A stretch of 64,000 bases of DNA from Mesostigma viride. Its lineage: Eukaryota; Streptophyta; Mesostigmatophyceae; Mesostigmatales; Mesostigmataceae. Every line of letters starts with the position of its first letter. Position 1 is the first letter of the stretch. Below are positions 1 through 64,000 of this stretch, one piece after another. A model generated the notes under the pieces. The model was not told the origin of the DNA, did not search any database, and saw only the letters and a list, made by a program, of their open reading frames with translations. The translations under genes were made by a program, and so were the position numbers. The stretch lies in the NCBI GenBank assembly GCA_009746045.1, contig RPFO01000264.1, forward strand, positions 122,001-186,000, given 5' to 3'.

Positions 1-776
1 CCATGCAAGGGCAACCCGAATGTTGGTTCTTACAGGTTGCTGTATATATGTTTTCTAGTGCTTGTTTCCAACCTGTTGCTAATAAAGAACCTGGTTGTGT
101 GACCATGTGGAACATGGTTGCCAGGGAGCCACATTCTGGGTTATATATTGCTTGAATAAAACATAACCATGTCATGTCATTCTCATGTTGTTCTCATGGT
201 TGTAATGTTTCTCTTGTGTAAAGTTCCAGGTCATCTATAAACCTGGAGGTTGGGGTGGGGTTCAATTCCCCAGCAGAGCCACAGCCTGGCATGAGTGATT
301 CCTGGGCTTAACACCCAGTGAAGACATGGGCTCCCCAATAAGGCAGTATTTGTAAGGTGCTACCTGAGTCTCTTTGAGCATAAAAGGGAAAGGCTGGCCA
401 AGGCGGGCGCCATAAGAACGGGCGCCTGTGATAACTGTGAAAGATCAGGAACTCACAATAATACGTTCTTGGCATCCTTTAATCCCAGCCATTGGACTAG
501 GTAATGTGCCTTGACTTTAATCTAACACCAAGTTCCCAAGGAAAGGTTGGGAGCTGACCAAGGGGTCAGGGGATAACCTGGGGTGACCTCTGATTCACTG
601 GCCAGTACACCTAGCCTGGTCCAAGGGCGTATATGTTGTTTCCCAAAAGGAGGCAGGACCCTGGGCCCTATCAGGTCTGATCAACCCCAAGGGACCAAGC
701 GGTCTGTGGCTGAGTGGGCACAAGCAAGGTTAGGCTTGTTTCAAGCTGGTCCAGCTCCAAAAGAAGAAAGGGTTGG
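1..776 (+). mobile_element. 3' UTR of family-A element A0 (body lies before window)
   Basis: No gene. The segment matches the 3' UTRs of copies A1 (5816-6362 plus 14224-14694) and A2 (minus, 36216-37225). Going 3' it contains a UGUAUAUA motif near 41, AATAAA signals near 82 and 155, a T-arm-like hairpin (TGGGG-TTCAATT-CCCCA) near 257-273, a GGCGCC pair near 407-427, and a segment CAATAATACG at 456-465 that differs by one base from the primer-site complement seen in the other A copies. It ends in a purine-rich tract (about 757-776) directly before the LTR, as expected for a polypurine tract. Confidence 0.8.
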
Positions 777-1421
777 AGTTAGCATTTTGGGCAACCAATA
801 TGCTAAGTGGATGCAGTTTGGAAAGACCTTTCCAACGCCGTGCTGACCGCCTGAAACAGACAAGGGACGAGAAAGATATCAAGTCCCGAAGTCCTAGCCG
901 TCCGTGGCCGACTAGGGTGCAGTCCTCTGGTGTAGTGGACAGGACACGTGGCAGGCCGTGCCTGCACAGGCTTAGCCTGTCTATCACGTGACTGTGGTCC
1001 ACGTAGACCAGGAGGAGCAGCAGCCTGCAACTAGTAGGGTACCGGAGCTGGCACAGGGCTGCAAGGATACTAGGCCTTGCAGGCTTGTGACAGGTCCTGT
1101 ACTTCCTAGGTTGCAGAGTCTAGGCAAATCCAGTTCGTCCTGGCTCTGCACTGATGCCAGTGGACGTTGAGGATTTGCTTGCACGCCTGCACGTGCCTCG
1201 TCACACCGATGGGAACGAGGAACAACGCAAAGGATATAGCTTGGTCATGGGGGATGACCAGCTATCTCGGAAAGCACGAACCGTGGGTGCCACCTTGGTC
1301 GTGGAAGTGCCCATTGTGGTCGTGGCCTGGTGAACAGATTTAAGGTTGCTGCCTTGCAACATTGGCTAAGACGCGCTGTGAAAGATCAAGAGCTCACATA
1401 CGTTGAGAGCTCTTTCTAACT
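777..1421 (+). repeat. 3' LTR of family-A element A0
   Basis: Starts AGTTAGC after a polypurine tract and ends CTAACT. It aligns with the LTR at 14695-15342 over nearly its whole length, diverging most in the last 100 bp. The following bases (GACGG) do not repeat upstream within the window because the other end of the element lies outside. Confidence 0.8.
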
Positions 1422-1512
1422 GACGGACCCTGCGGCCTCGCCACTTGGCGTATCTGTGTGTTCGCCCGTGCGGCTCCGTGTACCGGAAGCCATCGGGATT
1501 TTTATGAATACA

Positions 1513-1857
1513 AGTTAAAGCCCGACCGGCTCAGCTATGGCGGTCGGTCACGTTGAGCTTGGGATAAGGTGAACACAGAGAACTACTGTCGGAGCTGGCC
1601 CACCACTGGTTTATGTCTTAGCCAGCAAACCCTATCCGGTTAGCCGTAACCGTGGGACAAGCTAGCCGTCCGTACTGACCCGGATAAGGCCCCGGACTGG
1701 GGCCTAGGTGGCGCCGGCCCTAGGCGCCGCCCTTAGACCGGTCGCCCGCATCGGACCGCCGGATTATAGCCGGCGGCTGAGCGGACGCTAGCGGATGGCG
1801 TGCGGACGGACATGGGGAACTCAGAGCCAGATCCTAGGGCTCTAGAGTTACTCAACT
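1513..1857 (-). repeat. Solo LTR of family E
   Basis: This 345-bp block is the reverse complement of the family-E LTR at 28859-29206 with scattered mismatches. In its own orientation it starts AGTTGAG and ends TTTAACT. No internal region and no clear target duplication flank it, so it is a solo or recombined LTR. The short stretch 1422-1512 before it shows nothing recognisable. Confidence 0.75.
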
Positions 1858-2137
1858 GATGCTCCTCTTGAAGTCTCCAACATGGTCATGTTTGGAATTT
1901 TTTTGATCATATTTACAATATATGAAAAGAGACAACAAACGTGGAAGCATGGCACGCCGAGGCCGATAATATATGTGTGAAATATGAAAAGAGACAACAT
2001 CTTTGGCAAGCATGATCATATCATGCTTGCCAAACATATGAATGATATCGACCATGTCCAGAAACCATGTTTGCCAATGGTGCATTTAGGATACATTTGA
2101 AGCTGTGCAAATGTATCCTAATCCGGTAAAACCACCC
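1858..2137. other. Gene-free AT-rich junction with two hairpins
   Basis: No gene is seen. It holds a 15-bp inverted repeat with a 3-base spacer (2002-2034), a 12-bp inverted repeat (2087-2098 against 2109-2120), and two copies of ATATGAAAAGAGACAAC about 64 bp apart. Homology to A2 begins at about 2138, just after the gag-pol stop region, so copy A1 lacks 5' LTR, ORF1 and gag. Confidence 0.5.
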
Positions 2138-5100
2138 TCCCCTGTAAATAGTCAATCACCCCTTGGGGAAGGTGTGTTGGATGTACATAAGGATGGGGGT
2201 GTGCCCCTTGTGCAGCACCAAGGGTGTAAAGATGTTGTTCTTCCACTGGATTGCAATAACAATGCTGCAGCTGAATTCCCTATGCCTCATGCAGGTGGTG
2301 GGTCTCCAGCAGGTGCTGGCCTGGAGGGCCAAAGGACCTTGCTGGAAGGGCCTGGAGCGGTCCAGGGAGCAGGGCCTGGCTTGGGGAGTCAGGATGGCCT
2401 GCAGGAAGGCCCTGGAACCTCAGGAGTGGATCATGTGTCCCCACACACGGTTCAGACGTCTCGCCAGGTCAGTACTGACAGAGTGCTGAGCTATGCTGAG
2501 GCTGGCCATAGATTGCATCATATGTTTGGGCATTCTGGGCAGGCAGCAATGTTTGCTTGGAAGCTAGGTAGGGAGCCTTTGTGGGAGGCATGCCAGGCTG
2601 CTGCTGAGAACTGTGGTTGCCAGGAGAATGCTGTTCACCCACCTCAGTCCCATGCTAGGGAGCCTGCTAGGGAGCGTGGCGACATCCAGATGGATATCCA
2701 GCATATCAGGGGCTTGTATATTTTGATAGGTATTAATTTCTTTAGGGTTATTCTCCCAGTTATCGGGTTTTTCCTTATGTTGCATGCCTATCTCACCTCC
2801 GTAATCTATCATTCTCAATGAATATATTGGTAGGGGTGGACAGGTTCAGCAGATACAGGCTGATAGACGTTCTGCCTGGTATGCAGGAGCACCACTTGTT
2901 GTTGGGTATGAAGGCCCTGATCCCAGGCTTTGGGGTGTGCAAGAGTGTGCAGGCAGACTTGCAGTTTGACTGTTTGCTCAAGCATCAGGACCAGCTGCCT
3001 TGTAAGCTGGTAGTAGTCCCCAGGGAGAGTCATGGGCAGCAAGGGGCTGTAGAGAGATCCATACGTGAAGTGAAGACAGTGGTGCTAGCAGCAGAGTCAG
3101 TGCCACTTGTGGCATCTGCCTTAGAGAGGGCAGCCTGGTGTAAGGGGATAGAAGAGCAGCTGAACCACAGGGTTAACTATTACTTTGATGGTGTGGCTGT
3201 CTCTCCCCTGGCCCTGCAGTATAGCTTGCTGCCTGAGAACGTGGTGCAGGCCAGTCTTAGGAAGGCAGATAGGTTATTTGCCCAGCTGAGACGTAAGGAC
3301 AAGAACTGGAATGTGCTGAGGCCTCAGGTGGGGCTGAAGGTCAGGATGTGGAAGGAACCATCTATTCCAGGCAAGCGGGGGAAGTGGCAGGATGGGGTTG
3401 TCACTCGTGTGGAAGAAGCTAACAGATCTTGCCTGGTGGCTTTGGAAAAGGATCCAAGGCACGTGTACAGGTTGTCCTGGGCTCATGTCAAGGAAAGAAG
3501 GCCACATGCAATCTGGTCTGCAGACGGGCCAGGCCCTCCCAGCTGGGTTGAGGAGCCAGGCCAGAGCCAGGCAGCAGCAGCTAACAATCCTCTGGTGGTG
3601 GATGATGGTCTGTCCCTGCTGGAAGATGACGAGCAGGAGGAGGCTGCTGAAGCAACTGTCACAAGGCCAGAGGGGACGGGGCAGCCACCTAAGGCCCGGG
3701 GGCCTCTCATGGCGGACGTCATCCGAGCACTCATGCGCAGCAAACATGATCCCAAGGTATCCAAGCTCACGGGGTGGGGGTCATGCTGGGCAGCTACAAT
3801 GCATGGAGGTAGATACCAACTCACAAGTGTCTGTCATCAGGGAAGAGGATGCTGTAGGCTTACAGATGTCCCATCCCAGTTGCCTTGCTGTGTCTGATTT
3901 CTCAGGAAAGGTGTCCATGAAGATCCTAGGGGAAGTGAGTGTGCCTATCTTAGGGGTGCCCACCACGTTCTGTGTGGTAGAGGGCTATAAGGGGCCTGCC
4001 ATTCTGGGACAGAACTTCTTGTGCATGCCAGGGGTTACTTTGACCTCTGATGAGTTGGCACTAGAAGGCAGGGGCAGCCTCCCCCTTGAAAGATATCACT
4101 ATTCCCAGGGTCTTGCAGTGGCGGTGAAGGCTGTTATTAGGAGTCAGCCAGCTGAGGGTCCTCAGAGTCAGGAGCCCATAGCTGAGGACTTGTTGATAAT
4201 CCCAACCACCTTTGATCCAAGGCAGTTAGGGGTAAACAGGTACCAGATAGCTGCTCACAGTCCTATTCCCTGGCGCCAGCTAGTCGAGATGATGCAGAGC
4301 CCCAAGATGGCTAAGGCATGGACTCTTGGCTTTGTTGCTTCTGGGCATGAGTGGATAGTTTCCAACTGTGCAGAACCTGTGGATGAGCTGCCAGAAGTTC
4401 ACCAGCTGCTCAGATTGATGTTTGTCCTCAAGCTCAAGGAGGTTGATGGTGTCCAGGTGCCACATGTCAGACCAGTTGTAACCGAGTATCATGGCACTGG
4501 CCAGTTGTTAGATGAGGAGCTCTATACCCCAGGGATGCTGCATGACACGTGGAGGATTCTGCTGTGTATATTTCTGTCTTTTCTGGTTAAGGGTGTGCCC
4601 TATAGCTCTGTGCTGATTGATTTCAAGAGGGCTTTTCTCAAGGGTGACCAAGATCAGGCTAGGCAGACTTGGAGAGATATCCCTCCTTTCTTTGTGACTG
4701 TACCTGCTGTATGGAGAGCAGAGATAAAGGCCAGGTACCTGAGAATTCTGAAAGGGTTGGAAGGTCTCAGGTCCAGTCCCATTATCTGGAGAAAGAGCCT
4801 AGAGAAATTCTTAAAGAATACTTGTGGGTTCTCGGTGTCTCCAGTGGATCCCTGTTTGTTCCAAGGGTCCTACAATTGCCTTCCTGTCTTTGCCTCACTG
4901 CATGGTGATGACCTGCATCTCATAGGTCCACCAGACTGGGTTGAGGCTGTCTTGGCTAAGATCCAGAAGCGGTTTGAGCTGGGTAAGATACAGCACATGG
5001 TGGAGAATGAGCCTATGGTCTTCTGTGGCATGCAGGCTACGTTGTTCCAAGCCAAGGGCTCGTGGTTCATCAGGATGGAGGGTGGTAAGGACTACCCACA

Positions 5101-5815
5101 GCAGATTGTAGATGCATTGCAGGAGCCCATCACGCAGGCTAGGTGTGCTACCATCAGGGGCATGCTGGCATGGCTTGCAAGTATATGTGCCCCTGACTTG
5201 CTGGTTCTGAGTCGACTTACTGATTCCCAGCTGGTTGAGGTGGGTGCTGAGAGTGTGGTGCAGGCTGTCATGATGTCTCCCCCTCTCATACTGGGTCCTG
5301 TGGATTTGTACAAGCCCCTTGACATGGTTCTTAGCTATGTGGACAGTTCTATGGATAATAGGAAGGTCACAGAGGTCAGGGGCAGGGCAGCAGCATTAGT
5401 TACCCTGGAGCAAGATCACACCTCACTTGTTACCTGGTACAGTCGGTTGCAGAACAGGGTTACACCCAGCAGTGATATTGCTGAGTGCAGGGCAATCTGT
5501 GAAGGGCTGCATACTGCTCTTTACTTGAGGGAGCTCTTCTACCAGCTATGTCAAGTGGCTTCCTGTAGGTTGCAGCTGCACACACTGGTGAGGACTGATA
5601 GCATGGGCATGGTGCAATTTGTGCACAGGCAGCTGGCCAGGAGCAGGGACCTTGACTACTTGTTGCTCAAGGAGATGTCCTACCTAGCTCACATTGAACA
5701 TCATGTGCCTGGTGTGGACAACCCTGCAGATGCCCTCACCAAGCTGGAGGAGAAGGCAGAGAGGCAGTACCCCCTGCTCCGTGGGCTCATGGACCCCTTA
5801 CATGGGCGGCCATAG
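2138..5815 (+). pseudogene. Copia-like pol polyprotein, family-A copy A1
   Basis: Encodes integrase, protease, reverse transcriptase and RNase H of an LTR retrotransposon, in that order. The integrase zinc region (HHMFGH, then Cys-x6-Cys-x-Cys) is near 2515-2625, and its catalytic Asp, Asp and Glu (ESHGQQGAVE) near 2690-3060. An SH3-like tail (GKRGKWQDG) follows near 3372-3500. The retropepsin-like motif DTNSQVS is at about 3812 and ILGQNFL near 4000. The RT has VLIDFKRAF near 4612 and HGDD near 4900. RNase H ends with NPADALTK near 5720. Compared with copy A2 it carries a 104-nt intron-like insertion (2730-2833), a 4-nt frameshifting insertion near 3801 and three 3-nt insertions. Only the stop at 5813-5815 is clear; a start is absent because pol is expected to follow gag by readthrough. 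Confidence 0.85.
2730..2833 (+). other. Putative spliceosomal intron or introner-like insertion in A1 integrase
   Basis: A 104-nt block starts GTATTAAT and ends TTGGTAG. It is absent from copies A2 and D1, and the reading frame is lost across it. Removing it exactly at GT/AG restores the frame and the length of the other copies, giving ...LIGVDRFSRY against LVAVDR in A2 and LVGVDR in D1. Similar direct repeats lie at the ends (TATTTTGATAG on the left, TATATTGGTAG on the right), so the splice sites may come from a target duplication. Confidence 0.6.
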
Positions 5816-6362
5816 AGACCAGGCCTTGCTTCAGCTTGGGTGCCCCCAGTGGGCTGCTTGACCAAAGTACCAAGTGGTGACTGGTGCTTACTGGTTGACA
5901 GCCGGTCCTTCAGGGTTAGGTACACCCTCCTGGACAGGAGTTGGTGTGGAATGTCACTCCTACCAGCTGAGAATCATGCCTGGCCCTCCCCATGGGGTTC
6001 AGAAGAGTCGCCAGGACTTAAGTCGACGCCTTTGGCCTCAAACAGTTAGGCCATGCAAGGGCAACCCGAATGTTGGTTCTGACAGGTTGCTGTACATATG
6101 TTTTCTAGTGCTTGGTTCCAACCTGTTGCTAATAAAGAACCTGGTTGTGTGACCATGTGGAACATGGTTGCCAGGGGGCCACATTCTGGGTTATATAATG
6201 CTTGAATAAAACAAAATCATGTCATGTCATTCTCATGTTGTTCTCATGGTTGTAATGTTTCTCTTGTGTACAGTTCCAGGTCACCTATAAACCTGGAGGT
6301 TGGGGTGGGGTTCAATTCCCCAGCAGAGCCACAGCCTGGCATGAGTGATTCCTGGGCTTAAC
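5816..6362 (+). mobile_element. 3' UTR of A1, first part (split by element B)
   Basis: Near-identical to 1-311 and to the reverse complement of about 36680-37225. It has a UGUACAUA motif at 6091, AATAAA at about 6131 and 6205, and the T-arm-like hairpin near 6307-6323. It stops at TTAAC (6358-6362), the target site of element B, and continues at 14224. Confidence 0.85.
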
Positions 6363-6979
6363 AGTTAACGTAAAGGATTTACGTTAGATGGATAGAGATT
6401 GTTACGCTCTTTCCAGCGGCACCTTGAACGCCTCATTTGGTTAAGGAACGTAAAAGTTATGACGTTTCCTAGACTGTGCCGACAGTACCCGGCGCGCCAC
6501 TGTGGGCGCGTACGGACACAGGATGTACAAGTGTCACTTTGATAGTCCGCAGGACGTTGACAGGACTTGTACAGGACTTGATGGTCAATTGATAGGTAGG
6601 CGCGCTGTAGCGCGCCAGGACCTATGAGACAATTGATGCTGAGTAGTGTACGGATAGGTCCACAGGACTAGCCGTATGGACAATTGATAGATCTGCGCGC
6701 CAAAGGCGTGCCAGAGTCTGTGTAATCAATTGATTGACAGTTCAGCTGTGACAGAGCAGCTGAATACTTGGACGCGTCCCTAGCAACCTATATGTGTGAC
6801 TTGGTAGCACCGGGACGCTAGTTCTTGCGTGCACGTTCTCTTGGCACTGCGACCCTGTCGTCTGTGCTGCGTGCAGTCTTGGAAGTGACGTGACTTACGT
6901 CTGTGTTACTTATTCTTAATAAAGGCAACATTCCTGCAAGAACCATGGCGGAATTCAGGGCATTCACTCTCTCGCAACT
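6363..6979 (+). repeat. 5' LTR of element B
   Basis: Begins AGTTAACG and ends GCAACT. It carries the motif TTCCAGCGGCACC about 47 bp in, shared in form with the LTRs of A, C and D, and an AATAAA near 6918 about 60 bp from its end, a plausible polyadenylation signal. Transcription start is not determinable by eye. Confidence 0.93.
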
Positions 6980-6987
6980 CGTATTAC
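6980..6987 (+). promoter_or_regulatory. Putative primer binding site of element B
   Basis: The eight bases CGTATTAC lie directly after the 5' LTR. They are the exact reverse complement of GTAATACG at 13157-13164 in the same element's 3' UTR. The position is that of a retroelement primer site; that the 3' UTR provides the partner is inferred from the matching arrangement in A, C and D. Confidence 0.55.
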
Positions 6988-7003
6988 TCGCCTTTTTCCA
7001 AAC

Positions 7004-7753
7004 ATGCCAAATTCTGAGGAATTCCGCATTCCAACTGATGAGGAGGTAGCTGCTCCGCCGGCTGACCCCTTACCGGCTCCGCATCTGCGCGAGCCAAGGC
7101 CGGCCGCGCCATCGTGGCAACAACTGCTTGACGAGGTCACGATTTCGCTTGACGAACTCCATCGTCGGCAGCGCGCAGCACTCCCATTGCTCGGGGATTT
7201 TCCCGAGAACCCCCAACTGCCGCAGCTGGTGCCGGCCATTCGTGGGCCGTTGGACACCATTCGAAACATTCTTTCGCAATTTACGGTCCAGGTCCGTGGC
7301 GGCTTGCGGTCGGTAACTGAGGTCACCACCGCTATCGAGGAGATCGACAACGCCATTTCCTCGCTGACCGGCTACCAGAGAAATTTGCAAAACTGGGCAT
7401 CGACACGCACGGGGGGCGCGCCGGTGGTCACGACGAATTTATTTCAAGACCTCGCATTGCTGTCGCTGCTTACACGCGGCGTGCGCAGTCGAGAGCGACA
7501 GGTGCTCATCAACCTGGTCGCCTTTCTCGCAGCCTTGCGCGAGTGGATTCCCGCAGGCTGGGAGTTGCTTTCAATTTTTACTCATCCTCTGCGCCTCGTC
7601 GCGCGTCGGCGAATTGCAATTTTCGAGCCGACGCAAAACGCAGCGAACACACCGGTGTTGATTCATACGGGTGCAGGTCCGGCCCACACGCCGGATATGG
7701 AGGATCCAGAGTACACCTATCAGTACTGTGATTTTCGCGGCCTCGATTACTGA
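7004..7753 (+). CDS. ORF1 of element B, unknown accessory protein
   Basis: An intact 249-residue reading frame starting ATG 24 bp after the LTR and ending TGA. I do not recognise a domain. The N-terminus is proline- and acid-rich (residues 1-40). Residues about 45-180 look largely helical, with a region around 100-130 that could form an amphipathic or coiled-coil helix. The C-terminus is acidic and tyrosine-rich. It precedes gag, the same place where element A2 has a 392-residue ORF1 and element C a roughly 300-residue ORF1; none of the three is obviously similar to the others. A matrix-like, nucleic-acid-binding or counter-defence role is possible but unsupported. Confidence 0.7.
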   Translation: MPNSEEFRIPTDEEVAAPPADPLPAPHLREPRPAAPSWQQLLDEVTISLDELHRRQRAALPLLGDFPENPQLPQLVPAIRGPLDTIRNILSQFTVQVRGGLRSVTEVTTAIEEIDNAISSLTGYQRNLQNWASTRTGGAPVVTTNLFQDLALLSLLTRGVRSRERQVLINLVAFLAALREWIPAGWELLSIFTHPLRLVARRRIAIFEPTQNAANTPVLIHTGAGPAHTPDMEDPEYTYQYCDFRGLDY

Positions 7754-7917
7754 ATAAATCGGCCCGTTTTCACGTACAAGTCGGCATTTTGTCGATTTTT
7801 CAGCGGCGATTCGCGGGGGCGGCGGCGACACCGGCGCAGGCGGCACTTGAGACAGTTTTTGTACATACCTTCTTCCGCTGCTTTGCTCGGTGTTTTTTGG
7901 ATAGCTTGTAGTGAATA
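7754..7917 (+). other. Intercistronic spacer ORF1-gag of element B
   Basis: No gene. It contains UGUACAUACCU near 7860 (a PUF-type UGUANAUA motif that recurs in the element's 3' UTR) and a T-rich run close to the gag start. Confidence 0.4.
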
Positions 7918-9031
7918 ATGGCAGACGGGCGCCGTAGCAAGGGTGCTCCAGCCAGCGGGAACAATGGTGGTGCTGGTAGTGGGACAGCTCACGTAGATGA
8001 CGTGGGTGTCACCGGGGAAATTACCAATGTTCATCACAACCCTAATAATACACAAGCTGTTCATGGCTATGACCTTACCACCCAGGGTTTGCTTATTGTG
8101 AATCAACTGCAACCTGTCACGTCAGACTCAAAGCCCAAGCAGGCTGAGGAGTTTGTGGAGGGGCTAGAGGGGTTTCCAAGTTTGTACGGTGGTACAAACT
8201 ATTACCAGATCTGGATAGGTAGCCAGACTTTTGGCAAGTGTACAGATCAGATAAAGGACCTCACTAGAGAATGCAAGAAGGCCAACAAGGCCTGGTCAAG
8301 CTACGTGGCAGAATTAAAGGAGCTGCTAGAGGATCAGAGGAAGAAAGTGGGGATCCATTGGCAGGATAAATACCAGGGGTGGGAGGTCAAGGAGACCTGA
8401 TCCAGAACTTCCTTAACTATTGTAAAATGGTTGAGGAGGGCAGGGCTCACGGCTTTAATGTTGCTGACAACATAGCCCTGACAAACTGGCTCAAGGTTTC
8501 TGGGCTGGACAAGGCTACACGTGGCTCCTTAAAGGTCATGTGTGCCCCACACTCAACCCTCAAGGCCTACAAGGTCATAATCAAACAAGCACTCGAGGCA
8601 GAGGAGCTGTTTGAGGGTGGAGTGCCAGCAGTGAAGGCTACCCAGGCAGGTGGGCGTACCCAGGGGGCTCCAAGACGTCTGAGGCTGACAGAAGCCAAGG
8701 AGGGCGTAGGGGCAACCATAACAAGCGGAAGGCCAATCATTCACCCGACCCTGACGGGAGGTCACACTCCAAGTCGGTGTTCAGGCGGGTGGGTGGTCAG
8801 CCCAAGCAGGGCAACGCGTCTGACAACGGGGGCAGTGGCCAGGGCAAGTCAAAGATACAATGCTACCTGTGCAAGGGGTGGGGGCACATCAAGAAGGAGT
8901 GTCCCAGCTTCAAGAAGTCCCAGGGCCAGGGCAGCAACAAGAATAACAACAACAACAAGAAGAACAACAACAAGTCCCAGGCAGGCCAGCCTTCAAAGGG
9001 CAGTCAGCAAGAAGACAACAAGGAGCAGTGA
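7918..9031 (+). pseudogene. gag: gag of element B (two frameshifts)
   Basis: Structural Gag polyprotein that would form the particle and bind genomic RNA. Three overlapping frames make one gag: 7918-8400 (starts ATG, MADGRRSK), then about 8379-8770, then about 8777-9031. The last part holds a CCHC zinc knuckle CYLCKGWGHIKKEC near 8861-8902, followed by an Asn/Lys/Gln-rich tail. The middle part (NWLKVSGLDKATRG) resembles the capsid region of C gag in layout. It ends with TGA at 9029-9031, followed by CTG and by pol in the same frame, suggesting readthrough. The start also carries the 14-base AGACGGGCGCCGTA that recurs in the 3' UTR. Confidence 0.85.
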
Positions 9032-12000
9032 CTGTCTGAGGCAACCCCTACACACCTTAATTCACCCAAGGGGGAGGCCAGGTGCTCCAATGCAGATTTT
9101 ATATCTGGGCAACAAGAGGGTGATCTCCAGGTTCAGGGTGGCCCCAGGTCACCTGGAGAGGTACAGGTTCCTATGAAGACGTCCTTGACAGCTGGTGCAG
9201 CTGTAAGAATGTCTGACCCCATGCATCCTCGTGCTGGGCACGAGGGTGGACCTCTCATTTTGAGAGAAACCAATGTACAACCACAGAGGGGTGTGAAGGC
9301 CTCTGGTGGTATGCATGTGGTCCCTGCTGGCGGTCCAGGTGTTGGGCATGAGCAGGGTGACTCAGGCTCTGAGTCAGAACAGGATGGAAGTCAGCATGGT
9401 GATGCTGGACAACCTGACAGCACAGTCCTGACTGTGCCAGGGACTGCTTCCTCTGTGTACCAGGAGTTGGGTGCCCGAATCCACAACATGTTTGGGCATG
9501 CCACTTCTCTGTCAAACAACTTTGCCTTCCGTATGGGCAGGGCACCCCTTCTCAAGGCGTGTCAGCAAGCTGCCTCACGGTGTAAGTGCCAGTTGTCCTC
9601 CAACAAGCCCAGGAAATCACATGCCAAAGCTCTACCTCAGAGCATTGGTGATCTGCAGTGTGATATCCAACACATCAGGGGCATGCAACTGTTGGTGTGC
9701 GTGGACAGGTACACAAAATACAAGGTGCTGGAGCATTTACCTTCTATGAAGAACAGGTACTTGCTGGCTGCCCTGCAGAATGTAAGAGCCAAGTTTCCTA
9801 CCACAAGGATCCAGGTGGACATGCAGTTTCAGCATCTCAAGGGTGATCCTACCCTTCCTGAGTTGCTGGTTACACCTAGGGAGGCTCATGGGCAGCAGGG
9901 TGCTATCGAGAGGGCAATCCAGGAGGTCAAGAAATTGATCATCTCTGAAGACTGGGTACCCTTGTCTGCACCTGCACTTGTCAGGAGTGCATGGCTGAGG
10001 AACGTGGAGCAGCAGCTGAACAGCAGGGTTAACTTCTACTATGATGGAGTTGCTGTCAGCCCAATGGGTCTATATCATGGCCTGTGCCCACCACATGTGC
10101 TGGAGGGCTGGAAACATGCTGCACATGTCACCTTTGCCAAGCTGAGGGAGAAGGACCGGGGTTGGAAGATGCTGGAGCCACAAGTGGGTCAGAAGGTCCT
10201 AGCTTGGAAGGAACCTAGCCTTTATGGCAAACGTGGTAGCTGGAGTCCTGGGGTGGTTACCCAGGTTGATGAAGCTAGCCACGCATGCTTGGTCAGCATG
10301 GAGGACGAACCAAAGCATGTACACCGGCTGAGTTGGTCATATGTCAAGCCTAACCTGATGAATGAGGGCAGTCAGGCACAAGGCTCACAGGATCTGCAGG
10401 ATTTTCAGGTCCCAAGTGACATCACTGACGCAACGACCACATCTGTTGCAGGGGAATCTGTCAGCCCTGGCCAGGTTGCAGAGGTACTTGTTGAACAGGC
10501 TGCAAGGTCAACAGCTGGGGAGTCAACTGTCAAGCCCAAGGCACTAACCAAGCCCAGGGGGACAAGTTTGGCTGGATTGATTGGGGCTCTACAAAGAGCC
10601 AAGAAGCAGCCCAAGGTAGCCAAGCTCAGGTGGCATGGCAATCTGGGGCTGGACACTGCCTTAGAGGTAGACACTAATTCTCAGGTTTCCATCATTGGGA
10701 CCAGGGCTGCAGCAGGGTACAGCATGACTGAACCCAGCTATCAGTTTGTGTCTGACTTCAGTGGCGGGGTACACGTGAAGGTACTGGGTGAGGTATCTAT
10801 TCCTATCCTTGGACAGGACACTGCATTTTGTGTCTTGGAGGGCTATCAGGGACCTGCTCTTCTGGGGCAGAATTTCCTATGCCAGGATGGGGTAGTGATC
10901 ACGTCCTCTCTCCTGACTAAGGAAGGGGCTGGTCAGGTCCCACTGATTAATTTCAGGACCACTCACCTATCACGTGCAGTAACCAGGACGGTTAAGCGTG
11001 TGCAAGTGTGCCAGGGGCAGGAGCCCTTGGTTGATGACCTCATACTGCCAGCTGCTAGTCATCCAAGCAGTTTGGGCATTGGTCCTCACTCACTTGCTGG
11101 ACACAGCCCTATCAACTACCAAGGCCTGGTGAAGCTCATGTCCTCTCCCATTATGTGTCCCCAGGTCACACTGGGTCTGATTAAATCTGGGGAGGACTGG
11201 ATCTCCAAGAAATGCGTGGAACCTGTCAATGACCTGCCTCCTGCACGACGTCTACTCAAGCTCAAGTTTGTCATCAAGATGAAGGAGGTGGACGGGGTCA
11301 AGGTACCACATGTCAGGCCAGTGCTGAATGAGTTCAAGGGTACTGGTGAGTGCACTGCTGAGGAGTTGTATACCCCTGGCATGTTGCATGACACTTGGAG
11401 GCTGCTGCTGTGTGTATTTCTAGGCCTTCTCAACAAGGGCTTGGACTATGGCTCAGTGGTGGTAGACTTCAAGAGGGCATTTCTGGAGGGGGATGCAGAT
11501 GTGGCACAGGAAAAGTGGGAGGGCAAGACGCCTTTCTATGTCAGGGTGCCTGCTGTATGGAAAAGGGACATTCACACTGAGTTCCTTAAAATCCTCAAGG
11601 GCCTGGAGGGCCTGAGGTCAAGTCCAATAATCTGGAGGGAGACTCTCAACCGTTTCCTGAAGGAGCATTGCAACTTGAAGGTCTCTCCTGTAGACCCCTG
11701 TCTGTTTCTGGGGCAATGGGAAGGCCTACCAGTGTATGCTTCGCTGCACGGGGATGACCTACATCTGATAGCTCCCACGTCGTGGCTTAAGGAGCTGATC
11801 TCCATCATTAAGTCCAAGTTTCCTCTGGGTAGGGAGCAATGGCAGGTGGAGAATGAGCCTCTGCTGTTTGTGGGCATGGAGGCCACACTGGTGAAGAAGG
11901 GGGGGAGTGGCGTATGCTGCTGGTGGGGGGCAATGATTATCAAGAGACCCTCATTAGCAAGCTTCCTCCAACCATCACACAGGCACTGTGTCCTATGGTG

Positions 12001-12657
12001 AGGGGCATGGTTGCTTGGGTGGCAGGCATTTCCAGGCCAGACCTTATGGTCATAGCCAGGTTGCCTGATGACATGCTGGTGGAGCTAGGGTCTGCCAAGG
12101 TGGCTGATCAGGTCAGGGCTTCATCTGGCATTCTGTTGTCTGCAGTGGATTTATCACAACCCATTTGCATGGAGCTGTATGTGGATAGCTCAATGGACAG
12201 CAGGCAGGTCTCCAAGGTCAGGGGCAGGGCTGCAGGGCTCTTTGTGCTCAGACAGGAAGGCCTGGGGAGTTTGGTGAGCTGGTTTAGTCGCCTGCACAAA
12301 CGGGTGGCTGTCAGCAGTGATGTGGCAGAATGCAGGGCTATTTGTGAAGGCATTCACACAAGCCTTTATCTGAAGGAGTTGCTTCATCAGATGACTTCTA
12401 ACACTCCTTGGCCACTTCAGGTTACCACTCTTCTAAAAACAGACTCCATGGGGATGGTGCAGTTTGTGCACAGGCAGATGGCCAGAAGTAGGGACTTGGA
12501 TTATCTCCTTCTTAAGGAATTGTCCTCCTTGGCCAATATTGAGCATATCCCTGGGGTTGACAATCCTGCTGATGCTTTGACCAAGCTAGTGCAGAAGGCA
12601 GCAGTGCAATACAAGGTTCTTCAGTCTCTGATGGACCCATCTCAGCAAGCTGTCTAA
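9032..12657 (+). pseudogene. pol: pol of element B (integrase-protease-RT-RNase H, one frameshift)
   Basis: Continues in the gag frame after the UGA; the first ATG is at 9173. Numbering from it: integrase zinc ligands H104, H109 (HNMFGH) and C130, C137, C139; catalytic D164, D216, E246; SH3-like tail with GKRGSW near 355. A retropepsin-like domain follows with D500-T-N-S and LLGQNFL at 563-569. The RT has VVDFKRAFLEG and H859-G-D-D. The frame breaks near 11900 in a run of seven G, where eight would restore the frame of the second part (about 11905-12657). That part holds the end of RT and the RNase H (VDSSMDSRQV, SSDVAECRA, TDSMGMVQF, NPADALTK). A single-base homopolymer loss or a sequencing error explains the break. 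Confidence 0.9.
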
Positions 12658-13606
12658 GCTGGTGCCTGGTTATAGGGCATTGGAGAGCAGATTGTGTGGT
12701 AGTGTCAGCATTGTGACTGGCATAATACCTGTATTTTAGTCTGTACTAAGGCTCATGGACCATGGTACACTCACTCTGATTTTAATCAGGATACAGCCAG
12801 GTTTTGGCTGGGGTTCATGCTGTTGACTACACAAGGTTGACAGGTCCATTACAGACCATGTATTCTATTTTAAAAGAAATGTATATTTGTACATACCTCT
12901 CACAATGGTCTGGGAACCTTTATTCTGGGGTTTATAGGGCGGGGTTCGATTCCCTGGTATTATGTTTCTACAAGCTGGCCTGTTCAGGTGTTTGCCTGTT
13001 CAGACTTCCCTAGTTCCCCAGGGCAGGATTTAATTGTTGCCTATGTGTTTCATTTTGTCATTTGTTTGCTGTGGCAGTTTACCATCTGGCAAGTAGACGG
13101 GCGCCGTAAGACGGGCGCCAATAGACCCCTGTTGAGAGAATGACAGGCAAACTATTGTAATACGCCTTACTTTGTCAAGTGGTATTTTAATTGTCATGGA
13201 TTTATTGTACTTATATTGAATATGTACTGGGTTTTATGGGATTAGTATCTGGGATTAATGTAACTCACCGCCAGAAGGTCATTGTACTGGAGGCTCTACC
13301 GAGGTGATGGGATTAATTCCTGGAGAAGACCTCATAGAATTAACCTGTATGTATTTAATTTTGTGTGTTCTAATATCTGGTGGTACTCTGTAATGCCACT
13401 TCCATAGGTTTTTATCCATTTCTCATGGAATGGTTTTCCCTGTGGCAGATCTGTTTCTTTTCCAGTTCCTTAAAAGAAAAGGCTGGGGGAATGGCAATGG
13501 CCATTAAAGACATCTGTTCAAGCTTCAAGCTGGAGTGAAGGACATTTCAAGCTACTTCAAGGGTCCCTGGCAGGGGATGTGATCCCTAAAGAAAAGAAGG
13601 GATTGG
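12658..13606 (+). mobile_element. 3' UTR of element B
   Basis: No gene. It contains UGUACAUA at 12888-12895, a T-arm-like hairpin (CGGGG-TTCGATT-CCCTG) near 12940-12956, the paired GGCGCC palindromes near 13100-13120, the primer-site complement GTAATACG at 13157-13164 in the loop of an AGGC/GCCT stem, and a polypurine tract at about 13588-13606 immediately before the 3' LTR. Confidence 0.8.
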
Positions 13607-14223
13607 AGTTAACGTAAAGGATTTACGTTAGATGGATAGAGATTGTTACGCTCTTTCCAACGGCACCTTGAACGCCTCATTTGGTTAAGGAACGTAAAAG
13701 TTATGACGTTTCCTAGGCTGTGCCGACAGTACCCGGCGCGCCACTGTGGGCGCGTACGGACACAGGATGTACAAGTGTCACTTTGATAGTCCGCAGGACG
13801 TTGACAGGACTTGTACAGGACTTGATGGTCAATTGATAGGTAGGCGCGCTGTAGCGCGCCAGGACCTATGAGACAATTGATGCTGAGTAGTGTACGGATA
13901 GGTCCACAGGACTAGCCGTATGGACAATTGATAGATCTGCGCGCCAAAGGCGTGCCAGAGTCTGTGTAATCAATTGATTGACAGTTCAGCTGTGACAGAG
14001 CAGCTGAATACTTGGACGCGTCCCTAGCAACCTATATGTGTGACTTGGTAGCACCGGGACGCTAGTTCTTGCGTGCACGTTCTCTTGGCACTGCGACCCT
14101 GTCGTCTGTGCTGCGTGCAGTCTTGGAAGTGACGTGACTTACGTCTGTGTTCCTTATTCTTAATAAAGGCAACATTCCTGCAAGAACCATGGCGGAATTC
14201 AGGGCATTCACTCTCTCACAACT
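13607..14223 (+). repeat. 3' LTR of element B
   Basis: Direct copy of 6363-6979; begins AGTTAACG, ends CACAACT, and is followed by the TTAAC target duplication (14224-14228). Confidence 0.93.
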
Positions 14224-14694
14224 TTAACCCCCAGTGAAGACATGGGCTCCCCAATAAGGCAGTATTTGTGTAGGTGCTACCTGAGTCTCTTTGAGCATAA
14301 AAGGGAAAGGCTGGCCAAGGCGGGCGCCATAAGAACGGGCGCCTGTGATAACTGTGAAAGATCAGGAACTCACAATAGTACGTTCTTGGCATCCTGTAAT
14401 CCCAGCCATTGGACTAGGTAATGTGCCTTGACTTTAATCTAGCACCAAGTTCCCAAGGAAAGGTTGGGAGCTGACCAAGGGGTCAGGGGATAACCTGGGG
14501 TGACCTCTGATTCACTGGCCAGTACACCTAGCCTGGTCCAAGGGCAGATATGTTGTTTTCCCAAAAGGAGGCAGGAACCTGGGCCCTCAAAGGTCTGATC
14601 AACCTCAAGGGACCAAGCGGTCTGTGGCTGAGTGGGCACAAGCAAGGTTAGGTTTGTTTCAAGCTGGTCCAGCTCCAAAAGAAGAAAGGGTTGG
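14224..14694 (+). mobile_element. 3' UTR of A1, second part
   Basis: Resumes the A1 3' UTR after element B. It holds the paired GGCGCC palindromes near 14320-14342, the hairpin CAGGAAC...GTTCTTG whose loop contains CAATAGTACG (14373-14382), and the polypurine tract ending at 14694. Confidence 0.85.
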
Positions 14695-15342
14695 AGTTAG
14701 CATTTTGGGCAACCAATATGCTAAGTGGATGCAGTTTGGAAAGACCTTTCCAACGCCGTGCTGACCGCCTGAAACAGACAAGGGACGAGAAAGATATGAG
14801 GTCCCGAAGTCCTAGCCGTCCGTGGCCGACTAGGGTACAGTCCTCTGGTATAGTGGACAGGACACGTGGCAGGCCGTGCCTGCACAGGCTTAGCCTGACT
14901 ATCACGTGACTGTGGTCCACGTAGACCAGAGGAGCAGCAGCCTGTGACCGGTGGACTACAGGAACTGGCACAGGTCTGCAAGGATACTAGGCCTTGCAGG
15001 CTTGTGACAGGTCCTGTACTTCCTAGGTTGCAGAGTCTAGGCAAATCCAGTTCGTCCTGGCTCTGCACTGATGCCAGTGGACGTTGAGGATTTGCTTGCC
15101 TGCCTGCACGTGCCTCGTCACGCCGATGGGAACGAGGAACAACGCAAAGGATATAGCTTGGTCATGGGGGATGACCAGCTATCTTGGCAAGCACGAACCG
15201 AGGCTCCCACATTGGACGTGGAACCGCTCACCGTGGTCGTGGCTTGGTGCACGGGTTAAAAGGTTGCTGCCTTGCAACTTTGGCTCATCCCGTTGTGTGG
15301 CGTGAGAGACCAGGAACTCACAGTTCTGGCTGCTCGCTAACT
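14695..15342 (+). repeat. 3' LTR of A1
   Basis: 648 bp, starting AGTTAGC and ending GCTAACT, a 7-bp terminal inverted pair. It carries TTCCAACGCCGTG about 55 bp in and the hairpin CCAGGAACTCACAGTTCTGG near 15311-15330 close to its end. It abuts an unrelated minus-strand ORF at 15343. Confidence 0.88.
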
Positions 15343-16152
15343 ATGAGAAGTCGGACGCCTTGTCGTTCGCGTCCGAGGCCACCGGGTCTGTAACGACCTC
15401 GCGTCTCGACACTAACGACCCACCACCCGGGCCCCCGCCATCATGGCCCTCCACCCAAGGCTCCGCTGACTGCTGAGCCTTCCTCTTTTTCTTGGCCTTG
15501 GATGCACGTGCCGGCAGACCGCCCTCAGCTGTGGAACCAACTGACAGAGTGCTGGAATCGATGACGGGTTCACCCGTATGCTGACTGCACACCGGCTCAC
15601 CCCTGTCGACCGACTGATCGTCAGCCGCGGTCTCCAAGGGTAAGTTGGACAACCACTTATCATCCAGCTGCCGCATAGCCGTCGCCACCAGGACTCGCCC
15701 AACATATCTCAAGGCCGGAGTCTCGGGCTCGGCCGGAAAGAAATCCAGCCAGTAGCCACCGTCCTGGGTCTTGAGCACCTCAAATCCCGCGTCTGTTAGC
15801 AGTCCCGATGCCAACCTTGGACACTCCTGGATAGAAGCCAACTTCCCTGGACAGCTGGGCACGCACACGACGCCTCATGTTCGCCAACACTGGCACCCCC
15901 ACTCGGTCCCAGGAACGAGACGAGGGGGGCCGCGGTGTCGCTGAAGCGCGTCCGCTCCTCCGCAGACAACGGGCGAAAGGCCCGTGAGAACCGCGCAGAA
16001 TAATGGGTCAATGCAACACTGGCCATGTGGTAGAACCCGCAGGCCTCCCAGGTGCGGCGTGCCTCCTCCTGCAAGTGAACACGGGAGGGGCAGAAGACAA
16101 CACAACAACGCGCAACGCACGGTTTTCCAACCATCCCAGCCATGCCACACAC
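15343..16152 (-). pseudogene. Unknown ORF downstream of the chromovirus integrase
   Basis: Two overlapping minus-strand frames (15796-16152 and 15341-15868) read as one broken coding region after the integrase gene. I do not recognise it. The first part has a helical stretch with TWEACGFYHMASVALTHYSA, suggesting a globular N-terminal region. The second has GFEVLKTQDGGYWLDFFPAE and a basic cluster (KAKKKRKA) that could be a nuclear localisation signal, then a low-complexity Gly/Asp tail. The frame is cut at 15342 by the A1 LTR, and its stop codon is formed across that junction. It may be a 3' accessory ORF of the chromovirus or an interrupted host gene. Confidence 0.4.
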
Positions 16153-16173
16153 ACACGAAATATAGGTAGTAAC

Positions 16174-17847
16174 CTACGTAAGTGAGTGTCGCGCCTTGTA
16201 CTCGCTAAGAAGGCGTGCACAACCATCTAGCTGGGACTCAGGCAACCAGCTGCTGTCATGTTGCGACCGGTGGAACATCCAACGGATCAGGAACTGTCGT
16301 CCTCGACGCGTATCGCGGTGTCCTATGATGGCGTCCACCTCGTCCTCACGCTCCCCCGTCTCTGGGTCGTGCTCGATAGGCGCCGGAGCGTCCACCCTGC
16401 CTTGAACGGCACTCTCCTTGTACAACTTAAGTTGATCCCGATGAAAGAGATTAGACTTAAGGTTCCAGGAGGAAGGGACTCGGACATAGTACATGACCTC
16501 GTTGAACCGCTTCTCGACTAGGTAGGGTCCCATGAACAGTGGTCGCAACTTGGTCTTGAGGCCTTCTTCGAATTTCTCTCGGAAGCGCCCCACGCGCGGA
16601 CCTTCCAGCAACACCAGATCACCCTCCTTGATCTCCGGAGTCCGTGAGTCCCTGGCTGCCAGGGTTCGCGCTAAGTACTTGTCTCGAGCCTTGGTGTACC
16701 CGGCGATGGCACAATCATGGGCCAGTGGCAGGTTCTCCAACAGCTCCCGCACCCCTGCATCGGAGTTCCGTAGAACCGGCTGCTCCAACAGGGTGCCGGT
16801 CAGAAGGTCGGCCGGAGTGAGAGGGTGCTGACCCGTGTCCAGAAAGAACGGGGTATACCCATGTGCTGCGATAGGAGAATTGTTGAGGGCAAATTCCACC
16901 ATCGGCACGATCTCATCCCAGTCGCCTCCACCCCTATCCACGTAATGACGCAAACTCTCCTGCACCACACGGTTAAGTCGCTCCACCAGATGTGAAGTCG
17001 AACTGTGGTAGGCGGTGCCGAGCGTTACCTTGGTACCAAGGGCAGAAAAGAAACTCTGCCAGAACTTGGATGTGAACAACTTGTCCTTGTCGCTAATGAA
17101 CTGGCGACTCATTCCGTGGAACCGGAAGACATTGTTCAGGTAAAGCTTGGCACATGCCTCAGCCGTGAGGTTCAGAGGACACGGCAGTAAGTGACAGCGC
17201 CGTGTCATCCGGTCTAGAATGACTAGAAGTTGCTCATTACCTGCCTTGGTCAACGCGAACGGTCCCACAAAGTCCATCATGACGCTGTCCCAAGGGCGCA
17301 CAGGGTCCGGGATGACTAAGGGGATGGCAGCTGACCCAGTGTTCCTAGGCTTCATGACCTGGCATGATCTGCAGGTACTGACGTATTCCTCAGCATCGCG
17401 CCGCATACCTTTCCAATAGAACGTTCGCTGAAGTAAATCAACAAGACGTTGGGTACCGCGGTGTCCGCTATGCTGCTCGTCGTGAAGCTCATGGAACAAG
17501 GCAGATCGACAGATGAGGGGCACGTATAGCCGCCACGTGTCAGGTCGAACCTGTACGTGTAGAAAACCCATCTGGAACTTACACGGGAGGCCGTCCATCA
17601 TCTGAGGATGGGACGCTATGGCTTCCCGTGCAGTAGGCTCGGTGATGGTGAATCGGCTGATCGCCCTTTCCAGATCGGACTCGACTGTAGCTACGCTGTT
17701 GAGAGCAGCAGCAAACAAGTCGATTGACTCACCAATAGGGACCAAGGGGTGGTAAACCCCGCTAGAGGGCGCAAAATGGCTCAAAGGAAGAGCCGACCTG
17801 CCCTCCCGAGCTACCGAGCTAGACCCCTCCCCCCAAGGGGGATCCAA
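16174..17847 (-). CDS. int: Chromovirus integrase with C-terminal chromodomain
   Basis: A 557-residue open frame that catalyses insertion of the cDNA into host DNA. The zinc-binding HHCC domain is visible as HELHDEQHSGH...CRSCQ (about residues 118-160). The catalytic core has Asp in MMDFVGPF, Asp in FISDKDKLF and Glu in SHLVERLNR. The last roughly 55 residues (DAIIGHRDTRRGRQFLIRW ... SSWLPESQL ... LLSEY) match a chromodomain, which in chromoviruses targets integration to modified chromatin. The N-terminal part up to about residue 30 overlaps the end of the RT frame. A run of six G (plus-strand C run near 17828-17833) is where the two frames meet, so this may be a -1 shift or a single-base loss of one pol frame. 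Confidence 0.88.
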   Translation of the reverse strand: MDPPWGEGSSSVAREGRSALPLSHFAPSSGVYHPLVPIGESIDLFAAALNSVATVESDLERAISRFTITEPTAREAIASHPQMMDGLPCKFQMGFLHVQVRPDTWRLYVPLICRSALFHELHDEQHSGHRGTQRLVDLLQRTFYWKGMRRDAEEYVSTCRSCQVMKPRNTGSAAIPLVIPDPVRPWDSVMMDFVGPFALTKAGNEQLLVILDRMTRRCHLLPCPLNLTAEACAKLYLNNVFRFHGMSRQFISDKDKLFTSKFWQSFFSALGTKVTLGTAYHSSTSHLVERLNRVVQESLRHYVDRGGGDWDEIVPMVEFALNNSPIAAHGYTPFFLDTGQHPLTPADLLTGTLLEQPVLRNSDAGVRELLENLPLAHDCAIAGYTKARDKYLARTLAARDSRTPEIKEGDLVLLEGPRVGRFREKFEEGLKTKLRPLFMGPYLVEKRFNEVMYYVRVPSSWNLKSNLFHRDQLKLYKESAVQGRVDAPAPIEHDPETGEREDEVDAIIGHRDTRRGRQFLIRWMFHRSQHDSSWLPESQLDGCARLLSEYKARHSLT

Positions 17848-19787
17848 GCGTCCTCGCGCACTACCTCACTGGCCCAATCCACACCGGTGGCGAAGAGCGA
17901 GCGATAGGTCGGCGAGTCCGGTGGTGCCCCGTAAGGTTCGACGGGGCCCCATAGGGGCACCTCCACCGTGGCTAGAACGTCCAAGGTGTCGTGGAACCAA
18001 TAATCGGACCTACGGGACAGGGCATCTGGAACGACGTTGTCCTCACCCTTCACATACTGAATGCGGAAGGGCTCAAACTGGGACAAATACTCCAACCACC
18101 GCGCTTGCCTGGGAACTAGCGTGGGTTGTGTGAGCAGGTGAGTCAGAGGACGATGATCTGTCTGAATGACAAGTCGGTAAGGATCCTCCTCGCTAGGCTG
18201 GCAGATGGAGACATCAAACTGTGCTCCTAGAAGGAGGTGGCGCCACGTATAGCAGCAGTAAACCACCGCGAGTAGTTCCTGCTGGTGTACCGGATAATTG
18301 CGTTCCGCCGCTATCATCGTCCGCGAGATGTACTCGATAGGCTGAAGGCCATTACCGAAGTCCTGCATCAACACGCCTCCTATCGCCACCTTGCTGGCAT
18401 CCGACGCAACCACGTACCCCAGAGAGGGGTCCGGTAGGGCCAGGACTGGAGCGGTGAGAAGCCGCTCTTTAAGGCACGCGAACGCGCCCTGGCACTCAGC
18501 TGTCCAGGCCCAAGTGGTTTCCTTCTTCAACAGATTGTTGAGAGGAGCAGCCAGGGTGGCAAAGCGAGGAATGAAGCGACGATAGTAAGATGCCATGCCA
18601 AGAAAGCTGCGTATCTGACTAACGTTGGTCGGGGCAGGCCAAGTCTGGACTGACTGGACCTTCTCGGGGTCGGTTGCGACCCCTTGTGCAGATAGCACAT
18701 GTCCCAGGAAAGGTACACTGCGCCCCGACCGAATCTTGGCACGGCGTGCGGACAACTGATTGTCCCGCATGATACCCAAGACCGCCGCTACATCCTCTAA
18801 GTGGTCTGCGAATGAACGCGAATAGACGAGAATGTCATCCAAGTACACGGCGACACACGTGCGCTTGTAAGGCGCGACAGGAACGTCTGTGTCTTTAACT
18901 CCCGGATCCCGAAGATCTTGAGACACCTGCGGTAGCCGTGTAGTACCCATGACTGGGCGAAAGATGTGGTTCATCAACATCTGGAAGGACGCTGGTGAAT
19001 TGCACAGTCCCATGGCCGCCACCTTGAACTGGAAGTGGCCATAGGGCGTGGCGAAGGCGGTCTTGTGACAATCTTCTGGCGCAATGCGCAGCTGCCAAAA
19101 CCCATCGGCACAGTCAAGTACCGTGAAACAGGTGGCTCCCTGCACCTTGGCGAAGATGTCGTCGATCCGGGGCAACGGATACTTGGATTTAACCGTAATC
19201 GCATTGATCATGCGATAATCCGTCACCAGCCGCCACTTACCATGCGGTTTGGGGACAAGAAGGACCCCAGCCGAATACGGACTGTTACTCTGCTCAATCA
19301 GGCCAGACTCCAATAATGAAATCAGAATCTTCTTCAGTTCGGCCAACTCAGACGGGCCCATGCGGTACATAGGCGACGTGGTTGGGCCCGCTCCGTCCTT
19401 CAGCTGGATCCGGTGTAAAACGGGGCGAGCTGGAGGAAAGGTGGGGTTCTTATCAGCAAAAACCTCAGAGAACCGATCTAATACCTGATTGTACGCCTTA
19501 CCCTCATCGTCGGTGAAATCCGCACAGAGAGAGTTAACCTCGACTACGGCCCGCAGATCGTCGGGCCTAATAGCATAAAAATAAGCACCCTTGCGAACTA
19601 GGCGGCGAACCTCCTTCTTGGAACAGAAGATTTTCTCCGCTGGACGCATAGGACGCGCCGGCTCTGATCGATCCGCTACGGTGATCCCGTTGGCAGCAAA
19701 ATGGCGCTCGGGCCCCACGAGAAGCCGTCGGCAAACCAGACTACACCCGTGCGATATTGAATCTGCACGTCGTGTTCCCGGTGCCAA
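17811..19787 (-). CDS. pol: Chromovirus reverse transcriptase - RNase H
   Basis: An open frame of 658 residues. RT motifs appear in order: LIEQSNSPYSAGVLLVPK, DYRMINAIT, YPLPRIDDIF, FTVLDCADGFWQLRI (first catalytic Asp), FATPYGHFQFKVAAMGLCN and AVYLDD (18834-18845). RNase H follows, with VVASDASKVAIGG, QQELLAVVY, IQTDHRPLTHL and PDALSRR. It makes the cDNA and removes the RNA template. Two insertions are unusual: about 28 residues between FRPVM and AVYLDD, and about 15 residues before the IQTDH motif. The first residues overlap the protease frame and have no obvious start, as expected for a frameshift product. Confidence 0.92.
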   Translation of the reverse strand: MAPGTRRADSISHGCSLVCRRLLVGPERHFAANGITVADRSEPARPMRPAEKIFCSKKEVRRLVRKGAYFYAIRPDDLRAVVEVNSLCADFTDDEGKAYNQVLDRFSEVFADKNPTFPPARPVLHRIQLKDGAGPTTSPMYRMGPSELAELKKILISLLESGLIEQSNSPYSAGVLLVPKPHGKWRLVTDYRMINAITVKSKYPLPRIDDIFAKVQGATCFTVLDCADGFWQLRIAPEDCHKTAFATPYGHFQFKVAAMGLCNSPASFQMLMNHIFRPVMGTTRLPQVSQDLRDPGVKDTDVPVAPYKRTCVAVYLDDILVYSRSFADHLEDVAAVLGIMRDNQLSARRAKIRSGRSVPFLGHVLSAQGVATDPEKVQSVQTWPAPTNVSQIRSFLGMASYYRRFIPRFATLAAPLNNLLKKETTWAWTAECQGAFACLKERLLTAPVLALPDPSLGYVVASDASKVAIGGVLMQDFGNGLQPIEYISRTMIAAERNYPVHQQELLAVVYCCYTWRHLLLGAQFDVSICQPSEEDPYRLVIQTDHRPLTHLLTQPTLVPRQARWLEYLSQFEPFRIQYVKGEDNVVPDALSRRSDYWFHDTLDVLATVEVPLWGPVEPYGAPPDSPTYRSLFATGVDWASEVVREDAWIPLGGRGLAR

Positions 19788-20271
19788 TCGATACCTAGAA
19801 TGATATCCGCGGCCTCTAGGGGTGCTACTGTCGCTTGAACCTGCAACGATCGTCCCTGCACTGATAGTGGTAAATCCACGCGCCCAGGGGAAGGGCGCGT
19901 GCGACCGTCGGAGTAGCGCACCAAGATCTGATGCGTGTGAGGGGTTGGGAGTAAACCCAAGCGCTGGACTAGCACATCACTAATAAAAGTGACCGCCGCC
20001 CCACTATCTACTAACACTCGGACGGACAGAACCTCCGACTCACGAATGAACGGGTCTGCAGCCGAACGAGTGACCGGTACCAAGCCTGAAAATAATAATA
20101 ATGATCGAGGGTTGACATCACCAGAGGACTCACCGCTGACCGCGTTGTGATTACAGGGTAGACTAAACTCGCCCATCTCAGGTGAAATCAACTCTCCCTC
20201 CTCCCGTAGGGGCAAGGGGACTGCGGAGGCAGCCTTGGGCCCCGGCAGGAGACCTCCACTATCCTGCGGGC
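19676..20271 (-). CDS. pro: Chromovirus aspartic protease
   Basis: Retropepsin with active site VLVDSGAAVTFI (Asp codon at about 20007) and the conserved IILGIDW motif near 19785-19805. It would cut Gag and Pol. The frame is open upstream into the gag coding region (to 20668), but the gag stop at 20272 marks its likely start, so it is expected to be made by frameshifting from gag. The residues before the active site (SLLLFSGLVPVTRSAADPF) have no recognised function. Confidence 0.85.
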
Positions 20272-21871
20272 CTACTCTTCCCCCTCCTGCGTGTCCTCTC
20301 CCTCCTCCTCGTCCAAATCCGTAATACTGAAACGGATGGTGGGATCCGGCCGCGGCGCCGTCTGGGGTGTAACCCCCTGGGTGGGCGCCGGCGTATCCGC
20401 CTCCTGGAAGGACAGGGCCAGCTCGTTGAGGGCCTGAATGGCCTTCTGGAGTTGGCTCTGTGGCGCGCGCGGCTGCTGAAACCGTTGTGGCTGTTGAGAT
20501 GCCTGCCGCAAGGTCTGGCTGCGGCCTGCTGCTGACGCGCGCCCCCGACCCCGTCCGAACTGAGGGCGTGGCCCAAAGGCAGGCGGAGGGGCAGGGCGGT
20601 TGAGGGGAACTCCTGTCAAGTCCGGACACTCGCGTTTCAGGTGACCCTCCTGATTGCAGTTGAAACACCGCAGGTGAGTCACATGAAGTTGGTTAACCAT
20701 AACCGAAGGAAGCTCTACACCCAACTCCTCTACCAGCTCCCATGAGTTGGTACTGATAGCGTTGTTGGCAACCGCCTTTGGAGGGGCGATTGGGGGAATC
20801 GTGTGAGCGACCTGCATCAGGTAGTCCTTGACCTCCTGAAGATCGTAGTCCACCCACTTCTTCTGAGCGAAGAAGCGATGAACCTCGGCTTGAAGCTCTG
20901 GGCGTAGACCCTCAAAGAACCGTGCCTTGGTTTCCGCGGAGCCCAGATCCGGTACCCGTAATGCGCGCACATCAAACTCTGCGGAATACTCCTGCAGGGT
21001 TTTAGTGCCCTGCTTGAGAGCAGCGAACTCGGCGCGATCCAGCTTATCCTGATTGGGAGCAATGTACCGCCGCCGAATCCTAGTGAACAAATCCTGCAGA
21101 TCCCTGATTGGGGCCTGAGCCAGTGTCTCCTCCCTCTCTAGCACGTTGCGTACCGTCTGATGAAGGGCTAATGCTAATACCAGCTCGACGACCATCCGTG
21201 GGGCAAGGACCTGCTTATTGTATTCCTGCCATATCCGCAAATAGCTGCTGACTGCAGTTTCCCATGCCTCAATCTGACTGGGAGTAGGCGTGGGTGGGAA
21301 GGCGGGAATATCCTTGAGGTTGGGAAGGGGCGGTGGCTTGCCTATGCGAGAATGCCCAGCCCCCGGGGACTCCGGGGGTACCGCTTGATTAGCGGGCGCA
21401 TAACCACCCATATCTCCTACGCTGGCACGACGGTGAGCTACTGCAGCGGGATGATCGCTAGTGTCCCGGGTCCGCGAGCTCGTGGCTGCAACGCTGAGGG
21501 AGCCGGTGGCGTCAGAAAGGTGACCAGCCCCCGACGGGCCCAAGGGGCGCCCGAGGCGACTCTCGGCGACCGCGACCTGAACTGGGTCCCGCCATGCACC
21601 ACGTCACTGGAGATGCCGTTGCCGGAGGAGCAGGAAGCTCCACTGACAGCGACGGGCGAACACCTGTCCCTGCCCCTGACCCTTGTGCCCCTACACCTGC
21701 CGCGACCGCTGCTTGAGCCTGTTCTACGGCTAACTGAGCGATAGCCGCGGCCATAGCCTGTTGTGCTGGGGACAATACGGGCTCTAACCTACGTCGTGTC
21801 GTGCCCTGCTCGGGTGTCAGCTGAAAAGGAGCCTCATCATTGGTCTCCGAAAACGTTTCGTTGTCCCCCAT
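20272..21871 (-). pseudogene. gag: Chromovirus gag (one frameshift near 21520)
   Basis: The N-terminal part (21512-21871, from ATG, 119 residues) is Ala/Gln-rich. The frame then changes to 20272-21543. That second part has the Retrotrans_gag-like capsid region (IEAWETAVSSYLRIWQEYNK ... LQEYSAEFDVRALRV ... FFEGLRPELQAEV) and a CCHC zinc knuckle CFNCNQEGHLKREC near 20630-20672. It ends in an acidic tail. The overlap of the two frames over about 30 bases suggests one indel in an originally single gag. Confidence 0.8.
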
Positions 21872-21999
21872 CGTATTACCGGTTAAGTTTTGAAAATAAT
21901 ATTAACAGCAATAAAGCCACCACCTGATTGGTGGTAAGTTGGGCTGCGGATGCGATACCCTGAACTAGTCCTGTCTACCCCTACAACAATGTCCTAACT

Positions 22000-22684
22000 G
22001 TTGTTGGCTCCACCCCGGTCCGTGGAAGGGGCGGTGATGTAGAGGTTTTGGATAGAAATCACAACAGGAACGCCACTCTCCCGAACGGGAGTGGTGAGGG
22101 GAGAAAAACCACTTGCCTGAGGAGACGAGGCAGCAGTGGGGTGAAGTACAGTACCACTAGCCCTGGGAAGAGGGGCGGAAGTGGCGGCAGGACAATCAGA
22201 ACTACCCACTAAAGGAACAGCAGAGGTGGGGGAGATCACACTGGAGATGGTGGAAGATGAAGAGAGGGGTGGGGGTAGAGCCAACCGGTCGCCCTGAGTG
22301 GAGACCGAAGTATGCCTGCGAATGACGGCGTCTGCACTACGTAAATCCGCGAATGATTCCCTCGAACTTTGCCCCCTGGTATCCCTGAATAGACTCCTCA
22401 CACTCTTCCCACGTATAGTATATCCCTACTGCGCGCCCCCTGGCCACTGCGTAGTACCTTTTTCTTGACCTGGTGGGTTGATTGCCCCTCACGTGTAACC
22501 CTAGCCCCCTACTGATTGTAGTGTTGCGTAGGATATATTGCTCTGCTTCCTCTAGGCTTTGAAAATCCTGAGACAGATATAGGTCTGGGTACTCAGGAGC
22601 CTGATTTTTGGCAAAGACAGCATCCCACGTGTAAAAGATACCCCGCCATCTACCTTCTGCTATAGCGTGATAGGGAGGTGGCAT
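22000..22684 (-). pseudogene. ORF with tandem RNase-H hybrid-binding (viroplasmin-like) domains
   Basis: From ATG at 22684 two repeats of about 45 residues are seen: YHAIAEGRWRGIFYTW and, 50 residues on, YYAVARGRAVGIYYTWEECE with QGAKF. This is the pattern of the N-terminal hybrid-binding domain of eukaryotic RNase H1 and of the caulimovirus translational transactivator (Pfam Cauli_VI/viroplasmin). The second repeat breaks at about 22345; its expected end (FADLRSADAVI) lies in the next frame, which runs on to 21994 as a Ser/Thr/Pro-rich tail. It sits about 120 bp upstream of gag on the same strand, so it may be a 5' accessory ORF of the chromovirus that binds RNA-DNA hybrids. An independent gene is the alternative. 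Confidence 0.65.
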
Positions 22685-23973
22685 GTTGCATTATTATTAA
22701 ATAAATTTTCTTTTTATTATTAAATTAAAGTGGCTGAATGCCCATAAGAAAATTTCGGCATTACGACGCCTAGGGCATCAAGCACTGCCGAAAATTTTGA
22801 ACAGGTTATGTTTTGAACAGGGAACGGATCGCAGTATATGCTTCAAAAAATGCAGTAAGAAAGATACAACATACATACCAATCACTACATATACTATACT
22901 TTATTAAAATACAAGTCACTGACCTCTATCTAGGTAAAACGCCCCTACTCCCCGCCCCTATTCCCCGTTTACCTGCGTCCGGGGCTCCTGTGGCTGATTG
23001 CCTGAAGCCGCGTCCATGGCCGGTGTTGGGGAAAGCGGTGTCGAAGCAGGAGGCGTCATTCCCTCGATTCTACGCCAGTGACCCCACCCCCCTATAGGCA
23101 ACCGGTATAGAGGTTGGAGGACCCCTCTACCGTTGCTGAATGCTGATGATGGTAGCTGCTATCTACGCCTGTAACCTCGCTCAGGCCTGACTGGCCTAGC
23201 AATGACTCAGGTGCCAAACCTCCGATACCAGTTTTACATCCGGCTGACTGCCGGCTGCGAAAGATCTACACCTGATCCACGACTGACTGTCGTGGACGAT
23301 GCTCGACTTCATGGTAGGAACTAATCCCTGGAGCAGGATGTGCGATACATTTATCAGGACATTCCGGATCGTGATAATGGCATGTAACTTGTACGTCAGG
23401 AATTGGAATCCATACTTTATCCCAACCCGCGGGCAGAGCCCCCTCGGAAAGTAGACGTGAGTCACTTTATGCCATTGCAATTAACCGAGAGAGAGTAGGT
23501 AAATAAAACACCAACACCTATATGCCCGCCGTCGTGCACGTTGGAAGACGATGCACAACGCGGGTATGCATGATGCATAGATGATCGGCCCACAACCGGC
23601 CCAATAACAACACTCCCGATTGTGGACTGTTTCGGAATAACAGTGGGTGGAAACCCACCCTCCCGACTAGCCACGAATGATAAAACACTGGAATGTGTTG
23701 TAAACCTGAAAGCCACCAAACTAGCTACGAATGGGCGTACACTGGAAAATGCCCTAGACTAAGGCTCAGCCCACCACGTGGCTCGGCCTAGCTAGCCGGC
23801 GCTACACCACAGCACCGGGCCCTGACCTACACATAATGTGCTATTAAAAGCAACGTAGGCCAACCCCTTGGAAAAAGGGTGCGTAACTAGCTACACAAAT
23901 CTGATGACAGTATATTGTTACGGCCAATATGTCCACTAACGAACCCTAAGTAAACAAGCTTGGACGTAACACC
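22685..23973. other. Gene-free spacer
   Basis: No gene recognised. An AT-rich block (22685-22740) upstream of the hybrid-binding ORF could be its promoter. An imperfect 12-13 bp inverted repeat (arms AAAATTTCGGCA and TGCCGAAAATTTT) spans about 22755-22800. Small hairpins occur near 23238-23252 and 23277-23297. Short open frames here have no recognisable content. Confidence 0.5.
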
Positions 23974-24399
23974 ATGATGTGCTCACGCAATCCGTTGATG
24001 CTGCCCTGGCCGGCACTGTCGCGACAGGATCACGTGCTTCCTGAGCACGGATCTGCAATGCGTGACCTAAGCAATGTGGTGCCTTCTAGGTCGGGTGTGT
24101 ACAACGCCGAGCGACCAAGCACTACTGCAGCACCCCAGCTAGTTACTGGGGCGGTTGGGCCTATGAGGAATGTTGTGACAGTGCAAGAGAATGCTGGGCG
24201 GGCAGATGTTCTCGGTACACACCACCCTAGTGTGGATCTTCACTGTATTGGCAAGGTACCGTCACACGGGCGGCCTTTCGTGCAGCCTCTGAAGCTGCCC
24301 AGTTAGCCAATGTCACTACCCCAGTAGTCACCCCACCTGTTGACAATCCTGACAATGCCACTGCACCTCAGGCTGTCACCCTGAAACTGTTAGCATACA

Positions 24400-25497
24400 G
24401 CAGATGCACCGTGCATACGGGCATGAGGCCCGAGCCGAAGTAGAGGGGGCACACATGTTGGGGGCACCTTTATACAACGAGCTGAAGAATGTGCGTGCTC
24501 AGTGTCCTGCCTGCATCAAGATCAGGAAGAAGTCGCGTAGGCGGCATGCCAAGACTCCACCCTTGTAGCGAGGGTACCTCGTGGGGGATGTCATGCACAT
24601 GGAAGGGGGGGACACCTATTTCATAGTCAAGGATAGGTTCAGCAAGGTCACCTACATTGAGCCGCTGCCTCACATGTTTGAGGCTGACTTGCACAGGGCT
24701 ATCAAGATCAGCCTAGCTTTCTTTCATCCCGTAGTGGAGCTCATGCTAGACCAGCAGTTCCGCTGTGTGCAAGGTTTGCCGGCGATGGAGGCCGTGGTCA
24801 TCGTGGGGCGTGAGGATCACGGCAATATGGGCATGATAGATCGCACTGTAAGCTATGTCAAGACTGTGGCAGCCAAGCGATCGACAGGATAACCCACATG
24901 GCAAATCCTACGCGGTCAAGACGGCGTGGTGCAAGGAGCTCATGCATGTGTGCAACCATAGGCACGTGCTCGATGTCAAGGGCTTTGGGCTGGTCACGCC
25001 TCGGGGGCTGTCAGCGGGCACCTACTCACCCGAGGTAGTAGAGGCATACCAACAGCATTTACAGGATACCGCCGCCAAGCTGCGGCTCAAGGATGCCACG
25101 CTGCCTGATTTGTCTAGCGCTTTTGAGGTCGGGCATGCAGCTGGTCATGTTCCACAAGGAGAGCTTGCCCAGCGGCAAACGGGGCACCATGCAGGGGCCT
25201 GGGGTCATCACACAGTTAGACTGACCGCTGCGGGTCATAGATATAGAGTGGAATGATCGGGTGTATAGGGTACCATGGGCATCGGTGGCAGGCTATAAGC
25301 AAGGGGATGGCATGGAGAGTGAGCTGGCAGCCAACAGGACACTGGGGTGGGTAGTGAAGGATAATGCGCCTGTCGTAGCATCTGAGGTGGTACCCCAAGG
25401 GTCGCTCCCAGGGGCAGACACAGCTACACCCCCCCCTCCCCTGGGCCCCAATATGACCCCGTGGATGGGTGGGATGAGGATGGGGTGGGTTTGACGG
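24400..25497 (+). pseudogene. Integrase of element E (several frame breaks)
   Basis: The zinc-binding domain is visible as HRAYGHEA (near 24407-24427) and CPAC (near 24503-24514), here a normal Cys-x2-Cys. A stop TAG lies at 24566-24568, then the core follows: DRFSKVTYIEPLP, LDQQFRC (second Asp) and EDHGNMGMIDRTVSYVK. At the place of the catalytic Glu of the other families (GAVERSIREVK) there is Asp, so it is probably inactive. After another break near 24890 the C-terminal part continues to an SH3-like tail with GKRGTMQGPG near 25175 and VYRVPWASV near 25261. It then runs into a Pro-rich linker. Confidence 0.7.
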
Positions 25498-25605
25498 GAC
25501 CTAGTGCACGTAGTGACTCACCTCCTGTGCTAGCCACGGATAATGTGGGAGGCCCGCCTAGCGTGGCCTCGCCGGAGGGTCAGGGTCCTGCCCATGCGCC
25601 TCGCC

Positions 25606-26271
25606 AGTTATATACAACGATTCCTTACGGAACCGATACTAAGCGCTTAGTATCGGTTCCGTAAGGAATCGTTGTTGATAACTAAGACTGCTGCGACACG
25701 CCGGCATCCCGGGTTCGAATCCCGCTAGGATCGTTCCGGGGGTGGATTTTTCGCCTAGAAATGCGAATAACGTTGCGGACGCTAATCGTTCGGCCTAATA
25801 TGTTGATCGAATAAGGCAAGTGCTCTCCGCTGGCTAGGCGGAGTACTAGCGCTAGCTATTTGACTGATATGATGTGCTCAACCGGCTAATCATCTGTGTT
25901 GTTCGACGTCGCTCCGAAAATCGGCTACGTCCCCGAAATCGGCTAATTTCCACGCGATGTCTCGCTATAATCGACTAGGCCTAGTTCGGTGGCTCGCTGG
26001 GCACCGAGTATGATAGGCCGCTGGCCTCTGACCCCCTGTCTCGAGAATAGGAAATTTCGACAATCGAATAAGGAAAATTCGATAATCGAATAGGAAAGGT
26101 CGATGGTCGAATAGGCAACTTCGATAATCGAATAGCCAATTCGATGACCCGACTAGTATCGGCCTTAGCCTTGCCGGCGCAAGCAAAAGTTTTAGTTATA
26201 TACAACGATTCCTTACGGAACCGATACTAAGCGCTTAGTATCGGTTCCGTAAGGAATCGTTGTATATAACT
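25606..26271. mobile_element. TRIM-like element with palindromic 78-bp terminal repeats
   Basis: Two 78-bp direct repeats (25606-25683 and 26194-26271) bound a 510-bp interior. Each begins AGTT, ends AACT and is almost a perfect palindrome about the centre AAGCGCTT; the left copy has two mismatched bases near its end. The whole is flanked by the 5-bp duplication TCGCC (25601-25605 and 26272-26276). There is no coding capacity. The interior starts with a T-arm-like sequence (GGGTTCGAATCCCG near 25711) and contains about four and a half copies of a roughly 21-bp GAATAGG...TTCGATAATC repeat at 26045-26150. The purine stretch GCAAAAG precedes the right repeat. The shared termini and TSD length suggest mobilisation by the same integrases as families A-E. 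Confidence 0.7.
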
Positions 26272-26299
26272 TCGCCCACCTAGGGACCTGGCTTCAACG

Positions 26300-28479
26300 G
26301 TCACGGCCTTGTGGCGTGCTCAGGCGCTTAAAGCGCAAGCTGCATCAGGGGTGGCTCAGGTCAAACTCTCTCACAGACAGGGGGTCAGTCCGGTTAAGTC
26401 AGCCTTGTTTCCTACGTGTAGACCGTGGCAGCTGGTGGCTGTGGACACGCAAGCATCCGTGTCAATTATCTCTCGTCGGGCGGCCACCCTGTATCCCGTG
26501 CTAGAGTCGCCGTACAAATCGGTGACCGACTTTGCAGGTACTTCGGCATATCAAGTTACCGGGATGGTGGTGCTGCCGGTGTTGGGCATTGACACGCCGT
26601 TTCACGTCGTGGATGGCTACGAGGATGTGGCCTTGCTGGGCGAACCTTTCGTATCATACCCGGGTTTTTCAGTGTCCACTGACTTGCTGTCGGTCGCGAG
26701 GGTGGGCAGCATCCCGCTTCGCGAGTACCACGCTCCATTGGGGGTGGTGGTAGGGCAGCCCGGCATCGTGCGGCGCTTACCGATGGCGGCGTTTTCCACA
26801 CCGCCGCTCGTCCAGTCAGTCATTCAGCCTCAGGATTGGCACCCGCGCAGCTTCGGCCTCCACTCACACTCACTGGCGGCGGATAGCCCTGTGATGTGGG
26901 AGCAACTTGTCCTGGACTGTCAAGATCCTGTCAAGTTTGCTTTGTGGCGCGACGCGTTCATTCGAGCCAAGGAGCAGTGGCGGGAGCGCGAGGTCTACCG
27001 AGGATTGGAGAGTGTGCCAGCCGGGGCCACGCGGTTACGGTTGAAGCTCGTGCTCACCTACAAGCCGGACGAGACCAACTCTTCGGTGGTGTTCCGGGTT
27101 AGGCCTGTGGTCACGGAGACAAAGGGGTCCTCCCCGCTGGATGCCAAGGATCTTTATACCCCTGGGCTCAACCATGTTTCGCATCGGCTACTGACGGCCA
27201 TCTACTTGGGCAAGCGGATCAACGCGGGGAAGGACTACGGGATGTGGTGCGGTGACTTTCAGCGGGCATTCCTCCACAGCGACGCTGGGGTCGCGCAGCA
27301 AACATGGCAAGGCACCCGCTCTGTGGTGAAGGTCCCGGTGGTCTGGCAGGATGGCACCATTGGCAGCGATCGAGTATATCGAGCTGTTGACAGGGGCCGG
27401 TGGAGGGGCTGCAGAGCTCTCCCATCATCTTCCGCATTTCCGCGGAGGAGGTCTTGCAGAGCTTAGGGGCCACGTACCATCGCGCTGATCCTAACTTCTT
27501 TGTGGTCCCCACCGGCGTCCCTGGCGAGCCAGCCCTCTTCGTGTGGCATGGCGACGACGACTTCAAGCTGGCGGCACCTCGCACCTTTGCTACCCAGTTT
27601 CTTGCTGCAGTGGCGGCTAAGTTTCCCCTGGGCAGGGCGGTGGATCATGAGGAGGGTAAACCCGTGGTGTTTTGCGGGGTGCAGTCTACGTTGCAGCGGG
27701 ATTCGCGTTCTGGCGAATGGGTCATGCACATGCAGGATAGCCGCAACTACTGTATGTGGTTGACCTGCTGGCTGACCTCCCGTCCCCGCTGCTGGCAACC
27801 CATGGGCCCTCGCCGTTAAGGGCAAGCTCGGGTGGTTGGCGGACACGGTGGCACCTGATTTGGCAGTGCTCGCTCGCCTGCCCGATGATGTGCTGGAAGG
27901 ACTAGGGTCCATTCATGTTCGGCGGCAGCTGGCCATGACGCCCGGCATTGTGCTTCGTGGGCTCTATTGCTCACAGCCGGTGCACCTCGAGATAGTGACG
28001 GATGCTAATCTAGAGACGCGCACAGTCAGCCAAGTGCAGGCCCGCATGGGGGCACTGTAGTCTTTATCGGCAATGAGGGCCAGCCTGGCATGTTGTTAGA
28101 TTGGTACTCGCGCTTGCGCAGCCGCATTGCCACTAGCCCCAACACGGCTGAATGCGGCCGGGGCATTGTTTCAGCTATCTCACATGGCATGTGGCTGCGG
28201 TACTTGCTGGGTTGGGTATTTGGCTCGTGTGGGTTCACTCTTCACTGGACTAGCACGGTGCACACTGACTCACAAAGTTGTTTGGCCTTCCTTGACAATC
28301 CCTATGCGCGGTCACAGGACGTTGATTACCTCGTACTCGCTGAGGCGGCCTCCTGCGTCACGCGTCTCCAGCACATCGCGGATGAACTCAATCCCGCGGA
28401 CGCACTCACCAAGGAGGCGCGGGAGGCTGCCCCGCAGTACGCAGTGTTGCGCAAACGCATGACGATGCAACACCCGTGA
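26300..28479 (+). pseudogene. Protease-RT-RNase H of element E
   Basis: The retropepsin-like region reads VDTQASVSIISRRAA (near 26442) and ALLGEPFV (near 26632). RT follows with RLRLKLVLTYK, DLYTPGLN and WCGDFQRAFL (about 27247). The frame breaks near 27390 and continues as GLQSSPIIFR and WHGDDDFKL (HGDD at 27547-27558). Further breaks occur near 27820 and 28055. RNase H is recognised from TDANLETRTVSQVQAR, NTAECGRGI, HTDSQSCLAF, RSQDVDYL and NPADALTKEA, ending at TGA 28477-28479. It would be the cDNA-synthesising enzyme of the element but is now broken into four frames. Confidence 0.8.
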
Positions 28480-28858
28480 GCGACACAGGGTTACGGCTCG
28501 GGCACTTTATGAATACAGCCATAGCACCCTGTGTTGCTAGCATTCACGAGTATCTTGGTAGTAGTTTTTTTGCTTGTCCTGACCATACCCTCGCCACGTT
28601 GGACGGTGCCTTGGGCCCGTCGGCGGGTCACTGGTCCTAATATAAGGGTCACCTTTTGTCTGGTGGCATAGTTGTTTTTTTTTTCCTCGCTACTTATTAC
28701 ATCACTATTCATGTGTGATCACAAGGGCACGGGTCGATACCGTGGTGATTTTGACGGCCTTGAGGCCCCCTTGAGTTCCCTACCTTAGAGGGTTTTGTAT
28801 GGTCTGCATTTCATGTAATTATTTTGATAATTAATCAAAGAACAAAAGAGTATGTCGG
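28480..28858 (+). mobile_element. 3' UTR of element E
   Basis: No gene. It is AT-rich toward the end and closes with a purine-rich tract (AAAGAACAAAAGAG, about 28837-28850) a few bases before the LTR. I could not find a T-arm-like hairpin or a primer-site complement here; without the 5' end the latter cannot be tested. Confidence 0.5.
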
Positions 28859-29206
28859 AGTTGAGTAACTCTAGAGCCCTAGCATCTGGCTCTAAGTTCC
28901 CCATGTCCGTCTGCACGCCTTCCGCTAGCGTCCGCTAAGCCGTCGGCTATTATCCGGCGGTCCGATGCGGTCGACCGGTCTAAGGGCGGCGCCTAGGGCC
29001 GGCGCCACCTAGGCCCCAGTCCGGGGCCTTATCCGGGTCGGTACGGACAGCTAGCCTGTCCACGGTTACGGCTAACCGGATAGGCTTTGCTGGCTAGGAC
29101 ATAAGCCATGGTGGTTGGCCAGCTCCGACAGCAGTTCTCTGCGTTCACATTCTCCCAAGCTCAACGTGACCGACCGCCATAGCTTAGCCGGTCGGGGGCT
29201 TTAACT
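28859..29206 (+). repeat. 3' LTR of element E
   Basis: 348 bp, AGTTGAG...TTTAACT, preceded by a purine tract. It is the inverted match of 1513-1857. No 5-bp duplication can be shown because the 5' LTR is missing. Confidence 0.75.
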
Positions 29207-30836
29207 GGGGCAGCGATCCTGGGTGCTGTGGGCCGGGGTGTGGGAGGAGTTAGAGTGTGCCCTGGCCTTGGCTCCCATGCTAAGGGTTGACCGAAGCGCA
29301 CCTTTGGCACTTGAGGTGGTTGCATCCGACGCGTCCACCTCCGGGCAAGGTGTCGTGTACGCAACAATGGAGCCGGGCGATGTGACGGAGCTGGCGAGGG
29401 CACGAGAGGTGCCGGGGGTACCTAACTTTGCTCATACCAAGCGAGGTGGTCTACGCTGGCCCTAGGCCACTGAGCGCACGGGCGCAACAAGCAATCACTA
29501 GCCAGCAATGGCGGGTTGGGGTCAGGAGTCGTTGGCGGGATCCGGGGATGCACATCAACGAGAAGGAGGTGCGGGCTGCAGTGAAGGGCGTGGAGAGGAG
29601 TGCGCGCAGCTTGGCAAACCGAGGCAAGCGGGTGGTGAGGTTGGTGGACTCCACCGCGGCGTTGGGCTGCTTGGCTAAGGGGCGGTTCTCATCCCACAAG
29701 CTCAACAAGCAGTGCCACCGCTTGTGCGCGCTGACCCTCGCCACTGGGAGTCGTTCCCAGCGGGTGTGGACGCCGAGTGCACTTCAACCAGCCGATGGCG
29801 TTTCTCGCGGCCAATCCATGGCGACTTTCTTGGCACTGAGGCTGGGTGCGTGACCTGACCGCGGAAGGCATCCATTCTAACCCAGGGCCTCCTGCACCTG
29901 TTAGCTACCTTCCATTGCTAGAGGGGAAAGTAAAGCCGGCTACCTTACTTGCCTACTGTCGTGGTCTTGATTCCCTCTTGACTTGGTGGGAGGCTGGTGG
30001 GCGGGCGGACAGGTCATCGTCACGAGCTGACACCCTTGATGAGGAGACATTTTGTGCGTATGTCACCTGGGCTCATTTTCGGGGATACAGCCGCCAGACG
30101 TGTGTCAATGCCTTGATGGGGTTGCAACTTTATTATATCCCGGTATGGTGAAGCGGTGGGACTTGGCCCGTGGCGTCGATCCTCGCTGGGTGGAAAACAC
30201 TTGTGCCCCCCCGTGCCCCTCCTCCCATTCCATGGGAGGCGGCGTTTGCACTTGCCAGCACGATGGTCATGCAAGGTCAGCGCCTTGCGGGCCTGCTGGA
30301 GGTCACAGTTGTGTTCCGCCATTACCTGCGAATCTCGGAGGCGCTGAGCCTCCGTGTTGGCCATGTGCGCCTCCAGCAGGCTGACGTTCGGCTTGGGCCG
30401 GCTCAACGGGGGCGCCCTACTGTTGAGGTCTACCAAGACCTCTAAGGGCAAGACTCAGTCAGTGGTGGTAGAAGATGTGATGTCTGAAACCATCCTCCGC
30501 CACTGCATCGCGGGTAAGCCCGCTTGGGAGGCCGTGTTCCCTTTCACCTACCCGAAATTCAGGCGCATTTGGCAGGATGCGTCTCAGGCCTTGGGGGTCG
30601 CCCAGATTTTCACCATTCACGGGCTGCGGCATGGGGGTGCCACTCATGATTTCCTCGAGGGTCGCAGCATGGGGGACATCCAGGGCCGGGGGCGCTGGCT
30701 TAGCAGCTCCACGGTTGCCCATTATGTGGGCTTGCACCGCAGTTTGGAGGTGGAGTTTCCTGAGGTTCTTCTTCGGGCCATGGCCGCCTGCCCCCCTAGG
30801 GCCTGGCGGGCTATTTTGAAATTGCCCTCCACCTAG
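29207..30836 (+). pseudogene. RNase H and tyrosine recombinase of a DIRS-like element
   Basis: Starts directly at the E LTR. RNase H: VVASDASTSGQGVVYA (near 29310), NEKEVRAAV (near 29560), VDSTAALGCL and PADGVSRGQ, in two frames (29223-29465 and 29428-29853). The tyrosine recombinase follows in three frames (29846-30151, about 30170-30445 and 30354-30836): an N-terminal core-binding region (LLAYCRGLDSLLTWW), the catalytic Arg in HYLRISEALSLR, HGLRHGGATHD (His-x2-Arg), GRGRWLSSST, and the Tyr in VAHYVGLHR. This enzyme integrates circular cDNA by site-specific recombination in DIRS/PAT/Ngaro elements, which lack a DDE integrase. RT and gag are missing, cut off by the E LTR. The fusion of RNase H to recombinase favours DIRS-like over Crypton. 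Confidence 0.85.
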
Positions 30837-31065
30837 TTTGGTTGTTCATTTCTATGTCATTATGCTAGGTTCTTTGCCCCTGGCATGAATCGCCAGCTAG
30901 GGAGGGATATAAGGGTAAGGCTAGCCTTTGACAAGCAATATAATAAGTGTTCCCATGAGCATCGGCGGCCGGGATGTGACCTGCCTTTTGTATGTGCTCC
31001 ACTCATTGTTTTAATAAAGAGTCTGGTTACCCTGGAGTTCCACGGTTAATAGGATCGCTTAATTG
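30837..31065 (+). other. 3' tail of the recombinase element
   Basis: No gene. It contains AATAAA near 31012, a plausible polyadenylation signal after the recombinase stop. Terminal repeats typical of DIRS elements were not recognised. Confidence 0.4.
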
Positions 31066-31553
31066 TTAGGCCGTGCCCCACTGCGGGCTGGGTACCCGGG
31101 GACATCACCTTGGCCCTGCACAGCGGAGGTGGCATTCCTGCCGTGGGACTGGATGGCCTTGCAAGCAGGATCTGGCTTCCTGATGCTGAGGATCCGACAA
31201 GCTCCAGAGCACGCAAGGAGCCATCAGTCTGGTTAAGAAACATGCGTGCACTGTTCCTACCATCCACACTCAAGCCCATACGGTCCAGGAAATAGTCTGC
31301 TAAGGCCCTATCTGCGACCAGGAAGCCATACTTAGCCCCCTTGTCTCTGATACTGTTGAGCCTGGCCCACTCCTCTGCCACAGGGCCTATTATCTCAAAG
31401 GTGTCATACTGGTACAGTTTATAATAGTTGGTGAGGTTGAGGACCTTGTCAGAGAACTCTTCCCTCAAACCCTCCAGGAACTGTGCCCAGGTCAGCTTAT
31501 CCTTGACAGCTGTCCTAGCCTTTTCCCTGACACGCCCTGACGAGTCCCTGTTA
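31066..31553 (-). pseudogene. Fragment of family-A gag
   Basis: Matches A2 gag (41110-41612, same strand) from RDSSE-like sequence through FSDKVLNLTNYYK, DRALADYFLDRMG and SARMFLNQTDGSLRALEL. It is capsid-region coding sequence only. It ends abruptly at the start of the plus-strand LTR at 31555, so element G probably inserted into, or recombined with, this inverted copy. A few small indels break the frame at its 3' part. Confidence 0.8.
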
Positions 31554-31554
31554 C

Positions 31555-32213
31555 AGTTAGCATATTGGTTGGGGCACCAATGTGCTAGATGGATGCAGGT
31601 TGAGGAGACCTTTCCAACGCCATGTCAACCGCCTAGAACAGACAAGGGACGGGAGAGATATCAGGTCCCGAAGTACTGCCGACCGGCGGGCGGAGGCGGT
31701 GCACTCTCAGGGCATAGTGGACAGGACACGTGGCAGGCAGTGCCTGCACAGGCTTAGCCTGAACCCTCACGTGACTGGGACACAGTGTACTGAGGATGCA
31801 ACGGTCCTGTGGCTAGTAGAAGCCAGTAGCCAGCCAGCAGGTCTGCAAGGATGTAAGTCCATGCAGAACTGTGGCAGGTCCTGTGCTGTCCTAGACACAG
31901 GATAGCCAGAGATTCCTGTATGCTGCCTGCAACGAGGATGCAGGGCAGCGATACGAGGCTCTGGCAAAGTAGCGTTGCCCAGCGTTGCTCATGACCGAGG
32001 AACAAGGATGGAACGAGGTTGCATATAGCTCGAGGCTCAACGAGGCAACGAGCGTCTTCACACGTACGAACCTTGGTCGTCACGACGAGTGGCGAGCCTA
32101 TCGAGGGTCGTAGGCCTGGTGTGATGATAAAGGTTGCTAGCCAGCAGCCTAGGGTCATTCCAGCCAGCAAGACCAGGAGCTCACAAGCTCTGCTGACGAG
32201 TTGCTGTGCAAAT
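31555..32213 (+). repeat. 5' LTR of element G (D-type)
   Basis: Starts AGTTAGCATATTGG and aligns with the D1 LTR at 61580-62236 throughout, ending GCAAAT. It carries the TTCCAACGCC motif near 31612 and a terminal hairpin with stem GAGCT/AGCTC and loop CACA near 32177. Confidence 0.8.
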
Positions 32214-32223
32214 GGTACTATTG
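32214..32223 (+). promoter_or_regulatory. Putative primer binding site of element G
   Basis: GGTACTATTG lies directly after the LTR. Nine of ten bases pair with CAATAGTACG in the D-family 3' UTR (61299-61308). Confidence 0.5.
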
Positions 32224-32230
32224 CTTCCAA

Positions 32231-33250
32231 GCGTTTTCATGTCTGCATGGTTCATCGTCAAGCAGCCGCGGTGCTGGTGAGGCGAGTGAGCAGCGGGATT
32301 TGCAAGCGTTTTACCCATACCGTAACCAAGCGAACGCCCCTACGTTCGTGCAAGCGGCCTACTACGTATTGAGGCACTTGGCAGAAGAGGGGTGGGTGGC
32401 GGTTTGTGGGGGAGGCAACAGGCCAGCGGCGGCGGACCCAATTGTTCAACGGGCTCGCGTCGTGATTTCCCCGGGTGAGACAGGGCGGGTGGCGGTGGAG
32501 GAGTTGGTGCGTATTCGAGACGCGCTAGCTGCCAACAACGTAGAGGTAGCCTATCAGGGCGGCCATATAACGTTAGCCGGTCTCGACCTAGCCAGGGAGG
32601 CGCTTAGCCAGATTGTGGCGACAGCGTTGGGCAGCACAAGGCTGTTCAACCACTAGCTAGCTGGGTGGCCACAGCTGTGCTGGGGGAGGGGGTACCGGAC
32701 GCCGACATAATCCGGAACGCCAGAGCTCGCGAGGTTGTAAATCCGTGGAGCACGGCGGAGGTATATCTGCTCAAACCATTGAGAATCTGGTTTCGGTCCT
32801 TTTGCAAGAGTCGAGAGGTTACGCCGCCGGACAGGTTCTATATTACCACACAGCCTTTCGGGGTGTACTCCAGCTAGGCTTGACACACCAAGGCCGGAAA
32901 CCACCTCAGCGTGGGGTCCGGAGGTGGAGATAGTCACGGGTGTCGAGAAGACGCCTGAGGACGTCCATTACGAGTGGACCGACAAGCCAGAGGGCTCCGT
33001 AAAGCACTCAGCCCAGCAGATCAACGAGGGCGACGGCACTACAGCGACCTACGAGGAGAGGCGGCGAGCAAGTCTGCACGTCCCTCGGGAGGAAACTCAC
33101 CATCGAGTACGATCGTTACGGCTGCGGCGAGCAGAACGAGCTTGCTGGGGGCGGTAAGCGGTGGGTACGCAACCTCGCCTGGCATCGCAATCCAGGTGCA
33201 TGAAGAGCAGCACCCGCGGTCGAACGCAAGGAAGACGGGCGACCAGTAAC
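32231..33250 (+). pseudogene. ORF1 of element G (decayed)
   Basis: Translated segments in several frames follow the A2 ORF1 (42170-43348) collinearly: APTFVQAAYY, EEGWVAVCGGG, SPGETGRVAVEELVRIRDA, VEVAYQGGHITLAGLDLARE, ALGSTRLFNH, then a stop near 32654. Beyond it come LGEGVPDADIIRNA, NLVSVLLQESRG, INEGDGT, and in the last frame WVRNLAW. The function is unknown; the protein-level similarity between diverged subfamilies shows that ORF1 was a real gene. After 33250 no further element sequence is recognised. Confidence 0.75.
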
Positions 33251-34056
33251 CTGCGTTAATTCTGGGAGAGTTCAACCCGGACCTCCAGAGTTGAATGCCC
33301 TTCACCGCTGGCTAGCACGCCGGCGATGGAGACGGGATTTTTGTTGTTTGGGGAACCGATTGTGGGAGGCTGAGCCCGCAGCCGCCACTGATTGCTATTG
33401 AACCCTTGCAGCTGGCCAGGCCGCAAGGAGCTCAGCGGCGCGGCGCTAACCGATAAGGCACGCTCGAGCCTCTAACCCGAGACTACCGGTAGGCTACCCG
33501 ATAGTGCATGCTCGAGCCTCTAACCCGAGACTACCGGCACTCAGCGGATCTGTGCTACCGAGGGCGACGGTTCTCTGACCGTCCCGGCGCGCACTGGCTT
33601 CCGTACCTTGCTTAGGCACCGACTAGCATCTAGACACCAATCTTTGATGCCCACCTGACTAGGCGCCCAGGCCGGCGACTACCGGCCAGCAGATAGATGC
33701 CACTCGGGAGCACAACTCCCATACTTTCTTTTTAAATCATTATCATAAATTATTTAAAGCGAGGGGCAATAGGGTAGCACTGACCCTACGTACGTTCAAG
33801 TAGAGAAACACGTAACGGCACACTGGCCGTCCCCAAATCCTAAACCCCAAGGAGGGTGCCCTACACTGGGATCTGAGCACGCCAAAAAACACCCGGGCTT
33901 TGCTCCCGGCCTCCTTTTCTACTTGGGTGCAACTGCACCACATGCATCATTAGTAGGCACACTGGCCGCCTGTCAGGTCTAGGGAAATGTATTCACAGAT
34001 GAAAGAAGCGCCCATTCCCATGCAAAAGACGACAGGTCACACTGTAAAAAAAACTC
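33251..34056. other. Gene-free spacer with a 49-bp tandem repeat
   Basis: No gene seen. Two copies of a unit containing GCTCGAGCCTCTAACCCGAG lie at about 33462-33490 and 33511-33539, one unit being about 49 bp. GGCACACTGGCCG occurs twice (near 33816 and 33956). An AT-rich block covers 33720-33760. Confidence 0.5.
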
Positions 34057-35880
34057 ATGTCATCATGAGCTGCCGCAGCAGCTTGTACTGAGGCCCCGAC
34101 AGCATCGCTGGCTTGGTCAAGGCATCGGCAATATTCTCGCTCTCGGGGATCCACCGCCGCTCATCCAACACCGTGGCGGACTCGGCCAACAGCCCAACAC
34201 AAGGTAATCCAGTTTGGTGGTGGAGGCGAGCGGGTTATTCAGAAACTCAATTATTGACTTGCTATCTGTGCACAGCCGCATGCGGAGCGACAGCGCCACG
34301 CGGGCCTTATCCGCAATCCATTGCAAAAGATGCTGCACATAACACGCATGGTCGACAGCGGAAATGAACGCGCGACACTCCGCGCGATTGCTGACAGTCT
34401 ACCACTACCCGCTGATGGATGCGGCTATACCAGTCGACAATAGTGGGCTGCCCAGTGGGGCTATCAAGAAAAAAGATGGCCGCCTCCCGCGCGCGCAGCT
34501 GCGTGATGGTACGCGATTCCAGGTTCGCGTCAGAGTAAATGGTCATTGCCACCGGGCGGGTGATATCAACCCCCCACACGCGCAGGCCCGGTGACGCCAA
34601 GACTTGCGTCCGAAGATGCTGCGCTCCCATGCCCGCAAGCACGGCGTCGGGCGGCGGGCGCACGCGCGTAGATGGACAGGTCGGGTCGCACCGTGCCCGC
34701 GAGCCACCCCAGCTGGCCGCGCAATTGCGGTCCCGCGGACGTATCCAGCCGCTCAGGCAGCGAGTGCGCGAGCTTGTCGGCGTATTCCTGCTTGGCCGCC
34801 ATGTCAATGCACCAGCCAACCGGTGTGCGGTGCAAAGTGTAGGTTAGGCCACAGAAAGGGACGGGGGTGTCGGGGTCCAGCCACAACGTTCGGCTAGTGG
34901 GCAAAAGCTTGGCCACAGCGGTTAAATGAACTGCCGGACCCACGCCCGGGGTCCAATTTAAGCCGCCAGTCATCCCCATGCCATTGCATGAACGCGGGCT
35001 CGTGTGGGTTGGGTGTGTGGATGTGAAAGAGGTTGCTATCGATGCGGGAAAACACCGCCCCCATGCTAGCAAAGATGCGTTCAGCCGTCTTGCGAAAGAT
35101 GATGGGGCTAGACTGCAGGCCCTCCCCACCAAGGAGAAGCCGCAAGTACACACACCGCAGCTCCCCCTGCCACACCAAAGGGACCTTGACCACATACACC
35201 GTGCCACGCCACACTTCCTCGGCCACTGCCGGGTCGCTATATGGAGAAAGGCCCGCTGAAAATCTGAGCAGGCCATGGCATAGTCCAAACCCCGATCCAA
35301 CAGCCCCAAGAACACCGATGTTAACACCCGGCTAGTGGTCTGCGACAGCCCGGGCGTAAACAATTCCACCTCCGACAACTCAGACGAGCCCCTGAACTCC
35401 ATAACACAGGGCCGTACATGAAATGTGACAGGGTCAGTGGGGAGGACCTGCTTATACTTGAGCACAAACTTCAAGTTCAGCTTTACCGCCCCTTGCGGCA
35501 CCTCCATCAACTCCCCATACACCCCATACATCGCCCACTCCAGCTGCGCGCGCAAGAAAGCCGCGCGCCACTTATGGACCTTGACAGGGTCACGGCAGTC
35601 CTCCTTAAACTGCAGATAACTAACAGGAGATTTAGTTAGTGGCGATGCTCCAGGGAAAAATGCCAAGACTGCTGGGGTGACACTTCTGCGGCTGCGTGAC
35701 ATCGGCTACCAGCGGCTCTGCCGTATATTCCGCCCCGCGAATGGCCCCTACTGCAGTGGCATAATCCTCAGGGTGATTAATAGCCTCGGGGGGACCCCGG
35801 CCCGTGAGGGCTGCAAGCGCTACGTGATATTGGTACAAGCCTATGCTCCCCACCCCCTCGAGGGTCACCAAGCCGGCTGA
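34057..35880 (-). pseudogene. RT-RNase H fragment F (Copia-like, related to E)
   Basis: In minus orientation: DCRDPVKVHKWRAAFLRAQ, LNLKFVLKYK, VELFTPGLSQTTSRVL, SDFQRAFLH, a frame change near 35230, VVKVPLVWQ, GLQSSPIIFRKT, and WHGDDWRL (HGDD near 34969-34980). RNase H motifs follow in further frames: SDANLESRTITQLRAR, STTKLDYL, and the end IADALTKPAM with a stop near 34057. It resembles element E more than A-D. Its upstream end abuts a truncated A2 LTR at 35881. Integrase is absent and at least four frame breaks are present. Confidence 0.8.
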
Positions 35881-36215
35881 AACCTAGGAAGTACAGGACC
35901 TGTCACAAGCCTGCAAGGCTTAGTATCCTTGCAGACCTGTGCCAGTTCCTGTAGTCCAATGGTCACAGGCTGCTGCTCCTCTGGTCTACGTGGACCACAG
36001 TCACGTGATAGTCAGGCTAAGCCTGTGCAGGCACGGCCTGCCACGTGTCCTGTCCACTATACCAGAGGACTGTACCCTAGTCGGCCACGGACGGCTAGGA
36101 CTTCGGGACCTTATATCTTTCTTGTCCCTTGTCTGTTTCAGGCGGTCAGCACGGCGTTGGAAAGGTCTTTCCAAACTGCATCCACTTAGCATATTGGTTG
36201 CCCAAAATGCTAACT
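35881..36215 (-). repeat. Truncated 3' LTR of A2
   Basis: The first 335 bp of the A LTR (AGTTAGC at 36215, reading leftwards). The rest is lost at the junction with fragment F. A polypurine tract (plus strand about 36216-36236) precedes it. Confidence 0.85.
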
Positions 36216-37225
36216 CCAGCCCTTTCTTCTTTTGGAGCTGGACCAGCTTGAAACAAACCTAACCTTGCTTGTGCCCACTCAGCCACAGACCGCTTGGTCC
36301 CTTGAGGTTGATCAGACCTTTGAGGGCCCAGGTTCCTGCCTCCTTTGGGTAACAACATATCTGCCCTTGGACCAGGCTAGGTGTACTGGCCAGTGAATCA
36401 GAGGTCACCCCAGGTTATCCCCTGACCCCTTGGTCAGCTCCCAACCTTTCCTTGGGAACTTGGTGCTAGATTAAAGTCAAGGCACATTACCTAGTCCAAT
36501 GGCTGGGATTACAGGATGCCAAGAACGTACTATTGTGAGTTCCTGATCTTTCACAGTTATCACAGGCGCCCGTTCTTATGGCGCCCGCCTTGGCCAGCCT
36601 TTCCCTTTTATGCTCAAAGAGACTCAGGTAGCACCTATACAAATACTGCCTCATTGGGGAGCCCATGTCTTCACTGGGTGTTAAGCCCAGGAATCACTCA
36701 TGCCAGGCTGTGGCTCTGCTGGGGAATTGAACCCCACCCCAACCTCCAGGTTTATAGGTGACCTGGAACTTTACACAAGAGAAACATTACAACCATGGAA
36801 CAACATGAGAATGACATGACATGATTATGTTTTATTCAAGCATTATATAACCCAGAATGTGGCCCCCTGGCAACCATGTTCCACATGGTCACACAACCAG
36901 GTTCTTTATTAGCAACAGGTTGGAAACAAGCACTAGAAAACATATGTACAGCAACCTGTAAGAACCAACATTCGGGTTGCCCTTGCATGGCCTAACTGTT
37001 TGAGGCCAAAGGCGTCGACTTAAGTCCTGGCGACTCTTCTGAACCCCATGGGGAGGGCCAGGCATGATTCTCAGCTGGTAGGAGTGACATTCCACACCAA
37101 CTCCTGTCCAGGAGGGTGTACCTAACCCTGAAGGACCGGCTGTCAACCAGTAAGCACCAGTCACCACTTGGTACTTTGGTCAAGCAGCCCACTGGGGGCA
37201 CCCAAGCTGAAGCAAGGCCTGGTCT
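36216..37225 (-). mobile_element. 3' UTR of A2
   Basis: Reverse complement of the A1 3' UTR. It contains the primer-site complement at 36526-36535, GGCGCC pairs near 36564-36584, the T-arm-like hairpin near 36722-36740, AATAAA near 36906, and UGUACAUA near 36940. An uninterrupted version of element B's target site is also present (GTGTTAAG near 36679). Confidence 0.85.
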
Positions 37226-40200
37226 CTATGGCCGCCCGTGTAAGGGGTCCATGAGCCCACGGAGCAGGGGGTACTGCCTCTCCGCCTTCTCCTCCAGCTT
37301 GGTGAGGGCATCTGCAGGGTTGTCCACACCAGGCACATGTTCAATGTGAGCTAGGTAGGACATCTCCTTGAGCAACAAGTAGTCAAGGTCCCTGCTCCTG
37401 GCCAGCTGCCTGTGCACAAATTGCACCATGCCCATGCTATCAGTCCTCACCAGTGTGTGCAGCTGCAACCTACAGGAAGCCACTTGACATAGCTGGTAGA
37501 AGAGCTCCCTCAAGTAAAGAGCAGTATGCAGCCCTTCACAGATTGCCCTGCACTCAGCAATATCACTGCTGGGTGTAACCCTGTTCTGCAACCGACTGTA
37601 CCAGGTAACAAGTGAGGTGTGATCTTGCTCCAGGGTAACTAATGCTGCTGCCCGGCCCCTGACCTCTGTGACCTTCCTATTGTCCATAGAACTGTCTACA
37701 TAGAGAACCATGTCAAGGGGCTTGTACAAATCCACAGGACCCAGTATGAGAGGGGGAGACATCATGACAGCCTGCACCACACTCTCAGCACCCACCTCAA
37801 CCAGCTGGGAATCAGTAAGTCGACTCAGAACCAGCAAGTCAGGGGCACATATACTTGCAAGCCATGCCAGCATGCCCCTGATGGTAGCACACCTAGCCTG
37901 CGTGATGGGCTCCTGCAATGCATCTACAATCTGCTGTGGGTAGTCCTTACCACCCTCCATCCTGATGAACCACGAGCCCTTGGCTTGGAACAACGTAGCC
38001 TGCATGCCACAGAAGACCATAGGCTCATTCTCCACCATGTGCTGTATCTTACCCAGCTCAAACCGCTTCTGGATCTTAGCCAAGACAGCCTCAACCCAGT
38101 CTGGTGGACCTATGAGATGCAGGTCATCACCATGCAGTGAGGCAAAGACAGGAAGGCCATTGTAGGACCCTTGGAACAAACAGGGATCCACTGGAGACAC
38201 AGAACCCACAAGTATTCTTCAAGAATTTCTCTAGGCTCTTTCTCCAGATAATGGGACTGGACCTGAGACCTTCCAACCCTTTCAGAATTCTCAGGTACCT
38301 GGCCTTTATCTCTGCTCTCCATACAGCAGGTACAGTCACAAAGAAAGGAGGGATATCTCTCCAAGTCTGCCTAGCCTGATCTTGGTCACCCTTGAGAAAA
38401 GCCCTCTTGAAATCAATCAGCACAGAGCTATAGGGCACACCCTTAACCAGAAAAGACAGAAATATACACAGCAGAATCCTCCACGTGTCATGCAGCATCC
38501 CTGGAGTATAGAGCTCCTCATCTAACAACTGGCCAGTGCCATGATACTCGGTTACAACTGGTCTGACATGTGGCACCTGGACACCATCAACCTCCTTGAG
38601 CTTGAGGACAAACATCAATCTGAGCAGCTGGTGAACTTCTGGCAGCTCATCCACAGGTTCTGCACAGTTGGAAACTATCCACTCATGCCCAGAAGCAACA
38701 AAGCCAAGAGTCCATGCCTTAGCCATCTTGGGGCTCTGCATCATCTCGACTAGCTGGCGCCAGGGAATAGGACTGTGAGCAGCTATCTGGTACCTGTTTA
38801 CCCCTAACTGCCTTGGATCAAAGGTGGTTGGGATTATCAACAAGTCCTCAGCTATGGGCTCCTGACTCTGAGGACCCTCAGCTGGCTGACTCCTAACAGC
38901 CTTCACCGCCACTGCAAGACCCTGGGAATAGTGATATCTTTCAAGGGGGAGGCTGCCCCTGCCTTCTAGTGCCAACTCATCAGAGGTCAAAGTAACCCCT
39001 GGCATGCACAAGAAGTTCTGTCCCAGAATGGCAGGCCCCTTATAGCCCTCTACCACACAGAACGTGGTGGGCACCCCTAAGATAGGCACACTCACTTCCC
39101 CAAGGATCTTCATGGACACCTTTCCTGAGAAATCAGACACAGCAAGGCAACTGGGATGGGACATCTGTAAGCCTACAGCATCCTCTTCCCTGATGACAGA
39201 CACCTGTGAGTTGGTATCTACCTCCATTGTAGCTGCCCAGCACGACCCCCACCCCGTGAGCTTGGATACCTTGGGATCATGTTTGCTGCGCATGAGTGCT
39301 CGGATGACGTCCGCCATGAGAGGCCCCCGGGCCTTAGGTGGCTGCCCCGTCCCCTCTGGCCTTGTGACAGTTGCTTCAGCAGCCTCCTCCTGCTCGTCAT
39401 CTTCCAGCAGGGACAGACCATCATCCACCACCAGAGGATTGTTAGCTGCTGCTGCCTGGCTCTGGCCTGGCTCCTCAACCCAGCTGGGAGGGCCTGGCCC
39501 GTCTGCAGGCCAGATTGCATGTGGCCTTCTTTCCTTGACATGAGCCCAGGACAACCTGTACACGTGCCTTGGATCCTTTTCCAAAGCCACCAGGCAAGAT
39601 CTGTTAGCTTCTTCCACACGAGTGACAACCCCATCCTGCCACTTCCCCCGCTTGCCTGGAATAGATGGTTCCTTCCACATCCTGACCTTCAGCCCCACCT
39701 GAGGCCTCAGCACATTCCAGTTCTTGTCCTTACGTCTCAGCTGGGCAAATAACCTATCTGCCTTCCTAAGACTGGCCTGCACCACGTTCTCAGGTAACAA
39801 GCTATACTGCAGGGCCAGGGGAGAGACAGCCACACCATCAAAGTAATAGTTAACCCTGTGGTTCAGCTGCTCTTCTATCCCCTTACACCAGGCTGCCCTC
39901 TCTAAGGCAGATGCCACAAGTGGCACTGACTCTGCTGCTAGCACCACTGTCTTCACTTCACGTATGGATCTCTCTACAGCCCCTTGCTGCCCATGACTCT
40001 CCCTGGGGACTACTACCAGCTTACAAGGCAGCTGGTCCTGATGCTTGAGCAAACAGTCAAACTGCAAGTCTGCCTGCACACTCTTGCACACCCCAAAGCC
40101 TGGGATCAGGGCCTTCATACCCAACAACAAGTGGTGCTCCTGCATACCAGGCAGAACGTCTATCAGCCTGTATCTGCTGAACCTGTCCACTGCCACCAAT

Positions 40201-40794
40201 ATATACAAGCCCCTGATATGCTGGATATCCATCTGGATGTCGCCACGCTCCCTAGCAGGCTCCCTAGCATGGGACTGAGGTGGGTGAACAGCATTCTCCT
40301 GGCAACCACAGTTCTCAGCAGCAGCCTGGCATGCCTCCCACAAAGGCTCCCTACCTAGCTTCCAAGCAAACATTGCTGCCTGCCCAGAATGCCCAAACAT
40401 ATGATGCAATCTATGGCCAGCCTCAGCATAGCTCAGCACTCTGTCAGTACTGACCTGGCGAGACGTCTGAACCGTGTGTGGGGACACATGATCCACTCCT
40501 GAGGTTCCAGGGCTTCCTGCAGGCCATCCTGACTCCCCAAGCCAGGCCTGCTCCCTGGACCGCTCCAGGCCCTTCCAGCAAGGTCCTTTGGCCCTCCAGG
40601 CCAGCACCTGCTGGAGACCCACCACCTGCATGAGGCATAGGGAATTCAGCTGCAGCATTGTTATTGCAATCCAGTGGAAGAACAACATCTTTACACCCTT
40701 GGTGCTGCACAAGGGGCACACCCCCATCCTTATGTACATCCAACACACCTTCCCCAAGGGGTGATTGACTATTTACAGGGGATGATGTAGCTAG
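37226..40794 (-). pseudogene. pol: pol of A2 (integrase-protease-RT-RNase H)
   Basis: Follows TGA-CTA (plus-strand 40795-40797 is the stop) in the pol frame. The N-terminal linker runs in one frame to about 40550, where one G is lost relative to A1. The main frame then gives HHMFGH, DIQMDIQHI, QADLQFD, GAVERSIREVK, GKRGKW, DTNSQVSV, ILGQNFL, VLIDFKRAF and GLEGLRSSPIIW. At about 38200 a 2-nt loss (TTCTGTGTC where A1 has TTCTCGGTGTC) shifts the frame. The rest, 37226-38209, supplies VSPVDPCLF, HGDD, YVDSSMD, SSDIAECRA and NPADALTK. It lacks the intron-like block and the four short insertions of A1. Both breaks are small and look secondary. Confidence 0.9.
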
Positions 40795-42148
40795 TCACTG
40801 CTGCCCCGACTGGCCCCTGCCCCAGCAGGCTTGGCCTTCCTGTCAGGACACTCACGACGCCAGTGACCTTCCTTGCCACACACAAAGCATGCTCCACCCT
40901 TCTTCCCAGACCCAGCCCCACCCTTGCCAGGCTTCCCTGGCCTCCCTGAGACTGTCCACCCTGCTTGCCCTGGTTGCCTTGAGCTTGGCCCTTGCCTTGC
41001 CCTTGGCCACCCTTACCCTGCTGACCACCAGCTTGCTGGCTCCCAACCCCTCCTTGGGAACCTGCACCCTTGCCACCCTGAGCCCCCTGCCTCTGGCGCC
41101 TGAAGCGCTTACGCTTGTTGGGCCTTGCCCCATCACGGGCTGGGTACCCGGGGACATCACCTTGGCCCTGCACAGCGGAGGTGGCATTGCTGCCATGGGA
41201 CTGGATAGCTTTGCAGGCAGGATCTGGCTTCCTTATGCTGAGGATTACAAGCTCCAGAGCACGCAAGGAGCCATCAGTCTGGTTAAGAAACATGCGGGCA
41301 CTGTTCCTCCCATCCACACTCAAACCCATACGGTCCAGGAAATAGTCTGCCAAGGCCCTATCTGTGACCAGGAAGCCATACTTGGCCCCCTTGTCCCTGA
41401 TACGGTTGAGCCTAGCCCATTCCTCTGCCACAGGACCCACTATCTCAAAGGTGTCATACTGATGTTTATAGTAGTTGGTGAGGTTGAGAACCTTGTCAGA
41501 GAACTCCTCCCTCAACCCATCCAGGAACTGTGCCCAGGTTAGCTTATCCTTGACACCAGTCCTAGCCTTTTCCCTGACACGCTCTGACGAGTCCCTGTTG
41601 CACGTGGACGAGTGAAACACTTGCACTAGGTTGACAGTGGGGTCCACGGAGAGCACAACCAGCTCCATGTCCTCTAGCCACTTGTCTAGAGCTTCCTGTG
41701 CTAGTGGTGGGTTAAGAGGCTTTTGTCCATTCATAAGCGTGACTGCACTCATGTGAGGTCTCGACCCTGGCAGCGCTTTCACCGGCTCCACCACAGTGGG
41801 TGTCACAGCAACAACGCCACTTGGGCCAGCAAGCACAGGGGAGAGCACATCCACGTGAGGCCTCTTACCATTGCCGTCAGCGGAGGTGTCCCTCTTACGC
41901 TTCTCCACGGCAGGTTGCCCATTCGCCACCGTTATTGCATCAGATGCTCCTAGCGCCCGCGCCTTGCGCGCCTCCTCCACCGAGTCTTCGTGCCGTCTCT
42001 TGCTGCCTGGTCTCTTTCCCCCATCGCCCTCGCTGGCTGGGATCGCCTCCCCCACCAGCTGCTCCTTGTCTTGCCGAGGCTCCTGGCTCGCCCCAGCCGG
42101 TGCCTCCATCTCGCCCTTGTCGCCGTCTCCCGGTTTGCCACGAGGCAT
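40795..42148 (-). pseudogene. gag: gag of A2 (one frameshift before the zinc knuckle)
   Basis: Starts ATG at 42148 (MPRGKPGDGDKGEME), 22 bp after ORF1. It has a hydrophilic, Ala/Glu/Lys-rich N-terminus (1-150), then a capsid-like region (DKLTWAQFLDGLREEFSDKV, DTFEIVGPVAEEWARL, DYFLDRMGLSVDGR), then a Gln/Gly-rich linker. The zinc knuckle CFVCGKEGHWRREC (near 40850-40892) lies in another frame, entered at about 40945. The open frame itself instead runs out to 40769 as a shadow. D1 gag has the same domains in one frame around the knuckle, supporting an indel here. Confidence 0.85.
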
Positions 42149-42169
42149 TATATACAGTGGGATGACAAA

Positions 42170-43348
42170 TCAAAACAGGCGACAGACAAGGAAAACAGGC
42201 TCAAGCGCTGGTGCTGCCGGAAGAAGCCGCTGGATGCTCTCAGCTATGGCCTCCTCCTCACGCTCCTGCGCTGTGCGTGCCACCGGTGTCCCCACGCGTG
42301 GAACTGAGCGGACCTCCTCCGCGTTGTAAGGACCGAGCACACGGCTCACCGGCCTCCCGGCTGCTGTCTGCTCTACCGGCAGTCTAGGCGCACTGCCACG
42401 GCGATACCACTGAAGATTCCTGACCCACCGACTACCACCACCTCGCCGGTCGTTCCGCGAGCCCCGACCAATCTCCCCAAAATCGTGTTCCGGCTCAAAG
42501 GGGATGTTTAACTCTGCCCTGCGCCTGGCCGAGTATCCCTCGTTTGTGCCGTCACCCTCGTCAATCTGTTGTGACGAGCGGGCTATGATTCCCGTTGGCC
42601 GGTCCACGAACTGATCGTGGAACTCCTCGTCGGAGACGTCTCGACCGGTGATGACTGTCACCGTCGGCCCAGTCGCCCCTGGCCTGCTCTGCAACCTCGG
42701 AGTGTCCAAGGTCGACCAAATCCCCGGCGGCCGCGTAGTGATCACCCAGTGATCGGCGTGACCACGCGCCTCTTGGATCAGAATGTTGACCAGGTGCTCA
42801 CACGTTTGAGCCACCACCTCGGCCGAATCCCACGGGCTATCGGCCTCGCGCGTCTGCGCGTCCCGTATGATATGTGACGCGTCGGTCCCCTCCCCCAGCG
42901 AGCTTGTCGCCACCCAGTGATTATACAATCTGGTTCCACCTAAACAGATGGCCACCAGTTGGCCCAGCGTTTCACGCGCTAAGTCCAGCGCCTGGATGGT
43001 TACGTGCCCGCCCTGGTACGCAACTTCTAAACTGTAGATCAACGAAGCAATTTCGTCGCGAATGGCGACGAGGCGCTCCGTGCAGACCCGTCCTGTTTCC
43101 CCTGGCGACGTCGTCGCCCTAATCCTCATCACCACAGGGTCGTTTGCCGACGGCCCTGCTGCGTTACCGAACACAGCGACCCAACCTCCTTCCGCAAGGC
43201 CCCTTGCAACGTGGGCCGCTTGCACAAATGTAGAAGCGTTGGACGGGTGATTATAGGGGAAGAATGCGTCTTCGCGCGCCGGCAACTCTGGAGCTGCTTC
43301 GCGCCTGGGAGATGACTCAGGTAGAGTAACCCGAGCCTCGGCCGACAT
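42170..43348 (-). CDS. ORF1 of A2, unknown accessory protein
   Basis: An intact frame of 392 residues from ATG (MSAEARVTLPESS) 22 bp after the primer site, ending just before gag. No known domain recognised. A conserved globular part (about residues 35-215: STFVQAA, EGGWVAVFG, ISPGETGRV-like TSPGETGRVCTE, LEVAYQGGHVTIQALDLARE, LGGTRLYNH, AEVVAQTCEHLVNIL) is shared with element G at protein level. The C-terminal half is Arg/Gly-rich (RGSRNDRRGGGSRW), suggesting nucleic-acid binding, and ends with EREEEAIAESIQRLLP. A matching C-terminal remnant appears in D1 (55499-55625). Two cistrons before pol on one RNA would need internal initiation, reinitiation or splicing. Confidence 0.8.
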   Translation of the reverse strand: MSAEARVTLPESSPRREAAPELPAREDAFFPYNHPSNASTFVQAAHVARGLAEGGWVAVFGNAAGPSANDPVVMRIRATTSPGETGRVCTERLVAIRDEIASLIYSLEVAYQGGHVTIQALDLARETLGQLVAICLGGTRLYNHWVATSSLGEGTDASHIIRDAQTREADSPWDSAEVVAQTCEHLVNILIQEARGHADHWVITTRPPGIWSTLDTPRLQSRPGATGPTVTVITGRDVSDEEFHDQFVDRPTGIIARSSQQIDEGDGTNEGYSARRRAELNIPFEPEHDFGEIGRGSRNDRRGGGSRWVRNLQWYRRGSAPRLPVEQTAAGRPVSRVLGPYNAEEVRSVPRVGTPVARTAQEREEEAIAESIQRLLPAAPALEPVFLVCRLF

Positions 43349-43370
43349 GAAACCTTTGCAAACAGAAATG

Positions 43371-43380
43371 CAATAGTACG
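43371..43380 (-). promoter_or_regulatory. Putative primer binding site of A2
   Basis: On the minus strand CGTACTATTG follows the LTR end GCTAACT directly. It is the exact reverse complement of the 3' UTR segment at 36526-36535. Confidence 0.6.
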
Positions 43381-45822
43381 AGTTAGCGAGCAGCCAGAAC
43401 TGTGAGTTCCTGGTCTCTCACGCCACACAACGGGATGAGCCAAAGTTGCAAGGCAGCAACCTTTTAACCCGTGCACCAAGCCACGACCACGGTGAGCGGT
43501 TCCACGTCCAATGTGGGAGCCTCGGTTCGTGCTTGCCAAGATAGCTGGTCATCCCCCATGACCAAGCTATATCCTTTGCGTTGTTCCTCGTTCCCATCGG
43601 CGTGACGAGGCACGTGCAGGCAGGCAAGCAAATCCTCAACGTCCACTGGCATCAGTGCAGAGCCAGGACGAACTGGATTTGCCTAGACTCTGCAACCTAG
43701 GAAGTACAGGACCTGTCACAAGCCTGCAAGGCTTAGTATCCTTGCAGACCTGTGCCAGTTCCTGTAGTCCACCGGTCACAGGCTGCTGCTCCTCTGGTCT
43801 ACGTGGACCACAGTCACGTGATAGTCAGGCTAAGCCTGTGCAGGCACGGCCTGCCACGTGTCCTGTCCACTATACCAGAGGACTGTTGTCTATCTACCTG
43901 GAAAAAGGCCTCAATTGAGGCCTTTTTATAAATTGGGTGTTGCATGTAATTACAATGAGCCAACAAACTTTATTCCAAATATGAGTGAAGGCCATGCATT
44001 ATTATGATTGTTTCGGGGTTCCCAGCACTTAACATCAGTCATATAGCCCTAATACATATTTAATTATGATTTAATAAAACAGGTTGTCGCTGCGACGGCA
44101 CCATCAACACAACATGACCATAGATACAAGCGACCAAAAGGCGTCAGTACTCAGTTCCATCTGCATGTAACGTGTCTTTTGGACCTTACGAGGTTCCCCC
44201 ACGACATGGTAAGCATGGCATGACATGGCATGCTCCCCAAGGGACCCCTCACACACACTTGCACGGCCGGGGCTGTCGCGCAGCACTGCAGGCAGCAATA
44301 GCCTGCCATGGGTATTGCACGTAACCATGAGGAATCCAAAGCCTCTATTACAAACACGCACAAGGATCATGCATTATAATGATAGGTGTGACCTTCCAAG
44401 CGCGTAGCTTCACTCACATAGCCCCAATATCTAGGTTGTTACGGTATATTATGACAGGGGTTTGCTGCCGCGGCAGCAGATGAACAGCACATGGCAAGAT
44501 ATACAAGCATAACTGGACAACATTTGCACAGCCTACTAGACCTCTTAGCTTGATTTCGGGCTTTGCAAGGGTTGCCTGAGACATGGCCAGCATGGCAGGA
44601 ACTGCCATGCTTCTTATGGAAAGCAAACACGTCTATAAGGCGGGGGCCAGCCGCAGAGCACTGCACGAAGTACTGTAACCTGCCTTACGTCACATCGGCA
44701 CTAGGCGCCGATAGGCAGCTAAAAACTGACGATATCACAAGCAAATCGATGCCATTACCTTACTACCACCAGGACGCACTTACCTTTCACACCCCTCACA
44801 CCCGGGATCACTAGGCACGCATATGCGCTGGCGCTGAACGTGGCTGCATTAGAAAAGCTGTTCAAGCTCGGCGTTTTCAAGTTGTCCGGAAGCGATGCAG
44901 CCCGCAAATCTGGCCGGACAGACGCTCCATGCGTCGTCCATTGACGTATGAAAGCGGCTGCAGCGGCCTCACCAGCGCTGTTCGCATAATGGCGCTCCCA
45001 TAGCTGGGGGCGCGCGCGCGTTTATTGTCCGCATCCCAGTTTTTCCTAGCTAAAAACACCCCTTCCTCTACCTACGGATCCACGCCAAAAGGCTCGAAAA
45101 TAGCCAGTGCCCCTTTAGTCACGGCTGCCCCAACATCCCCCCCCGCCGTTCCGCTAGTCTCTTCCCAGCATATCGAAGCACCGGCCTGCTGGCAGGCGCA
45201 CTATCAACGCCAATTACGCCCCAGCTAAATTTCACTAACCTGGCATTCAGCACACAAATAACGACCCCACGAATTTAGAAATTGACTTTTGACCCATTTA
45301 GCGATCGGGCTAGCTTCACGGATAAATTATCTACCCAACGAGCTCCTTACTGGTCGAAATGATGCACGAACGTGGCCATACGGTCTATTTTACTCGAGGC
45401 CGCCATGGTCGTGCATTCGTGAAAATTCGTCGTCCGGTTGCACGAAAGTGGCCAAAATAGGTACTTTTCCACCTCACATATCTTTCAGTAACCGTCGACC
45501 CCTGTCGACCCCAACGGGTCAGGACGCTCAGCACATATACCAGATTCGCGCCACTGGGGCCGGACGACCCATAGGACCGGTCCTTCCCGCCAAAATTACC
45601 GTCCCCATGTGACCTTGGTGAAAAAGGCCTCAATTGAGCCAAAAGGCCTCAATTGAGGCCTCTGGGTAAATGGACACTGTACCCTAGTCGGCCACGGACG
45701 GCTAGGACTTCGGGACCTTATATCTTTCTTGTCCCTTGTCTGTTTCAGGCGGTCAGCACGGCGTTGGAAAGGTCTTTCCAAACTGCATCCACTTAGCATA
45801 TTGGTTGCCCAAAATGCTAACT
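43381..45822 (-). repeat. 5' LTR of A2, split by a 1789-bp insert
   Basis: LTR sequence at 43381-43886 and 45681-45822 (plus the ACTGT duplicate) adds up to 648 bp, the same as the A1 LTR. It runs from AGTTAGC (45822) to GCTAACT (43381) on the minus strand. Confidence 0.85.
43887..45675. mobile_element. Non-autonomous DNA-transposon-like insert
   Basis: Flanked by ACTGT (43882-43886 and 45676-45680), while uninterrupted LTRs have one ACTGT. The ends form an imperfect inverted repeat of about 14 bp (GTCTATCTACCTGG against GTCCATTTACCCAG). Just inside both ends lies the palindrome AAGGCCTCAATTGAGGCC, once on the left (about 43904) and once plus a partial copy on the right (about 45625-45662). 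No transposase is seen. The interior holds two diverged tandem units of about 375 bp (from about 43993 and 44368) sharing CATGCATTATNATGAT, CATATAGCCC and ATACAAGC blocks. Confidence 0.7.
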
Positions 45823-46123
45823 GGTTGTGGCGCGACGCACACACGTGTACGCAAGTTACGTAGCTAGCAACTAGTCTAGTGGACGTTGTGCGTAGTAACG
45901 TTGCTCCAGGTCTAGAAGCCTCTAGAACCTGGACACGTGGCGGACAAGTGAGCGTAGTCCAGTTGTCCTAGGGATCTCGTGTGAGTGAGGTGTCCACGAC
46001 ATATAATGTGTGCCCACATATGGAGTGAATAATGACAAGGAACGCCCGATCCCTGGCGTTGCTGCAGCCATCATTCTCACACTGAGTCCCCAACGTCTCC
46101 GACGTACATCTATATATCTAACT
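45823..46123 (+). other. Gene-free segment, possible short solo LTR
   Basis: No gene. 45854-46123 begins AGTTACGTAG and ends TATCTAACT, the terminal signature of the local LTRs, and contains a TATA-like ACATATAATG near 46000. Flanking 5-mers do not match, and there is no second copy in the window to confirm it. Confidence 0.3.
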
Positions 46124-46665
46124 ACTGCCGACCGGCGGGCGAGGGCGGTGCACTCTCAGGGCATAGTGGACAGGACACGTGGCAGGCCGTGCCTGCACAG
46201 GCTTAGCCTGAACCCTCACGTGACCGGGACACAGTGTACTGAGGGCTCAACGGTCCTGTGGCTAGTAGAAGCCAGTAGCCAGCCAGCAGGTCTGCAAGGA
46301 TGTAAGTCCATGCAGGACTGTGGCAGGTCCTGTGCTGTCCTAGACACAGGATAGCCAGAGATTCCTGTATGCTGCCTGCAACAAGGATGCAGGGCAGCGA
46401 TACGAGGCTCTGGCAATGTAGCGTTGCCCAGCGTTGCTCATGACCGAGGAACAAGGATGGAACGAGGTTGCATATAGCTCGAGGCTCAACGAGGCAACGA
46501 GCATCTTCGCACACGAACCTTGGTCGTCACGACGAGTGGCGAGCCTATCGAGGGTCGTAGGCCTCAGTGGTGTGAGGATAAAGGTTGCTAGCCAGCAGCC
46601 TAGGGTCATTCCAGCCGGCAAGGACCAGGAGCTCACAAGCTCTGCTGATGAGTTGCTGCGCAAAT
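46124..46665 (+). repeat. Partial D-type LTR (positions about 116-657)
   Basis: Matches 61695-62236 closely and lacks the first 115 bp of the LTR. It ends GCAAAT and is joined to CGTACTATTG at 46666. Confidence 0.8.
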
Positions 46666-47108
46666 CGTACTATTGTGAGTTCCTGGTCATCCAGTTATCA
46701 CAGGCGCCCGTTCATCCACGCCGTTCATCACGGCCTGCCACGTGTCCTGTCCACTATGCCCTGAGAGTGCACCGCCCTCGCCCGCCGGTCGGCAGTACTT
46801 CGGGACCTGATATCTTTCTAGTCCCTCGTCTGTTCTAGGCGGTTGACATGGCGTTCGAAAGGTCTCCTCAACCTGCATCCATCTAGCACATTGGTGCCCC
46901 AATATGCTAACTCCAACCCTTTCTTGTTTTGGAGCTTGGACCAGCCTGAGAACCTATCAGCCACTGTCCCCACAGCCTTCAGACATCTGATCCCTCCCAG
47001 AGACCAGACCTGCCTTTTCTTTTGGAACCTGAGGTGCCTCCAAATATTAGCTAGGCCTGCTCATTGGTTCAAAGGTTGCCCTCTGACCCACATGACATCC
47101 CAACCCTT
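46666..47108 (-). mobile_element. Inverted D-type 3' UTR and LTR pieces (left of element C)
   Basis: Minus-strand D sequence in two blocks. 46666-46715 is the 50-nt 3' UTR stretch ending in the primer-site complement. A 14-bp filler follows, then 46729-46912, the first 184 bp of a D LTR on the minus strand, and its polypurine tract and 3' UTR up to 47108. The same 3' UTR continues at 55200 after element C. See the finding on the chimeric junction. Confidence 0.75.
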
Positions 47109-47806
47109 AGTTAACGCCAAGCGCATTGGCGTGATCCTGATTCGGCATATCTCTGCGATTCCAACGGCACCGGAACGAGTTCATTCCGACAAGTATCAAG
47201 AAAGTTATGGCGTTCCGACTTCCCGGTCGCGCGCGAGCGCGAGCCGGCTGTTCTTCTAAGTCGGACGTGAATATTTGCCGACGGCATATGGGGTCGACAG
47301 TAATTCCTGGGCTGACAGGAATTAGGTGCTGTACCTACGACGGTATTGGATTAATACGTCGTACGCAGGAAATAGGAACCTTAACCTGTGGTCTGTTGGT
47401 ACCGCAGGATTAGTCCTGGACTTCTAGGTGCAGATGCAATAATCACTGTGGTGACTGTACTCTGTGGTCACTGTGCCTGTATGGCAGACCTACTGTATAG
47501 GAACTGGGCGCTGTACAGGTAGTGAATACTGTACCGGGGTGTTATTACTGAGCATACCTCTTAGGTTGCTCAGGACTAGCAAGCACAGTGCACAAGTATA
47601 TAAACAATAGGCCAGTGCCATTTGGGCAGATCTCTTGCGAGCCCGCCTCACGTGTTGTGCCTTGACTTGGCAAGCGCGTGTACAAGCCTCAAGTGTGTGA
47701 GCGCTGTAACATTATCCAATTTTAACAAAGCTCCGTTTCCAACCATATTCACACATTGCTGCATTGCAACCATATCCTTCACATTGCGTTGCTAGGAACG
47801 TTAACT
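47109..47806 (+). repeat. 5' LTR of element C
   Basis: Begins AGTTAACG and ends CGTTAACT, a perfect 8-bp inverted pair. It contains TTCCAACGGCACC about 50 bp in and a TATA-like TATATAAACAA near 47597. Confidence 0.95.
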
Positions 47807-47816
47807 CAAATTACAA
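47807..47816 (+). promoter_or_regulatory. Putative primer binding site of element C
   Basis: CAAATTACAA directly after the LTR is the exact reverse complement of TTGTAATTTG at 54255-54264 in the 3' UTR of the same element. Confidence 0.6.
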
Positions 47817-47898
47817 CCAGTCTCAGCGGAACGGCCAGGAGGGTCGTTGCCGGTTGCGGTGTGCAGCGTTGACGACGAAGGAGCTCGTCCGGTGGTGA

Positions 47899-48809
47899 AT
47901 GGTGCAGGAAGAACAACGGCAGCAGGATTTCCGGTTTCGGCAGTCTGCTGGGGGTTCGATTTCGCCTGAATTGCGTCGTGTCGTTCGGGATCTATCTTTA
48001 TTGCTTGCAGATCGTCCGCCTGTTAATCGCAGCTTCGTGCAATTCGTCGACGACCAGGTCGAAGATTGGGAGCGAATTCTGCGGCACGTACAAACCATCG
48101 TCATTCCGGAGCACCGGAGCATCGACGACCTCGAGCAGGAGCTTCACGGTTTGGTCGGCATCCAGACGGTGATTACAGCAGTAGCTGAGCGAGTGCGGCG
48201 GAGTTGGCGCAAGGCGAGGCGAGGTTGCGGAGGCAGCTGGCGCAGGCGACACGAGTTTGTACCGACAGCAGCGGGTGCGGGTACCACGTACTTTCGCAGG
48301 CGTCATCGGCGACGAGGGTGTTGCAGCGGGACCAGTTAGGCGTGAACGACGCGGAGCGGAGCATACAGGCGGCTTGCAGAGGTCGGGGCGACAGCGGAAG
48401 CCATCACCGGAGGACAGCGCGCGGCAAGAGTCGGCAGGTTTCCGGAGCGAGCAAGGTTCCTTTTCAGGAACTGCCCCCCCCTTCGCGTTCGTGTGACGCG
48501 TTGGGAAGAGTTTGCACCTCTTGGTACGATAGTGACCTTGAGGTGGGAGCAGGGGGCGTCGCTGGGCTAGGCGACGAGGCACTTGGCGACCACGAGGTGC
48601 CAAGATACAATCCGCGGGGTGCCAACGACGGGTTGTCACCTGTCTACTATACCAACGGTGACGATTCAGTCATCGCGGGCCGACAGCGGGTCGACGACGG
48701 CGCAGCGGGTAGCAGGGTGCCAGAGCTGATTGTGGTGAGCGACAGCGACGACGACAGCGACAAGGAGAACCAGGACGCGCCTGGGGCCAGCCGTGGTGGT
48801 CTTGCCTGA
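47899..48809 (+). pseudogene. ORF1 of element C (one frameshift)
   Basis: The first frame starts ATG at 47899 and runs to 48339; the continuation lies in the frame 48204-48809. I do not recognise a domain. The N-terminal half is helical and charged (SPELRRVVRDLSLLLADRP, DDQVEDWERILRHVQ, DDLEQELHGL), with coiled-coil potential. The C-terminus contains ELIVVSDSDDDSDKENQD, a hydrophobic core followed by Ser/Asp, the pattern of a SUMO-interacting motif with casein-kinase-2 sites. It lies in the same position as ORF1 of A2 and B, before gag. Confidence 0.65.
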
Positions 48810-48911
48810 GTGGTAACACTTGGCACTTTCCTTTCTTGTTCAGTAGCTTATATTGCTTTAATTGCTGCTTGGCCACTTGGCTGGCTGTAGCAGATCTGAA
48901 CAGAGGCCATC

Positions 48912-50099
48912 ATGGATGAGGGAGCTATCAACCAACAAGCGGGCTTTATGGGCTTTGCGCGGCGCGGCGCTGGGCTGGATGGACGAGATGGACGCGATGG
49001 ACGCGGTGGACGCGATGGACGCGGGGACGGCCAGGCGCTGGGAGACCAGGCTGAGGTGCCAGATAATCAGAGCCAAGGATCGCAGGGCGGTCAGAACGCG
49101 CCAGCCGCAGATCAAGCGGCGCCTAAGCGACCGACCGTGGCTGAGGGGTACGCGGTGCTAGGCCAGTTTCAGTCCATCAAGGACAATTGGCAGCCCCGGG
49201 ATGCTGAGAGGATGTTAGAGGACATGAACTTGTACACGGAGATATACACCGGTGACAAGCTTCGCATCCTGGCGTCTAGTGCCTACATAAGGCAGTCGGC
49301 GAGGCGGCTGTTCAAGTTTGTTCGGGAGCGACACGCGGCGGGGGACACCTGGGCGGCGTTTATGACGCGACTCAGGGTGTTCCTGAGTGACAAGAGGACC
49401 ATAGATGGGTCCCACCTGAAGCAAGAATACCTGGACTACAAGCCCATCAAGGGGCAGCTAGTGGTCCACGCCTTTGAAGACTTCGTCAAGCTGAGGGAGG
49501 ACGCCATGGCCAAGGGCTTCTTCGTCGCAGATCGGATGGCCATGGGCGACTTTCTCAAGTCGCTGCAGCTGGATCCGGTCACCATGGATAATGTGACCAT
49601 CCACATGCGACAGGTCCATGGCTGGGCAGCCATGACGGACCAGTTGTATGAGTGTTTCAGCGGCAAGTACGTGGGTGGTAAGCGCCCTCGTCAGGGTGAT
49701 GAGGAGGCCACTGAACCCACGGTTAAGTCCATGAGGGGATCGGGCCACGGGGGCCCAGCGCCCTCGAGAGGGCCTGAGACCTCTTCAAGGGGTCGAGGAA
49801 GGTCCAGGAGGGGGCGTGACAGAAGGGCTGGACGGGGGACCCCGCCGAAGTCGGGACATCCACAGTCCCAGTTTGACTTCAAGAGGGTGGGTGGTCCTCC
49901 CAAGGCTGGGCCCAGCAGTGGGACCTCACGGGACATCAGTCAGGTGGAATGTTATTTCTGCCAGGGGAAGGGTCACTTCAGGAATGAGTGTCCCTCGTAC
50001 CTGAGGCAGGAAGGTCAGAGCAAGCCAGCTCAGGGTGGCAGCAAGGACAAGGCTGGTCCATCCCAGGATAAGGGCAAGGGCAAGGCTGCTGATCATTGA
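48912..50099 (+). CDS. gag: gag of element C
   Basis: An intact 395-residue frame; the start at 48912 is ATG (MDEGAINQQAGF). It has a Gly/Asp repeat region (GLDGRDGRDGRGGRDGRGDG, about residues 23-42), a capsid-like helical region about 75-260 (RMLEDMNLYTEIYTGDKLRI, WAAFMTRLRVFLSDKRT, FEDFVKLREDAMAKGF), an Arg/Gly-rich segment, and a CCHC zinc knuckle CYFCQGKGHFRNEC (about residues 347-360) that binds the RNA genome. It ends with TGA (50097-50099) followed by CTT, and the pol linker continues in the same frame. An upstream frame shadowing its first codons can be ignored. Confidence 0.9.
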   Translation: MDEGAINQQAGFMGFARRGAGLDGRDGRDGRGGRDGRGDGQALGDQAEVPDNQSQGSQGGQNAPAADQAAPKRPTVAEGYAVLGQFQSIKDNWQPRDAERMLEDMNLYTEIYTGDKLRILASSAYIRQSARRLFKFVRERHAAGDTWAAFMTRLRVFLSDKRTIDGSHLKQEYLDYKPIKGQLVVHAFEDFVKLREDAMAKGFFVADRMAMGDFLKSLQLDPVTMDNVTIHMRQVHGWAAMTDQLYECFSGKYVGGKRPRQGDEEATEPTVKSMRGSGHGGPAPSRGPETSSRGRGRSRRGRDRRAGRGTPPKSGHPQSQFDFKRVGGPPKAGPSSGTSRDISQVECYFCQGKGHFRNECPSYLRQEGQSKPAQGGSKDKAGPSQDKGKGKAADH

Positions 50100-53000
50100 C
50101 TTGAGCCTGCACACATCCCTGAACCCTGGAGGGTGCCCCCAGGGGTGTGTAATGTAGCTGCTAGTGACGGCAGTGAGGGGCAGCCCCATGCTCTAGTGAA
50201 AGAGCCTATTGGACACGATGGGGCAAGCTTGGTTACCACAGAGAGTATGCCAGCTGTAGCTGCAGTGGTTACTCGCCAACGTGCCCGCCATGGCGGTGCT
50301 GAGCCTGAGGTAGGACCTGGTGATGTGGACCCAGGTGGATCTCAGAAGCATTCTGACCGTGCAGGACTGGCACAGGATGGTCAGGATGAGGATAGGGCTG
50401 GAGACAGTCTGACAGGCACGACCCTGGTGCCTCCTGTACATAAGGGATCTGTACATACCTTGAGTGCTAATAATGACAATAAAATTTTCTCTCTTGTATG
50501 ACATTGCCTCAAGGTTGCATACCATGTTTGGCCATGCAGCTCAGTCTTTGCAAGTTGCTAGACGGCTGGGAGGAAGTGAGTTGTACTCCATCTGCCAACA
50601 GGTTGCTCAAGCTTGCAAGTGCAGGCTAGTTGCTAGAAAGCCCAAGCAGTCTCATGCCAGGACTCCTATTTTGCAGCCAGGCCATGTGCAGGTAGATATT
50701 CAGAGAATCAGGGGTTTGAAGCTGCTGGTGGCAGTGGACAGATATACCAAGTACAAGACCCTAGAGATCCTGCCTGACATGGAGAAGCCTACATTGATTG
50801 CTGCTCTGAAGTTGACAAGGAGCAGGTACCCTGGGTTGGAGTTGTTGCAGTGTGACATTCAGTTTGAGTGCTGTGAGAACCTGCCAGAGTTTCCAGAGTT
50901 GCTGATTACACCCAGGGAGAGCCACGGCCAGCAAGGGGTGGTGGAGAGAGCCATCCAAGAGATCAAGACTGTGCTGCTGGTGGAGAGGATTCCAAGGACG
51001 TCATCTGCCATTGTGACATCTGCATGGCTACGTTCTGTGGAGGACAGGCTGAACCTGAGGACTCCCATGTTCTTTGGTGACATTGCCATCAATCCTCTTA
51101 TGCTGCATACCAGGATGCTGCCAGCTGATGCTGAGCAGGCATGGAAGGAGAAGCTAGAGGCCAAGTTCCTCAAGCTGAGGCAGAAAGACAAGGGCTGGAG
51201 TGTCCTAGAACCTAACGTTGGACAACAGGTTGTTGTGTGGAAGGAACCAAGCTTTCCAGGGAAACGTGGCAGCTGGCATGATGGGGTGGTGACCCGAGTA
51301 GAAGCCGCTGGCCATAAGTGCTGGGTGGCCATTGATGGCTCCCAAGCAGTGCACCGTCTGTCCTGGTCAAAGATCCGTCCCCGGGGAGGTAATCAAGGAG
51401 ACCTCTTCCAGGTGCCCGCTGGTGTACAAGGCGGGGGTGACGTGGAGCTTCCTGATCAGGGTGCTACAGCTGTATCGAGCCCTCAGGGTGACCCTGGCCC
51501 GGCCCCTGGGGTACCTTCACATACGGTGGTTGGGCAAGCAGGCGGACAGGCTGCACCTCCGGAACGGCCCGACACCAGGCCTAGGGGTGTGCGTCTATCA
51601 GATATTGTACAGGCTTTGCAAAGAGCCAAGAAGGAGCCTAAGGTGTCCAAGCTTGTCCAGTTGGATGAACCTGAGGTAGCTGCCATGGAGATAGATACCA
51701 ATGCACAGGTTTCTGTCATGGGACCTCAGCATACAGGAGAACTGCTGGTCGGAGAACCAAGTTGCCCCTGGGTGTCTGATTTCAGTGGTAGGACGCATCT
51801 AAGGGTGTTGGGAGAGGTTACTGCCCCTGTCATGGGTGTGGATGTGACCTTCCTTGTCCTAGAGGACTATGATGGCCCTGTGATTTTGGGTCAGAATTTT
51901 CTGGGCAATCCTGGGATTTCTATCAGAGCTACAGCTCTGAGAAGAGATGGCTGGGGGATGATTCCCCTAGAAAATTTCAGGACAACATTTCCAGTCAGGT
52001 GCAGGGCCAAGCCGGTCAAGGGTGTAAAATGGGATGAAGGGGAGGTGCCCCCAGCGGCCAGTTTGGTGATTCCAGCTGTGTTGCACCCCAGCAGTATTGG
52101 CATAACTCACAGGAGCCTTGCTGCACACTCTCCTTTGACATATGACCAGCTGGTCCAAGAGATGAGCTCGCCTACTTTGTTTGAGGCTTGGAAGCTCGCC
52201 TTCTCCAAGGCATTGGAGGAGTGGTTGCAGTTTGAGTGTGCTGCACCAACAGACAGACGTCCCCCAGCATCAAGGAAGCTTGCTTTGAGATTTGTGCTGA
52301 AGAGGAAGGTTGTGGATGAGGTATCAGTGCCCCATGTCAGGCCTGTCCTGAATGAGTATCACGGCACGGGGAGTCTGCCAGGAGAGGAGCTATACACGCC
52401 AGGGATGCTACACGACACATGGAGAATTTTGCTATGTCTCTACGTGGGGTTGCTGAACAGGGGAGCAGCTATGTCATCAGTGCTGCTGGACTTCAAGAGG
52501 GCATTTTTAAAATCTGATCCAGAAGTGGCCAGGAGGGTGTGGAAGCAGGATGAGCCTTACTGTGTTGAGGTGCCTGCCATCTGGAAGCTGGAGCTGCATC
52601 AACAATTCCTGGTTATTCTGAAGGGCCTGGAAGGACTCAGGTCGAGCCCAATCATCTGGAGACTCACGCTGCAGGAAGCTCTGATCAGTGAGTGTGGCTT
52701 GAGAGTGTCTTCAGTTGATCCCTGTTTGCTGCTGGCCCAATGGGAGGGTCTGCCAGTGTATGCTAGTTTGCATGGAGATGATCTGCATTTGCTAGCCCCC
52801 ACGACCTGGCTGAAGAAGTTTATTCCTGTCATCAGTGGCAAGTTTTCACTGGGCAAGGAGCTGTGGCAGGAGCCCAACAAGCCTGTAGTGTTCTGTGGAA
52901 TGCAGGCTACCCTGTTCAGGAGGGACGGGGAGTGGAGTATCAGGCTTCAGGCTGGAGGAGATTATAAACAGACCATTGTGAAGGCCTTGCCAGAGAAGAT

Positions 53001-53688
53001 CACCCAGGCTGCAGGACCTGAGTTGAGAGGCATGTGGGCCTGGTTTGCCAGCATCTGTGGTCCGTCTTTGATGGTCCATAGCAGAATGCCTGATGAGGTG
53101 CTTGAGGATGAGAAGCCTCGAGTCATAGCCCGGTTGGTGGAGAGTACCCCTGATCTGATTTTGTCTGGGATTGACTTTGCCCAGCCTATCACCTTGGAGA
53201 TCTTTGTTGACAGTTCCATGGATGCTCGCCAGGTTACCAAGGTCAGGGGGAGATCTGCTGCTCTGTTTGCTTTTTATCAGAGCAGGGCAAGTTTGTTCAG
53301 CTGGTACAGCAGACTGCAGAAGAGGGTCTGTATCAGTTCAGATGTGGCAGAATGCAGGGCCATATGCGAGGGGATCCAGTCCAGCCTGTACATAAAGGAG
53401 TTAATGCTGGAGCTGGCTTCAGTTACCCCTTGGACCTTGCAGATGGAGACGTTGTTGCTAACAGACAGCATGGGTATGGTCCAGTTTGTTCACAAGCAGC
53501 TGGCCAGAAGCCGGGACCTGGATTATTTGTTGCTGAAGGAGTTGGCCAGTTTGGTTGACTTGAAGCATATCCCTGGCGAGGAGAACCCTGCTGATGCATT
53601 GACAAAGCTGCCACACAAGGCCCCAGCCCAGTACAATGTACTGAGGAAGCTCATGAATGCTGACTGTCAAGTCGGTCTATCTGTCTAA
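50100..53688 (+). pseudogene. pol: pol of element C (integrase-protease-RT-RNase H, near intact)
   Basis: The linker 50100-50490 is in frame with gag across the UGA. One indel between 50464 and 50501 shifts to the main frame, open to 53688. Numbered from 50464: zinc ligands H19 and H24 (HTMFGH) with C-x6-C-x-C; then VDIQRIRG, CDIQFEC and ESHGQQGVVERAIQE give the Asp, Asp, Glu triad; SH3-like GKRGSWHDG; protease-like D411-T-N-A-Q with ILGQNFL; RT with LLDFKRAFLK and H770-G-D-D; RNase H with FVDSSMDARQV, SSDVAECRA, TDSMGMVQF and NPADALTKL. It is the least damaged pol in the window. The linker break could be one base of sequencing error. Confidence 0.92.
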
Positions 53689-54494
53689 AAGCTGAGAGCT
53701 GGGTGCTTAAGTCTCTGGATATCAGGCTGGGAGCTTGATTGTACATAATCCTGAGCACACCTTGAGGGGTGAGACATGTCTCTGGTGTGGGAATGTCTGA
53801 CATTGTCTCTGATGGAGAGATGTCTATCTGGGGTTTTCATCTCAGTCTGAGGTTTCCCCAGATCTGTGGTTTGTGGGCGGGGTTCGATTCCCTGGTGCCG
53901 TCTTAAGGCGGAGTTTCACGGACTGGCTGACCCATCCACCATGCTGGTGAGGTGGCGACAGGTCCCCTGATTTTCCACGGTTGGAACGAGTATGGGAGCT
54001 TGTGTTTTGCATGTGCTTCGCGTAGATGTTGTGTCTGGTTCGATAAGGGGCAGCAGACCGGCGCCGACTCCCGTCTGGGGGTCAGCAATGTTTTCTGATG
54101 AGCTGTTGTGGGTGATCTGTGGGGTTTCGCCTAAGGTCCTGAAGGTTGTACATACTTCTCAAGTTCTTAGCTGAACACCTATGGGCTGCCACAGTTGGCC
54201 AACCTCTTGTACATGGGTAACACAACGAGCCTCCCGTGAAGGGATAGGGACTCATTGTAATTTGTTTGTGCTCCTGAACCAGTATGGGTGCTATGTACAT
54301 ATAATAAGGAATCCAAGCTGACTGTCATGCCCAGTGGGTGTGACTTGTAGTCAGGGAGGATGTCCAGGAATCCAAGCTGGCTGTCATGCCCAGTGGGTTG
54401 TGACTTGTAGTCGGGGAGGATGTCCAGTACCCATTGTGTGTGTTTGTATGTAGACTTGTGTGAGCTGCTACAGCTCAAGAAAAGAAAGGATTGG
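53689..54494 (+). mobile_element. 3' UTR of element C
   Basis: No gene. In order: UGUACAUA near 53740, the T-arm-like hairpin CGGGG-TTCGATT-CCCTG near 53879-53895, GGCGCC near 54060, UGUACAUA at 54147-54154, the primer-site complement at 54255-54264, a tandem pair of about 60 bp (54308-54366 and 54367-54426), and the polypurine tract before the LTR (about 54476-54494). Confidence 0.8.
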
Positions 54495-55194
54495 AGTTAA
54501 CGCCAAGCGCATTGGCGTGATCCTGATTCGGCATATCTCTGCGATTCCAGCGGCACCGGAACGAGTTCATTCCGACAAGTATCAAGAAAGTTATGGCGTT
54601 CCGACTTCCCGGTCGCGCGCGAGCGCGAGCCGGCTGTTCTTCTAAGTCGGACGTGAATATTTGCCGACGGCATATGGGGTCGACAGTAATTCCTGGGCTG
54701 ACAGGAATTAGGTGCTGTACCTACGACGGTATTGGATTAATACGTCGTACGCAGGAAATAGGAACCTTAACCTGTGGTCTGTTGGTACCGCAGGATTAGT
54801 CCTGGACTTCTAGGTGCAGATGCAATAATCACTGTGGTGACTGTACTCTGTGGTCACTGTGCCTGTATGGCAGACCTACTGTATAGGAACTGGGCGCTGT
54901 ACAGGTAGTGAATACTGTACCGGGAGTGTTATTACTGAGCATACCTCTTAGGTTGCTCAGGACTAGCAAGCACAGTGCACAAGTATATAAACAATAGGCC
55001 AGTGCCATTTGGGCAGATCTCTTGCGAGCCCGCCTCACGTGTTGTGCCTTGACTTGGCAAGCGCGTGTACAAGCCTCAAGTGTGTGAGCGCTGTAACATT
55101 ATCCAATTTTAACAAAGCTCCGTTTCCAACCATATTCACACATTGCTGCATTGCAACCATATCCTTCACATTGCGTTTGCTAGGAACGTTAACT
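54495..55194 (+). repeat. 3' LTR of element C
   Basis: Direct copy of 47109-47806 with two single-base length differences and one substitution. Ends CGTTAACT, followed by CCCTT. Confidence 0.95.
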
Positions 55195-55498
55195 CCCTTT
55201 CTTTGGGAACCTGGTGTAGATTAAAGTTAGGTCTTCACTTAGTCAGAGGAGTTTGGATAGAGGAGTCCATGAACGTACTATTGTGAGTTCCTGGTCATCC
55301 AGTTATCACAGGCGCCCGTTCATATGGCGCCCGCCACGGAGCCTCCTTTATCTTTTAAATCCTTCCAAAGACTGAGAGAGCCCTGACAAATGTTAGCCAA
55401 CACATGGGGAGCCCATGTCCTCACTGAGGGATAAACTCAGGATTCACACATGCCAGGCTGAGGTCAGCTGGGGAATCGAACCCCACCCCAGACCTCCA
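55195..55498 (-). mobile_element. Inverted D-type 3' UTR (right of element C)
   Basis: Reverse complement of about 61092-61390: primer-site complement (plus-strand CGTACTATTG at 55277-55286), GGCGCC pair, and the T-arm-like hairpin near 55470-55490. Similarity stops at about 55498, a few bases beyond the hairpin, where plus-strand D1 sequence begins. Confidence 0.8.
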
Positions 55499-55625
55499 GA
55501 TTGTCGCAGCAGCAGCAGCAGCCACACCGGTTGCTGAGGGTGTTGAGGAGCGTCCAGACCGTGAGGAGGGGCAGGCGAGTGCAAGCCAGGAGGCGGCCTC
55601 GTCTGGAGTAAGTGCGTCGGCCTGA
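55499..55625 (+). pseudogene. C-terminal remnant of ORF1 in D1
   Basis: An open stretch of about 42 codons (VAEGVEERPDREEGQAS) ends TGA about 50 bp before the gag ATG, in the place of the ORF1 end in A2. The start of ORF1 and the 5' LTR of D1 are missing. Confidence 0.5.
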
Positions 55626-55672
55626 GTGGTTCCAGCAGCCATATCTGCGTGTGTTGTCTGTAGTGTTTTATA

Positions 55673-57054
55673 ATGCTTCGTAACACGCGCGGGAGCGGCA
55701 GCGGGAGCGGGGCGGGGCCGGGCGGGGGATGGCGGTGGTGAGGCAAGGGCGGATACGGGAGGCCCAGCCAGCGTCGTGCCAGAGGGACAGGCAATCCCAA
55801 CGGCAGAGGGCGCCAATGGCAGGAGGGCATCCATCCGGAAGAGGAAGGAGGTGGCACAAGGGGAGGAGCGTGCGGGGTGGCCAACCGACGGCGTGGTGCT
55901 GACGGGGGAGGGCCAGGATGATGCTGAACGTCAAGCACCTGGTAAGAGACCACGTGTGCCTGAGTCTGGTGTCACTCCACCTGCAGCTAGTGTTCCTGCG
56001 CCATTAGCACCGGTAGGAGCTGCTGTCATTGGCAGTGACCCTCGTGCTTTGCCTGGGACTAGACCTCACATGAGTGCTGTGGCTGTGATGAATGGCCAGA
56101 AGCCTCTCAAGCCTCCTGTGGGACAGGAAGAGCTAGACAAGTGGTTGGAGAATATGGAGCTAGTTTCTTGCTCTGTAGATCCCACTGTCAACCTTGTGCA
56201 GGTATTCCACACATCGGACCACGACTAATAGGGATTCTAGTGAGCGTGTGAGGGACAAGGCTAGGCAAGCTGTCAAGGACAAGCTGACTTGGTCTCAGTT
56301 CCTGGAGGGCCTTCGTCAGGAGTTCTCTGATAAGGTACTCAACCTCACTAATCACTATAAGCTCAGCTATGATACCTTTGAGATCAAGGGCACGGTAGCT
56401 GCTGAGGAGCTGCAGCGGCTCACACGCATCAGGGAGAAGGGGGCCAAGCATGGCTTTAATCTGACTGACAGAGCAGTGGCAGATTACTTCCTGGATCGCA
56501 TGGGGCTGAGTGTGGATGGGAGAAATGCAGCTAGGATGTTTGCTGATCAGACAGATGGGACGTGGACAGCCTTGCAAAGGGTTATTTTCAACATCCGTCT
56601 ATCTGACAATGCTGCTTGCAAGGCAATCCAGGTGACTGGTGCCCCTTCAGCCTCCGCTCATCAGGTCCATGGTGATGCCCCTGCCCAGTGGGCAGGGTGC
56701 ATGCTCAGGCAGATCCCAGGCCTAGTAGGCGTCAGAGGGCTAACAGGCGCAGGCAGAATGGTAACCAGGGTGGCAAGGGCCAGCAGCAGGGATCCAAAGG
56801 CAAGGGTCAGCAGCATGCAGGCTGGGGGTCACCAGGGTGGTCAGCAGAACAAGGGTGGCCAAGGGCAAGGCAAGAGCCAGGGCCAGGGCACCCAGGCCAG
56901 TCAGAGCAGCCAGAACCAGGGTGGCCTGAAGAAGGCTGCTGCTGGGAAGGATGACAAGTGCTTTGGATGTGGCAGGACAGGTCATTGGCGACGTGACTGC
57001 CCAGACCAGGCCAAGTCTGCTGGAGCAGGCTCTGGCCAGGTGGGTAAGCCATGA
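55673..57054 (+). pseudogene. gag: gag of D1
   Basis: ATG at 55673 (MLRNTRGSG), then a 10-nt insertion near 55713 relative to 62326-62610 shifts the frame. The second frame (to 56228) carries the hydrophilic N-terminus and RPHMSAVAVMNGQKPL. Another indel near 56205 leads to 56194-57054, with DKLTWSQFLEGLRQEFSDKV and DYFLDRMGLSVDGR. Between about 56690 and 56815 the ancestral Arg/Gln-rich sequence is in a different frame, so two compensating indels are likely. The zinc knuckle CFGCGRTGHWRRDC is near 56961-57002. It ends TGA (57052-57054) then CTT, with pol in the same frame. Confidence 0.85.
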
Positions 57055-60000
57055 CTTGATGTGTTGTCCCCTGTAAATAGTCAATCACCCCTAGTGGGAC
57101 GAACAGTTGTACAAAGTAATGGGGGTGTCCCTCTTGTGCAGCAGCAAGAGGTTGGGAATGATGAGGTGCTTCCACTCAATGATTGCAATAACGCTGCTGC
57201 AGCAGTGGAATTCCCTGTGCCTGTGGCAGGTGCAGGGTCTCCAGTTGTTGGGGTTGACTCTGGGAGTCAAGCCGCCAGACTGGAAGGACCTGCAGCTTCT
57301 GTGGGAACCGGGGCTGGCTCTGGGAGCCGAGCTACCTTGGAGGAGGTCCCTGGAGCAAGAGAACAGCAGGTGGGTCGTGCTATCCCAAGCACACAGTCTT
57401 TGTCACGTTCCTCTCTGTGCAGCCAGGCTGACAGGGGGTTGAGCTATGCTCAGGCTGGAAACACTCTACACCATATCTTTGGCCACTCTAAGCAGGCAGA
57501 GATGTTTGCTTGGAAGATTGGCAAGGAGCCTTTGCTAGAGGCCTGCAGTGCAGCTGCTCAGAATTGTGTCTGTCAGGAGAATGCTGTTCGCCTCCCACAG
57601 TCCCATGCCAGAGAACCTGCTAGAGAGCGGGGGGATATCCAGGTGGACATCCAACACATCAGGGGCATGTATCTGTTGGTGGGGGTGGATAGGTTTAGCA
57701 GATATAGGTTGCTGACCATTCTTCCTGGAATGCAGGAGCATCAGCTGTTGATGGGTCTCCAGTCTTTGTTGCCAGGCTTTGGGGTGTACACCAAGGTGCA
57801 AGCTGACTTGCAGTTTGACTGCTTGATCAAGCTGGCTGACCAGCTTCCTTGTAAGTTGGTAGTGGTCCCTAGGGAATGCCATGGGCAGCAGGGAGCTGTA
57901 GAGAGATCTATACGTGAAGTAAAAACAGTGGTGCTAGCAGCTAGGAGTGTGCCTGTTGTGGCATCAGCTCTAGAGAAAGCAGCTTGGTGTAAGGGGATTG
58001 AGGAGCAGCCACAGGGTAACCTATTACTATGATGGTGTGGCAGTCTCTCCCCTGGCATTGCAGTTTGGTATGCTATCACAGGACGTGGTGGCAGCCTGCC
58101 TGAAGAAGGCAGACAGGGTGTTTTCCAGATTGAGGCGTAAGGACAAGGGTTGGAAAATGCTGAGGCCCCAGGTGGGACTGAGGGTCAGGATGTGGAAGGA
58201 ACCGTCATTACCAGGCAAGCGTGGCAAGTGGCAAGATGGGCAGGTAACCCATGTTGAAGAAGCTAACCATTCTTGTCTGGTGGCTTTGGAGAGTAATCCC
58301 AAGCACGTGTACAGGCTATCCTGGGCTCACGTCAAGGAGAGAAGGCCAACTGCAATCTGGCCTGAAGACGGCCCTGATCCTCCCTTGGAGGGAGATGAGC
58401 AGGATGAGAGCCAGGCAGCAGATGCTAACCCACCATGCTTGGATTATGGTCTGTCCTGGATGGATGAGGGTGAGCAGGAGTCTGCTGAGACGTCTGTCAC
58501 AAGGCCAGAGGTGGCCAGGGCTGCACCACAGTCCAGGGGGCTGCTTATGGCGGACATCATTCGAGCTCTGCAGAACAGCAAGCGTGATCCCAAGGTATCT
58601 AAGCTCACGGGATGGGGGTCATGTGGGGCACCAGCACTAGAAGTGGATACCAACTCACAGGTGTCCATTCTAAGGGTAGAGGATGCTGCAGGCTTGCAGT
58701 GGTCATCCCCTAGCTGCCTAGCTGTGTCTGATTTCTCTGGGAATGTGTCCATGAAGATCTTGGGAGAAGTGAGTGTGCCTATCCTGGGGGTGCCCACCAC
58801 GTTCAGTGTGGTTGAAGGGTATCAGGGGCCTGCCATTCTAGGTCAGAACTTCTTGTGCTTACCAGGGGTGAGGATATCCTCTGAGGAGCTAGCATTAGAA
58901 GGGCAGGGCCGCCTTCCCTTGCAGAGATATCGCTACTCCCAGGGTCTTAGTGTGGCTGTAAGGGCTGTGAGGGGTCTAGAGGCAGAGGGTCCTGATACAA
59001 AGGAGCCCATTGCTGGGGACCTGCTGATCCTCCCTACTACGTTTGACCCACGTGAGTTGGGTGTGCAGAGGTACCAGATCCCAGGAACGAGTCCTGTACC
59101 TTGGCGCAAGCTAGTGGAGATGATGCAAAGCCCCAAGATGGCTAAGGCATGGACTCTTGGCTTTGTTGCTTCTGGGCATGAGTGGATAGTTGCCAACTGT
59201 GCAGAGCCTGTGGATGTCCTCCCTGAGGATCACCAGCTGCTCAGGTTGATGTTTGTCCTCAAGCTCAAGGAGGTAGATGGCGTGCAGGTGCCACATGTTA
59301 GACCAGTTGTGACTGAGTACCATGGCACTGGACAGTTAGCAGATGAGGAGCTTTACACACCAGGGATGCTGCATGATACATGGAGGATTTTGTTGTGCAT
59401 TTACTTGTCTTTTCTGCAGAAGGGGATACCCTATAGCTCTGTGTTGGTAGATTTCAAGAGGGCTTTTCTTAAGGGTGATCAGCAGGAAGCACAGGATACT
59501 TGGCGCACAATACCCCCTTTCTTTGTTAAGGTGCCTGCAGTGTGGAGGGCAGAGCTGAAGACGAGGTATTTGAGGATTCTCAAAGGCGTGGAAGGCCTTA
59601 GATCGAGTCCCATCATCTGGAGGAAGAGCTTGGAGAAGTACCTCAGGTCTGTCTGTGGTCTCTCAGTCTCTCCAGTTGATCCTTGTCTGTTTCAGGGTAG
59701 CTATGAGGGGCTGCCAGCGTTTGCCTCCCTGCATGGTGATGATCTGCATCTCCTGGGCCATCCCACTTGGCAAGAGTTGACTCTGGCCAGGATCCAGAAA
59801 CGGTTTGAACTGGGTAAGATCCAGTACATGGTTGAGAATGAGCCCATGGTGTTTTGTGGAATGCAGGCGACCTTGGTCCATCAGCAGGGTACATGGTCCA
59901 TCCAGCTGGAGGGTGGTAAGGATTATCCTCAGCAGATCATAGATGCCTTGCAGGAGCCCATCACCCAGGCCAGATGTGCAACAATACGAGGTATGTTGGC

Positions 60001-60643
60001 ATGGCTGGCCAGCATTTGTGCTCCTGACCTGTTGGTACTGAGTCGGTTGACCGATTCCCAACTGGTTGAGGTGGGTGCTGAGAGAGTGGTAGAGGCTGTT
60101 CGCATGTCTCCCCCTCTCATGCTGGGTCCTTTGGATTTGTACAGGCCTTTTGACATGATGCTCTATGTGGACAGTTCTATGGATAGTAGGAAGGTCACAG
60201 AGGTCAGGGGCCGTGCAGCAGCATTAATATCCCTGGTGCAGGAACAGTCCTCTCTGGTCTGCTGGTACAGTCGGTTGCAAAACAGGGTAACTCCCAGCAG
60301 TGACATTGCTGAGTGCAGGGCAATCTGTGAAGGGCTTCATACTGCTCTTTACTTGAGGGAGCTATTTTACCAGCTATGTCAAGTGGCTTCCTGTCGGTTG
60401 CAGATGCACACACTGGTAAGAACTGACAGCATGGGCATGGTGCAGTTTGTGCACAGGCAGCTGGCCAGGAGCAGGGACCTTGATTATTTGTTGCTCAAGG
60501 AAATGTCTTGCTTAGCTAACATTGAACATGTGGCTGGCGTGGACAACCCTGCAGATGCTCTCACCAAGCTGGAGGAGAAGGCTGAGCTGCAATACCCTTT
60601 GCTTCGTGGGCTCATGGCCTCCAAGGGGGGAGGGCCAGAGTAG
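57055..60643 (+). pseudogene. pol: pol of D1 (one 5-nt deletion)
   Basis: Reads on from gag across the UGA (LDVLSPVNSQSPLVG). Integrase: HHIFGHSKQ, VDIQHIRGMYLLVGVDRF, QADLQFD, CHGQQGAVERSIREVK. At about 58010 five bases are missing relative to A1 (GAGCAGCCACAGG against GAGCAGCTGAACCACAGG), moving the frame to 57998-60643. That part holds the SH3-like GKRGKWQDGQ, protease-like DTNSQVS (58646) with ILGQNFL, RT with VLVDFKRAF and HGDD (59732-59743), RNase H with YVDSSMDSRKV, SSDIAECRA and NPADALTK. It lacks the A1 intron-like block and insertions. Confidence 0.9.
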
Positions 60644-61579
60644 ACCAAACAGCCTTGCTCTAGGTGGGAGGCATCCCAGTGGGCTGGGCAGCCACGTGGT
60701 GGCTGACAGCAGGTCCTTCAGAGTTCAGACACACTCTGCTGGACAGGGGTCAGGGTGGAGTCACTCCCCTGGCTGAGAATTTCGCCTGGCTCTGTCATGG
60801 AGCTGCAGAAGAGTCTTAAGGACTTTGTAATGGGCCTTGGGTCTTCATGGAATGGACCCTGCAAGGGCAGCCCAAGTGTTGGCTCTAACAGGTTGCTGTA
60901 CATTTGTATATATTCTCTGTAACCAACCTGTTGCATGCTAATAAAATCCCTGGTTGTGTGACCATGTTGGACGTGGTTGCCAGGGGCCTCACTATGGGTT
61001 ATACTCTTTATAATAAAACATAATCTTGTTATTGTCATGTCTTGTTGTTTGTGATGCTCAGTTCCAGGAGCTGATCCAAACCTGGAGGATATGGGGTGGG
61101 GTTCGATTCCCCAGCTGACCTCAGCCTGGCATGTATGAATCCTGAGTTTATCCCTCAGTGAGGACATGGGCTCCCCATGTGTTGGCTAACATTTGTCAGG
61201 GCTCTCTCAGTCTTTGGAAGGATTTAAAAGATAAAGGAGGCTCCGTGGCGGGCGCCATATGAACGGGCGCCTGTGATAACTGGATGACCAGGAACTCACA
61301 ATAGTACGTTCATGGACTCCTCTATCCAAACTCCTCTGACTAAGTGAAGACCTAACTTTAATCTACACCAGGTTCCCAAAGAAAGGGTTGGGATGTCATG
61401 TGGGTCAGAGGGCAACCTTTGAACCAATGAGCAGGCCTAGCTAATATTTGGAGGCACCTCAGGTTCCAAAAGAAAAGGCAGGTCTGGTCTCTGGGAGGGA
61501 TCAGATGTCTGAAGGCTTGTGGGGACAGTGGCTGATAGGTTCTCAGGCTGGTCCAAGCTCCAAAACAAGAAAGGGTTGG
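60644..61579 (+). mobile_element. 3' UTR of D1
   Basis: No gene. Contains UGUAUAUA at 60905-60912, AATAAA near 60940 and 61012, T-arm-like TGGGG-TTCGATT-CCCCA near 61097-61113, GGCGCC pair near 61253-61272, hairpin CCAGGAAC...GTTCATGG with loop CAATAGTACG at 61299-61308, and the polypurine tract ending 61579. It also preserves the empty target site of element C. Confidence 0.85.
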
Positions 61580-62236
61580 AGTTAGCATATTGGGGCACCA
61601 ATGTGCTAGATGGATGCAGGTTGAGGAGACCTTTCCAACGCCGTGTCAACCGCCTAGAACAGACAAGGGACTAGAAAGTTATCAAGTCCCGAAGTACTGC
61701 CGACCGGTGGGCGAGGGCGGTGCACACTCAGGGCATAGTGGACAGGACACGTGGCAGGCCGTGCCTGCACAGGCTTAGCCTGACTCTCACGTGACTGGGA
61801 CACAGTGTACTGAGGGCTCAACGGTACTGTGGCTAGTAGAAGCCAGTAACCAGCCAGCAGGTCTGCAAGGATGTAAGTCCATGCAGAACTGTGGCAGGTC
61901 CTGTGCTGTCCTAGACACAGGATAGCCAGAGATTCCTGTATGCTGCCTGCAACAAGGATGCAGGGCAGCGATACGAGGCTCTGGCAATGTAGCGTTGCCC
62001 AGCGTTGCTCATGACCGAGGAACAAGGATGGAACGAGGTTGCATATAGCTCGAGGCTCAACGAGGCAACGAGCATCTTCGCACACGAACCTTGGTCGTCA
62101 CGACGAGTGGCGAGCCTATCGAGGGTCGTAGGCCTCAGTGGTGTGAGGATAAAGGTTGCTAGCCAGCAGCCTAGGGTCATTCCAGCCGGCAAGGACCAGG
62201 AGCTCACAAGCTCTGCTGATGAGTTGCTGCGCAAAT
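61580..62236 (+). repeat. 3' LTR of D1
   Basis: 657 bp, AGTTAGCATATTGGGG...GCAAAT; unlike A, B and C it does not end in AACT. It is followed at once by ORF1-end and gag sequence of a second D unit, as in tandem elements that share one LTR. Confidence 0.85.
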
Positions 62237-62680
62237 GGCCCGGAGGCGGCCTCGTCTGGGGTAGGTGCGTCGGCCTGAGTGGTTCCAGCAGCCATATCTG
62301 CGTGTGTTGTCTTTAGTGTTCTATAATGCTTCGTAACACGCGCGGGAGCGGCAGCGGGAGCGGGGCGGGGGATGGCGGTGGTGAAGCAAGGGCGGATACT
62401 GGAGGCCCCGCCAGCGTTGTGCCAGAGGGACAGGCAATCCCAACGGCAGAGGGCGCCAATGGCAGGAGGGCATCCAACCGGAAACGGAAGGAGGTGGCAC
62501 AAGGGGAGGAGCGTGCGGGGTGGCCAACCGACGGGGTGGTGCTGACGGGGGTGGGCCAGGAGGAGCCTGAGCGTCAAGGCACGGGTAAGATCGAGACCTC
62601 ATGTGCTTGACTCTGTTGTTGTCTCTCCACCTGCATCCAATGTTCCTGGGCCGTCAGCAGTGGTAGGGGCTCCTGCCAGC
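62237..62680 (+). pseudogene. Second D unit: ORF1 end and gag N-terminus
   Basis: The ORF1 tail ends TGA near 62277; gag starts ATG at 62326 (MLRNTRGSG). It matches D1 gag for about 85 codons (PEGQAIPTAEGANGRRAS, RKRKEVAQGEERAGW), then frames fail near 62605 and homology is lost by about 62680. ORF1 and the primer site are deleted between LTR and gag. Confidence 0.75.
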
Positions 62681-64000
62681 GAAAGACGGACGCGACGACT
62701 CGGATCTCAATGCATTTACATATGTATAACTATAATATATGCCATCAACCACTTATGCCATTGAAGACCATTCAATTCAGGGATACGAAGGAAACACCTA
62801 AACAGCCATGACCCTAGCTATATGTGTTACAATTCATAACACACGCCGAGTGCCAACCCGAGGGGTAGGACGTGCATAAATGATCACCAACGGTCCAGCA
62901 TGCTCGGGCCGACATGGCCCTTGTCTACAGATGCACAGATGCACGCTGGTCCACTACATTCTACACAAAGGATAAGGACCACTACTAAAGTACGCGGCGC
63001 GGCGCCGAATGCACCCAATGCACCACGGTACCGGGACACATAATCAACATTCGTGAATCCATTGCTCCCACTCCACCAACTTCTTATTGAAAACATTAAG
63101 TGGTCGCTTAAAATGGACAGCAAAATGGCGTCCCCTGCCATTTGCAGTTCTCCGAGCAAAGTTTGCGAATCCCCAGGACAACAAAACACAGGGAGGGTGG
63201 GTGGGCAAGAAAAAAAACCTTCCCCTAGTTCCTCGCAAGGTCCCTAAAAAGGCGACACAACACGCTACATGGCACCGCCCCTAAAAAACTCCCAGCCTTA
63301 CTGACACAACTCAAATGTCAGACCGGCAACTACGAAATGTCAGCAAAATGATTCGAGTCAGAACTTTTCTAACTACACTAGTCACCAATCAAAGGCAGTT
63401 TCAGGCCAGCATACAAAATTAAAAGGCCTTATAAATACGACCTTTTTAACCGCCTGAACAACAACGAAAACTGCCCGTAGCTAATCACCCAGTTACAAAA
63501 TCCAAACTGATTATCATCCGCTAAAAACGGCCCTAGTCGCCGGCCATGCCAGCGAAACTGGAACCCCAAGAGCGTGCCACGTAATCTTTGCCGCCGTCAG
63601 GAACACTTCGATTGCGGCGTTGGTTCTCGCCTATTATAAGAAACTATTTTCAGAGAAATCTGATTCGTGTATCCATTGCTCCCACTCCACCAACTTCTTA
63701 TTGAAAACATTAAGTGGTAGCTTAAAATGGACAGCAAAATGGCGTCCCCTGCCATTTGCAGTTCTCCGAGCAAAGTTTGCGAATCCCCAACTCCCCCACG
63801 CCTGGCTGACCCAAAGCCGCTCCCCTCTCTCCAAGGACCGTGTGTCCACTGAGAATGCCCTGCCGCAATGGACCCCGTTTTAACACCAGCAGCTGTGGAT
63901 GCATTGATGCACTGTTATAGGTAACCACATTCTCGCGAATTGACCCTTTGCAGGGCCCGCCACCGACCCCAAAGAAGGCCTCCCCTCTGATCGGCAACAG
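62681..64000. other. Gene-free end of window with a 127-bp direct repeat
   Basis: No gene recognised. 63049-63175 and 63663-63789 are two copies of one 127-bp sequence with about two mismatches, 614 bp apart. No terminal inverted repeats or target duplications were evident, so their nature is open. Confidence 0.6.

What the first reader, a model, noticed from the sequence alone, without database searches (positions are those of the whole stretch)
6980..61308. Candidate self-encoded primer: 3' UTR segments complementary to the primer site, with covariation between families
Seen: directly after the 5' LTR, A2 has CGTACTATTG (43371-43380, minus), B has CGTATTAC (6980-6987), C has CAAATTACAA (47807-47816), and G (D-type) has GGTACTATTG (32214-32223). 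The 3' UTR of each family holds the matching complement: CAATAGTACG in A (36526-36535 minus; 14373-14382) and D (61299-61308), GTAATACG in B (13157-13164), TTGTAATTTG in C (54255-54264). The sequences differ between families but the pairing is kept (10, 8, 10 and 9 bp). In A, B and D the 3' copy sits in a hairpin loop. Inference: the element either supplies its own reverse-transcription primer (self-priming is known for Tf1, which uses its 5' end) or circularises its RNA as Ty1 does. Alternatively the 3' segments are captured pieces of the host tRNAs used as primers.
Basis: partly seen in the sequence, partly recalled or inferred. Interest (0 to 1): 0.92.

Follow-up and report, generated by a model that had tools for sequence, protein, structure and literature searches.

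The report
Retrotransposon carrying its own copying primer
A group of jumping genes in an unnamed 440-million-base genome appears to start copying its RNA into DNA with a piece of its own tail instead of borrowing a host tRNA, and the tail and its landing site change together from one family to the next.

Summary
In 11 of 11 elements with both ends read, the 8-12 bases directly after the 5' LTR are perfectly complementary to a site in the same element's 3' UTR. There are six sequence pairs, some co-varying inside single elements (A3: CGTATTATTGT with ACAATAATACG; R: CGTATTACAGT with ACTGTAATACG; E: TGTATTCATAAA with TTTATGAATACA). A second helix can be placed beside it in 9 of 9 elements tested (summed score 0 of 4000 shuffles). 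In five families the 3' site belongs to a folded domain with compensatory stems. Genome searches found junctions in which LTR end and PBS run straight into the reverse complement of the 3' UTR (8 places for A/D/S; 6 of 10 fetched for C; reversed-pattern controls 0). One lies inside an insertion with a 5-bp target duplication, so it formed as cDNA. Best reading: RNA cut in the 3' UTR primes minus-strand synthesis. RNA-end data are missing, mis-transfer could also make the chimeras, and the tRNA test is incomplete. Known self-priming (Tf1) uses the RNA's 5' end.

The parts
6363..6979 (+). B 5' LTR (AGTTAACG...CGCAACT), preceded by TSD copy TTAAC 6358-6362
6980..6987 (+). B primer-binding site CGTATTAC
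13100..13119 (+). B P2 hairpin GGCGCC...GGCGCC
13157..13164 (+). B 3' UTR primer site GTAATACG
13607..14223 (+). B 3' LTR, followed by TSD TTAAC 14224-14228
43371..43380 (-). A2 primer-binding site CGTACTATTG, directly after LTR end ...GCTAACT
36526..36535 (-). A2 3' UTR primer site CAATAGTACG
36510..36602 (-). A2 three-way junction P1/P2/P3 that holds the primer site
14373..14382 (+). A1 3' UTR primer site
455..465 (+). A3 3' UTR primer site ACAATAATACG; its PBS CGTATTATTGT lies outside the window at contig C1978:115579
47109..47806 (+). C 5' LTR, preceded by TSD CCCTT 47104-47108
47807..47816 (+). C primer-binding site CAAATTACAA
54255..54264 (+). C 3' UTR primer site TTGTAATTTG
54495..55194 (+). 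C 3' LTR, followed by TSD CCCTT 55195-55199
61299..61308 (+). D 3' UTR primer site CAATAGTACG
61235..61325 (+). D three-way junction domain
55274..55283 (-). second D-type 3' UTR primer site, in an inverted D fragment split by the C insertion
32214..32223 (+). G PBS GGTACTATTG (first base mismatched to the D site)
1501..1512 (-). E primer-binding site TGTATTCATAAA next to the E LTR (1513-1857 minus)
28506..28517 (+). E 3' UTR primer site TTTATGAATACA (in a second E copy)
33988..33995 (-). putative F 3' UTR primer end TGAATACA inside a hairpin; PBS of F not seen
46120..46715 (+). chimera: D LTR end ...GCAAAT, PBS 46666-46675, then reverse complement of the 3' UTR (50 nt counting the PBS, 46666-46715, 100% identical)

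Best explanation
These are LTR retrotransposons of a divergent copia-like group that prime their own minus-strand DNA. A folded 3' UTR domain (outer stem P1, GGCGCC hairpin P2, hairpin P3 in A, B, D, R, S; a simpler hairpin in E and F) presents a tail ending in AGTACG, AATACG, AATTTG or AATACA. The RNA is cut after this tail (inferred), leaving a 3' OH. The tail anneals by 8-12 bp to the PBS directly after U5, and the upstream arm pairs again by 4-7 bp just beyond it. Reverse transcriptase extends the tail into U5 and R (inferred). The PBS of the next copy is then a DNA copy of the primer (inferred), which would keep the two perfectly matched. When plus-strand synthesis does not stop after the PBS, it runs on into the primer RNA and gives the LTR-PBS-reverse-complemented-3'UTR chimeras. 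Shown: complementarity, covariation, a second complementary stretch, chimeras, one integrated chimera. Inferred: cleavage, priming, PBS rewriting.
For: The complement beats shuffles in A2, B, C and in G against D. 11 of 11 elements with both ends read (A2, A3, B, C, C2, D, E, Q, Q2, R, S) keep perfect pairing with six different pairs, including the A2-to-A3 change on both sides; D's two ends are joined by spacing and S has 2 kb unread. A second helix of 4-7 bp fits in 9 of 9 elements; summed score 0/4000 shuffles, also 0/4000 for A2, B, C, R, E alone; own mean 12.6 against 8.7 for 60 cross-family pairings, 9 of which reach the own median. In the 100 listed genomic CAATAGTACG places, 22 (-,+) pairs lie 6.3-7.0 kb apart and 0 (+,-). 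P3 lower stems TGTGA/TCACA, AGTGA/TCACT, AATAG/CTATT and different P1 stems pair (arms set by hand). Chimeric junctions: 8 of 8 places in A/D/S (at most 7 distinct events) and 6 of 10 fetched C places of 32, reversed-pattern controls 0. The C1468 chimera has complete LTRs at both ends and TSD CCAAC; its inverted part reaches back to the PBS and U5. No PBS begins with TGG, as a tRNA 3' end would require.
Against: No RNA data: no primer RNA, no mapped cut, no enzyme. The chimeras can also arise if plus-strand strong-stop DNA ending in the PBS anneals by mistake to the 3' UTR. Two chimeras end after 45-50 nt of primer, in the P2 loop, while the other A/S ones run about 0.8 kb or more, so primer length is unclear. 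Several second helices are not significant alone (D 1126/4000, A3 1202/4000, Q2 359/4000, E 334/4000), and the test was set up after seeing the pairing. Six expected partner places fetched for unpaired hits held no partner. The chimera loci are not all independent (C162 and C2044 are one event; C loci L114 and L116 share a variant), and some could be spreading copies. C and E lack the three-way fold. Only 20 tRNA stretches were compared.
Confidence: 0.8

Rival explanations
1. The pairing serves only to circularise the genomic RNA, as CYC5:CYC3 in Ty1, while another RNA is the primer.
For: [quoted passage not shown] It would also explain template jumping at this site.
Against: In Ty1 the pairing lies downstream of a separate tRNA PBS. 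Here the paired bases are the PBS position itself, starting at the first base after the LTR in the elements read. A primer of fixed host sequence could not fit six different PBSs.
Confidence: 0.1
2. The primers are host RNAs (tRNA halves or other small RNAs), and the 3' UTR sites are captured copies that help elsewhere.
For: Copia and Ty5 prime from internal tRNA cuts (recalled); fungal FunCo1 has a PBS complementary to an internal tRNA region (PMC5445492, passage). A, A3, B, C, D, Q, R and S carry a T-arm-like motif in the 3' UTR.
Against: Longest tail suffix in 20 tRNA stretches was 4-5 nt. In A, B, D, R, S the sites sit in a common fold with compensatory stems, not in different tRNA bodies. 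Six captures with kept second helices are unlikely.
Confidence: 0.06
3. The chimeras are genomic rearrangements between inverted copies through the 10-bp identity, unrelated to reverse transcription.
For: The sites are inverted short repeats within each element; the window chimera shows filler and further microhomology (46716-46733).
Against: The C1468 chimera lies between complete LTR ends and a 5-bp duplication CCAAC; L079 and L081 end at the exact LTR start beside sequence that does not continue the element; 13 loci were seen, counting C162/C2044 once, though not all need be independent.
Confidence: 0.1

Closest known systems
Tf1/Tj1 self-priming (Schizosaccharomyces)
   Same: PBS complementary to the element's own RNA instead of a tRNA; an RNA structure is cut to give the primer (PMC4600332, passages and reference titles)
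   Different: Tf1 and Tj1 use the 5' end of the mRNA; here the primer site is in the 3' UTR, in most families inside a folded domain, in copia-like elements
Ty1 CYC5:CYC3 RNA cyclisation
   Same: Pairing between 5' and 3' regions of the genomic RNA, shown by compensatory mutations (PMC4974528, passages)
   Different: Ty1 has a separate tRNAiMet PBS; here the pairing occupies the PBS itself
Fungal GalEa copia elements with a Conserved Hairpin Site and no PBS
   Same: Copia-type elements without a tRNA PBS, with conserved non-coding complementarity at the PBS position (PMC5445492, abstract and passages)
   Different: Their site is palindromic with the LTR's last base; a partner in the 3' UTR is not reported in the passages read

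Membership tests
Ty1/copia superfamily | integrase upstream of reverse transcriptase | tested here: met
   weak rve then RVT_2 matches, below curated cut-offs; HHCC- and DDE-like motifs by eye
Ty1/copia superfamily | protease before integrase (recalled) | tested here: not met
   retropepsin-like fold (pLDDT 66; best PDB match 1fmb, E 6e-4; 3 matches at E<=0.001) lies between integrase and RT; a second protease upstream was not searched for by fold
Ty1/copia superfamily | LTR ends TG...CA (recalled) | tested here: not met
   AGTT...AACT or AAAT
LTR retrotransposon | direct LTRs, polypurine tract, 5-bp target duplication | tested here: met
   B TTAAC, C CCCTT, E GATGC; purine tracts before the 3' LTRs
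tRNA-primed retroelement | PBS starting with TGG, complementary to a tRNA 3' end | tested here: not met
   PBS sequences CGTA..., CAAA..., TGTA...
half-tRNA-primed retroelement | PBS complementary to an internal tRNA segment | tested here: inconclusive
   20 of 63 listed tRNA stretches, best 5 nt; 63 of 10691 candidates scored
Tf1-type self-primed element | primer is the 5' end of the element's mRNA | tested here: not met
   the complement lies in the 3' UTR, about 180-455 nt before the 3' LTR in the seven elements
Tf1-type self-primed element | RNase H of RT cuts the primer out | not testable with these tools
   needs RNA biochemistry
Ty1-type cyclisation | cyclisation site separate from the PBS | tested here: not met
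   pairing starts at the first base after the LTR

The most novel reading that the evidence does not exclude
The genomic RNA itself, cut once in the 3' UTR, is the primer: primer and template are one molecule or co-packaged sisters, and each round of copying rewrites the PBS from the primer. New primer sequences can then spread without any host tRNA, and the chimeras record read-through along the RNA back to its PBS and U5.
Probability: 0.5. Interest if true: 0.93.

Novelty: new variant of a known kind. Interest (0 to 1): 0.88.

Why it matters
Most LTR retroelements and retroviruses are held to depend on a host tRNA primer (recalled; PMC5445492 passage); the established self-primed exception uses the RNA's 5' end. 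A 3' UTR primer with its own fold, a bipartite primer-template pairing and built-in covariation would be a separate solution, leaves a readable record in the genome (the chimeras), and suggests a concrete test for other elements that lack a PBS, such as fungal GalEa.

Tried and rejected
Rfam: no family over the gathering score in the window; only two chance-level matches in the D 3' UTR. Relatives by protein in IMG/VR and GTDB: none; one unnamed relative, P0001, 66% identical over 99% of the C pol ORF. A follow-up protein search could not be made, the database being switched off. That the PBS is a tRNA 3' end: rejected, no TGG. That complementarity stops at the LTR boundary: true in 9 of 9 rows but weak evidence, since LTRs end in T and chance alone gives about 3/4 each. 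Partners for unpaired CAATAGTACG hits at the expected distance: none in 6 places (L049-L054). Several genomic CAATAGTACG hits are unrelated, among them tandem repeats (L009, L010, L022, L023). MAFFT misplaces B's P3 in the primer-domain alignment, so stems were counted with hand-set arms, not with the pair-count tool; a D variant (L003) was not scored and by eye its P1 does not pair cleanly. Two further literature searches failed, so nothing is claimed about absence from print.

Full report
Setting. The window is G000:C1978:122001-186000 of an unnamed 440-Mb assembly. It is dense with LTR elements. LTR pairs end in AGTT...AACT or AAAT, purine tracts precede the 3' LTRs, and clean insertions carry 5-bp target duplications: B TTAAC inside A1, C CCCTT inside a D fragment, E GATGC. 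Their pol frames give weak integrase and RVT_2 matches, integrase first. A protease-like segment (DTNSQVS...LGQNFL) lies between integrase and RT and folds like retropepsins at moderate confidence, pLDDT 66.

The reported pairs. All coordinates check. The complement starts at the first base after the LTR in A2, B and C. Shuffled 3' UTRs reach the same run in 0, 7 and 2 of 3000; G against D is 9 bp from the second base, 2 of 3000. D copies elsewhere have the full CGTACTATTG/CAATAGTACG pair, 6806 bp apart in L001/L002.

Covariation. I fetched other stretches of the genome and read LTR pairs by self-comparison. A3: CGTATTATTGT with ACAATAATACG, a change on both sides relative to A2. R: CGTATTACAGT with ACTGTAATACG. 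Q and Q2: CGTATTACA with TGTAATACG. C2 as C. E: TGTATTCATAAA with TTTATGAATACA; its two LTRs are identical, it carries its own target duplication, and A3 is nested in it. S: PBS CGTATTATTG and 3' tail CAATAATACG in the C1468 element. With A2, B, C and D that is 11 of 11 elements with both ends read. Among the 100 listed CAATAGTACG places, 22 (-,+) pairs lie 6.3-7.0 kb apart against 0 (+,-). Against this: six expected partner places for unpaired hits held none, and many of the 480 and 464 hits are chance, the reversed control giving 364 and 367.

Second helix. Just beyond the PBS a second stretch pairs with the arm upstream of the tail: D GGAA/TTCC, A2 CAGGAA/TTTCTG, A3 AGGA/TCCT, B and Q2 AGGC/GCCT, Q TGACAGG/TCTGTCA, C GGGACT/AGTCTC, R GACCAG/CTGGTC, E TCGGG/CCCGA. 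Singly they range from 5/4000 (Q) to 1202/4000 (A3); together 0/4000, and 0/4000 for A2, B, C, R, E. An earlier version on A, B and C alone gave 14/3000. Own pairs score 12.6 on average, 60 cross-family pairs 8.7, and 9 of the 60 reach the own median. In one C copy (L112) the PBS match runs on without a break to 18 bp.

Fold. In A, B, D, R, S the site follows a GGCGCC...GGCGCC hairpin (P2) and a hairpin P3, closed by P1. P3 and P1 differ in sequence but pair: lower P3 5/5 in A, B, D, R, S (three sequence types); P1 full in D, A, S, B, R, E and 5/6 in F. The computed minimum-energy fold of R does not show P1, a D variant (L003) was not scored, single-sequence folding energies of the 3' UTR pieces are unremarkable (z +0.7 to -2.1), and C and E do not show the three-way form. 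So the fold rests on comparison.

Chimeras. At window 46665 a D LTR end and PBS run straight into the reverse complement of the D 3' UTR, 50 nt counting the PBS. A genome search for LTR-end/PBS/reverse-complemented-arm found 8 places, reversed control 0; 8 of 8 are such junctions, two (C162 and C2044) being the same event. In L078 and in the window the copied primer is 45-50 nt and ends in the P2 loop; in the others it runs about 0.8 kb or more. In L076 the minus-strand LTR turns back at LTR positions 347-394; L078 has a similar turn near 304-418. The C search gave 32 places, control 0; 10 were fetched (7 of 15 exact, 1 of 3 with one mismatch, 2 of 14 with two): 6, all exact, are chimeras with at least 90 nt of 3' UTR beyond the PBS, 4 are ordinary. 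L113, L114 and L116 share their LTR end and L114 and L116 a 3' UTR variant, so these may be copies of fewer events.

The integrated chimera. At C1468 the junction lies inside an 8.1-kb insertion with complete LTRs at both ends and CCAAC on both sides. Read from the other strand it is LTR, PBS, reverse complement of 3' UTR, pol, the gag region (by position), PBS and the end of U5, a turn, then 3' UTR end, purine tract and LTR (2 kb in the middle was not fetched). So it was made during reverse transcription. This fits plus-strand DNA reading through the PBS into a primer that is the element's own RNA. It equally fits plus-strand strong-stop DNA landing on the 3' UTR by mistake. Either way the PBS and the 3' UTR site appear to anneal during replication.

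Reading. The site beside U5 is where a minus-strand primer must sit, and in the elements read its sequence is that of the element's own 3' UTR. A primer supplied by the 3' UTR explains this with one cause, and copying of the primer into the PBS would explain why matches are perfect. Ty1-like circularisation needs a second, unknown primer for each family. Host RNAs need about six. The tRNA test is thin: 63 of 10691 candidates scored, 20 fetched, several from what may be organelle contigs, longest tail match 4-5 nt.

Known systems. Self-priming is established for Tf1 and proposed for Tj1, from the 5' end of the mRNA (PMC4600332, passages). Ty1 cyclises through CYC5 and CYC3 apart from its PBS (PMC4974528, passages). 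Fungal GalEa copia elements lack a PBS and carry an unexplained conserved hairpin there (PMC5445492, abstract and passages). Other papers were seen only as search listings. I claim no absence from print; the last two literature searches failed.

Noticed in passing
window 259, 6309, 12943, 53881, 61100 (+), 36723 (-): T-arm or box-B-like GGTTC(A/G)ATTCC in a GGGG/CCCC-type stem in the 3' UTR, 207-222 nt upstream of the primer end in A, A3, B, Q, D, R and 384 nt in C; E has a related hairpin downstream, F none found. Possible Pol III promoter or tRNA mimic.
   Followed up: partly
window 10595-10972, 51622-51996, 58574-58951 (+), 38913-39290 (-), 26426-26799 (+): Protease-like fold between integrase and RT (order IN-PR-RT-RH), and HGDD at the RT active-site position in the four aligned frames that reach it.
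   Followed up: partly
L063:1-601: Miniature element: LTR, PBS CGTACTATTG, 98 nt in all between LTRs, purine tract, LTR; it lacks the primer site, so it could only use a primer in trans.
   Followed up: no
window 43401-43415 (-), 62194-62208 (+): U5 carries GACCAGGA(A/G)CTCACA, nearly the same words as the primer arm of the 3' UTR; in C1468 this identity lies at a jump point.
   Followed up: partly
window 1377-1421 (+): A3 U5 end resembles the 3' UTR primer region over a longer stretch (GTGAAAGATCAAGAGCTCACATACGTT), suggesting exchange between them.
   Followed up: no
window 16174-21543 (-): Ty3/gypsy-type frames with chromodomain, in several overlapping or shifted ORFs.
   Followed up: no
window 30354-30836 (+): Frame that looks like a tyrosine recombinase of a DIRS-like element (motif by eye).
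   Followed up: no
window 28564-28686 (+), 34040-34060 (-): T runs of 7-10 in the short 3' UTRs of E and F, near the primer hairpin.
   Followed up: no
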